Assembly: GCA_007280205.1 (NCBI GenBank)
Contig: QYPX01000133.1
Location: 1-38,811 of the forward strand
From: Comamonadaceae bacterium
Lineage (GTDB): Bacteria; Pseudomonadota; Gammaproteobacteria; Burkholderiales; Burkholderiaceae_C
DNA: 38,811 nt
Reading direction: 5' to 3'
A program made the translations under genes and the position numbers. Below the pieces are notes generated by a model. That model worked only from the letters and a program-made list of their open reading frames with translations. It was not told where the DNA came from and did not search any database. The number at the start of each line of letters is the position of its first letter. The first letter of the stretch is position 1. This document shows positions 1 through 38,811 of this stretch, piece after piece.

Positions 1-244
1 CGTCATCCATCGCCACCGCAATCTCGCGCACCACCAATCCGTCGTCGATCGTTACCCGTATCGAAAGCCTGTGAATCGGCTCTCCGGGCAGCCAGGTCCC
101 TTCGCCAGGGATGTCCATCGCATGTGTCTTGGTGTCGCACATCTCGGCCTCAATGTCCCACAGCCGGTCTTCTCTCTGAAAACCGCGGTAAACAACGTCT
201 CGCGTATGCGCATGGGTTCGGGGTTCAGGTGTTGGCAGTGGCAA
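1..244 (-). CDS. DUF2889 family protein, C-terminus cut by window edge
   Basis: The minus strand reads open from a TTG codon at 244 to the window start, giving 81 residues. The pattern R-x-H-x-H-T-R-D-V-V-Y-R-G-F-Q-R-E-D-R-L, then WDIEAEM, DTK, GEPIHRL and RVTIDD, is what I know of the N-terminal half of DUF2889, a family of unknown function. I chose TTG at 244 because an AGAGG Shine-Dalgarno sequence lies 7 nt upstream and the N-terminus MPLPTPEPR suits the family. No in-frame ATG exists in the open stretch upstream. The gene is divergent from the DUF364 gene at 440; the 195 bp between them (245-439) hold no other gene that I see. The family call is firm, the start less so. Confidence 0.8.
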   Translation of the reverse strand, partial: MPLPTPEPRTHAHTRDVVYRGFQREDRLWDIEAEMCDTKTHAMDIPGEGTWLPGEPIHRLSIRVTIDDGLVVREIAVAMDD

Positions 245-439
245 ATCGGCGCCTCTTGTGAATGGCAGTGGATATCTGTCGAGTGTAGATTGCCCTGGCT
301 TTCCCGGCCACCCCAGGAACGTAGGACCGGCAGTTGCACAGCAGACCGATTTGAATGGGGCCCGATCATCAGGAGTCGCTATGATTTGACCCAATGCCCC
401 GCCCGATTGAACGATTCCGAGCAATGGATACAAGCCACC

Positions 440-1291
440 ATGAGTTTCGCTAGTGAATACCTCGCCCAACTGGCCGCCTTTTCTGAGCAGTGTCCCTTGC
501 CACGTGTACGTGCTTTGCACTTGCCGCCGGTTCAGCCGGTGCAGGGTCACGCGGGCGAGTTCTGCGCAGTAGAGTTGATGGATGGCTCGCTCGGCCTGTC
601 CTACGTCCGTCTGGGTGACACGCTGGCACAGCTGCGCCAGGGCTCTGATGCCTTGCTGCCGGCCGGAGCCGATGCGCTTGAAGTGGCACAGCGCTTCGTC
701 GGCGACAAGGGCCCTGGCAGGGCTGTCGGTTTGGCCACGGCGAACGCGATCTCGCGCTGCCTGTATGACCGGGCCGGATTTCGCCCCGACGATAGCAGTG
801 ATTCGATAGGACAGATGAATGCGCAAGCGGGAGAGTCCATCGGCATGATCGGACTGTTCAGGCCTCTGCTGGGGCGCGTCCTCAAGAGCGGAGCACGGCT
901 GACGGTTGTCGAGTTGAGGGCGGATCTGGTAGGCCAGCATGATGGCTACCACGTGACCCAGGATGCGAGTGAACTCGCGGCTTGCAGCAAAGTGATTTCC
1001 ACCAGCACCCTGCTCCTGAACGACACGCTGGACGACATGCTGGCGCAGTGCCGCAACGCCCGCTGGTTTGCCATGGTCGGACCCAGTGCCGGCTGCCTGC
1101 CCGATGCGCTCTTCGCCCGCGGTGTGACGCTCCTGGGCGGAAGCTGGATAAAAGACGGTCCGGGCTTTGTTGCGGCGCTGACCAGCGGTGCACCGCACAG
1201 TGAATTCAGCAGCAAGTACGCTCTGACCTCGGAGGGCTATCCGGGCTGGCGTGAACTGATCCGACGGGCACTCGGCAACAAAGGAATATGA
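440..1291 (+). CDS. DUF364/DUF4213 protein (putative heavy-metal chelation domain)
   Basis: A 283-residue protein. The N-terminal part (about 1-90) resembles DUF4213 and the rest resembles DUF364, a Rossmann-like domain annotated as putative heavy-metal chelation. Recognisable segments are GLATANA (97-103), GMIGLF (135-140), VVISTSTLL-like KVISTSTLLLN (184-194) and VGPSAGCLPDALFARGV (213-229). The frame is open back to 71, but the upstream part has no family resemblance, so I start at ATG 440; no strong ribosome site precedes it. It overlaps the next gene by 4 nt (ATGA at 1288-1291), so the two are translationally coupled. Members of this family sit near metal-cofactor genes in some genomes; here nothing shows which metal, if any, is bound. 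No signal peptide, so probably cytosolic. Confidence 0.78.
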   Translation: MSFASEYLAQLAAFSEQCPLPRVRALHLPPVQPVQGHAGEFCAVELMDGSLGLSYVRLGDTLAQLRQGSDALLPAGADALEVAQRFVGDKGPGRAVGLATANAISRCLYDRAGFRPDDSSDSIGQMNAQAGESIGMIGLFRPLLGRVLKSGARLTVVELRADLVGQHDGYHVTQDASELAACSKVISTSTLLLNDTLDDMLAQCRNARWFAMVGPSAGCLPDALFARGVTLLGGSWIKDGPGFVAALTSGAPHSEFSSKYALTSEGYPGWRELIRRALGNKGI

Positions 1292-1887
1292 ACGTGCATT
1301 GGGACGAACACCAGGAGCCGCTGGGAACCGCGCTGACCCTGATCCACTCCAGACAGAGTACGACGTCGAGGTTCCTCGGCGATCCCGGGCCGGATCGCGC
1401 CCAGGTCGAAACCATTCTGGATGCGGCTGGCGCCGCGCCAGATCACCGACGCTTGACGCCCTGGCGCCTGGTGATCGTTCCCATGCAGAAACGACACCTG
1501 CTGGCCGAAGCCTTTGCCGATGCGCTGAGCGAACGTGACCCAGAGGCTACCGAGGCGCAAAGAAAAGAAGCCAGTGAAAAGGCTTACCGCGGTCCCTTGT
1601 TGGTGGCGGTTATCGCTCGCCTGAGTCCAGAGTTGGGCAGCGTACCGACGCCGGAGCGCCTGTTGTCTGCTGGATGTGCCCTGCAGAATATGCTGCTGGC
1701 CGCCCATGCCATGGGTTTTGGCGGCGGGCTGTTGACCGGAAAGTCGATCTATTCGGCGCGGCTCAAGCAGTTCTTCCAGCTTGGCGACACCGAGCAATTG
1801 CTGTGCTTTATGGCGGTGGGTGCGGTCCTGCGGGGAAAGCCCACGACAACGCGGCCTGCGATGAACGATTACACAACGACGCTTTGA
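1288..1887 (+). CDS. nitroreductase family protein (FMN-dependent, RutE/YdjA type)
   Basis: A 199-residue protein of the small single-domain nitroreductase class, which uses FMN and NAD(P)H and acts as a dimer. Visible family features are the N-terminal basic loop HSRQSTTSRF that contacts FMN phosphate, the segment APDHRRLTPWRLVIVP (family pattern A-P-x-H-x-x-L-x-P-W-R), and GCALQNMLLAAHAMGFGGGLLTG split over the helix and loop near residues 129-151. The start overlaps the DUF364 stop (ATGA) and is preceded by AAGGA at 1282-1286. The substrate cannot be told from sequence: nitroaromatics, flavins or quinones are all possible. Coupling to a putative metal-binding protein is the only contextual hint. 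The 68 bp to the next stop codon at 1956 contain no gene. Confidence 0.87.
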   Translation: MNVHWDEHQEPLGTALTLIHSRQSTTSRFLGDPGPDRAQVETILDAAGAAPDHRRLTPWRLVIVPMQKRHLLAEAFADALSERDPEATEAQRKEASEKAYRGPLLVAVIARLSPELGSVPTPERLLSAGCALQNMLLAAHAMGFGGGLLTGKSIYSARLKQFFQLGDTEQLLCFMAVGAVLRGKPTTTRPAMNDYTTTL

Positions 1888-1955
1888 CAACCCTTGAGCG
1901 CGCCCACATCGTCTACGAGCGCGGCGAGCATCCGGGTGGTGCAATTTTGTAGGAC

Positions 1956-2744
1956 TCAGGCCTGCGAGGTGCCTGACGCAACAATGCTGCGGTAGGCATG
2001 CCAACTGGCGTGCCCAACGACCGGACCGGCCAGCAGCAAGCCGGCGAAATAGGGCAACATGCAGAGCGCCACCAGCGTCGTGATGAGGGCACCCCAAAGC
2101 AGCATGACAGCCGGATTCTGGACACAGGCGCGCACGCTCGTCAGGGCGGCGCTGACGGCGTCCACCTGACGGTCAAGAATCATCGGGATGGCGATCACGC
2201 TGGTGACAAAAATCAGGCTGGCAAAAACTCCGCCCACCAGCGTGAAGGTGATCAGGAAGGCCAGATTCTCCAGCGCCAGCAACTGGCTCAGCGTGACCTG
2301 CCCCCCAGGCGGCAAGTCAAAACTGACGGCAAAGACCACCAGCGAAGCACGCCCCCAGAGCAGTTCCAGAACCAGCAGAACGCCAGCAAAGAGGGCAATC
2401 GCAGCGCGCGCCGGTCGCCACGCCTGAAGCGTCTCAGCCAGCGGCGCCACACGACCTTGTTCGAGCTCCCGGCTGGCATGGTAGAGCCCAAGGCACAGGA
2501 ACGGACCCATCAGCAGAAAACCGGCGCTCAGCGCCATCACGTAGGCCGGCGCCTCGGCAAACACCCACCACAGCGCGTGCCCCATCAGAAAAAAGCACAA
2601 GCCGTAGAAGAGGCCGGTCAGCGGCTGGCGCACGAAGTCTTGCCAACCCTTGCGCAACCAGACAAACGGTGCATTCAAGGGCAGCGTCGCGAGCTTGAGT
2701 TCAAAGATCGACGCGCTGTCCGGCGCCCCGGGGTTGGAGCTCAC
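1956..2744 (-). CDS. DUF2189 integral membrane protein
   Basis: A 262-residue hydrophobic protein with about six membrane segments. The N-terminus (to about residue 40) is a soluble stretch ending WLRKGWQDFVRQP, followed by GLFYGLCFFLMGHALWW and ALSAGFLLMGPFLCLGLY, the usual opening of DUF2189 proteins. Later helices carry LVGGVFASLIFVTSVIAIPM and a C-terminal VGHASWHAYR motif common in the family. Function is unknown. It is convergent with the nitroreductase gene. The 169 bp between its start and the ABC permease at 2914 contain only a possible 17-codon frame (2863-2916) that I do not call a gene. Confidence 0.85.
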   Translation of the reverse strand: MSSNPGAPDSASIFELKLATLPLNAPFVWLRKGWQDFVRQPLTGLFYGLCFFLMGHALWWVFAEAPAYVMALSAGFLLMGPFLCLGLYHASRELEQGRVAPLAETLQAWRPARAAIALFAGVLLVLELLWGRASLVVFAVSFDLPPGGQVTLSQLLALENLAFLITFTLVGGVFASLIFVTSVIAIPMILDRQVDAVSAALTSVRACVQNPAVMLLWGALITTLVALCMLPYFAGLLLAGPVVGHASWHAYRSIVASGTSQA

Positions 2745-2913
2745 GTCAGGCAGCCTCGCGCAGTGTCAAGGAAGAGGCGCCATTCAGGGCGGGTGAATTC
2801 AGCATAGGTGCGCATATTAACGGCTCAGTGCAAAACTTGCTGGCGCAGAGCCGGGGCCTGAGCATGAACAAACTGGTGAAGCAGCTGAGCGCGCATGCGC
2901 TAGCTGACCGGCC

Positions 2914-3744
2914 CTAACCCTTGACCGCCCCTGCGGTCAGCCCGGTGATGATCTGCCGCGCGGCCAGGAAGGTGAAGATCAGCGGCGGTATCGCAATCAG
3001 ACTGCCCAGCGCCATGATCTTGCCCCAGTCCACACCAATGTCGGTGATGTAGAGCGATGCTGCCACCGGCAGCGTGCGCGTGGCGCGATCCGTCAGCACG
3101 AGCGCCAGGATGAACTCGTTCCAGGCGATGCGAAAAGTAAAGATGGAGGCCGCTGCAATGCCCGGTTTGATCAGCGGCAGCACCACTTTGTAGAACACCT
3201 TGATCGGACCGCAGCCGTCGATGGCAGCGGCTTCTTCCAGTTCTTTGGGCACCTGCAGGATGAAGCCGTAGAGCAGCCAGATCGCAAACGGCAGATTGAC
3301 CGCGACGTAGAGCAGGATCAGACCCCACAGTGAATTGATGAGGCCGACCTGGTTCCAGATCATGAACACCGGCACCGCCAGCACGGCCAGCGGCACCGTG
3401 CGCAGTAGCAGCGTGACGTAAGCCATGCTCTTGCGACCGGGAAAGCGAAAGCGCGCCAGACCGTAGGCCGCCATACAGCCCAGCACCAGCGTGATGACAG
3501 TGGACACCACGCCCACCATCAGGCTGTTGCCCAGGTAGCGCTTGAAACTGTCTTCGCCCAACACATCGCGGTAGTTTTCCAGCGTGGGCGCAAAGATGAA
3601 GTTGATGCCGGTATTGAAAATCTGCGTCTGCAGTTTCAGCGAGGTTGCAAACATCAGGATGATGGGCGCAACACACACCACGGCCAGCAAAATCAGCGTG
3701 CCGTAATGCGCGACAACCAGAGCGGGATGCCTTCGGACGCTCAT
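2914..3744 (-). CDS. sugar ABC transporter permease, MalG-like
   Basis: A 276-residue inner-membrane permease with six predicted helices. The cytoplasmic EAA loop, EEAAAIDGCGPIKVFYKVVL around residues 170-190, docks the ATPase and places it in the MalG/UgpE/ThuG class of carbohydrate importers. It is the last gene of an operon running ulaG, ATPase, binding protein, permease, permease on the minus strand. Its ATG shares one base with the stop of the preceding permease gene (TGATG). Specificity is set by the binding protein and cannot be read from this gene; the operon context points to a sugar, sugar acid or lactone handled by the UlaG-like lactonase. Confidence 0.92.
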   Translation of the reverse strand: MSVRRHPALVVAHYGTLILLAVVCVAPIILMFATSLKLQTQIFNTGINFIFAPTLENYRDVLGEDSFKRYLGNSLMVGVVSTVITLVLGCMAAYGLARFRFPGRKSMAYVTLLLRTVPLAVLAVPVFMIWNQVGLINSLWGLILLYVAVNLPFAIWLLYGFILQVPKELEEAAAIDGCGPIKVFYKVVLPLIKPGIAAASIFTFRIAWNEFILALVLTDRATRTLPVAASLYITDIGVDWGKIMALGSLIAIPPLIFTFLAARQIITGLTAGAVKG

Positions 3745-4622
3745 CAGCGCTCCTCATCCTTCAGCGGATTCGACAAGCGCAGCGCAAACCAGGACAGCCC
3801 GGCCACAACGATCAGCAGCAGCACCGAAATAGCCGCCGCGCCGCCCAGGCGCTGTCCCACGAAAGCGGTCTTGTAAATGTGCAGGGACAGGATCTCGGTA
3901 CTCTCACCGGGTCCGCCAAAGGTCAGGATGTAGATCACTTCCAGCACCCTAAAGGCATCGATCAGGCGCATCAGCAGGGTAATGGCAATCACGTTCATCA
4001 CCATCGGCAGCTTGACCCGGAACGTGGTTTGCCACCAGTTGGCGCCATCGACCCGCGCTGCTTCCAGCACCGCACCGTCGACATTGGCCAGCGCCGCAAT
4101 CATCATGATGAAAACAAAGGGCGTCCACTGCCAGATGTCGGCAATGATGATGGCCATGAAGGCCGTGTTCTCCTGTGCCAGCCAGCCCACGGGCGCATGG
4201 CCGAAGACCGCCAGGATGGCGTTGATCAGGCCAAACTGCGCATCGAACAGATAGCGCCAGGTCAGACCCACCGCGATCGGCGCAATCATCATCGGCAGGA
4301 TGAAGAGTGTGCGAAAGAAAGCCATGGCGCGCACCTGGCCTTCCAGCGCCAGTGCCAGCGCAATGCCCAGCACCATCTCCGCAGTGACGCAGACAAAGGC
4401 GAACAACAGCGTGGTGCGCAAGGAGCGCCACACCGACGGATCCTGAAAGGCCCGGCTGAAGGCGTCCAGCCCGACCCATTTGGCTTCACCCCAGGGCGTT
4501 CCCATGCTCCAGTCGTAGAACCCGAGCTGCAAGGCAGACAGCAGCGGGTACAGGCAGGCCGCCGCCATCACGGCGACAGCCGGGCCCAGATAGACCCAGG
4601 GAACCCACGCCGGGGTGCGCAC
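3744..4622 (-). CDS. sugar ABC transporter permease, MalF/UgpA-like
   Basis: A 292-residue permease, partner of the MalG-like subunit. It has an N-terminal helix (about residues 10-30, PAVAVMAAACLYPLLSALQL), further helices, and the EAA loop LEAARVDGANWWQTTFRVKL near residues 186-205. The start is GTG at 4622, three bases after the stop of the binding-protein gene, with AAGGG as ribosome site. Length and lack of a large periplasmic insert fit UgpA-like rather than enterobacterial MalF proteins. The two permeases should form a heterodimer that imports the ligand delivered by the periplasmic binding protein. No alternative family seems likely. Confidence 0.92.
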   Translation of the reverse strand: MRTPAWVPWVYLGPAVAVMAAACLYPLLSALQLGFYDWSMGTPWGEAKWVGLDAFSRAFQDPSVWRSLRTTLLFAFVCVTAEMVLGIALALALEGQVRAMAFFRTLFILPMMIAPIAVGLTWRYLFDAQFGLINAILAVFGHAPVGWLAQENTAFMAIIIADIWQWTPFVFIMMIAALANVDGAVLEAARVDGANWWQTTFRVKLPMVMNVIAITLLMRLIDAFRVLEVIYILTFGGPGESTEILSLHIYKTAFVGQRLGGAAAISVLLLIVVAGLSWFALRLSNPLKDEER

Positions 4623-4625
4623 CGG

Positions 4626-5966
4626 TCAGCCCTTCAGGTAGCCGCCACGTTTCATGATGTCGGTCACCTTGGGCACGATGCCGTCCAGCGCTTCTTTTGC
4701 CTTCTTCTTGCCGGTGAGTGCCTCGGAGACGGCAACACCCAGTGCCTGGATGTTGATCTCGTCCCACTCGGCAATGATCGGGCGCCAGTCGGGATCGGAA
4801 TACTCCAGTTGCTGACGCAGCGTGATGTACTCGGGGTACTGACGCACCATGTCCTGATCCATCATGGTCGAGTTACGACTTGGCACGCCACCGATGCGGC
4901 AAACCGCCTTGTCCTGCTCCTTGGAGGTAAGCCACTGCATCAAGAGGAAGGCGGCGTCGGCGTTCTTCGCGTTCTTCGGAATCGCCAGCCCCAGGCCGCC
5001 CGATTGCGAGGAATGACGCACGCCCTTGGGGTGCACCACGTAGCTCACCTGGCCGGCGATCTTGGATTTGCTCGGGTCATTGACCTGACCAAAGATCAGC
5101 GACGAATCCAGGTACATCGCCGCCTGCCCCTGCAGGAAGGACGTGATCATTTCGCCCTGACCGTAGCCCGGAATGCCGACCGGTCCGGTGTCGGAAACCA
5201 GCTTCAGGAAATTGAGCGCCTTGACGCCGGTCTCGTTGTTGAAGATCGGATTCCACTTGTCGTCAAACACCTTGCCACCGAGCGGATTCAGATGCAGCAA
5301 CCAGGCGTGAACGCACTGGTGGCCGGCCTGACCGCGCGAGGTCAGGGCGCCGATGCCGGCCTTGTCTTTCAGGATCGGCAGCAGCTTTTCGAACTCGGTG
5401 TAGTTATCGGGTGCCTTCAGGTTGTGCTTGGCAAAAATGTCGCGCCGATACGCCAGCACCGAGGTCTCGGCGCCATAGGGCATGCCGTAGAGCTTGGCGC
5501 CGGGGCCTGCCAGGTAACCCTTGGGGCCACCGACCAGACCCATGTTTTCCACATAGCGCGGCACCACGTCCTTGAAGTCGTAGTTGGGGTCCGCCAGCGC
5601 AGCATTCTTGAAGAAGGGATCGAGCTCGCGAATCAGGTTCTTCTTGACGTACTCACCCTTCCACATCACCACGTAGCAGATCAGGTCGTAGTCGCCAGAA
5701 GGCTTGGCCATCTCGAGCAACTGCTTGTCTTTCATGCGCGCCATCGCCAGCTTGTCCACCTCGACCTTGATGCCGGTCTGTTTGGTGAACTCGGGCAGCA
5801 GTTTCACCATGGCGTCATAGTGCGGGTGCGCCGGGATGCTCAGCACCACGGTCTGGCCCTTGTACTTGGCAAAGCGGTCCTGCGCGTAGCCAAACAATGG
5901 CAGCCCAGCGCCAAGCAGGCCCAGTGCGCCGCCACCAGCGGTTTGAATCAGTGTTCTTCTCTTCAT
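4626..5966 (-). CDS. extracellular sugar-binding protein of ABC importer (family 1)
   Basis: A 446-residue periplasmic binding protein. It opens with MKRRTLIQTAGGGALGLLGAG and a cleavage site after GYAQ; paired arginines before a hydrophobic stretch suggest Tat or Sec export. The body matches family 1 solute-binding proteins: TVVLSIPAHPHYDAM at the first strand, FTKQTGIKVEVDK, YGMPYGAETSVLAYRRDIF, FLQGQAAMYLDSS and QSGGLGLAIPKNAKN. I prefer ATG 5966 over 5969 or 5990 because AGGAG lies 7 nt before it, and the 5990 start would place that site inside the gene. It sits between the ATPase and permease genes of the same operon. The ligand is unknown; linkage to a UlaG-type lactonase suggests an ascorbate-like lactone or a sugar acid. 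Confidence 0.9.
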   Translation of the reverse strand: MKRRTLIQTAGGGALGLLGAGLPLFGYAQDRFAKYKGQTVVLSIPAHPHYDAMVKLLPEFTKQTGIKVEVDKLAMARMKDKQLLEMAKPSGDYDLICYVVMWKGEYVKKNLIRELDPFFKNAALADPNYDFKDVVPRYVENMGLVGGPKGYLAGPGAKLYGMPYGAETSVLAYRRDIFAKHNLKAPDNYTEFEKLLPILKDKAGIGALTSRGQAGHQCVHAWLLHLNPLGGKVFDDKWNPIFNNETGVKALNFLKLVSDTGPVGIPGYGQGEMITSFLQGQAAMYLDSSLIFGQVNDPSKSKIAGQVSYVVHPKGVRHSSQSGGLGLAIPKNAKNADAAFLLMQWLTSKEQDKAVCRIGGVPSRNSTMMDQDMVRQYPEYITLRQQLEYSDPDWRPIIAEWDEINIQALGVAVSEALTGKKKAKEALDGIVPKVTDIMKRGGYLKG

Positions 5967-5993
5967 CATCAATCTCCTAGAGGTTGTCAAAAA

Positions 5994-7082
5994 TCAAACG
6001 TGAACTCTCAGGCCGGTGCTCCGGTCGAAAGTGTGCAACTCGCTGGCGTCAAATTCGAGCGCAACGGTCTGGTGCAGCAGGTCAATCCGGTGCCCACCGA
6101 CCACGGCCGTGATGCGGTCTTCGCTGCCGCCAGCCAATTTACCCACCAACACCGATTCGGTTCCCAGGTACTCCACCACATCGACCTGCAACTGCAACAG
6201 GCCCGTGCCCGACGCCAGGCGCAGCGCCTGCGGTCGCACACCGGCTACCAACTGCGCCGGCCAGGGTCCTGCAACCGGCAGCGGTATCGAGAAGCCAGAT
6301 CCGCGCAGGAACATCTGATCGCCTTTCGGCGTCAGCGTGCCTTCCAGCAGGTTCATGCTGGGCATGCCGATAAAGCCGGCAACAAACCGATTGGCGGGTC
6401 GATTGAAGACTTCCGAGGGGGCGCCAACCTGCTGGATATGCCCCTTGTGAAAGATCACGATGCGCGACGCCAGGGTCATGGCTTCGACCTGGTCGTGGGT
6501 GACGTAGATGGTGGTCTTGCCCAGACGCTCGGGCAGCATCGCCAGTTCGGTGCGCATATGGCCGCGCAGCTTGGCGTCCAGATTGGACAGCGGCTCGTCA
6601 AACAGGAAGACTGCCGGTTCGCGCACGATGCAGCGCCCGATCGCGACCCGCTGACGCTGCCCACCGGACAGTTCTTTGGGCTTGCGCTTGAGCAGGTGCG
6701 TGATGTTCAGGATTTCGGCCGCTTCGTTGACGCGCTTTTCAATTTCGGCTCTGGGCTTGCCTGCCAGGTCGAGCGCAAAGCTCATGTTCTGCGCCACATC
6801 CATGTGCGGATAGAGCGCGTAGTTCTGGAACACCATGGCAATGTCGCGCGCCATCGGTGCCAGGTCTGTCACGTCCTTGCCATTGATGAAAATGCGGCCC
6901 TCGCTTGCATCCTCCAAGCCAGCGATCATGCGCAGCACCGTGGACTTGCCGCAACCGGATTCGCCGAGCAAGACCACGAACTCGCCCTGCTCCACCGTCA
7001 GATCGAGTTCCTGCACCACACTCACGCTGCCAAAGCGCTTGCTCACGCCCTGGAGTTGCAGACCGTGGACGGGGGAGCTCAT
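5994..7082 (-). CDS. sugar ABC transporter ATPase, UgpC/MalK-like
   Basis: A 362-residue ATPase energising the importer. It has Walker A GESGCGKST (about 38-46), Q-loop FQNYALYPH (about 85-93), signature LSGGQRQR, Walker B VFLFDEPLSNLD and switch histidine YVTHDQ, followed by a C-terminal TOBE-type domain from about residue 240 (FVAGFIGMPSMNLLEG onward). This is the MalK/UgpC arrangement used by sugar importers, and the C-terminal domain often carries regulation. The binding-protein gene follows after 27 nt. A palindromic repeat (7135-7228) separates this gene from ulaG, so its expression may differ from that of the first gene. Confidence 0.94.
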   Translation of the reverse strand: MSSPVHGLQLQGVSKRFGSVSVVQELDLTVEQGEFVVLLGESGCGKSTVLRMIAGLEDASEGRIFINGKDVTDLAPMARDIAMVFQNYALYPHMDVAQNMSFALDLAGKPRAEIEKRVNEAAEILNITHLLKRKPKELSGGQRQRVAIGRCIVREPAVFLFDEPLSNLDAKLRGHMRTELAMLPERLGKTTIYVTHDQVEAMTLASRIVIFHKGHIQQVGAPSEVFNRPANRFVAGFIGMPSMNLLEGTLTPKGDQMFLRGSGFSIPLPVAGPWPAQLVAGVRPQALRLASGTGLLQLQVDVVEYLGTESVLVGKLAGGSEDRITAVVGGHRIDLLHQTVALEFDASELHTFDRSTGLRVHV

Positions 7083-7134
7083 GGTGTGGCCTTCGATGGG
7101 TAGTAAGGGAAGATGGAAACTACCAATGTACTGC

Positions 7135-7228
7135 TGTCATGCCGGACTCGAGGAGCCTGCCCCGGACTCCGATCCGGGGGCATCCATGCAGTGGGGCCCA
7201 TGGATTGCGGATCTAGTCCGCAATGACA
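7135..7228. repeat. palindromic intergenic repeat, copy 1 (94 bp)
   Basis: The element starts TGTCATGCCGG and ends CCGCAATGACA, so its ends form an inverted repeat (TGTCAT/ATGACA). Inside are three further palindromes: CCCCGGA-CTCCGA-TCCGGGG, GCATCCATG facing CATGGATTGC, and TTGCGGA-TCTAG-TCCGCAA. The same modules in the same order occur, inverted, at 13731-13822, and a half copy lies at 29910-29940. There is no coding capacity. It lies inside the ulaG-ABC operon between ulaG and the ATPase gene. In RNA it would fold into strong hairpins that could stabilise or attenuate the message. It looks like a REP-like or miniature dispersed repeat. Confidence 0.85.
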
Positions 7229-7267
7229 AACCGACGATTAACTGGTACTTTTTCAATTTCGATCTCC

Positions 7268-8332
7268 CTAAAGGAAGGACGGGAACGGCAGGTCGGTGTC
7301 TTTGCTAAAGACGTCGTCAAAGCCGCGTTCGTAGTGGTACTCCATGTCGTCCTTGTTGTCGGGGAAGACAAACTTGCCGCCGACCTGCCAGGTGAAGGGC
7401 TTGAACTTGTACTTGAGGCGGTCCTTCTTCATGTTCCACAGCATCGTGATTTCGGCCGGGTCTGCCATGAAGTTGGACCAGATGTCATGGTGGTAGGCGA
7501 TGACCACCTTGCAGTTCAGCGACTCGCCCATGCGCAGGATGTCCGACGAAGTCATCTTGTCGGTGACACCGCGCGGGTTCTCGCCGTAGCTGCCCAGGGC
7601 CACATCGATCTGGTGCTCGTTGCCGTGTTTGGCGTAGCCGTTGGCGTAGTGCGAATCGCCGCTGTGGTAGAGGCTGCCACCGGGTGTCCTGAAGAGGTAG
7701 TTCACCGCCACGTCGTCCATATCCGGTGGTAGCTTGCCCTTGGCGGTCTGGCCGGCCGGAATCGTTAGCGCCATGGTGCGGTCAAAGGCTTCGAGCACCA
7801 CAATCTCGACGTCGCCCACCTTGACCACGTCACCGGGTCGAACCGTGGTGATGCGCTCACGTGGCACGCCCCACTTGAGCCAGACATCGGTGCTCGATTG
7901 CGGGCCAATGAAGGGCACGGTGTCGGGGCAATTCTTCAGCACAGCGGCGGCGACATTGATGTCGATGTGGTCGTTGTGGGTGTGCGTGGACAGGATCGCG
8001 TCAACCTGGCGGATCGCGAAGGGGTCGATCACAAAGGGCGAGACGCGCAGATTGCGCTGCAGTTTGACGCAGCCGGTCATGCGCGCCATCTGGTGATGCG
8101 GGTCCATCAGCGGGTTCTTCATGGAGCGCTTGCCGGTGCCGCACCAGAGGTCGACACAGATGTTGGTATGGCCCTCGGTCTTGAGCCAGATGCCGGTGCA
8201 GGCCAGCCACCACATGGCAAAGGTGCCGGGTTTCACCTCCTCGCGCTCTATCTCTTCATTGAGCCAGCTTCCCCACTGCGGAAAGGTGCTCAGGACCCAG
8301 GATTCCTTGGTGATTTCGTCTACTTTTGCCAA
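7268..8332 (-). CDS. ulaG: L-ascorbate-6-phosphate lactonase UlaG-like, MBL fold
   Basis: At 354 residues this has the length of E. coli UlaG and resembles it over the whole protein. UlaG opens the lactone of L-ascorbate 6-phosphate to 3-keto-L-gulonate 6-phosphate using a metal site. Visible are the N-terminal [20 protein letters not shown] (11-30), the metal motif THTHNDHID (116-124, HxHxDH intact; E. coli has D for the second T), [12 protein letters not shown] (222-233), [13 protein letters not shown] (243-255) and [10 protein letters not shown] (279-288). The start is TTG at 8332 with AGAGG 8 nt upstream; the N-terminus aligns with UlaG. It is the first gene of the operon that continues into the ABC importer. 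No PTS is present, so the natural substrate may be phosphorylated after uptake or may differ from ascorbate phosphate. Confidence 0.92.
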
Positions 8333-8588
8333 TTTCTTTTCCTCTTAGCTGTTCCGGTTTCCATCGCGCGCAACGAACACAAACGATCAATTCGATCTGA
8401 ATATCAAGATAAACCCTATTATTATGAGCATACACAAACACCTTAATCGTCATTTTGATCTTTTTCATCTTTTATTGCGCAAGATCAAGTCTGTGCAAGG
8501 GGACGCCGGTAGGGGACAACACGCATAGCGCTCCAGGCAAATACCCCTACGATAGACATCACAAAAGTTCAATTTTTCGAGGAATCCC
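8333..8588. promoter_or_regulatory. divergent control region ulaG / acylase gene, with candidate operators
   Basis: This 256-bp stretch is much richer in A and T than its surroundings and must hold the promoters of both divergent units. GATCAATTCGA at 8385-8395, preceded by AAAC, matches GATCAAATTGA at 12040-12050 in front of the FG-GAP gene; the shared block is 13 of 15 bases. A second, opposite-strand relative (GATCAAAATGA read on the minus strand) lies at 8450-8460, and a weaker AGATCAAG at 8482-8489. I propose these as sites for the DeoR regulator at 13848. This is inference from repeated sequence only. Confidence 0.45.
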
Positions 8589-10952
8589 ATGACCCAGCGT
8601 GCAGCACGATTTGCCTCCCATCCTGTCACCCGGCTCATTCCGGTGGCCGCTGCCATACTCCTGAGCGCCTGTGCCAGCCCACCCGGTGCCGGGGATGCAC
8701 GCACCGCCACCATTGTGCGCACCGCCAACGGCGTGCCCCACATCACAGCGGGAGACCCTGAGACCCTGGCCTACGCCATGGCCTACGCCTACGCGCAGGA
8801 CAACGTTTGCATGACCGCCAACCAACTGGTCACCGTGCGCGGCGAGCGCTCGCGCTACTTTGGCGGAGCAACGCCGGGGCTGCTGGCGCGGCGCATGCTG
8901 CCCAATGAACAGGTTGACTTCTTTATTGCTGCCCACATGGACGATGCGGCGCTGGAGCGTGTCTGGGCCGGCAACGCCAGTGCCGAGTCCCTGGCGCTGG
9001 CACGTGGCGCGGTGGACGGCTACAACCGTTACCTGAGCGACCAGGCCGGCAAGCTGCCAGCGGCCTGTAACGGCCAGCCCTGGGTCAAGCCCATGACCTT
9101 GGCCGAGTTCCGGCGCCAGGCTGAGCTGACGGCCGTGCAGGCCGCCACCGCTGCGCTGGCTGATGCCGTCCTGGGTGCCAGGCCACCGGCGCCCACGGCG
9201 GCTGTTGCATCCACCGTCCCTCTTGCCGACGCCGCAGACGCCATGCGTGAGGCAGGCCTGCTCGACTCGCCACTGGGCTCCAACGCCTGGGCCTTCGGCA
9301 AGGACAGCACGGCCAACAGCCGTGGCCTTTTGCTGGGCAACCCGCACTTTCCATGGGCTGGCGTCAACCGTTTCTGGCAGGTCCATCTCACCATCCCAGG
9401 CAGCCTTGACGTCATGGGCGTGGGTATCGGCAACTTTCCGAATGTGACGATCGGCTTCAACAAGGACGTCGCGTGGTCACATACGGTGTCAACCGGCAAA
9501 CGCTTTACCTTGCACGAGCTGACACTCGCTGCGGGCGACCCGACCACCTACATGGTGGATGGCCAACCGGTCAAGATGAGCTCACGCAGCGTGAGCATTC
9601 AGGTGCGCGGCGCTGACGGCAGCCTGCAGCCAAAGACCACGACGGTCTGGTCAACCCGCTGGGGCCCGGTGCTGGTGGTGCCGCGCGCCGGTCTGAACTG
9701 GACCGCCAAAACGGCCTACGCCATCAAGGATGCCAACCTGGGCAATATGCGGGCAACCGATTCTTCGCTGGGCTTTGCCCGTGCACGCAATGTGCAGGAG
9801 CTGCGTGATGCCATGAAGAACATCGGCACGCCATGGGTCAACACCCTGGCCGCTGACAGGCACGGCAACGCACTCTACGCCGATGTGTCCGCGGTACCTG
9901 ATGTCGATGCGGCACAACTGCAGCGCTGTGCGCCGAGCAAGCCGGCGGCCGCTTTACTACCGGCGGCCGGCCTGGTGGTGCTGGATGGATCCAGGAGCGA
10001 CTGCGACTGGCGCCGCGACCCGAGCTCCGCAGTACCCGGACTCATTGCCTTCGAGCGCATGCCCATGACGGTGCGCAGCGACTGGGTGCACAACAGCAAC
10101 GACAGTTTTTTCTACACCCATCCGCAGCAGCAGTGGTCCGGCATCTCGCCCCTGGTCGGAATTGCCAGCATTTCACGCCCGCGCACGCGTGCCGGACTGA
10201 CCGAGATTCCCGAACTGCTCGCGCGCGGCAAGGTCACGCCCGACGCGGTGCAGCGTCAGCTCTTTGAAAACCACAACTTCATGGCCAGTGTCGTCGTTCC
10301 CGACCTGCTGGCGGCTTGCGCCAACGCCCCGAGCGCAGAAGCCCGCGACGGCTGCACAGCCCTGCGCGGCTGGGACCGCAGCAACAAGCTCGAATCGCGT
10401 GGCGCACATCTGTTCCGTGAGTTCTGGCGCGCAGCGCGCAGCGTGCCAGGTGTTCACCGTCTTGCCTTCGACCCCGCGCAGCCGGTCAGCACCCCGGCCG
10501 GCTTGAAAATGAGCGATGCCGCCGTCGCCGCCAAAGTGTGGGACGCACTGGCCGCAGCCGTCAAGGCGGTGCGCACTGCCGGTTTCGCCCTGGACGCACC
10601 GCTGGCTGCTGTACAGCGCCCACTGATCACCGACGAAGCCATCCCTCTGCACGGTGGTGACGAGTTCGAGGGCGTGCTCAACAACCTGGGCAACCAGTTT
10701 GCGCCAGGCATCAGTGCCAAGGGTCTAACCATCGACTACGGCTCGAGCTACATTCAGACCGTCACCTTCGACGAGCGGGGCCCACTGGCACAGGCCATCC
10801 TGACCTACGGGCAGAGCACCGATCCGGCCTCACCCCACGCCAACGATCAGATGCGATTGTTCTCCCGCAAGGAGTGGCCAACCTTGCCTTTCCATGCCGA
10901 GGATGTGGCAAAGGCCCGTGTCGGTGAAGTGCTGCGGCTGACCCGGCCCTGA
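8589..10952 (+). CDS. penicillin acylase family Ntn-hydrolase, lipoprotein
   Basis: A 787-residue member of peptidase family S45, amidases made as a precursor that cleaves itself into alpha and beta chains. The signal peptide ends ILLSAC, a lipobox, so the protein is probably lipid-anchored. The motif GSNAWAF places the beta-chain N-terminal nucleophile at Ser231, after Gly230; further family motifs are LGNPHFPW, NVTIGFNKDVAWSHTVSTG and NSNDSFF. The overall plan resembles acyl-homoserine lactone acylases (QuiP/PvdQ/AhlM) rather than penicillin G acylase, but the substrate cannot be settled from sequence. The start has GAGG 6 nt upstream. It is divergent from ulaG, sharing its control region, and convergent with the FG-GAP gene, so it stands in the middle of the sugar locus without an obvious enzymatic link. 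Confidence 0.88.
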   Translation: MTQRAARFASHPVTRLIPVAAAILLSACASPPGAGDARTATIVRTANGVPHITAGDPETLAYAMAYAYAQDNVCMTANQLVTVRGERSRYFGGATPGLLARRMLPNEQVDFFIAAHMDDAALERVWAGNASAESLALARGAVDGYNRYLSDQAGKLPAACNGQPWVKPMTLAEFRRQAELTAVQAATAALADAVLGARPPAPTAAVASTVPLADAADAMREAGLLDSPLGSNAWAFGKDSTANSRGLLLGNPHFPWAGVNRFWQVHLTIPGSLDVMGVGIGNFPNVTIGFNKDVAWSHTVSTGKRFTLHELTLAAGDPTTYMVDGQPVKMSSRSVSIQVRGADGSLQPKTTTVWSTRWGPVLVVPRAGLNWTAKTAYAIKDANLGNMRATDSSLGFARARNVQELRDAMKNIGTPWVNTLAADRHGNALYADVSAVPDVDAAQLQRCAPSKPAAALLPAAGLVVLDGSRSDCDWRRDPSSAVPGLIAFERMPMTVRSDWVHNSNDSFFYTHPQQQWSGISPLVGIASISRPRTRAGLTEIPELLARGKVTPDAVQRQLFENHNFMASVVVPDLLAACANAPSAEARDGCTALRGWDRSNKLESRGAHLFREFWRAARSVPGVHRLAFDPAQPVSTPAGLKMSDAAVAAKVWDALAAAVKAVRTAGFALDAPLAAVQRPLITDEAIPLHGGDEFEGVLNNLGNQFAPGISAKGLTIDYGSSYIQTVTFDERGPLAQAILTYGQSTDPASPHANDQMRLFSRKEWPTLPFHAEDVAKARVGEVLRLTRP

Positions 10953-10976
10953 GTGATGCGGCTGTGACTGTCTTTT

Positions 10977-12023
10977 TCAGGCCAGCGCCGTCTGGCTGAC
11001 GAAGTACAGCGCCGCTTCCGCCTTCTCCCGGTTCGCCGCCACGATGATGTCGCGAGTCGCTTCGTGGCGGACGTAAATATTGCTCGGACCGACGCCCTCT
11101 TCTATCACTTCGAGCTCAAACGCCAGCGGATCGTTTTTCGACGCGCGAACATAAAAAAGCTGCTGCTTGCCGCGCCGGCAACCGCCGATGAACACCGGCA
11201 CACCTGCCAGCGTGGTGCCGACCACCACGTGGTAGAACTCGGAGACCTCCGGATGCTCGTAGACCTTGCGGAACTGGCCGTCCATCTTCTTGTAGATGCG
11301 GAACCACGAACCATGAAAGGGTTCGATCGTGGCGAATTCAAGCTCGCCGTCGCCGTCGATGTCGACGGCTGAAATATCGCTGATCGGCCAGTCCATGAAC
11401 TGTTTGACCGTCCAGTCGGCACCCGGGCTCTGCGGCGGCGTCACCTCGAAGGCACCCTGCTCGCAGGTCACCAGCGCCGACATGCGCCCGATTTGCGTGA
11501 GACGGCTAAACCCATGGTTCTTGCTCAGACCATCCTTCAGAACACGGACCTCCAGCGCGCCCTTGCCAGTGAACTCGCCGACCCAGATCTTGCCCGGGTT
11601 CGACCAGTCTTCCTTGGACTCCTTGGTCGTTGCCAGCGTGCAGCCGATGAAGTAATGGCGGCCACCGACGGTCAGCAAATCGAAGCGATGGATGTAGGGC
11701 AGGTGCAGCACGTCGGTGACTTCATAGCCCCGATCAGCGAGCGGGCGCACATGGACGATCTTGGCCTCTTCCCACTGGAACATCTTGAAGAACTTCTGCA
11801 CCGCCAGAAACTCGCCATTGGTTCCCGGAATGGGGACCATCGACATGGTGCCGCCGGGCCCCTCCCAGACCGTGTGGGACTCGGTGTAGTCCACTCCGGT
11901 CCAGGCCAGGCAAGGCCCCTCGCCTTCGGTGGCCAGCAGAATGCGGGGCTCGCCATCGACCTCGATGCAGTTGGCCGAATAAACCCGGTTCATGGTGGTC
12001 AGAAAACGCTTTTCGATCTTCAT
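10977..12023 (-). CDS. cytosolic FG-GAP/VCBS-type beta-propeller protein, function unknown
   Basis: A 348-residue protein with no signal peptide or membrane segment. It has several FG-GAP-like beta blades. The clearest is AVDIDGDGELEFATIEPFHG at 219-238, whose DxDGDGxxE loop usually binds calcium. Similar strand patterns recur near 15-35, 105-130 and 255-295; other notable segments are SKNHGFSR (167-174) and GPSNIYVRH (312-320). Most FG-GAP proteins are secreted, so a cytosolic one inside a sugar locus is unusual. It faces away from the kinase/deoR unit, and its start lies 13 bp from the candidate operator at 12036-12050. It might be an enzyme (propellers occur in lactonases, epimerases and isomerases) or a ligand sensor. 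I do not assign a reaction. Confidence 0.7.
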   Translation of the reverse strand: MKIEKRFLTTMNRVYSANCIEVDGEPRILLATEGEGPCLAWTGVDYTESHTVWEGPGGTMSMVPIPGTNGEFLAVQKFFKMFQWEEAKIVHVRPLADRGYEVTDVLHLPYIHRFDLLTVGGRHYFIGCTLATTKESKEDWSNPGKIWVGEFTGKGALEVRVLKDGLSKNHGFSRLTQIGRMSALVTCEQGAFEVTPPQSPGADWTVKQFMDWPISDISAVDIDGDGELEFATIEPFHGSWFRIYKKMDGQFRKVYEHPEVSEFYHVVVGTTLAGVPVFIGGCRRGKQQLFYVRASKNDPLAFELEVIEEGVGPSNIYVRHEATRDIIVAANREKAEAALYFVSQTALA

Positions 12024-12035
12024 GGAGATACTTTC

Positions 12036-12050
12036 AAACGATCAAATTGA
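12036..12050. promoter_or_regulatory. candidate DeoR-type operator before FG-GAP gene
   Basis: AAACGATCAAATTGA differs at two of 15 positions from the sequence at 8381-8395 in front of ulaG, and has the same orientation and a similar place relative to the minus-strand gene. The core TCAA-A-TTGA is palindromic. It lies 13-27 nt upstream of the start codon at 12023, where a bound repressor would block transcription or ribosome entry. Confidence 0.45.
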
Positions 12051-12129
12051 GACATATATCGGTCAATATGGTTCATTTTATACAGCAGGGATCCGATGAA
12101 GCGCGGACAATGATCACTTCCAGTTCTAC

Positions 12130-12140
12130 AATCAAATCGA
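12130..12140. promoter_or_regulatory. candidate operator before FGGY kinase
   Basis: AATCAAATCGA agrees with the GATCAAWTYGA pattern found before ulaG and the FG-GAP gene at all but the first position. It ends 22 nt before the kinase ATG at 12163. The match is short and its value rests on the other copies. Confidence 0.35.
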
Positions 12141-12162
12141 CGAGAGACTCCTCAAGGTGGGC

Positions 12163-13680
12163 ATGAAAGCGATCATTACCGTCGACATCGGCACCAGCAG
12201 CAGCAGGGCAACCCTGTACGACGCCTGCGGCCATGCGGTGCACCTGGCCCAGCGCGAGAATCTGCCGGTTTTCTTCGATGACGGCAGGGTTGAGCAGGAC
12301 CCGCTGCAATGGCAGCAGGTGCTGCTGGAAACCTTGAAGTCGTGCTCGGAGGCAGCAAGCGCCAAGGGCCTGGAGCCGCTCTGCATCGCCGTCACCGCTT
12401 CGCGCTCATCCGTGATACCAGTGGACAGGCAGGGCACGCCCCTGCATCCGGCGATCATGTGGCAGGACCGGCGCAGCGCCGACATGGCGCAGGCCATGAG
12501 CGACGCCAACGCGCTGGTCTACAGCAAGACCGGCCTGAAGATTTCGCCGGTTTTTTCGGCCGTCAAGATGCGCTGGCTGCGCCAGCAGCGAGCCGACATC
12601 TGGAGCAAAACGCACAAGCTGCTGGGTATTCAGGATTGGGTGATTCACCTGCTCACCGGTCGCTTTGTCACCGACCACAGCTTTGCCAGCCGCACCAACC
12701 TGCTCAACTTGGAAACGCGCTCGTGGGACGCCGAACTGCTGGAACTGTTTGAAGTGCCGGCATCCATGCTTTGTGAGCTGGTGGCGCCGGGCTCGGTGGT
12801 GGGCGGCCTGAGCAAGGCCCTGGCCGCTGCGACCGGACTGCCTGCGGGCCTTGCGGTCGTGTCGGCTGCGGGCGACCAGCAATGCGCAGCACTCGGACTG
12901 GGACTGTTTTCCGGCGAGCGTGCCGTCTCCAACGCCGGCACCGGCTCCTACCTGATCGGGCACAGCGCCAAACCGGCGCTCGACGCTGGCATGCGCCTGG
13001 CCTGCAATGTGTCGGGCGTGCCGGACGCCTACATCGTCGAAGCCGCCGTGCTGACTTCGGGCACGATTTACCGCTGGTTCAAGGAATCTGTCTGCCAGAA
13101 CAACATCGGGCCCGAGCTGAGCTTCGAGCAACTGAACGCCGAGGCTGCCAGCGCCGTGGCCGGCTGCAACGGACTGCTGGCCCTGCCGCATTTCAAGGGC
13201 AGCGGCTCACCCTACTGGGACGCGCAGGCCCGCGGTGTCTTCTTCAACCTCACACTGGGCAGCACGCGCGGCGAGATGGCGCGCGCCATCCTGGAAGGCA
13301 TTGCCATCGAGATGCAGGCCAGCCTGGAACTGGTGGAGACTCTGTGCGGCGCCGTGCAGTCGGTCACGGTCTCGGGTGGCATGAGCAAATCCGACCTTTT
13401 CAACCAGATTCAGAGTGACGTGTTCGAGCGCCCGGTGGTTCGCTTTGACAACACGGAAGCCACTTCGCTGGGCGCATGGATTGCCGCTGCGGTTGCCGTC
13501 GGTCTGGAAGCCAGCTACCCGGCCGCCTTTCTACGCGCCCACAGCGGCAGTCGCTCGATTCGTTACGAACCCAATCCCGCCAACGCGCGCATCTATGCGC
13601 ACCGGCGAGCGCAGTCGCACGCGCTCTACCAGGCGCTGGCCACACCGGCGCTGCGCGAGCTGCTGAACCCACCGGACTGA
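12163..13680 (+). CDS. FGGY-family carbohydrate kinase (xylulokinase/LyxK-like)
   Basis: A 505-residue sugar kinase with both FGGY domains. Phosphate-binding DIGTSSSR is at 8-15, MWQDRR at 99-104, the catalytic-base motif AAGDQQ at 235-240, NAGTGSY at 257-263 and the C-terminal adenosine-site motif SGGMSKSDLF at 404-413. I use ATG 12163, with AAGG just upstream, rather than the in-frame GTG at 12157. FGGY enzymes phosphorylate xylulose, ribulose, glycerol, gluconate and related substrates. With UlaE and UlaF homologues nearby, L-xylulose (or 3-keto-L-gulonate, as proposed for LyxK in the yia pathway) is a reasonable guess. The DeoR gene follows on the same strand after a 167-bp gap that holds a palindromic repeat. 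Confidence 0.88.
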   Translation: MKAIITVDIGTSSSRATLYDACGHAVHLAQRENLPVFFDDGRVEQDPLQWQQVLLETLKSCSEAASAKGLEPLCIAVTASRSSVIPVDRQGTPLHPAIMWQDRRSADMAQAMSDANALVYSKTGLKISPVFSAVKMRWLRQQRADIWSKTHKLLGIQDWVIHLLTGRFVTDHSFASRTNLLNLETRSWDAELLELFEVPASMLCELVAPGSVVGGLSKALAAATGLPAGLAVVSAAGDQQCAALGLGLFSGERAVSNAGTGSYLIGHSAKPALDAGMRLACNVSGVPDAYIVEAAVLTSGTIYRWFKESVCQNNIGPELSFEQLNAEAASAVAGCNGLLALPHFKGSGSPYWDAQARGVFFNLTLGSTRGEMARAILEGIAIEMQASLELVETLCGAVQSVTVSGGMSKSDLFNQIQSDVFERPVVRFDNTEATSLGAWIAAAVAVGLEASYPAAFLRAHSGSRSIRYEPNPANARIYAHRRAQSHALYQALATPALRELLNPPD

Positions 13681-13714
13681 ACCAACATGAGCAAACCCAA
13701 ACAGAGTCAAACCA

Positions 13715-13836
13715 AATACTGTTCACTCAATGTCATTGCGGGCTCGACCCGCAATCCATGTCCCAGGCACGCATGGATGCCGGATGTTGAAACCCCGGAC
13801 CCGATCCGGGGCCGGCATGACAAAGTGAACAGTATT
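13715..13836. repeat. palindromic repeat copy 2 nested in a 13-bp inverted repeat
   Basis: The inner part, 13731-13822, is the 92-bp element also found inverted at 7135-7228: TGTCATTGCGGG start, TTGCGGG-CTCGA-CCCGCAA, TCCATG/CATGGA, CCCCGGA-CCCGA-TCCGGGG and GGCATGACA end. Outside it, AATACTGTTCACT (13715-13727) and AGTGAACAGTATT (13824-13836) are perfect inverted copies. Without the inner element the outer arms would form one compact palindrome between the kinase and deoR. The simplest reading is insertion of the mobile repeat into an existing palindrome, perhaps an operator or terminator. The right arm ends just before the deoR ribosome site GGAG (13837-13840), so folding could affect deoR translation. 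Confidence 0.8.
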
Positions 13837-13847
13837 GGAGTCAAACC

Positions 13848-14621
13848 ATGAAGGTATCGAATTACCGACACAAGAAAATTCTCGAGATGCTGGCACAGCG
13901 CCAATCGGTCTCGGCCGACGAACTCGCTGCCGAGTTCGGCGTCTCCAAGATCACGATCCGGCGCGACCTCGACGCCCTGGCCACGCACAAGCTGCTGGAG
14001 CGCACGCGCGGTGGCGCGATCTCGGTCTCCGGCTTGCGCATGGAAGAATTCTTCGAGGAAAAAGACCATTCAGCCAAACGCGAGAAGAGCCTGATTGGCC
14101 GTTACGTCGCAACGCTGATTTCAGAGAACGAAACCGTTTTTTCCAACGGCGGCTCCACCACGCTGGAAGTGATCCACCATCTGCGTGGCAAAAAGGCCCG
14201 CATCGTCACCAACAACGCCGCCTGCCTGGCGCTCGACCTGGACCCAGAGCAGGAGTTGATCCTGCTTGGCGGTGATTACCGTATTCACTCCAAGTCACTG
14301 GTAGGGGACCTGACCCTGACCGGTCTGCACGGCATTTTTTCCAGCGTCACCGTGCTGGGCATCAACGGCGTCAGCATCAAGAAGGGTTGCACCAGCGCCG
14401 TCAGCACGGAAACCAGCGTCAACAAGGCCATGATCGAGAACTCCAGCGGCAGGGTCATCATCGTGGCCGACCATACCAAGATGAACTGCGTATCGAGTTT
14501 TCTGACCAGCCCCCTGAGCCGGATCGACATGATCGTCACCGACTGGTTGACGCCACTGGCGTTCTGCGAAGAACTGCAGGCCACCGGCGTGCAGGTGGTC
14601 CGGGTGCCGGACGAAGCCTGA
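13848..14621 (+). CDS. DeoR/GlpR-family transcriptional regulator
   Basis: A 257-residue regulator, the normal length for the family. The N-terminal winged helix-turn-helix (residues 5-55) contains SVSADELAAEFGVSKITIRR, with the recognition helix near 32-42. The C-terminal DeoR sensor domain has SNGGSTT (99-105), VTNN (120-123), LLGGDYR and the terminal VADHTK motif, which bind sugar phosphates or related ligands. It follows the FGGY kinase gene and lies between the two arms of the ula-like locus, so it is the natural candidate to control them; UlaR, the E. coli repressor of ulaG, is also of this family. ATG 13848 has GGAG 7 nt upstream. The ligand is inferred to be a phosphorylated intermediate of the pathway. 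Confidence 0.9.
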   Translation: MKVSNYRHKKILEMLAQRQSVSADELAAEFGVSKITIRRDLDALATHKLLERTRGGAISVSGLRMEEFFEEKDHSAKREKSLIGRYVATLISENETVFSNGGSTTLEVIHHLRGKKARIVTNNAACLALDLDPEQELILLGGDYRIHSKSLVGDLTLTGLHGIFSSVTVLGINGVSIKKGCTSAVSTETSVNKAMIENSSGRVIIVADHTKMNCVSSFLTSPLSRIDMIVTDWLTPLAFCEELQATGVQVVRVPDEA

Positions 14622-14623
14622 TC

Positions 14624-15004
14624 TCAGGAATGCAGCTGGGGACGGTACGCCTTGTTCAGCTCCACTGCAAGCAACTCAAACTTCTTGTCCAAAGTCCAGA
14701 TCAATGCCTTCTCGCTGAGCAAAGCGCCAGCCAGCAGACTCATGTCGACAAAACCACAGCCTCGGCCGTAGATTTGACGGGCATCCATCATTGCCAGTAA
14801 CTCATCCTGCGTGGCGACAGGTGCACTTTCCAGCTCGGCAAGCATGCCAATGATGGCTTGTCGACCGGGAGGGGTTCCACAAGCCACTTCGGCAACGACG
14901 TAGGGGTGACAGATCACTGCGCCGTCCTCAAGCAGTGCGACCAAATGATCGTTGCGCTGCTTGAAGTGCCCGACCCACACAGAACTGTCGACCAGCACAC
15001 TCAT
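14624..15004 (-). CDS. vapC: VapC-type PIN-domain toxin
   Basis: A 126-residue PIN-domain ribonuclease. The acidic residues expected at the metal site are visible: Asp6 in VDSSVW, Glu39 in VVAEV, Asp87 in GFVDMSLL and Asp106 in TLDKKF. The N-terminal SVLVDSSVWVGHF is typical for VapC. It overlaps the antitoxin gene by 4 nt, the standard antitoxin-first order on the minus strand. It lies 2 bp from the end of the deoR gene and converges with it, so the module separates deoR from ulaF. It is probably an acquired module rather than part of the sugar pathway. Confidence 0.93.
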   Translation of the reverse strand: MSVLVDSSVWVGHFKQRNDHLVALLEDGAVICHPYVVAEVACGTPPGRQAIIGMLAELESAPVATQDELLAMMDARQIYGRGCGFVDMSLLAGALLSEKALIWTLDKKFELLAVELNKAYRPQLHS

Positions 15005-15207
15005 GAAAGCGTTGCCTGTTCACGACGACGCGGCACCATCTCGATCTCTGGCACCGTGCCACCCAGCGCCGCCAGCCGACGCGCGGTCTGCCGCTGAATG
15101 AACGCCTTCACGCACTCTCGAATCAGCTCGGATTTCTCCATGCCGGGCTCGGCCAGGGAAATGGCTTTGTCGAACAAGTGGTCATCAATGGTGAGAGTGG
15201 TTCGCAT
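15001..15207 (-). CDS. vapB: VapB-type antitoxin (ribbon-helix-helix)
   Basis: A 68-residue protein starting MRTTLTIDDHLFDKAISL, the arc-type ribbon-helix-helix DNA-binding N-terminus of VapB antitoxins, followed by KSELIRECVKAFIQRQTARRLAALGG. The C-terminal tail IEMVPRRREQ should wrap the VapC active site. AGGAG lies 9 nt before the ATG. Upstream is a tandem array of GCATCA/TGATGC half-sites (15220-15265) that is likely to be its autoregulatory operator. Confidence 0.92.
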   Translation of the reverse strand: MRTTLTIDDHLFDKAISLAEPGMEKSELIRECVKAFIQRQTARRLAALGGTVPEIEMVPRRREQATLS

Positions 15208-15219
15208 GGCGTGGCTCCT

Positions 15220-15265
15220 GCATCAATAAAGACATCATTTTGCATCAACTTCAACATCATGATGC
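15220..15265. promoter_or_regulatory. candidate VapB operator: two tandem 22-bp units
   Basis: GCATCAA, five variable bases, then ACATCAT and a variable tail occurs twice in direct succession at 15220-15241 and 15242-15263. The second unit ends in TGATGC, so 15242-15265 is also an inverted repeat GCATCA/TGATGC. The array ends 13 bp before the vapB start, overlapping where its promoter must be. Multi-site binding of this sort is typical of RHH antitoxins; binding itself is inferred. Confidence 0.5.
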
Positions 15266-15395
15266 GATTGTCATAAGAAATTGGTCTTGATGACGCTGCT
15301 TGCAAAACCGTCTTCCCGAGTCGACCAAATTTGGATGCCAGGAAGCAGCCGGTGATGGGCGCCGGCTGAGTGCCGACGTTCAGCGCAGCCGTAAG

Positions 15396-15541
15396 CCAAC
15401 CTTGTCGGCACAGGTTGGTGAGGGCCGATGACAGCAGGACAGATGGCTCCACTCATGTCCCCCGCAGAGGGCTGCGCCCTCTGCTCCTTGACTTGGCAAA
15501 ACCCCAAGTCCACGTTGCACCATCCGTCCCGCTGTCATCGG
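15396..15541. repeat. compound palindromic element with nested hairpins
   Basis: Arms at 15424-15446 and 15519-15541 are inverted copies matching at 21 of 23 positions (GCCGATGACAGC facing GCTGTCATCGGC). Between them are two perfect hairpins: GCAGAGGGC-tgc-GCCCTCTGC at 15464-15484 and GACTTGG-N7-CCAAGTC at 15490-15510. Just outside the left arm is a third, CCAACCT-N9-AGGTTGG at 15396-15418. Single strands would fold into a long stem topped by two stem-loops. No open frame fits it. It could be a miniature inverted-repeat element, a recombination site or a structured RNA; sequence alone does not decide. Confidence 0.6.
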
Positions 15542-15616
15542 CAACGAGCAATGTTGGTTTGCAATGACTCAATACCCATTTGTGTACCCACAATGCTGGC
15601 CGACGCAGGACGGCGT

Positions 15617-15682
15617 GGCGCTCAACGCAGTGAGGTCAAGGAGGAGGCCGAAGGCCGGGGGACACGAACGGAGTTGAGTGCC
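15617..15682. repeat. inverted repeat with inner GGCC hairpin
   Basis: GGCGCTCAAC (15617-15626) and GTTGAGTGCC (15673-15682) are inverted copies matching at 9 of 10 positions. Between them lies GGCCGAAGGCC, a short perfect hairpin. It may be part of the same decayed element as the palindrome at 15424-15541. Confidence 0.4.
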
Positions 15683-15821
15683 ATGTCGTCATGCGTCACC
15701 GACGGTCCTGGTATTACGATGGGCTTCTGTTGGTCGCCTGTCGGTGCTCCCTCGGACGAAGTCATCCCAACATTGCCGACCATCGGTCTGTTGATATCAA
15801 CGTCCGGCTTGGAGGGGCGTT

Positions 15822-16517
15822 TCAGCCCTGCCCGTAATAAGCCCCGGGGCCGTGCTTGCGAAAGAAGTGTTTTTCCAGCAACTGCTGCGGCATCGCCGGC
15901 AAGCTGCCGTCCATCTGCAGCGTGAGCAGCGCCATGCGCGCCACCACTTCCAGCACGGCGGCGTTGTGTACCGCGGCATCGGCATCAGCGCCCCAGGCAA
16001 AGGGGCCGTGATTGGCCACCAGCACCGCCGGCATCTGGACCGGCGTGAGGCCGCGCTGACGCAGGCAGTCGACGATGGCAACACCGGTTTGCGCTTCGTA
16101 CTGGCCGGCAATCTGCTGCTCGGTCAATCTGGCGGTGCAAGGAATCTCGCCGAAAAAATAGTCGGCGTGCGTTGTTCCCAGTGCCGGGATGCCGCGGCAG
16201 GCCTGCGCCCAGACCGTAGCCCAGCTCGAATGCGTATGCACGATGCCGCCCAGTTCTGGAAAGACCCGGTACAGCTCCAGATGCGTCGGAGCATCGGATG
16301 AAGGCTTCAACTTCCCCTCCAGCACGGCGCCGTTGGCGTCGAGCACCACCATGTCCATTGCCGTCATGCGCTCGTAGGGCACGCCGCTGGGTTTGATGAC
16401 GATGGCGCCACTGGCAGCGTCGCGGCCGCTGACATTGCCCCAGGTGAAGTCAACCAGACCGAGCCGGGGCAGTTCCAGGTTCGCTTCCAGCACCTGCTTC
16501 TTCAGTGCTTCAAGCAT
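15822..16517 (-). CDS. ulaF: L-ribulose-5-phosphate 4-epimerase (UlaF/AraD-like)
   Basis: A 231-residue class II aldolase/epimerase that converts L-ribulose 5-phosphate to D-xylulose 5-phosphate. Residues known from AraD are in place, each shifted by one: Asp75 in SSDAPTH, zinc ligands His94 and His96 in IVHTHSSWA, Asp119 in HADYF, His170 in ANHGPFAWG and Tyr228 in AYYGQ. I place the start at ATG 16517; the same frame is open further back but that part is the reverse frame of ulaE. It overlaps the end of ulaE by 8 nt, so the two are coupled. It performs the last step that feeds ascorbate-type or L-xylulose catabolism into the pentose phosphate pathway. Confidence 0.93.
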   Translation of the reverse strand: MLEALKKQVLEANLELPRLGLVDFTWGNVSGRDAASGAIVIKPSGVPYERMTAMDMVVLDANGAVLEGKLKPSSDAPTHLELYRVFPELGGIVHTHSSWATVWAQACRGIPALGTTHADYFFGEIPCTARLTEQQIAGQYEAQTGVAIVDCLRQRGLTPVQMPAVLVANHGPFAWGADADAAVHNAAVLEVVARMALLTLQMDGSLPAMPQQLLEKHFFRKHGPGAYYGQG

Positions 16518-17370
16518 GGTCGTAGCCCCCTTGTTGCAGACGCTCGCCAACCCACTTGCGGGCCTTCGCAATCTCGGCCAGCGGGTCGGCTGCTTTCTCG
16601 GTCCACATCTCCACCAGGAAGGGGCCGGCGTAGCCCAGCCCATGCAGGGTCTTGAAGCAGTGAACAAAGTCCACCGTGCCTTCGCCAAACGGCACATCGC
16701 GAAAGGCCCCCGGAAAATTGGGACCGACCGGTTTCGTCTCTTTGACATGGACGCCGACGATGTGGTGGATGCCCGCCGTCAGTTCTTTCGCCACATCGTT
16801 GCCCCACGCAGTCAGGTTGCCCAAGTCCGGATAGACCTTGAACCAGGGTGAGGGCAGTTGCTCCTTGAGCACCAGGTACTTCGAAATGGAGTTGAGAAAA
16901 GGCGTGTCCATGATTTCCAGCGCCAGCATGACCTGGTGCTGCGCCGCCACCTCCAGCGCACGCGCCATGCCTTCAAGGTAGCGCTGCCTGGAGTCCTGCG
17001 TGGTGGGTTCGTAGTAAACGTCATAACCGGCCAGCTGAATTACCCGGATGCCGGTGTCGCAGGCAAAGCGGATCGCCTTCTCCATGAAGTCGGCCGCCTG
17101 CTGGCGAATCGCAGGGTCGGCGCTGCCAAAAGGGATCTTGCGATGCCCGGACAGGCACATCGAAGGCACGGGTACGCCACTTTCGCGCGACGCCTTGAAG
17201 AACGCCAAGCGCTCACCGAGTGTCCAGTCGAGTCGTGCCATGCGCTCGGGTGTTTCGTCGACCGAAATCTCCAGAAAATCGTAGCCGGCGCGGCTCGCCG
17301 CCTCGAATCTCTGGCTCCAGTTCAGGTCCTTGGGAAGTGCTTTTTCGTAGATGCCAACGGGCTTGTTCAT
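16510..17370 (-). CDS. ulaE: L-ribulose-5-phosphate 3-epimerase (UlaE-like)
   Basis: A 286-residue TIM-barrel sugar-phosphate isomerase, close in length to E. coli UlaE, which interconverts L-xylulose 5-phosphate and L-ribulose 5-phosphate. Metal ligands expected in this family are visible: Glu152 in ALEIMDTPF, Asp182 in VYPDLGNL, His208 in VGVHVKET and Glu254 in FLVEMWTE. The N-terminus MNKPVGIYEKALP fits; the frame upstream of ATG 17370 has no family character. It is the first gene of the ulaE-ulaF pair on the minus strand, divergent from marC across 57 bp. That gap contains AAACGATC on the minus strand (17372-17379), the first eight bases of the candidate operators near ulaG and the FG-GAP gene. 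Confidence 0.93.
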   Translation of the reverse strand: MNKPVGIYEKALPKDLNWSQRFEAASRAGYDFLEISVDETPERMARLDWTLGERLAFFKASRESGVPVPSMCLSGHRKIPFGSADPAIRQQAADFMEKAIRFACDTGIRVIQLAGYDVYYEPTTQDSRQRYLEGMARALEVAAQHQVMLALEIMDTPFLNSISKYLVLKEQLPSPWFKVYPDLGNLTAWGNDVAKELTAGIHHIVGVHVKETKPVGPNFPGAFRDVPFGEGTVDFVHCFKTLHGLGYAGPFLVEMWTEKAADPLAEIAKARKWVGERLQQGGYDHA

Positions 17371-17427
17371 GGATCGTTTTCCCTCTGGCAAATTGTACGT
17401 GAGCGCCAGTTCAGCTAAAGTCGGGCC

Positions 17428-18048
17428 ATGGATTTCAAACCCCTCGTCACGCTGCTGGCCATCGTCAACCCGCTGGCCATCGTGCCCTTCTTCATTCATT
17501 ACACGCAGGACTTCTCGCGCGAGCAGCGACGCCGCACGATCTGGATTTCGTCCTTCAGCTGCTTTGTCGTGATCGCCGTCAGTGCGCTCATGGGGCTGCA
17601 CATTCTGGACTTCTTTGGCATCTCGCTGGCCAGTTTTCAGGTGGGTGGCGGCATGCTGCTGCTGACCTCAGCGCTGGCCATGCTCAACGCACAGCCGGCA
17701 GAAGCCAAATCGAACGAAGAAGAAATGCACGATGCCGCAGCTCGCGCCAGCATCGCCGTCGTGCCGCTCACCATTCCGCTGCTGACCGGGCCGGCCACCA
17801 TGTCCACGGTGGTGATTTATGCCGACAAGGCCAAGACTTTCTGGCAGCTCAGCACACTGGTCGGTTACGGCGTGGTGATCGCGCTGGCCACCGCCCTGTG
17901 CTTTTCGCTGGCGCAACCGATTGCGCGGGTTCTGGGCAAGACCGGCATCAACGTCATGACGCGATTGATGGGTCTGATTCTGGCGGCCCTCGCTGTCGAG
18001 GTGATGTCCGACGGCCTGGTCAAGCTGTTCCCGATTCTGGCCAAGTAG
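17428..18048 (+). CDS. MarC/YchE-family inner-membrane protein
   Basis: A 206-residue protein with about six membrane segments. The opening TLLAIVNPLAIVPFFIHYT, the segment GISLASFQVGGGMLLLTSAL (near 64-83), the charged loop rich in Glu around residue 95 and VPLTIPLLTGPATMSTVV are standard for the MarC family. Despite the name, MarC proteins are not shown to cause multiple antibiotic resistance, and their role remains unclear; some are discussed as amino-acid exporters. It is divergent from ulaE and convergent with the ABC permease gene at 18067, so it seems to be a single-gene unit. Confidence 0.9.
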   Translation: MDFKPLVTLLAIVNPLAIVPFFIHYTQDFSREQRRRTIWISSFSCFVVIAVSALMGLHILDFFGISLASFQVGGGMLLLTSALAMLNAQPAEAKSNEEEMHDAAARASIAVVPLTIPLLTGPATMSTVVIYADKAKTFWQLSTLVGYGVVIALATALCFSLAQPIARVLGKTGINVMTRLMGLILAALAVEVMSDGLVKLFPILAK

Positions 18049-18066
18049 GCCACACGGTATCGGACC

Positions 18067-18834
18067 TCAGCGGTTCTGCGAGCCGCGGTGCGCCCAGCCC
18101 GTGGTGTGCTTCTCGATCCTGGCGAACAGTTCATACATCAGCATCGCCATCGCGCCCACCACCAGCAAACCGGCAAAAGCCAGCCCCATCTGCATGGCCG
18201 AACCAGCCGATATCAGGAGGTAGCCAATGCCTTCGTTGGCGGCGGTCATCTCCGACACCGTGGTACCGACAAAAGCGAGCGTGATGGCCACCTTGAGCGA
18301 GCCATAAAAGTAAGGCATGGAGCGCGGCAAGCCGACTTTGATCAGCACATCCCAGCGCTTGGCGCCGAGCACCCGCAGCACGTCTTCCAGTTCAGGCTCC
18401 AGCGTGGCAAGGCCGGTGGCGATGTTGACCATGATCGGGAAGAAGCTGATCAGGAACGCAGTGAGGATGGCCGGCCCCGCGCCAATGCCAAACCAGACGA
18501 CGAGAATCGGCACAAAAGCCGCCTTGGGTAAGGCGTTGAAGCCGGTCATCAGAGGATAAACAGCGGCATACGCCAGGCGCGAACTGCCGATCACAAAACC
18601 CAGCAGCACACCCACCACAATCGCGATGCCAAAGCCGGCCATGGTGACCCAGTAGGTGCGCCAGGCGTGCGCGGCAATGATGGCCTTGAACTCCCAGAAC
18701 TGGCTCCAGATGCGCAGGGGACTGGGAAAAATGAACTCGGAGACCGAAAAGGCCGAACAGATGATCTGCCACACCACCACCACGCACAGCAGCAGCATCC
18801 AGGGCGACCACAACTCAATCTGTTTCTGGTTCAT
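18067..18834 (-). CDS. ABC transporter permease, SsuC/TauC/ThiX class
   Basis: A 255-residue permease with about six helices and the binding-protein-dependent transport signature in the cytoplasmic loop (VLRVLGAKRWDVLIKVGLP, near 152-170). It belongs to the class that imports sulfonates, nitrate, or, with NMT1-type binding proteins, pyrimidines, riboflavin and other heterocycles. It is the last gene of a binding protein-ATPase-permease operon on the minus strand; its start overlaps the ATPase stop by 4 nt. The divergent xanthine dehydrogenase genes suggest a purine as cargo. Confidence 0.9.
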   Translation of the reverse strand: MNQKQIELWSPWMLLLCVVVVWQIICSAFSVSEFIFPSPLRIWSQFWEFKAIIAAHAWRTYWVTMAGFGIAIVVGVLLGFVIGSSRLAYAAVYPLMTGFNALPKAAFVPILVVWFGIGAGPAILTAFLISFFPIMVNIATGLATLEPELEDVLRVLGAKRWDVLIKVGLPRSMPYFYGSLKVAITLAFVGTTVSEMTAANEGIGYLLISAGSAMQMGLAFAGLLVVGAMAMLMYELFARIEKHTTGWAHRGSQNR

Positions 18835-19670
18835 GAGGGCCTTGGCGCTTGGGTGCTCGCACTGTTTTGACGCATGGCGCCTATGTGTCCGCGCAGTTCG
18901 TGCACGATATCGGTGAATGCCGGCGTGTAGGTGATCTCCAGATCGCGCGGACGCGGCAGGGTGATTTCTTTCTTCACCACAAAGCGCCCCGGGCTCCTGC
19001 TCATCACGTACACCGTGTCGGCCAGAAAAACCGACTCGCGCAAATCGTGCGTAACCAGAATGACATTGAACCTCTGCTCGGTCCAGAGGTCACGCAGAAT
19101 GCACCAGAGTTCCTCGCGGGTAAAAGCATCCAGTGCGCCAAAGGGCTCGTCGAGCAAGAGCATCTTGGGCTCGTGGATCAGCGCGCGGCAAATGCTGGCA
19201 CGCTGCTGCATGCCGCCCGACAACTCCCAGGGAAACTTGTCTTCGTAGCCGCCCAGGCCCACTTTTTGCAGCAGGGCGCGGGCGCGCTCCTCATATTCCT
19301 TGCGCTTTAGCTTGAAGCTGCTGCGGTAAGGCTCGACGATTTCAAGTGGTAGCAAGACGTTGTCCACGGTGGTGCGCCACGGCAACAATGATGAGGCCTG
19401 GAACGCCATGCCCGAGATCTTCAAAGGCCCGGTGACCGCCTGCCCGTCGATCAGAATCCGCCCCATGGAGGGCATCTTCAGGCCGGTCGCCAGCTTCATG
19501 AAAGTTGACTTGCCACAACCCGAGGGTCCGACGATGGCGATGAACTCGCCCTGGCGCACGTTCAGGTCAATCGCCTCTACGGCGAACTGATTCTGCTTCA
19601 GCAGTTCGTCGTTATAGGCGAGCCAGACGTCCCGAAAATCGACAAACCACTGGGCAGTGGGCTCTTGCAT
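18831..19670 (-). CDS. ABC transporter ATPase, SsuB/TauB class
   Basis: A 279-residue ATPase. Walker A is VGPSGCGKST, the signature LSGGMQQRASICRAL, Walker B MLLLDEPFGALDAFT and the switch histidine VTHDLRE. The Q-loop region reads GMAFQASSLLPWRT, typical of the nitrate/sulfonate/heterocycle class. I start at ATG 19670 (MQEPTAQW), one base after the stop of the binding-protein gene; an in-frame ATG at 19721 would lie inside that gene and lacks family sequence. It couples ATP hydrolysis to the permease at 18067. Confidence 0.92.
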   Translation of the reverse strand: MQEPTAQWFVDFRDVWLAYNDELLKQNQFAVEAIDLNVRQGEFIAIVGPSGCGKSTFMKLATGLKMPSMGRILIDGQAVTGPLKISGMAFQASSLLPWRTTVDNVLLPLEIVEPYRSSFKLKRKEYEERARALLQKVGLGGYEDKFPWELSGGMQQRASICRALIHEPKMLLLDEPFGALDAFTREELWCILRDLWTEQRFNVILVTHDLRESVFLADTVYVMSRSPGRFVVKKEITLPRPRDLEITYTPAFTDIVHELRGHIGAMRQNSASTQAPRPS

Positions 19671-19671
19671 C

Positions 19672-20700
19672 TTACTTTTTGGGCAAGACGTTGAGGTCTG
19701 CCTTGGACGGCAGATAGGCACCGGTCCAGACGGCGTCCGGATTGACGCGGGTCTTGGTGTTGTAGGCGTCGGACACCTGGGAAGCCATCAGCGACAGGCG
19801 CGGGCCATTGACCTGGCCAAAACCCTCGGCACGCGCGTTGGCGCTGTTGATCACGGTGTCAATGGCCAGCTTGAGGCGCCTTGTTTCGAGTTCGACGTTG
19901 ATGATGCCGTCGCGCGCCTTCACATCCTGGATCGAGGCCGCCGGATTGCCAATCACGTCCTTCATGCCCTTGGCAAAAGCCACCAGGAAAGCCTTCACAG
20001 CGGCCGGATTGTCTTTGAGCATTTTGGGCGAGGCGATGATCGCGTTGCCATAGAGCTTGACGCCAAATTCAGGGTAAGGCATGACCACCACGTCCTCCAC
20101 CTTCACACCCCGTGCCTCCAGATTAAGCAGTGAGGTGAAGGTAAAGCCGGTGATGGCATCGACATCGCCGCGCACCAGCATGGTCTCGCGCAGGGGCGGG
20201 TCCATCGCCGTCCATTGAACATTGCTGATGCTGTTGGCCTTGGCAAAAATCGGAAAGGCACGCCGGCCCGCGTCGAACACCGGAGCGCCCAGCTTCTTGC
20301 CACTCAAGTCAGCAGGGGTCTTGATGCCCGACTTCTTCAGCACCATGACCGAGGCCGGCGTGTCGTTGTAAACCATCATGACGGCCACCGGCTTGTTGGG
20401 CGCGTCCGGGTTGTTGGCGTGGAATTCCATCAAGGCTGCCAGATCGGCAAAGCCCATGTCGTAGGCACCCGATGCGACGCGGGTTACCGCGCCGCCGGAT
20501 CCATTGCCAGCGTCCACCACGACGTCGAGCTTGGCGTCCTTGAAGTAACCCTTGGCAACGGGCGTCAAGAACAGGGCAGCCGGGCCTTCGAAGCGCCAGT
20601 CCAGCTGAACCTTGACGGGCGTGCTCTGCGCCTGCGCGCCGGCGAAGCCGAGGACGGCGGCACAAGCCGCAATGGTTTTCAACAGGACGCGCTTTTTCAT
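19672..20700 (-). CDS. NMT1/THI5-like periplasmic binding protein
   Basis: A 342-residue solute-binding protein with signal peptide MKKRVLLKTIAACAAVLGF...AQAQ, cleaved near residue 24. The mature start VKVQLDWRFEGPAALFLTPV matches the NMT1/THI5-like fold, whose members bind hydroxymethylpyrimidine, riboflavin, taurine-type and purine-type ligands. Other family segments are GAYDMGFADLAALMEF, NDTPASVMVLKKSGIK and a hinge near GDVDAITGF. The start at ATG 20700 has GGAG 8 nt upstream; a longer frame to 20754 does not give a signal peptide as good. It is the first gene of the importer operon and divergent from xdhA. Confidence 0.88.
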   Translation of the reverse strand: MKKRVLLKTIAACAAVLGFAGAQAQSTPVKVQLDWRFEGPAALFLTPVAKGYFKDAKLDVVVDAGNGSGGAVTRVASGAYDMGFADLAALMEFHANNPDAPNKPVAVMMVYNDTPASVMVLKKSGIKTPADLSGKKLGAPVFDAGRRAFPIFAKANSISNVQWTAMDPPLRETMLVRGDVDAITGFTFTSLLNLEARGVKVEDVVVMPYPEFGVKLYGNAIIASPKMLKDNPAAVKAFLVAFAKGMKDVIGNPAASIQDVKARDGIINVELETRRLKLAIDTVINSANARAEGFGQVNGPRLSLMASQVSDAYNTKTRVNPDAVWTGAYLPSKADLNVLPKK

Positions 20701-20881
20701 GTGTGGACTCCAGCAGTAAGGACTTTGAACGGGTTGAAGCAATAAAGGTGCCAATCAACTCCTGGCACCCCAGAAAACAATCTATTGTCACCGAACAGCG
20801 GGCGTCGCAAAATCGGCGATGGAAAAAATGTTTACACTTTGATCGACCACACCGGTTTACGCCAAGCCCCCCAAAACCACC
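20701..20881. promoter_or_regulatory. divergent control region importer / xdhAB with palindrome
   Basis: The 181-bp intergenic region serves both units. GGTGCCA (20747-20753) and TGGCACC (20763-20769) form a perfect 7-bp inverted repeat with a 9-bp spacer, a spacing suited to a dimeric regulator. TTGTCA with CAAAAT 17 bp downstream (from about 20788) is a plausible promoter toward xdhA. No regulator gene lies next to it in the window. Confidence 0.4.
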
Positions 20882-22342
20882 ATGACCCAAACCAGCAATA
20901 CCGTGCGCTTTGTACTCGACGGCACCATCGTCGAAGTCGGCAACCAGCACTTCAACACCACGGTGCTTGATTACCTGCGCGAGCAACTGCACCGCACCGG
21001 CACCAAAGAGGGCTGCGCCGAAGGCGACTGCGGCGCCTGCGTGGTCCTGATCGGCGAGCTCAATACCGATGGCACGGCAATAGCCTACGCCAGCGTCAAC
21101 AGCTGCCTGCAACTGCTGCCCACGCTGGACGGCAAATCGGTCAAGACGGTGGAGAGTCTGCAGCGCGCCAACGGCGAGCTGCACCCGGTGCAACAGGCGA
21201 TGGCGGAGAGTCATGGCACACAGTGCGGTTTTTGTACGCCTGGCATCGTCATGAGCCTGACCGGTTTGCTGCAAACCGTCTCTCATCCCACACGCACTCA
21301 GATCAACGACGCGCTGAGCGGCAATCTGTGCCGCTGCACCGGCTACAAGCCGATCATCGATGCCACGCTCAAGGCCTGCGAAGCACCGGCTGATCAGCTC
21401 CGTCTCGACGACAAGGCCGACCTCAAGCTACTGCAACAGTTGCGCCAGGCCAGCGAGCAGGCCGCTGTGCTGCGATCAGATCAGGGCAAGACCTTCTTCG
21501 CTCCGACCAGTGTGGCTGCGCTGGCCGACTACCTGCTGCAGCACCCGCAGGCCACCCTGCTGGCCGGCAGTACCGAGATTGGCCTGCAGGTCAACAAGAA
21601 TCTGGTTCATCCGCAAGACCTCGTCTACCTCGGCCATGTGAGCGAATTGCGTCAGATTGAAGACGGCGGCAAGCACTGGCGCATTGGCGCGCAGGTGTCC
21701 CTCACCGCCGTGCTGGAATTGGTCAGCGACGCCTACCCGGACTTTGCTGAAGTGCTGCGCCGCTTTGGCTCACCACCGATCCGCTCCACCGCCACGCTGG
21801 CCGGCAACGTTGCCAACGGCTCGCCGATCGGCGACAGCATGCCCTGTCTGCTGGCGCTGGGCGCCACGCTGCTGCTGCGCCGGGGCGAGGCCACACGCAC
21901 ACTGGATCTGAGCGAGTTCTATACCGGCCAGAAGAAGAATGCGCTGCAGGACGGCGAATTCATCGAAGCCATCCAGCTGCCCAAACCCAGCCCCGGCAAG
22001 GTATTTCGCGCGCACAAGGTCAGCAAGCGTTTTGAGCAGGACATTTCAGCCACCTGCTGCGCCATGACGTACCAGCTGGTCGGCGGCAGGTTTACCCAGG
22101 TCCGGCTCGCCTACAACGGTCTGGCCCCCTCGCCGTGTCGCGCGCCCCAACTGGAAGCGCTGATCGAAGGTCGCACACCGGATGCCGTCAGCGCGTCCGA
22201 ACTCGATCAGGCGATCACCGCTAGTTTCACAGCCCGCGACGGCCTGCGTGCGAGCTGGCAATACCGCTCGCTGCTGGCACGCAACCTGGTGCTGCAGTTT
22301 GTTGAAGAAGCCACCACCCCTGCCATGGAGACCGCCCAATGA
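20882..22342 (+). CDS. xdhA: xanthine dehydrogenase small subunit (2Fe-2S and FAD)
   Basis: A 486-residue electron-transfer subunit of a molybdenum hydroxylase. The plant-type 2Fe-2S cluster is held by Cys45, Cys50, Cys53 and Cys75 (CAEGDCGAC plus SVNSC). The second cluster uses Cys115, Cys118, Cys150 and Cys152 (CGFC and CRC). The FAD domain follows from about residue 195, with LLAGSTEIGL near 220-230 and STATLAGNVANGSPIGDSMP around 301-320. This is the bacterial XdhA arrangement, in which the FeS and FAD domains are joined and the Mo domain is separate. The stop overlaps the xdhB start by 4 nt. Confidence 0.94.
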   Translation: MTQTSNTVRFVLDGTIVEVGNQHFNTTVLDYLREQLHRTGTKEGCAEGDCGACVVLIGELNTDGTAIAYASVNSCLQLLPTLDGKSVKTVESLQRANGELHPVQQAMAESHGTQCGFCTPGIVMSLTGLLQTVSHPTRTQINDALSGNLCRCTGYKPIIDATLKACEAPADQLRLDDKADLKLLQQLRQASEQAAVLRSDQGKTFFAPTSVAALADYLLQHPQATLLAGSTEIGLQVNKNLVHPQDLVYLGHVSELRQIEDGGKHWRIGAQVSLTAVLELVSDAYPDFAEVLRRFGSPPIRSTATLAGNVANGSPIGDSMPCLLALGATLLLRRGEATRTLDLSEFYTGQKKNALQDGEFIEAIQLPKPSPGKVFRAHKVSKRFEQDISATCCAMTYQLVGGRFTQVRLAYNGLAPSPCRAPQLEALIEGRTPDAVSASELDQAITASFTARDGLRASWQYRSLLARNLVLQFVEEATTPAMETAQ

Positions 22343-24702
22343 ACGCCTTGAACTCGCTCGATGAGCTGACCCGCGTGGCGGAGCTGGGACGCGAATTGCC
22401 CCACGAATCTGCCCTGCTGCACGTCACCGGCCAGGCCACCTACACCGACGACATCCCCGAACTGCGCGGCACGCTTTACGCCGCGCTGGTGCTGTCACCG
22501 GTGGCGCACGGCGAACTGCTGGGTGAAGGCATTGACCGCGCTGCGCTGCTGGCCCAGTCGGAGGTCGTGGCCGTCTTCACTGCCGCCGACATTCCGGGCG
22601 AAAACAACTGCGGCCCCATCGTTCATGACGATCCGTTTCTGGCCCATGGCAAAGTGGAGTTTCTCGGTCAGTCGGTGGCCGTGGTCGTGGCGCGCAGCAT
22701 GCACAGCGCGCGCAAGGCGGCCAGGAGTGCCAAGGTCGCCGTCAAGGAGTTGCCCGCCATTCTGAGCATCGATGACGCGCTGGCGCAGCAGAGTTTCGTC
22801 ATGCCATCCAAGGGCATCACACGCGGCGAGCCGGAGCAGAGAATTGCCAGCGCACCGCACCGCGTCCAGGGACGCACCAGTTGCGGCCAGCAGGAACAGT
22901 TTTATCTGGAAGGCCAGATTGCCTACGCCGTGCCGCGCGAGGATGACCAGCTCACGCTGTTTGTTTCAACACAGCATCCGGACGGCAATCAGCGCGAGGC
23001 TGCCGCTGCGCTGAATCTCTCGGCCAACGATGTCGAAGTGATCTGCCGGCGCATGGGTGGCGGCTTTGGCGGCAAGGAAGGCAACTCCAGCATCTTCTCG
23101 CAAAGTGCGGCACTGGCCGCCTTCAAGCTCAAGCGCCCGGTCAAGCTGCGCGTCAATCGCGACGACGACATGATGATCACCGGCAAGCGCCACGACTTTC
23201 GCATCGACTACGACTGCGGCTTCGATGACAGCGGTCGCATCCTGGGCATTGATGTGGTGCTGGCCTCGCGCTGCGGCTACAGCACCGACTACTCGGGCCC
23301 GGTGAACGACCGCGCCCTGCTGCACATAGACAACTGCTACTACCTGCCGCACCTCAAGATCATCAGCCACCGCTGCAAAACGAACATGCAAAGCGCCACC
23401 GCTTTTCGCGGCTTTGGCGGCCCACAGGGCATGTTTGGCATCGAGACCGTGATCGAGGAGATCGCGCACAAGCTCGGCAAGGACCCGCTGGAAATTCGCC
23501 GCGTCAACCTGTACCGCGACCCCGCGCTCTCAGGCGACGCCGGTTCCATGACCACGCAGTACGGACAGACCATCGAGGACTGGGTGGGCGACCAGGTGAT
23601 TGACCAGGTGGCAGACCAGGCCGACTACCCGGCGCGGCGCGAAGCCGTCGCCAGCTTCAATGCGCAAAGCAAGTACCGCAAGCGCGGCCTGGCGCTGGTG
23701 CCGCTGAAATTCGGTATCTCGTTTACCGCCACCATGCTCAATCAGGGCGGGGCGCTGGTCAACGTTTACCAGGACGGCTCGGTCAGTGTGAACCACGGCG
23801 GCACCGAAATGGGCCAGGGCCTGAACACCAAGATGGCGCAGGTGGCGGCCGACGGTCTGGGCATCCCCGTGAGCCTGGTGCGCGTCACCGGCACCGACAC
23901 GCAAAAAGTGCCCAACGCCAGCGCCACAGCGGCTTCCAGCGGCGCCGACATCAATGGTGCTGCCATCAACAACGCCTGCGACCAGCTGCGCGCCCGACTC
24001 AAGCCGGTAGCGGCGCGGCTGCTGGGGTGCGAGGCGGCAGCTGTCGAATTGAGCGCCGGTTATGCGCGCGTCACGTCAAATGCAACGGCACCCGTGCCCT
24101 GGCAAACCGTGGTCAAGCAGGCCTGGCTGGACCGGGTCGGCCTGAGCGTCACGGGCTTCTATATGACGCCCGACATCCAGTACGACTTCAACACGCTGCA
24201 CGGCCGTGCTTTCTACTACTACTGCTACGGCGCGGCGGTGACGGAAGTCGAGATCGACACCCGCAGTGGCGAATGGTGGTTAAAGGCCGCGGACATCGTG
24301 CACGACGTCGGACAGAGCATCAACCCCGCCATCGACAAGGGTCAGATTGAGGGTGCCTACATTCAGGGCATGGGCTGGCTGACGATGGAAGAGTGCATCT
24401 GGGACAAGCAGGGCAAGTTGCTGACGCATGGCCCCAGCACCTACAAGATTCCGGTCGCCGGGGATGTTCCGGAACACTTCAAGGTGAGTCTGTTTGACGG
24501 CCGGAACGTGAAGCCGACGCCGCATCGCAGCAAAGCCACGGGTGAGCCACCGCTGATGAACGCGCTGTCGGTTTTCTTCGCCCTGCGCGACGCTGTCAGC
24601 GCCTCGGCGCAGCACCGCGCTCGCGTGGATCTGGTGGCGCCCGCCACACCCGAGCGCATTCTGCTGGCCTGCGAACGGGCCAAGTCGCTGCTCAGGCCCT
24701 GA
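22339..24702 (+). CDS. xdhB: xanthine dehydrogenase large subunit (Mo-binding)
   Basis: A 787-residue molybdopterin-binding subunit that oxidises hypoxanthine and xanthine to urate with XdhA. Motifs present are EQFYLEGQ with Glu191 (substrate-side glutamate), MGGGFGGKE (239-247), AFRGFGGPQG (355-364) with Arg357, GGTEMGQGLNTKMAQ for the cofactor, and GEPPLMNAL with Glu736 as the catalytic base. These match the residues known from Rhodobacter XdhB (Glu232, Arg310, Glu730), which supports a purine substrate rather than an aldehyde. The usual maturation gene xdhC is not downstream in this window, so the maturation factor must be encoded elsewhere. Confidence 0.94.
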   Translation: MNALNSLDELTRVAELGRELPHESALLHVTGQATYTDDIPELRGTLYAALVLSPVAHGELLGEGIDRAALLAQSEVVAVFTAADIPGENNCGPIVHDDPFLAHGKVEFLGQSVAVVVARSMHSARKAARSAKVAVKELPAILSIDDALAQQSFVMPSKGITRGEPEQRIASAPHRVQGRTSCGQQEQFYLEGQIAYAVPREDDQLTLFVSTQHPDGNQREAAAALNLSANDVEVICRRMGGGFGGKEGNSSIFSQSAALAAFKLKRPVKLRVNRDDDMMITGKRHDFRIDYDCGFDDSGRILGIDVVLASRCGYSTDYSGPVNDRALLHIDNCYYLPHLKIISHRCKTNMQSATAFRGFGGPQGMFGIETVIEEIAHKLGKDPLEIRRVNLYRDPALSGDAGSMTTQYGQTIEDWVGDQVIDQVADQADYPARREAVASFNAQSKYRKRGLALVPLKFGISFTATMLNQGGALVNVYQDGSVSVNHGGTEMGQGLNTKMAQVAADGLGIPVSLVRVTGTDTQKVPNASATAASSGADINGAAINNACDQLRARLKPVAARLLGCEAAAVELSAGYARVTSNATAPVPWQTVVKQAWLDRVGLSVTGFYMTPDIQYDFNTLHGRAFYYYCYGAAVTEVEIDTRSGEWWLKAADIVHDVGQSINPAIDKGQIEGAYIQGMGWLTMEECIWDKQGKLLTHGPSTYKIPVAGDVPEHFKVSLFDGRNVKPTPHRSKATGEPPLMNALSVFFALRDAVSASAQHRARVDLVAPATPERILLACERAKSLLRP

Positions 24703-24973
24703 TCGAGCGCACCAGAGCGCGCAAGTCGGCCTCGAATTGGGGGCGATTTGCCGGAGGGGGCATCCTGTCAGCCAACTCGCTCTTCGAATAAGTTGTGTGG
24801 AGTTCGTCGTAAGCCAGCGCATAGCGTGTGTGCGGCATGGGGTACCTGCGGCAAGTGCTGCCACTGCGCTCTACCGAATAGATCACCGTGCCGTCCGGTT
24901 CCTGTGCATACCTCAGACCGGTAGCCATGCCGTCCAGAACAAGACTGTTATCCGTGTTGAAATTGATGCTCAT
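24692..24973 (-). CDS. small hypothetical protein
   Basis: A 93-residue frame I do not recognise. It starts MSINFNTDNSLVLDGMATGL and contains PDGTVIYSVERSGSTCRRYP and a C-terminal helix-like RPQFEADLRALVRSIRA; no signal peptide or membrane segment. ATG 24973 has GGAG 7 nt upstream and codon composition is coding-like, so I think it is real. It overlaps the end of xdhB by 11 nt on the opposite strand. Its role is unknown. Confidence 0.55.
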   Translation of the reverse strand: MSINFNTDNSLVLDGMATGLRYAQEPDGTVIYSVERSGSTCRRYPMPHTRYALAYDELHTTYSKSELADRMPPPANRPQFEADLRALVRSIRA

Positions 24974-25078
24974 AAGTGCTCCGCTTAGTAAGGCCCGATT
25001 GATTTCGTCAATGGGGTCAGTTTGAGCGCTTTGGCAGCGGATTTGAATGGGTTTGGAGCACCCTTTTTGAGTGACTCT

Positions 25079-25111
25079 TGTACTAGCCCGATTGGCAGGT
25101 GAGCTAGTACA
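25079..25111. repeat. perfect 9-bp inverted repeat TGTACTAGC/GCTAGTACA
   Basis: TGTACTAGC (25079-25087) faces GCTAGTACA (25103-25111) across 15 bp. It lies downstream of the DUF3144 gene (stop at 25153) and upstream of the small gene at 24973, both read leftward, in a 179-bp gap otherwise without features. No run of T follows, so a terminator is not obvious; it may be an operator for the 24973 gene or a recombination scar. Confidence 0.4.
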
Positions 25112-25152
25112 CGACTACCAGACACACTGGCAACAGACTTTCTGGGCGCCGC

Positions 25153-25416
25153 CTAGTCCTGGGGCTTGATCACCGGCCCGACAACACCTTCGAGGTTGGA
25201 AACGACGGCTTTGCGGTACTCGGATACGTAAAACTCGACCGCCCGATCACGATCTTCTTCCGACCCGTTCTGCGACAGGAAATTGAAGGCGTTGTAGCGC
25301 CCGGCAGCGAACAAAATGGCAGCACTGGCTTCGCCGGCGCCAGCCTCTTCGGCCAGTTCATTGGCAAGATGGATAAAGCGGTCGACCAGTTTGAGAAATT
25401 CGGGAGGGTAGGGCAT
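25153..25416 (-). CDS. DUF3144 family protein
   Basis: An 87-residue soluble protein. The central pattern DRFIHLANELAEEAG, then AAILFAAGRYNAFNF and the acidic DRDRAVEFYVSEYRKAV, is what I recall for DUF3144, a small family of unknown function. It begins one base after the stop codon of the signal peptidase pseudogene, so it was probably the last gene of a pspC-lepB-like-DUF3144 operon and may still be transcribed from the pspC promoter. Confidence 0.75.
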   Translation of the reverse strand: MPYPPEFLKLVDRFIHLANELAEEAGAGEASAAILFAAGRYNAFNFLSQNGSEEDRDRAVEFYVSEYRKAVVSNLEGVVGPVIKPQD

Positions 25417-25417
25417 A

Positions 25418-25724
25418 TCAAACGAGCGCCTGACCGAAACGTTCCAGCCGGGGCAGCCAAAGTCCCAGTATATCGACCGACACGAGCACGCGTGCGGCTT
25501 TGCCTATGAGCAGGTGGCGCGGCACCAGCCCGATATAGCGCGAGTCAGCGCTGTTATCACGGTTGTCACCCAGCATCAGGTACTGTCCTTCGGGAACAAG
25601 CTGCGTTGCAAAGTTATCGCACGCTGCGGCTCGCCTAGCCGCAGCACGATGTGGTCCGAAACAGCCCCAGCAGCATCACGAAGACCAGAAAACCCCGGTT
25701 CGGGGAATCCAGTGCCTCGTGCTG
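25418..25724 (-). pseudogene. signal peptidase I (S26) pseudogene with internal deletions
   Basis: Three pieces of one S26 signal peptidase lie in order but in three different frames. First, [18 protein letters not shown] (about 25653-25706), the N-terminal membrane segment. Second, [13 protein letters not shown] (about 25608-25650), normally found further in. Third, [18 protein letters not shown] followed by [11 protein letters not shown] and the usual C-terminus, ending at TGA 25418-25420. Box [11 protein letters not shown] is diagnostic. Missing are the serine box (PSGSM-type) and the lysine region, so the product cannot be active. It starts right after the pspC stop and abuts the DUF3144 start. 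Two deletions with frame changes explain the pattern. A perfect 8-bp hairpin, CTGCGGCT/AGCCGCAG, sits in the second piece. Confidence 0.82.
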
Positions 25725-25727
25725 CGC

Positions 25728-26063
25728 TCAGGAGGAATGCAACAGTGGCAGCCTGGATTCCAGCGGCACAAAGATCCAGAGCACCAGGTAAGCAATGAAG
25801 CCAAAGCCCATGCACATCATCAGGGCGAACACGATGCGCCAGACCCAGGCTTCCATGCCGGTGGAATTCGCCAGCCCGCCGCAGACACCGCCCAGCCAGC
25901 GGTCGGTGGCCGAGCGGCGCAAACCGTTGATACCCTGCAACACCGGCTCGGTCGGGTAAGGTGTGTTCAGCAATTTGTTCTTGGCGCGCTGGAATTCGTC
26001 GGCACTCAGACTGGCGCGGTCACGCAGTTGTTCGAGTCGTGTCAGATCATCGGCAATGGACAT
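25728..26063 (-). CDS. PspC-domain membrane protein
   Basis: A 111-residue protein. Residues 1-40 form a short helical, SHOCT-like region (LEQLRDRASLSADEFQRAKN). The PspC domain follows: LRRSATDRWLGGVCGGLA, then TGMEAWVWRIVFALMMCMGF and a hydrophobic end with IAYLVLWIFVPL. PspC domains occur in membrane-stress responses, but small proteins of this kind occur widely without a psp operon, and no pspA is seen here. I use ATG 26063 with GGAG 6 nt upstream rather than the in-frame TTG at 26075. It is the first gene ahead of the broken signal peptidase gene. Confidence 0.85.
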   Translation of the reverse strand: MSIADDLTRLEQLRDRASLSADEFQRAKNKLLNTPYPTEPVLQGINGLRRSATDRWLGGVCGGLANSTGMEAWVWRIVFALMMCMGFGFIAYLVLWIFVPLESRLPLLHSS

Positions 26064-26244
26064 AAGGTTCTCCAAGAGTTGAGCGGAATGACTAACCGCA
26101 TGAGCCGAACTCTAGTTCAGACCAAGGATCCGGGCAAGTCCGGTGCGATGAAATGCAGAAAACAGCTACTGGAAAGCCAAATTCGCCGATTATGATCAGC
26201 GGCATCTCAGACAAGCCGCTACGGCGCCGAACACCGTTTATCCC

Positions 26245-28443
26245 ATGTCAAAGACCACACCCGTTCTCGACGCCGCACTGGCTGCTGCGCTTGTCTTGCC
26301 CATGTCGTTCGCCCTCGCGCAGGAGGTCCCGCCCGGCGCCGGCGATAGCGGTGCCCGGCCGGCCGGATCACGCCTGGACCGCGTCGAGATCATCGGCAAG
26401 CAACCCTACGACAACGACCTGCGCCGGCGCGCCCAGGTGGCCAAGCAGATCTACGGCCGCGAAGAAATCGACAAGTACGGCGACACCAATGTGGCCGAGG
26501 TTCTCAAACGACTGCCCGGCGTCAGCATGCAGGGCAACGCACCGCGCATGCGCGGCCTGGGTTCGGGCTACACGCTGATGCTGGTCAATGGCGACCCGGC
26601 GCCGCCCGGCTTTGCGCTGGACCAACTCGACCCGGCACAGGTGGAGCGCATCGAGATCACCAAAGGCGCTACCGCCGACCAGAGCGCACAGGCGGTGGCT
26701 GGCGCCATCAACATCATCCTCAAGGAAGCACCCAAGGTGTCGCAGCGCGATCTGCGCGTCGGGCTCGGTTACAACGCGGAGCGCCCCACGCTGTCGGGCA
26801 CCTTCACCTTCGGCGAAAAATGGGCTGACAAGTCGCTGTCCCTGCCCTTGTCGGTGTTTGAGTGGCGCGGCCTGGGACAGGCTGTCAGCGAGCGGCAGCA
26901 GAGCGGCCTTGACGGCCAGCCTGCGCGGTCGATTCAGGCCAGCGACAACGCCTACTCAGGCCGCGGTTTCAATATGGGTCCACGTCTGGGCTGGAAAATC
27001 AGCGACGACCAGAGCCTGACCTGGCAGAACTTCCTGCACTACGGGCAGTGGAAAAGCCGAAACACGGTTGCGAGCCAGGTCATCGGCGGCGCACCCAGTC
27101 TGGACGACAACAGCGAGTCACTGGGCAGTTGGCAAAGTGCGCGCAGCAATGTGCAATGGGTCAACCACCTGAGTGCGGCCGCGCGTCTGGAGCTCAAGGG
27201 CGGACTGCAGGCATCCAAAGGCACTTTCGACACCCAGACCTTTCGTCTGGGCAATCCGCAACGCCGCTCCGTGGGTGATAGCGGCGAGGTCGGCCTGACC
27301 CAGGCCGGCAACTACACCCGTCTGCTCAACGACGTTCACAGCCTGACCACGGGCTGGGATCTGGAGTGGCGCCAGCGTGATGAAAAGCGCGAAGTTACCG
27401 AACTCGGCCTGCCGCAGTTGCTGGACTTCGAGGGTCAGCCGTTCTCGGCCCGCATCGAGCGCCAGGCGCTCTTTGTGCAGGACGAGTGGGAGATCACCAA
27501 GCAATGGTCCACCTACCTCGGGCTGCGCGCTGAGCGTATCGTGACCACCAGCCAGGGCCTGGCAGCACCTCTGTCCAACACCAGCACGGTGGCAACACCG
27601 ATGTGGCATCTCAATTACAAGTTCGACCCCGCCGGGCGCGACATGGTGCGCGCCAGCATCACGCGCAGCTACAAGGCAGCGGGGCTGGGTCAACTGGTGG
27701 CACGTCCCTCACTCAGTACGCTGTTCACGGACACCAAGCAACCCAACACCGAGCTCTCGCCGGACCGCACGGGCAATGCCAATCTGCTGCCCGAACTGGC
27801 CGCGGGGATCGACATGGCTTATGAAAAATACCTGCCCAGCGGCGGCATCATCAGCGTTGGCTTCTTCTTCCGCGACGTCAAGAATCTGGTGCGTACCGTC
27901 ACCACGCTGCAAAGCGTAAGCTGGGCCACAGTGCCACGCTGGGTCTCACAGCCGATGAATTTTTCGCACGCGCGCACCGGCGGTCTGGAGCTCGAAATCA
28001 AGGGACGCGCCGGCGAGCTGATGCCAGCGCTGTTTGAAGCGCGCACACCATTGAACCTGCGCAGCAGCCTCAACCTCTACCAGTCCAGCGTCGATGCGCT
28101 GCCCGGTCCGAACAACCGCCTGGTCGGCCAGCAGCCCTGGTCCGGCAATATGGGCTTTGATTACCGCTTCACCGGACTGCCCCTGAACACTGGGGCCACG
28201 CTGGCCTTCACGCCAGGCTACACCACGCAGCAGAGTGACACGCTGTCGGTGGAGCAGTCGCGCAGCCGCAGCATCGACGTCTTTGCCCAGTGGATCTTCA
28301 GCCGCACCGTGTCGGGGCGGATCTCGGCCAATAACCTGGTGCCGCTGGACAGCCAATCCCAGACCCTGGCGGCGGACGCATTCAGCACTACCTTGAGCCG
28401 CGGTCGCAGCAGTTTCAATGCGAGCCTGGAGATCAAGTTGTAG
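26245..28443 (+). CDS. TonB-dependent outer-membrane receptor
   Basis: A 732-residue receptor. The signal peptide ends near SFALA (residue 25). A TonB-box-like DRVEIIGK lies at 45-52. The plug domain includes KRLPGVSMQGNAPRMRG, YTLMLVNGDP and IEITKGATADQSAQAVAG, followed by a beta-barrel rich in aromatic and charged strands that ends SRGRSSFNASLEIKL, with a hydrophobic terminal strand. It should import a chelate or other large solute using TonB energy. No siderophore, heme or cobalamin gene lies near it, so its substrate is open. The upstream 180 bp hold no visible Fur-type palindrome. The downstream gap of 95 bp leads to a toxin gene. Confidence 0.9.
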   Translation: MSKTTPVLDAALAAALVLPMSFALAQEVPPGAGDSGARPAGSRLDRVEIIGKQPYDNDLRRRAQVAKQIYGREEIDKYGDTNVAEVLKRLPGVSMQGNAPRMRGLGSGYTLMLVNGDPAPPGFALDQLDPAQVERIEITKGATADQSAQAVAGAINIILKEAPKVSQRDLRVGLGYNAERPTLSGTFTFGEKWADKSLSLPLSVFEWRGLGQAVSERQQSGLDGQPARSIQASDNAYSGRGFNMGPRLGWKISDDQSLTWQNFLHYGQWKSRNTVASQVIGGAPSLDDNSESLGSWQSARSNVQWVNHLSAAARLELKGGLQASKGTFDTQTFRLGNPQRRSVGDSGEVGLTQAGNYTRLLNDVHSLTTGWDLEWRQRDEKREVTELGLPQLLDFEGQPFSARIERQALFVQDEWEITKQWSTYLGLRAERIVTTSQGLAAPLSNTSTVATPMWHLNYKFDPAGRDMVRASITRSYKAAGLGQLVARPSLSTLFTDTKQPNTELSPDRTGNANLLPELAAGIDMAYEKYLPSGGIISVGFFFRDVKNLVRTVTTLQSVSWATVPRWVSQPMNFSHARTGGLELEIKGRAGELMPALFEARTPLNLRSSLNLYQSSVDALPGPNNRLVGQQPWSGNMGFDYRFTGLPLNTGATLAFTPGYTTQQSDTLSVEQSRSRSIDVFAQWIFSRTVSGRISANNLVPLDSQSQTLAADAFSTTLSRGRSSFNASLEIKL

Positions 28444-28497
28444 CTGGTGGCGGCCAGCGCCTGGCGGTTCTACCTACTCTTGAACCTCACTCCCTTT

Positions 28498-28538
28498 TTG
28501 AGCCTTGTCTAATCGTCGTCTATAAACGATAATAGATT
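28498..28538 (+). promoter_or_regulatory. putative promoter of killer/antidote operon
   Basis: TTGAGC (28498-28503) and TATAAA (28521-28526) are spaced by 17 bp and end 12 bp before the toxin ATG. An inverted repeat ATCGT/ACGAT overlaps the -10 region and may bind the antidote protein. With so short a leader there is little space for a ribosome site. Confidence 0.4.
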
Positions 28539-28865
28539 ATGTTCAACGTTCGCCATTACCTCACTCACGACCAAAAGGACGTGTATCTGGAGTGGTTGAA
28601 AAAGGTGCGTGACTCTTTGGCAAAAGGCCAAATCATTCGCCGTGTGAACAGACTGGCGGAGGGCAACTTTGGTGACCACAAGTTCTGCCGGGACGGCGTG
28701 TGGGAATTGCGCATCGACCAGGGTGCAGGTTACCGGGTGTACTACGGGATGGACAGCGGGGTGGTGGTATTGCTCTTGTGCGGTGGCGACAAAGGCACCC
28801 AGAACGCAGATATTGAGCGCGCTGTGGGTTATTGGAAAGATTGGCAACAGAGGATAGAACCATGA
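28539..28865 (+). CDS. RelE/HigB-like toxin, HI1419 killer family
   Basis: A 108-residue toxin of the RelE/ParE superfamily, in the group where the toxin precedes the antitoxin (HI1419/HI1420-like). Visible segments are WLKKVRDSLAKGQIIRRVNR, the core GNFGDHKFCRDGVWELRID, and the strands GYRVYYG and VVVLLLCGGDKGTQNADIER. Such toxins usually act as ribosome-dependent mRNA interferases. The stop overlaps the antidote start (ATGA, 28862-28865). Confidence 0.9.
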   Translation: MFNVRHYLTHDQKDVYLEWLKKVRDSLAKGQIIRRVNRLAEGNFGDHKFCRDGVWELRIDQGAGYRVYYGMDSGVVVLLLCGGDKGTQNADIERAVGYWKDWQQRIEP

Positions 28866-29170
28866 GAGATCGTGACCATGACGAAGCAATGGCGGAACTG
28901 TTCAAGGACGATCCGGCGTTTGCTGCCGAATACCTGAACCAGGTCCTGCAGGACGGTGAACCGGCCGACTTGTTGGTGGCGCTGCGGCAAATGGCGCAGG
29001 CGCACGGTGGCGTGCGAGCCCTTGCCAAGGAAACCGAACTGAACGCCACTCAGCTCTATCGCACCCTGTCACCCAAAGGCAACCCCGAGTTGCGTAGCCT
29101 GGTGGCCGTGCTGAACGCGCTGGGCCTGCGCCTGGCTGTACAGCCAGCGCATCCTACGGCGGCTGCCTGA
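28862..29170 (+). CDS. antidote protein, HI1420 family helix-turn-helix
   Basis: A 102-residue protein. After an acidic N-terminus with FAAEYLNQVLQDGEPADLL, the pattern LRQMAQAHGGVRALAKETEL, NATQLYRTLSPKGNPELRSL and VAVLNALGLRLAV gives the helix-turn-helix of the probable addiction-module antidote family. I use ATG 28862 overlapping the toxin stop; an upstream in-frame ATG at 28832 is inside the toxin gene and less likely. It should neutralise the toxin and repress the operon. Confidence 0.9.
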   Translation: MRDRDHDEAMAELFKDDPAFAAEYLNQVLQDGEPADLLVALRQMAQAHGGVRALAKETELNATQLYRTLSPKGNPELRSLVAVLNALGLRLAVQPAHPTAAA

Positions 29171-29248
29171 TAGTTACGCCACAACAAACTTGCCGCCAAA
29201 CTGCTGCCGGTGCTGGACTGAACGCCACGAGCCAAGCAAAAAATTACC

Positions 29249-29347
29249 ATGCGAAAAGAATACGATTTCAGCCACAACTGCGCTGCGGTCGCATCTCAGA
29301 TCTTGCGACCTGTTAGGCAAATATCCTGTGTCCATTGGATGCGATAG
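29249..29347 (+). pseudogene. possible remnant of an antitoxin gene
   Basis: A 32-codon frame starts MRKEYDFSHN. Many CopG/BrnA-type antitoxins begin MRKEYDFSK or similar, and the resemblance fades after residue 10, so this looks like a gene start joined to unrelated DNA. Just upstream the same strand reads KLAAKLLPVLD and a stop (about 29177-29221), which may be the end of a lost partner. The reading is tentative; it could also be chance. Confidence 0.3.
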
Positions 29348-29357
29348 ACTTAACCTC

Positions 29358-29570
29358 ATGAACACCGTATTTACTCCCATCGAATCAGAGTTCACATCGG
29401 CCGAGCAAGAACTGGCCTACGACCGATGGTTGCGCGAGAAAGTCGAAGCGTCTCTGGTCAAGGCGGATGACCCCAACTCGCCCCGCTATAGCACCGACGA
29501 AGTCATGCGGCGCATGAATGCCATTGTTCAGGCAGCACAGGCAAAGCATGCTGCAAGTCGTCTGGCTTGA
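29358..29570 (+). CDS. antitoxin of ParE/RelE-type module
   Basis: A 70-residue protein with SEFTSAEQELAYDRWLREKV, a signature seen in small ParE-partner stability determinants, followed by SPRYSTDEVMRRMNAIVQAA. ATG 29358 is chosen because the upstream part of the frame is not protein-like. It overlaps the toxin gene by 23 nt. The N-terminal part probably dimerises and the C-terminal helix binds the toxin. No clear operator is visible upstream. Confidence 0.82.
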   Translation: MNTVFTPIESEFTSAEQELAYDRWLREKVEASLVKADDPNSPRYSTDEVMRRMNAIVQAAQAKHAASRLA

Positions 29571-29823
29571 TACTGCCGTCACCGATCTCGCGACGATTAC
29601 CGCGTACATCGCCGATCGCAACCCAGCGGCGGCCCTCAAGCTCAATGCACGTTTGCAAGAAGACGCAGATTTGCTGGGCGAACTGCCAGCCGTTTATCGT
29701 CGTGGGCCAGTTCCTGGCACGCGCCAATTTGTCAGCCATCCGAACTACATCCTGATCTATCGCGTGACTACGGTTGCGGTAGAAATTCTCAACGTGGTTC
29801 ACTCTCGACAACAGTACCCCTGA
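29548..29823 (+). CDS. parE: ParE/RelE-family toxin
   Basis: A 91-residue toxin with the ParE pattern: VVWLDTAVTDLATITAYIAD at the N-terminus, then NPAAALKLNARLQEDADLL, GPVPGTRQFVSHPNYILIYRV and the final strand VEILNVVHSRQQYP. ParE toxins inhibit gyrase, but other members of the superfamily cleave mRNA, so the target is inferred. I start at ATG 29548 (MLQVVW). It is followed by a hairpin with a T-run at 29843-29891. Confidence 0.9.
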   Translation: MLQVVWLDTAVTDLATITAYIADRNPAAALKLNARLQEDADLLGELPAVYRRGPVPGTRQFVSHPNYILIYRVTTVAVEILNVVHSRQQYP

Positions 29824-29842
29824 ATGTGGCTGAGCGAAAAAC

Positions 29843-29891
29843 GGGGTCAGAGCACATGTCCGCTGCGCGGCCAGTGATCCGACCCCCTTTT
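29843..29891 (+). terminator. likely terminator after parE-type toxin; REP-like hairpin
   Basis: GGGGTCAGAGCAC (29843-29855) faces GTGATCCGACCCC (29874-29886), matching at 11 of 13 positions, and a run of T (29888-29892) follows. The layout fits a rho-independent terminator for the toxin operon. The GGGGTCAGAGCAC motif is also frequent in REP-type repeats of Proteobacteria, so it may have arrived as a repeat. Confidence 0.5.
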
Positions 29892-29909
29892 TCTTGCTGG
29901 ATTCAACTG

Positions 29910-29940
29910 CATGGATTGCCGCGCTGCGCTCGCAATGACG
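29910..29940. repeat. half copy of the palindromic repeat
   Basis: CATGGATTGC, then CGCGCTGCGCT, then CGCAATGACG reproduces the right half of the elements at 7135-7228 and (inverted) 13731-13822, with a different loop. It lies just after the stop codons of the convergent toxin and cusA genes. Confidence 0.65.
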
Positions 29941-29948
29941 AATTTATG

Positions 29949-32900
29949 TCAGCCCTCCATCCCCCGCCCCAAGCGCCACTGCTTGACCAACGCATAGATG
30001 GCTGGAATCACGGCCAGCGTCAGCACGGTGCTGGAGATCATGCCGCCAACCATGGGGGCTGCGATGCGGCTCATGACTTCGGAGCCGGTGCCGGTGCCCC
30101 ACATGATGGGCAAGAGGCCGGCCATGATGGCGACCACGGTCATCATCTTGGGGCGCACGCGCTCGACGGCACCTTCCATCACCGCTTCATACAAGTCGGT
30201 CACACCGGGCTCGCGGCTCGCGGCTCGGCACTTTGTCTTGACCGCTTCCCAGGCGTGATCGAGGTAGATCAGCATGATGACGCCGGTCTCGGCCGCGACG
30301 CCGGCCAGGGCGATAAAGCCGACCGCCACCGCCACCGACAGGTTGTAACCCAGCAGCCACATCAGCCAGACGCCGCCAACCAGGGCGAAGGGCACCGAGA
30401 GCATCACAATCAGGGTCTCGGTGATGCGCCGGAAGTTCAGGTACAGCAACAGAAAGATGATCAGCAGCGTCACCGGAATCACGACCTTCATTTTCTCAAT
30501 GGCGCGCTCCATGTTCTCGAACTGGCCGCTCCATGTCACGTAATAGCCGCTGGGGAACTTGACCTGGCTCGCAACCGCCTTCTTGGCGTCACGGACATAG
30601 CCGCCAATGTCGCGCTCGCGAATATCGACGTAGATGTAGGCTGAGAGCAGCGCGTTCTCGGTGCGAATGCCGGGGGCGCCCTTGGCTACCACCACCTTGG
30701 CAACTTGTCCCAGAGGAATCATGGCGCCGTCCATGGTCGGGATCAGCACTTCACGGGCAATCTGCTGTGGGTCGCCGCGCAGCTCGCGCGGATAGCGCAC
30801 GGTCACGCCATAGCGCTCGCGACCTTCCACGGTGGTGGTCACCATTTCACCCCCCAATGCAGCGCCGACCACGTCCATCAAATCACCCACGGCCAGGCCG
30901 TAGCGGGCGAGCTGCTCGCGATCGGGCTCGATGTTGAGGTAAAAACCGCCGGTGATGCGTTCGGCAAAAGCGCTGCTGGTGCCCGGCACGGTCTTCACCA
31001 CGGTCTCGATTTGCCGGGCCAGCTTTTCCATTTCATCCAGATCCTTGCCGAAGACCTTGATGCCGATAGGTGTGCGAATGCCGGTTGACAGCATGTCGAT
31101 GCGCGCCTTGATCGGCATGGTCCAGGAATTGGCCACGCCCGGGAACTGCAGCGCCTTGTCCATCTCGGCAATCAGCTTGTCCATGGTGAGTCCGGCGCGC
31201 CATTCGGATTCGGGCTTGAGGTTGATGACGGTCTCGAACATCTCGGTCGGCGCCGGGTCGGTGGCGGTGTTGGCGCGGCCCGCTTTGCCGTAAACCGAGG
31301 TGACTTCGGGGAAGCTCTTGATGATCTTGTCCTGCGTCTGCAATAGCTCGGCGGCCTTGGTGATCGACATCCCCGGCAGAGATGCCGGCATGTAAAGCAG
31401 AGAGCCTTCGTTGAGCGTGGGCATGAATTCCGAGCCAAGCTGCGAGGCCGGGTACCAGGAGGCTGCCAAGGCCAGCAGCGCCGCAAGCACAGTCAGTTTC
31501 TTCCAGCGCATGACGCCGGCAATGATGGGGCGGTAAACCCAGATGAGCGCACGGTTCACCGGGTTCTTCGCTTCGGGCATCACCTTGCCGCGGATGAACA
31601 GCAGCATCAGCACCGGCACCAGCGTCACCGACAGCAACGCAGCGCTGGCCATCGAGAAAGTCTTGGTATAGGCCAGCGGCGAGAACAGTCGCCCTTCCTG
31701 GCCTTCGAGGCTGAAGACCGGCAGGAAGGAGACGGTGATGATCAGGAGCGAGAAGAAAAGCGCGGGGCCGACTTCCTTGCAGGCGGCCAGCATGGCTTCA
31801 AAGCGCTCGCCCGTCGAGTGGCCCTCGGGCAGACGCTCCAGGTGCTTGTGCGAGTTCTCGATCATGACGATGGCCGCATCGATCATGGCGCCGATGGCAA
31901 TCGCGATGCCACCCAGACTCATCAGGTTGGAGTTCATGTCAAGCAGGCGCATGGCGATGAAGGCCATCAAGATACCGACTGGCAGCATCAGGATGGCAAC
32001 CAGCGCGCTGCGCACGTGCAGCAGGAAAATCACGCAGACCGCCGCCACGATCAGGGACTCTTCGAGCAGCGTGCGTTTCAGGGTTTCGATGGCCCGGTGA
32101 ATCAGCTCCGAGCGGTCGTACACCGTTTGCACTGTCACGCCCGCTGGCAAACCAGGGCCGATCTCGGCGATTTTTTCCTTCAGGTTGCTGATCACTTCCA
32201 GCGCGTTCTGTCCGTAGCGCGCCATGGCAATGCCGGAGACCACTTCGCCCTCGCCATTGAGTTCGGTAACGCCGCGGCGCTCGTCGGGTGTCAACTCGAC
32301 ACGTGCAATGTCGCGGATCAGCACTGGCGTGCCCTTGTCGGCTTTGACCACCAACATTTCGATGTCGCCTTTGCCGCGCAGATAGCCCTTGCCACGCACC
32401 ATGTACTCGGTCTCGGCCATTTCCACAGCCCGACCGCCGACATCGCGGTTCGAGTCACGAATCACCTGCGCCACTTTCATGAGCGGTATGCCATAGCTGC
32501 GCAGCTTGACCGGATCCACCGTCACCTGGTAGGTCTGCACAAAACCGCCGACCGAAGCCACTTCAGCCACGCCGTGCGCCTTGGTCAGCTGGTAGCGCAC
32601 ATACCAGTCCTGGATCGAGCGCAGCTCGGCCAGTGTCTTGTCCTTGGCCAGCAGCGCGTACTGGTAAACCCAGCCAACACCCGTGGCATCTGGCCCGATT
32701 TGCGGCGTGATGCCTTTGGGCATGCGTCCGGAGGCAAAGTTCAAGTACTCCAGCACGCGCGAGCGCGCCCAGTAAATGTCGGTGCCGTCTTCAAAGATGA
32801 TGTAAACAAAGGACGCGCCGAAGAACGAGAAGCCGCGTACCACTTTCGACTTGGGCACCGACAGCATGGCAGTGGTCAGCGGGTAAGTGACCTGATCCTC

Positions 32901-33083
32901 CACCACCTGCGGCGCCTGGCCCGGGTACTCCGTGTAAACAATGACCTGCACGTCCGACAGATCGGGCAGCGCATCGATGGGCGTGCGCAGCACGGCGAAA
33001 ACGCCCCACAGCGTGATGAACAGGGTGGCAAGAAGAACCAGAATGCGGTTGCGACCCGACCAGTCGATGATGTTGGACAACAT
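29949..33083 (-). CDS. cusA: copper/silver efflux RND pump CusA
   Basis: A 1044-residue heavy-metal RND transporter, the usual length of CusA. The N-terminus has GVFAVLRTPIDALPDLSDVQ, the proton-relay helix AIAIGAMIDAAIVMIENSHK, and later LVGGVWLMWLLGYNLSVAVA. Segments LPGMSITKAAELL, SWTMPIKARIDML, STGIRTPIGIKVFG and LGGEMVTTTVEG match CusA and place its methionine relay at the expected positions, which argues for Cu(I)/Ag(I) rather than Co/Zn/Cd. GGAG lies 5 nt before ATG 33083. It is the last gene of the operon, with the adaptor and outer-membrane channel upstream. Confidence 0.95.
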   Translation of the reverse strand: MLSNIIDWSGRNRILVLLATLFITLWGVFAVLRTPIDALPDLSDVQVIVYTEYPGQAPQVVEDQVTYPLTTAMLSVPKSKVVRGFSFFGASFVYIIFEDGTDIYWARSRVLEYLNFASGRMPKGITPQIGPDATGVGWVYQYALLAKDKTLAELRSIQDWYVRYQLTKAHGVAEVASVGGFVQTYQVTVDPVKLRSYGIPLMKVAQVIRDSNRDVGGRAVEMAETEYMVRGKGYLRGKGDIEMLVVKADKGTPVLIRDIARVELTPDERRGVTELNGEGEVVSGIAMARYGQNALEVISNLKEKIAEIGPGLPAGVTVQTVYDRSELIHRAIETLKRTLLEESLIVAAVCVIFLLHVRSALVAILMLPVGILMAFIAMRLLDMNSNLMSLGGIAIAIGAMIDAAIVMIENSHKHLERLPEGHSTGERFEAMLAACKEVGPALFFSLLIITVSFLPVFSLEGQEGRLFSPLAYTKTFSMASAALLSVTLVPVLMLLFIRGKVMPEAKNPVNRALIWVYRPIIAGVMRWKKLTVLAALLALAASWYPASQLGSEFMPTLNEGSLLYMPASLPGMSITKAAELLQTQDKIIKSFPEVTSVYGKAGRANTATDPAPTEMFETVINLKPESEWRAGLTMDKLIAEMDKALQFPGVANSWTMPIKARIDMLSTGIRTPIGIKVFGKDLDEMEKLARQIETVVKTVPGTSSAFAERITGGFYLNIEPDREQLARYGLAVGDLMDVVGAALGGEMVTTTVEGRERYGVTVRYPRELRGDPQQIAREVLIPTMDGAMIPLGQVAKVVVAKGAPGIRTENALLSAYIYVDIRERDIGGYVRDAKKAVASQVKFPSGYYVTWSGQFENMERAIEKMKVVIPVTLLIIFLLLYLNFRRITETLIVMLSVPFALVGGVWLMWLLGYNLSVAVAVGFIALAGVAAETGVIMLIYLDHAWEAVKTKCRAASREPGVTDLYEAVMEGAVERVRPKMMTVVAIMAGLLPIMWGTGTGSEVMSRIAAPMVGGMISSTVLTLAVIPAIYALVKQWRLGRGMEG

Positions 33084-33095
33084 GGCGGCTCCAGA

Positions 33096-34718
33096 TCAAT
33101 GACCGGCGTGGGCGCCGCTCGCCGCCGCCGCTTTGCCAGCCGGGGCCGATTTGACACTGGTGATGACCCACTCACCCTGCGCGCGCTCGACAAAATCGAC
33201 GGCGATCCTGGCACCGGCCTTCAAGTCTTTCAGCAGCGAGGCGTTGGCGGCCTTGAACTCCATGGTCATGGCAGGCCATTTGAGACTCGCGACCGGACCG
33301 TGATTGAGCGTGATGGTGCCCTCTTTCAGGTCGATGCCATCAACGGTTCCTTCGGCCTGGTGACCTGCAAGCTTGGGCGCAGATGTGCTGGCCGCTGCCG
33401 CTGGCGTTGCAGCTGTTTTGCCGGAATCGCCAAAGCCACCCACGGCCGCCTTGAGATTGCTCTCGGCATCGATCAGGAAGTTGGCTGCAACCACGACCGG
33501 CTCGCCGTCCTTGATGCCATCAAGGACTTCAACATGGCTGTCACTTCGACTTCCGAGCTTGACTGGGCGCGCCTCGAAACGGCCTTCGCCCAGACTGATC
33601 AACACGATCTGCCGCGTGCCGCTGTCGATCACGGCGGACAGTGGCACTGTAACCACCTTGGCTTTGGCAGATACCGCCAGTTCGACCTGCGCAAACATGG
33701 CCGGTTTCAACAACAGTCCCGGATTGGCCAGCTCCACGCGGACCGGCACGGTCCGGGTCTCGGGTTTCAGCGTCGGATAAACGTAAGTGACGGTACCTGT
33801 GAACTCCTTGTCGGGGTAGGCATTGATCTTGACCTTGGCTTTGGCTCCGGTCTTGACCAGGCCGATGTCCTGCTCGAAGACGTCAGCCACGACCCAGACG
33901 GCGGACAAGTCTGCTACCTGGTAAAGCATTTCTCCGGGCATGAAGCGCATGCCTTGCACGGCTTTCTTTTCCATCACGATGCCGGACGCTGGTGAGCGAA
34001 AGGTCAGGGTACGTTGCGTCGCCCCGGTCTTGGCAAGCGACTTGATTTGTTCGTCCGAAATATCCCAGTTGCGCAGCCGCTGCAAGGTCGATTCCGCGAG
34101 TTGCTTCATGCCCGCCTGGGCTTGACCACCCGCCTCCTTGAGGGCGTCCACGCCTTGCACGGCGATGGCATATTCCCTCTGGGCCGACACCAACTCCGGG
34201 CTGTAGACCTCAAACAGGGGTTGGCCCTTGGCTACCGGCTGGCCGGTGACATTTACATGCAGTCGCTCAACGTAGCCTTCGAACTTCGACGCGATTGTAA
34301 AAAGACGGCGTTCATCGGGTTCGATGCGACCGCCAGCGCGCACTGTTTTGTCAAGGGCTCGCAACTGTGCTGACTCAAGGCGCACGCCGAGTTTTTGAAT
34401 CTTCTCGGTACTGATCTTGATCTGGTTGGTGGCCAGCGGCTCTTCGTCCGCACCCCCCGCAAAGACGGCGATGTAGTCCATGCCCATGGGATCTTTTTTG
34501 GGCGTGGGAGAGGTATCGGGCAGACCCATGGGGTTGCGGTAGTACAACAGCTTTTTCTCAGCTTTTGCTGCGTTGACGGTCGCACCAACAGCACCTGCTG
34601 TCGCAACTGCACCGCCTTGTGGCGCGGAAACGGCACCCATGTGGCCTAGCCAGTAGCCGCCGCCTGTAGCCAGTGCCACGGCGATGAGGCCCATGGCAAT
34701 TCCGGTCCCTTGTTTCAT
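33096..34718 (-). CDS. cusB: CusB periplasmic adaptor with C-terminal CusF domain
   Basis: A 540-residue membrane-fusion protein. After an N-terminal membrane anchor (8-24) comes a heavy-metal-binding segment LYYRNPMGLPDTSP (58-71) with DPMGMDYI (76-83). The adaptor core has PVAKGQPLFEVYSPELVSAQ, VMEKKAVQGMRFMPGEMLYQ and VEVLDGIKDGEPVVV. The last 89 residues (452-540) are a CusF-type OB-fold domain with His473, Trp481, Met484 and Met486 (NHGP...KWPAMTM), the known Cu(I)/Ag(I) ligand set. It ends in a histidine-bearing tail. CusB would bridge CusA and CusC and here also carries its own metallochaperone domain. The start overlaps the cusC stop by 4 nt. Confidence 0.94.
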   Translation of the reverse strand: MKQGTGIAMGLIAVALATGGGYWLGHMGAVSAPQGGAVATAGAVGATVNAAKAEKKLLYYRNPMGLPDTSPTPKKDPMGMDYIAVFAGGADEEPLATNQIKISTEKIQKLGVRLESAQLRALDKTVRAGGRIEPDERRLFTIASKFEGYVERLHVNVTGQPVAKGQPLFEVYSPELVSAQREYAIAVQGVDALKEAGGQAQAGMKQLAESTLQRLRNWDISDEQIKSLAKTGATQRTLTFRSPASGIVMEKKAVQGMRFMPGEMLYQVADLSAVWVVADVFEQDIGLVKTGAKAKVKINAYPDKEFTGTVTYVYPTLKPETRTVPVRVELANPGLLLKPAMFAQVELAVSAKAKVVTVPLSAVIDSGTRQIVLISLGEGRFEARPVKLGSRSDSHVEVLDGIKDGEPVVVAANFLIDAESNLKAAVGGFGDSGKTAATPAAAASTSAPKLAGHQAEGTVDGIDLKEGTITLNHGPVASLKWPAMTMEFKAANASLLKDLKAGARIAVDFVERAQGEWVITSVKSAPAGKAAAASGAHAGH

Positions 34719-35986
34719 AAATCTTCCCCAATGAGTTTTTCAATTTCGGCAAGACGCATCTGCGCTTCAAACTCGGCCTTGATCCGGGCTTGTCTGGCCT
34801 GGCGGATTTGCCGCTGGGCGTCGAGCAATGTGGCAAAGTCAACCTTGCCGGTCTCGTAGCTGGCCAGCGCCGAACTGAAAGTCAGTTCGGCCTGCGGCAA
34901 CAGGCTGGTGCTGGCCAGTACGCCGCTGCTTTGCGCTGCCTCAAGACCTGCCAGATTCTCGGCCAGGTCTGACAGCAGCTGGTTAGCTACGGCTTCCTTG
35001 CGCGACTGGGCAGCGGCCAGCATGGCTTCGGCTTCCCGCTCCTGCGCTCGCCGCGAGGACTGCTGCAACGGAATGTTGACCTCAACCATCAACGCCCATT
35101 CCTTGATCTCCGTTTTGTACTGTGTGGGGGAAATACTTAGCGTGAAATCAGGATAACGATTCTTGTAGGTCAGATCCCGGTTCTTCTCGGCGGCTCGGGT
35201 ACGTGCCGCCTCGGTAAAGAGTTGCGGATTGCGGCTGCGTGCCTGCTCTGCCAGCTTGTCAAACTGAAGTTGCGCCACTACGGGAACAGCGCGCAATATT
35301 TCCGGTGCTGCCAAGGGTGCGTTGGCGGACCGTGCCAACAGGGTATTGAGCCGCGCATTGGCCTGACGGATTTCGCTGGTCAGCGCCACCAGTTCATTCT
35401 TCATATTCGTCTGTTCGACCTGGGCCCGGATGACGTCCTGCTGGGCTGCCAGACCGCCGGCATAACGGGCCTGAGAAATCTTCTCCAGGCGTTGCATCAA
35501 GTCGAGAATTTCCTGCGTCAACTTTTCACTGCCACGCAGGTAATAGCGCTGGGCTTGAGCGGTCTTTATTTTGGCTTTCAGTTCGGTCCAACTGGCCTCG
35601 ACTTTGCCCTGGCTACCATCAGCTTCGGATTGCGCAATATCGCGTTTCAAGTCGCGCTTGCCGAACCAGGGCAAGTCTTGCATCAAGGTATAGCGCGTAC
35701 TGCCCACGTTACCCGGCAACAGCGTCGGGTTTTGTTCGCCCATCTTGGTGATGTCCATCAACTCGGTGCGGAACTTTGGATCCGGCAGGGCGCCGGCGGG
35801 CGTGACTCGCTCACTGGCAGCCTGCGCCTCGTAGCGCATGCTGGCATAGTCCGGATTGCGCTGCCTGGCCAGTTGCAGAAGGCCTTCGACACTGGCGCCT
35901 GGCACGGCTTCGCCGGACTGCGCGCCGACCGAGCTGGCGATCGTCAACAGCACGGCGACGACGCTGGCCTGTAATAGGTATTGCAT
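34715..35986 (-). CDS. cusC: TolC-family outer-membrane channel CusC
   Basis: A 423-residue outer-membrane factor. The signal peptide ends near SVGAQ (residue 23). The protein is mostly alpha-helical with two repeats, including ARQRNPDYASMRYEAQAASE, PDPKFRTELMDITKMGEQNP, LPWFGKRDLKRDIAQ, and the second-half SYETGKVDFATLLDAQRQIR, a common motif of metal efflux channels. It lacks a lipobox, unlike E. coli CusC. It follows dsbA with a 9-bp gap and has AAGG before ATG 35986. It should export copper or silver with CusA and CusB. Confidence 0.92.
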   Translation of the reverse strand: MQYLLQASVVAVLLTIASSVGAQSGEAVPGASVEGLLQLARQRNPDYASMRYEAQAASERVTPAGALPDPKFRTELMDITKMGEQNPTLLPGNVGSTRYTLMQDLPWFGKRDLKRDIAQSEADGSQGKVEASWTELKAKIKTAQAQRYYLRGSEKLTQEILDLMQRLEKISQARYAGGLAAQQDVIRAQVEQTNMKNELVALTSEIRQANARLNTLLARSANAPLAAPEILRAVPVVAQLQFDKLAEQARSRNPQLFTEAARTRAAEKNRDLTYKNRYPDFTLSISPTQYKTEIKEWALMVEVNIPLQQSSRRAQEREAEAMLAAAQSRKEAVANQLLSDLAENLAGLEAAQSSGVLASTSLLPQAELTFSSALASYETGKVDFATLLDAQRQIRQARQARIKAEFEAQMRLAEIEKLIGEDL

Positions 35987-35995
35987 AGCTTCGCC

Positions 35996-36652
35996 TTATT
36001 TGGCATTGGCGCTGAGCAAGGCGTCCTCAACCAGCTTCTTCAATTCATCAAAACCGAAGTTTGGCAGCGGTTTGCCATTGACAAAGAATTCTGGCGTCAT
36101 GGTGACGTTCATGGTCTTTGCGTCGGCCAGGTCCTGCTGTATCAGCTGCGCCACCTCCGGTGAATTCATGTCGCTCTTGAGACGTTCCATGTCCAGACCC
36201 AGACTGCTCAGCGGTGCCCAGATCAGGTCCACTTGCGCGGTATGGTTTTGAACCCAGATGTGCTGCGAGGCAAACAGGGCTTCGAGCGCTTGGCGGAACT
36301 GACCCTGCTTGCGCGCCGCCTCGATTACTTTGACCACTTGGTCTGATCCGGGGTGAAAGGGTGCGTAGCGAACCGAGAGGCGAATCTTGCCCGGATGCTC
36401 CGCCATCAATTGCTTGACCATTGGATAAAACTGGGCACAGGTTCCGCACGCTGGGTCGAAGAACTCGACGATGTGCACCGGCGCATCGGCGTTGCCAAAG
36501 TTGGGTGCATGAGCGCGCACCAGTGCCATCTGGTTCTGCTTGGCGATCTGTGCCGCTTGCTCAGCTTGTTGATTTTTATAGAAGAAAGCGCCGACAGCAA
36601 AGGCAATGATTAGCAGTGCTGCGGAAGCGATAAAAATATTTCTTTGTTTCAT
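35996..36652 (-). CDS. DsbA-like thioredoxin-fold oxidoreductase
   Basis: A 218-residue protein with an N-terminal membrane or signal segment (FIASAALLIIAFAVGAFFY, 7-25), a lead-in rich in Gln, and the thioredoxin fold with the redox motif FFDPACGTCAQFYP, Cys69 and Cys72 as CGTC. The cis-proline side is TMTPEFFVNG (184-193, Pro187). This is the BdbD/DsbA-like class, expected to introduce or shuffle disulfides in the envelope. The longer frame upstream of ATG 36652 lies across dsbB and is not coding. Start and dsbB stop overlap by 4 nt (ATGA), so it is coupled to its likely reoxidant. Confidence 0.9.
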   Translation of the reverse strand: MKQRNIFIASAALLIIAFAVGAFFYKNQQAEQAAQIAKQNQMALVRAHAPNFGNADAPVHIVEFFDPACGTCAQFYPMVKQLMAEHPGKIRLSVRYAPFHPGSDQVVKVIEAARKQGQFRQALEALFASQHIWVQNHTAQVDLIWAPLSSLGLDMERLKSDMNSPEVAQLIQQDLADAKTMNVTMTPEFFVNGKPLPNFGFDELKKLVEDALLSANAK

Positions 36653-37068
36653 TTTGATGTCTTGAAGTAGCTGGCGATCAGAAGTGCATTGATAGCCAAA
36701 AAAGAGATAGCGGAGAGCAAGGGAATCGTCACAAAGCCGAACCATTCGATTTGCACTGTCGAGCACGGAATACCTTGCCGGCAGGGGGTCATGCTCTCCG
36801 GTATGTAGCCCGCAGTAAGCAGCAGATGAAAAACCGCTGTCAGCAACCCTACTGCCGCCAACGGCAGGGCATAGCGCACGACCTTGGGGTCGAACGGAAA
36901 AAGCCCCAGCGCCAATACAAAGACCAGCGGGAACATGAAGATACGCTGGTACCAGCACAGCACACAAGGCGCAAAGCCCATGACTTCGCTCATGAACAGC
37001 GCACCCAGCGTGGCCAGGGCTGCAAGCAACCAGGCGGTAAAAACAAGCGACCAGAGGGAATTTTTCAC
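36649..37068 (-). CDS. DsbB/BdbC-like quinone-linked thiol oxidase
   Basis: A 139-residue membrane protein with four helices. The first cysteine pair is PCVLCWYQR (Cys35, Cys38), followed by IFMFPLVFVLALGL; the second pair is in the periplasmic loop MTPCRQGIPCSTVQIEW (Cys96, Cys102). It should pass electrons from the partner DsbA-like protein to quinone. The short loops fit the BdbC-type more than E. coli DsbB. It lies between cusF and dsbA in the copper operon, 24 bp after the cusF stop. Confidence 0.9.
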   Translation of the reverse strand: MKNSLWSLVFTAWLLAALATLGALFMSEVMGFAPCVLCWYQRIFMFPLVFVLALGLFPFDPKVVRYALPLAAVGLLTAVFHLLLTAGYIPESMTPCRQGIPCSTVQIEWFGFVTIPLLSAISFLAINALLIASYFKTSK

Positions 37069-37092
37069 TGAGATCCCCCTGATCTTTATGAT

Positions 37093-37443
37093 TTACTTGA
37101 CCAACTCAAATTGAGTCACAGTCGTGCCGCCTCTTGCAGGGTCGACAGCAAATCGCACTTTCTGCCCGACTTGCATTTTGTCCAGCCAGGCGGGATCCCT
37201 GACGCCGTAGACCATGGTCATTGCGGGCATGCCGTCTTTCTGTGCACTGTGGGCCAAAGCGACTTTTCCATTGGCCTTGTCAATCTTCTTCACGGTGCCT
37301 TCTTCCATGACCATGCTGGTTCCGGCTGGCACCTGCATTGCAGCGGGGCTTCCGTGGTTATGGCCCATCTGGGCGATGCCTTGCCCGGAAAAACCTGCAG
37401 CGGCCAGCGCGAGAATCAAGACGGAATGAGTACGGAGTGTCAT
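37093..37443 (-). CDS. cusF: CusF-like periplasmic copper-binding protein
   Basis: A 116-residue exported protein. The signal peptide ends near GQGIAQ; a GHNHG motif follows. The CusF-type OB fold is visible from about residue 46: VMEEGTVKKIDKANGKVALA, His65, and GMPAMTMVYGV with Met75 and Met77. The tryptophan that stacks on Cu(I) in E. coli CusF is replaced by Met72, unlike the fused domain in CusB of the same operon. It is the first gene of the cus operon, with AAAGG 9 nt before the ATG, and should deliver copper or silver to CusB. Confidence 0.9.
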   Translation of the reverse strand: MTLRTHSVLILALAAAGFSGQGIAQMGHNHGSPAAMQVPAGTSMVMEEGTVKKIDKANGKVALAHSAQKDGMPAMTMVYGVRDPAWLDKMQVGQKVRFAVDPARGGTTVTQFELVK

Positions 37444-37512
37444 GAATGAAACCTTTCGTGATTGGAATGGCAGTAGTTTGCACGCCTCAGCCCGACAGAA
37501 AGTTGACCCGGA

Positions 37513-37530
37513 GATTACATTTTTGTTATC
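37513..37530. promoter_or_regulatory. candidate response-regulator box upstream of cusF
   Basis: GATTACA-TTTT-TGTTATC is an imperfect inverted repeat (6 of 7 positions) with a 4-bp spacer. Its shape is like the boxes bound by CusR/CopR-type copper regulators. It lies 70 bp upstream of the cusF start and touches the stop of the HD-GYP gene. No two-component genes are in this window. Confidence 0.45.
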
Positions 37531-37531
37531 T

Positions 37532-38811
37532 TCAAGCTTGCCGATGATTATCCTTGCCCTCGAAAAAGTATTTCGTCACCTGATCGTGCAGTCGATTCCT
37601 GAGTCCGGTCTCCGTCAGATCGGCGATTTCGGCATGCAAGGCGGGACCAATCTTTTCAAAGACATCAAACAAACGCGGATCGAAATGACTACCCCGACTC
37701 CCGAGAAGGATGGTCATGGCCTCTTCCAGTGGAATAGCTTGCTTGTAAGGTCGATGCGAGGTCAACGCATCAAAGACATCGACTATGGCGAACAGCCGCG
37801 CCGCCAGTGGTATCGATTCGCCCTTGAGCCCCCGAAGGTAGCCGCTGCCGTCGAAGCGCTCATGATGGAATTCGATCACTGCGCGCGCGCCTTCCAGCCA
37901 AGCCGACTTGGCGACGATATCGACTCCCAGCTGCACATGGGTTTTCATGACTGAAAACTCTTCTGCAGTCAACTTTCCCGGCTTCAGCAGAATGTTGTCA
38001 CTGATTCCAATCTTGCCCGCGTCGTGCAGGAACGCTCCGGTGATCACAGTGCGGATATCCTTCGCTGGAAGTCCGAGCGCCTCCGCAAAACGGATGCTGT
38101 ACAGGCAGACACGGTAGTTGTGCAGGTCAGTGTCCGAATCCCGCTTGGCGATGGCGCTGCCCAGGACCTCCATCAATTCGATGTTGCTGCGCATCAGGTT
38201 GGCGGAGAGCTGTAGCACCCCTTTGTTCAAGCTGATGATCACCGGATAGAGCGCCAGGCTGGTGACCAATATGGCAATGAGCGTCACCGAGACGTTGCGA
38301 ACAAGTTCCATCAGCGCGTGTTGGCGCGTTGCAGCGTCGACCTGGTAGACGCCATAGAAGTTCCCAATCGTGCTTGCGCTCCGATCCAGAAGCGGAAGCT
38401 TCACTTGCACGATCAGTTCGCTGGCCAGCCAGGAGATTCGATGGCTGCCGTTGACAAACGTCTCTGGAACATACTCTGGCTCCATCAACCGGGTCAACCA
38501 TTCGGCCTGATCGGGTGCGTTGGCTGCGGCAATGACGTCTCCGGCCCGATTGATCACTCGGGCATGCACGAAACCTTGTCTGAGCAGCGGCGTCAAGGCC
38601 TGTTTCAGCGAATCAGCGTGCTGTTCGCCAAGCTCTGTGATATGCGCGCGCATCGACTCTGATGCAGATATTGCCAAACCCAGGGCCAACCCGTCGATCC
38701 GGCGCACTTCGAGGTAGGACATGGCCCCACCGACCGCCAGCGAAAGCAAAATCCATGCAACAAGCAAGCGTTTTGCGACCAGGCCATGCAGGCCCCGAAA
38801 AAGCGGCTTGC
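37532..38811 (-). CDS. HD-GYP domain protein with membrane sensor, 5' end cut
   Basis: The frame is open to the window end, where it reads KPLFRGLHGLVAKR before a first membrane helix, so the true start is outside; I count at least 426 codons. Two membrane segments (around LLVAWILLSLAVGGAMSYLEV and VSVTLIAILVTSLALYPVI) flank a periplasmic sensor region of about 130 residues. The HD-GYP domain follows with HNYRV, FLHDAGKIGISDN, KTHVQLGVDI, IEFHHERFDGSGY and FDALTSHRPYK. Metal ligands HD and HH are intact, so it is probably an active cyclic-di-GMP phosphodiesterase. It is read toward the cus operon but its stop overlaps the cus control region, so a link to copper is possible though not shown. 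Confidence 0.9.
   Translation of the reverse strand, partial: KPLFRGLHGLVAKRLLVAWILLSLAVGGAMSYLEVRRIDGLALGLAISASESMRAHITELGEQHADSLKQALTPLLRQGFVHARVINRAGDVIAAANAPDQAEWLTRLMEPEYVPETFVNGSHRISWLASELIVQVKLPLLDRSASTIGNFYGVYQVDAATRQHALMELVRNVSVTLIAILVTSLALYPVIISLNKGVLQLSANLMRSNIELMEVLGSAIAKRDSDTDLHNYRVCLYSIRFAEALGLPAKDIRTVITGAFLHDAGKIGISDNILLKPGKLTAEEFSVMKTHVQLGVDIVAKSAWLEGARAVIEFHHERFDGSGYLRGLKGESIPLAARLFAIVDVFDALTSHRPYKQAIPLEEAMTILLGSRGSHFDPRLFDVFEKIGPALHAEIADLTETGLRNRLHDQVTKYFFEGKDNHRQA

Follow-up and report, generated by a model that had tools for sequence, protein, structure and literature searches.

The window analysed here is a 38,811 nt stretch of a Comamonadaceae bacterium assembly (GCA_007280205.1, contig QYPX01000133.1, positions 1-38,811, forward strand), and the locus under study occupies 2914-17370. 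The gene set named by the original prediction from the bare sequence (UlaG, UlaE and UlaF homologs, a sugar ABC importer, an FGGY kinase and a DeoR regulator) is in place as judged by Pfam, NCBIfam and PDB matches, together with an FG-GAP protein (FGGAP) (Table 1). Two further stretches, an acylase gene and a VapBC pair, are insertions outside the system. The start of ulaF was placed from the sequence at 16517.

Table 1. Genes and sites of the ula-like locus, in window coordinates
Feature	Position	Strand	Basis
ABC sugar permease (MalG/UgpE type)	2914..3744	-	Pfam BPD_transp_1; NCBIfam below cut-offs
ABC sugar permease (UgpA/MalF type)	3744..4622	-	Pfam BPD_transp_1
CUT1-type sugar-binding protein (SBP)	4626..5990	-	Pfam SBP_bac_1 131 bits
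UgpC/MalK-type ATPase	5994..7082	-	NCBIfam NF008653 453 bits, cut-off 432
UlaG, L-ascorbate-6-phosphate lactonase	7268..8332	-	NCBIfam NF008688; PDB 2wyl
Palindrome, GATCAAAWTGATC type, two copies upstream of ulaG (proposed operator)	8382-8395, 8450-8463		motif search
PvdQ/penicillin-amidase-type acylase, insertion	8589-10952	+	
FGGAP, predicted beta-propeller with 7 blades, proposed to replace UlaD (3-keto-L-gulonate-6-P decarboxylase)	10977..12023	-	
Palindrome, GATCAAAWTGATC type, in the intergenic region of the divergent FGGAP/FGGY pair	12037..12050	+	
FGGY-family carbohydrate kinase, proposed substrate kinase	12157..13680	+	Pfam FGGY_N/FGGY_C
DeoR-family regulator	13848..14621	+	Pfam HTH_DeoR, DeoRC
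VapBC pair, insertion	14624-15207	-	
UlaF, L-ribulose-5-phosphate 4-epimerase	15822..16517	-	NCBIfam NF006047
UlaE, L-ribulose-5-phosphate 3-epimerase	16510..17370	-	NCBIfam NF009689

In E. coli, the PTS UlaABC imports and phosphorylates ascorbate, after which UlaG, UlaD, UlaE and UlaF act. The window UlaG scores 630 bits with its NCBIfam model (cut-off 306), and E. coli UlaG is its top PDB match (635 bits over 354/354 residues). UlaE reaches 413 bits (cut-off 200) and 350 bits against E. coli UlaE (3cqh). The active sites had been described as intact, and so they are: UlaG retains HxHxDH, SGDSH and HHD in the alignment with 2wyl, while UlaE retains EIMD, YPD, HVK and EMW, including the Glu/Asp/His/Glu set that we take to be its metal ligands. 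UlaF scores 356 bits with an L-ribulose-5-phosphate 4-epimerase subfamily model (cut-off 257) and 348 bits with the araD equivalog TIGR00760, below the cut-off of 389. UlaG is scarce among close relatives: at E<=1e-30 it is found in 2/299 family genomes, and over the NCBIfam model cut-off in 2/369 genomes of the class.

The remaining steps depart from the E. coli scheme. No ascorbate PTS is present in the window, and a search of the bacterium's own genome, an assembly that is 84% complete, gave no EIIC-GAT PTS permease. The nearest PDB chains to the SBP are 5iai (sugar ABC) and 4rya (sorbitol SBP). The FGGY kinase reaches no NCBIfam equivalog cut-off among XylB and the 11 other families listed, xylulokinase and L-xylulose kinase included; with the XylB model it scores 283 bits against a cut-off of 380. 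Searches of the same 84% complete assembly with the UlaD profile and for OMPdecase-family (PF00215) proteins gave no match. The whole-genome searches for UlaD and the PTS proposed in the original prediction were negative, with limited weight: these absences alone prove little, because the assembly is incomplete and even PyrF, an expected PF00215 match, is unseen. A UlaD gene hidden in the 14.6-15.8 kb gap was rejected, as the gap holds VapBC and a phmmer scan of window frames gave no UlaD-like frame.

Comparison across 63 UlaG-anchored loci, with FGGAP and UlaD called by phmmer above 100 bits, reveals a consistent pattern. FGGAP is present at 35 loci and UlaD at 21 (L041 and L042 among them appear to be copies). 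No locus has both, and seven have neither. In three of these seven, FGGAP lies elsewhere in the genome beside ulaE-ulaF; one has UlaD elsewhere, one a UlaD fragment, and two (L048, and L063 with a split ulaG) have neither protein in the genome. The exclusion extends to whole genomes: the UlaD profile, which scores 357 and 325 bits on its positive controls (L027 and L052), finds UlaD in 0/35 and 1/11 FGGAP genomes, or 1/46, and the reverse test finds FGGAP in 1/21 UlaD genomes. Leptotrichia hongkongensis carries both, with UlaD encoded in the ula operon and FGGAP in a cluster of its own that has no ulaE/F, which leaves room for a different or wider role of FGGAP. Weak UlaD-profile matches occur in 7/35 FGGAP genomes at E 0.065-0.32, and in G753, G995 and G1062 at 22-24 bits across ~65 residues. 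UlaD-like matches in the L021 and L036 genomes were set aside as best matching hexulose-6-P synthase and falling far below UlaD cut-offs; with the synthase model (cut-off 200) the L036 protein scores 229, over the threshold, and the L021 protein 134, under it.

FGGAP occurs in Pseudomonadota, Bacillota, Fusobacteriota and Chloroflexota. A search of 398 genomes with its own profile added seven matches: five in ula loci lacking ulaD (one on a cut contig), one in a yia-like cluster and one fragment beside ulaF. At locus L113, FGGAP sits in a yia-like LyxK/UlaE/UlaF/YiaL cluster with an MFS gene, and neither ulaG nor sgbH lies within the 12 kb read. Searches for further copies at E<=1e-10 returned only genomes already known (1/61 in the order of L113, 1/151 in the phylum of L054, 1/249 in the window's own phylum), and none was found on plasmids. 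UlaE at E<=1e-20 is absent from 3/16 FGGAP genomes checked.

The UlaG tree, built by a quick method and with some long branches, contains five changes between FGGAP and UlaD, four of them forced by starred branches. The swaps alone are not significant, since only four supported independent ones are available (sign test, p = 0.125). Gene order varies among relatives, and the comparison suggested at the outset proved informative: in four clostridial-type loci (L035, L037, L040, L051) the order is ulaG-C-A-B-FGGAP-F-E, with FGGAP in the operon place of the missing ulaD. A PTS-type locus, L021 (82% identity in UlaG, 81% in FGGAP), falls inside the ABC/FGGY clade (97, starred), its fork with L061, L019, L022 and L023 having a value of 83. 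Per UlaG locus, a PTS is present at 30, an FGGY kinase at 26, both at one (with a split ulaG) and neither at eight; the two are nearly mutually exclusive (62/63). The ascorbate PTS family joins FGGAP at 11/35 loci, ulaG, FGGAP and an FGGY kinase occur together at 24/63, and two UlaD loci (L028, L041) have an MFS transporter and a PfkB kinase with no PTS.

Two ideas in the original prediction gain from these patterns. That the ligand enters unphosphorylated and is phosphorylated by the FGGY kinase is supported by the separation of PTS and FGGY; the candidacy of the FG-GAP protein for the missing step is supported by exclusion, tree swaps and operon position. The prediction had left open whether the UlaD step was encoded elsewhere or replaced: replacement is favoured, while a UlaD encoded elsewhere appears unlikely, because only one of 46 FGGAP genomes has UlaD, and there in a separate operon.

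What kind of protein is FGGAP? Its 348 residues yield an all-beta AF2 model with 28 strands (pLDDT 93.8), which can be read as 7 x 4, a seven-bladed propeller. No Pfam or NCBIfam match places it in the UlaD family or in a TIM-barrel family, the family as a whole has no match above cut-off in either database, and no credible link to a solved structure was found by sequence (best E 0.96). The Pfam FG-GAP model stays below cut-off in the seven members tested, the window protein included, and matches 30/36 members at E<=1. The AUDH beta-propeller family PF22301 matches 2/36 members at E<=1, at best with 20.1 bits (L045) against a gathering score of 27. Foldseek places the model closest to the EPTP propellers of LGI1 (10-11% identity); the best 50 of 681 matches (E<=0.001) do not include AUDH. 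A single DxDxDG motif has invariant D221 and D225, with D223 and G226 conserved in at least 90%. The 49 positions around the inner (A) strand starts hold 11 of the 33 invariant residues; at the strand starts of the model lie three invariant His together with Arg, Asn and Tyr, a cluster that is possibly a metal site.

A proposed operator is common to ulaG and FGGAP in close relatives. With up to two mismatches allowed, the GATCAAAWTGATC-type palindrome is found upstream of both ulaG and FGGAP in 22/22 loci (the window and 21 others) and in 0/44 in-gene stretches, coding controls unmatched for base composition. The two genes thus share the palindrome in betaproteobacterial loci. It was not found at ulaEF in the window, the five FGGAP loci tested outside the proteobacteria lack it (3-5 mismatches), and only three exact 9-mers, all from one locus, are common to the ulaE and FGGAP upstream regions. 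DeoR is the presumed binding protein.

Together, these observations make it fairly probable that the locus serves catabolism of L-ascorbate or a very similar aldonolactone, with two E. coli ula steps carried out by unrelated proteins and FGGAP replacing UlaD. The CUT1-type ABC importer would bring the substrate in and the FGGY kinase would phosphorylate it inside the cell, in place of UlaABC; UlaG would then convert the 6-phosphate lactone to 3-keto-L-gulonate 6-phosphate. From exclusion, operon position and elimination we infer that FGGAP, which looks cytosolic, would convert this intermediate to L-xylulose 5-phosphate and CO2, leaving UlaE and UlaF to complete the route to D-xylulose 5-phosphate. 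DeoR would govern the ulaG-ABC unit and the divergent FGGAP and kinase-deoR units through the palindrome. The broader proposal, that FGGAP founds a metal-dependent beta-propeller family of beta-keto-acid decarboxylases, isofunctional with and unrelated to UlaD and common to ascorbate/diketogulonate pathways of several phyla, and that the FGGY protein is an ascorbate kinase that makes the PTS unnecessary, is more tentative, with a little under an even chance of being right.

Could FGGAP replace UlaD in a pathway for something else? Another aldonolactone, or 2,3-diketo-L-gulonate or 3-keto-L-gulonate imported directly, might be what the FGGY kinase phosphorylates. The L113 copy beside LyxK, MFS and YiaL genes with no ulaG nearby, the sorbitol and sugar binders nearest the SBP, and a kinase below every NCBIfam cut-off all fit this idea; it is nevertheless rather unlikely given a UlaG score far over its cut-off, the PTS-type L021 nested among ABC/FGGY loci and the pairing of FGGAP with the ascorbate PTS family at 11/35 loci. 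Less likely still is an accessory or otherwise different enzymatic role for FGGAP (as a lyase, a mutarotase or a lactone-handling protein), with the decarboxylation of 3-keto-L-gulonate 6-phosphate being either spontaneous or the work of an unlinked and unrelated enzyme. Loss of CO2 from beta-keto acids does not always need an enzyme, the weak Pfam relative PF22301 is a dehydratase propeller, and L. hongkongensis has both proteins. However, an accessory gene would be expected to accompany UlaD, not to exclude it, and the exclusion at loci, with FGGAP in four phyla, is joined by repeated swaps and by FGGAP at ulaD's operon position. A chance patchwork of unrelated sugar genes with no coherent pathway, suggested by the inserted acylase and VapBC and the differing gene orders, is highly improbable and already largely refuted by the recurrence of ulaG, FGGAP and FGGY at 24 loci; 21 of these were tested for the palindrome together with the window, and all 22 carry it.

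Replacement of UlaD by FGGAP in ascorbate catabolism would give a testable function to a family that database models leave unassigned, in a fold class not known for such chemistry. It would also explain how vitamin C-like compounds could be used by bacteria with neither an ascorbate PTS nor UlaD, among them betaproteobacteria from lake metagenomes; a pathway tool that demands UlaD or UlaABC would overlook such genomes. We know of no beta-propeller decarboxylase of this kind, and a literature search on UlaD replacement by an FG-GAP protein gave no report among the matches listed, which cover few subscription journals.

The closest known system is the E. coli ula regulon (UlaR, UlaG, UlaABCDEF), which the locus resembles in UlaG, UlaE, UlaF, a DeoR-family regulator and the expected end product D-xylulose 5-phosphate; unlike it, the window has an ABC importer, an FGGY kinase and FGGAP, and neither PTS UlaABC nor UlaD was found there. 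The E. coli yia genes (yiaK, yiaMNO, lyxK, sgbH, sgbU, sgbE) offer a similar combination of FGGY kinase, decarboxylase and two epimerases, but the window locus has no YiaK or TRAP genes, and the place of SgbH, a UlaD homolog, is taken by FGGAP both in the window and at L113. Aldos-2-ulose dehydratase (AUDH, PF22301), a zinc enzyme with cupin domains and chemistry on keto sugars, differs in that the length of FGGAP leaves no space for such domains. The likeness would lie in a seven-bladed propeller of VCBS type; AUDH has a VCBS propeller (PMC8023676). With UlaD and SgbH of the OMPDC suprafamily, finally, FGGAP shares no locus among the 63; it would share their reaction and pathway position, with an unrelated sequence and a fold modelled as a propeller, not a TIM barrel.

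UlaG, UlaE and UlaF of the window are good members of their families. The FGGY kinase proposed to phosphorylate the imported substrate matched 12 FGGY models and reached the cut-off of none; glycerol kinases are its nearest solved relatives, with gluconate kinase lower in the list. The original prediction had the locus lacking both UlaD, the 3-keto-L-gulonate-6-phosphate decarboxylase, and the ascorbate-type PTS, and a search of its own genome bears this out as far as the assembly goes: in 4.19 Mb (276 contigs, 84% complete) there is no UlaD profile match, no EIIC-GAT PTS permease and no PF00215 protein. Since PF00215 is present in 14/14 control genomes, its absence may partly reflect incomplete assembly, and the case for UlaD replacement therefore rests on relatives. 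The proposed replacement is an FG-GAP-like protein (FGGAP).

Genes of the ula-like locus and of the remainder of the window
Feature	Position	Strand	Remark
Two ABC permeases, SBP, UgpC-type ATPase, UlaG	within 2914-17370	-	
PvdQ/penicillin-amidase-family acylase	8589-10952	+	between ulaG and FGGAP
FGGAP	10977-12023	-	
FGGY kinase, then DeoR regulator			divergent from FGGAP
VapB antitoxin and PIN-domain VapC	14624-15207	-	between deoR and ulaF
UlaF, UlaE	beyond the VapBC pair, inside 2914-17370	-	
NMT1-type ABC importer adjoining xanthine-dehydrogenase-type molybdopterin subunits	18067-24702	- (importer), + (subunits)	possible purine or N-heterocycle uptake and oxidation
RND-type metal efflux-like gene set	29949-35986	-	by eye from translations
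HD-domain protein	37532-38809	-	

Six UlaG peptide patterns, in a non-exhaustive scan of GTDB genomes, yielded 63 loci with UlaG identities of 60-96%, which were annotated with the window and E. coli K-12 proteins as queries (phmmer, >100 bits). FGGAP and UlaD exclude each other at these loci: FGGAP is found in 35, UlaD in 21 (20 distinct if L041 and L042, apparent copies of the same stretch, are counted once), both in none and neither in seven. Among these seven, three genomes (L009, L015 and L017) have FGGAP on another contig, adjoining ulaE-ulaF, one has UlaD elsewhere (L049) and one a UlaD fragment (L062); profile search found neither protein in the genomes of L048 and L063. In L063 (Clostridium bowmanii) ulaG is split into two reading frames (10001-11063). 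The acylase between ulaG and FGGAP, seen in the window and L005 (7.4-9.8 kb) and in none of the rest of the 63 loci, is probably a recent insertion.

The exclusion largely holds across whole genomes. A 20-row UlaD profile was run on 44 genomes (that of L024 not among them), 35 of which carry FGGAP, and by our reading of the matches UlaD is present in 0/35; on its positive controls the profile gave 357 bits (L027) and 325 bits (L052). Two matches above noise (110 and 73 bits) were rejected because their best NCBIfam score is to hexulose-6-phosphate synthase and their gene neighbourhoods are different, and seven more of the 35 genomes gave matches only at E 0.065-0.32. Eleven further FGGAP genomes, one with an FGGAP fragment only, gave three partial matches (22-24 bits) and a single UlaD, in Leptotrichia hongkongensis, bringing the total to 1/46. 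The reverse search found FGGAP in 1/21 UlaD genomes (including those of L049 and L062, the latter with its UlaD fragment, and leaving out L038), again L. hongkongensis, where the two proteins lie in different clusters. The FGGAP cluster of this species (L107, 7383-14224) holds YiaL, a 2-hydroxyacid dehydrogenase, a GAT-type PTS IIC, an amidohydrolase and a LyxK-like kinase; here FGGAP may serve a second route. Could the absence of UlaD be just an effect of metagenome bins? Several FGGAP genomes belong to named strains, for which completeness figures are not given (Propionivibrio soli, P. dicarboxylicus, Clostridium algoriphilum, C. psychrophilum, C. vincentii, Eubacterium multiforme, Pectinatus brassicae, Hungatella hathewayi and Streptobacillus notomytis), which argues against this explanation.

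Gene order points the same way. Four loci (L035, L037, L040 and L051) read deoR / ulaG-ulaC-ulaA-ulaB-FGGAP-ulaF-ulaE, with gaps between open frames (stop to stop) of at most about 160 bases; compared with ulaG-C-A-B-D-E-F in Vagococcus (L065), FGGAP occupies the place of ulaD. In Hungatella (L036), ulaG-FGGAP-ulaF-ulaE is accompanied by an FGGY kinase and by ABC genes whose binding protein is of the Peripla_BP_4 type. An FGGAP profile run on 398 genomes from the phylum of L035's genome gave eight matches including that genome, seven of them new. Four of these (L108, L110, L111 and L112) lie in ula loci that have a PTS but lack ulaD; the contig of L109 is cut and carries FGGAP, ulaG and the beginning of ulaA. 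A C-terminal FGGAP fragment adjoining ulaF (L114, 8328-8717) probably marks a decaying locus. The weightiest of the new loci is L113 (FGGAP-ulaE-ulaF-GntR-LyxK-TIM-barrel-MFS-YiaL-PanE-like), in a genome without UlaD, where neither ulaG nor sgbH, the ulaD homologue of the yia genes, was found in the 12 kb covered; its weight comes from 3-keto-L-gulonate 6-phosphate decarboxylation, the step common to the ula and yia routes directly before the epimerases. Wider genome sampling gave no further FGGAP copies, so the family looks rare; genes of ula or yia type adjoin every copy whose neighbourhood was read.

On a UlaG tree (68 rows, four of the original 72 having been dropped; quick IQ-TREE, SH-aLRT only), with the FGGAP label of L009, L015 and L017 taken from another contig of each genome, the FGGAP/UlaD label has to change five times, four of them forced by starred branches. 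All four independent pairs go in opposite directions (p 0.125, significance being out of reach with four pairs). Two swaps are clear: Streptobacillus (FGGAP) adjoins Leptotrichia (UlaD), and a betaproteobacterial FGGAP clade lies amid UlaD rows.

Counted by hand from rows at >60 bits, PTS genes occur in 30/63 loci, FGGY in 26, both in one (L063) and neither in eight. Twenty-four FGGAP loci carry FGGY and 11 carry PTS genes; of the 21 UlaD loci, 17 have PTS genes and none has FGGY, so FGGAP is not tied to one uptake mode, nor UlaD to the PTS. The eight with neither comprise two cut contigs (L015, L017), three Trueperaceae loci with ABC genes (L048, L049, L052; only FGGY kinases were scored there), and L028 (6119-9949, Acidobacteriaceae), L041 (7145-14856, Phycicoccus) and its copy L042; in L028 and L041 an MFS transporter and a PfkB kinase accompany UlaD, which suggests a third means of feeding the pathway. 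L021 is a PTS ula locus, yet its UlaG falls within the ABC/FGGY group of the tree, supporting the reading that importer and kinase take over the job of the PTS.

ulaG and FGGAP also share a palindrome, GATCAAAWTGATC. With at most two mismatches it lies within 250 bases upstream of both ulaG (22/22) and FGGAP (22/22) in FGGY-type loci, compared with 0/44 in-gene stretches of these genes (5/44 at up to three mismatches), a contrast weaker than the numbers look because the pattern was derived from part of the tested regions, the loci are closely related and coding DNA served as the control. Upstream of ulaE it occurs in 2/12, and none of the five non-proteobacterial FGGAP loci tested showed it. 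In L011, L016 and L020 FGGAP adjoins ulaE-ulaF away from ulaG, yet still has the palindrome upstream. The three best sites in the window are at 8382, 8450 and 12037; a 14-base version at up to three mismatches has nine sites there vs 3.2 expected, a count reached by 1/100 shuffles.

What kind of protein is FGGAP? An AF2 model from 36 sequences (pLDDT 93.8, pTM 0.92) has 28 strands, which we read as a predicted propeller of seven blades of four strands; its best Foldseek matches are LGI1 EPTP propellers (TM 0.69-0.73, 10-11% identity), and by eye the N-terminus, MKIEKRFL, has no signal peptide. Following PMC8023676, strand A was taken to be the one before the DxDxDG loop. Of 33 positions invariant over 21 diverse members, 11 lie at most three residues from the seven A-strand starts (49/348 positions; uncorrected p 0.0025 for the strand type that did best among the four compared), among them Y15, H112, R113, N169, H170, H265 and N315. 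Because strand A lies innermost in a propeller blade, these residues would be expected to face the central pocket; placing a metal there would be a guess. A weak match to the propeller of aldos-2-ulose dehydratase (20.1 bits vs a cut-off of 27; 2/36 members match) is a lead only.

Among the literature matches listed, "ascorbate kinase" does not occur and nothing points to replacement of UlaD by an unrelated protein. The main text of PMC3245297, on FGGY kinases, contains neither "ascorbate" nor "ulaG", and PMC3616900 mentions alternative regulators for ascorbate. PMC3219644 describes UlaG loci in >100 genomes and a ulaABCDEF unit in all cases despite rearrangements, insertions and losses; in Catonella morbi it also notes a duplicated, uncharacterised protein following ulaF; this protein could be FGGAP. 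The gene content, the exclusion and the shared palindrome are direct observations, whereas the chemistry is inferred: we propose that the locus of the window is a variant of the ula pathway that works with an ABC importer and a kinase, and in which an unrelated protein would act as the decarboxylase.
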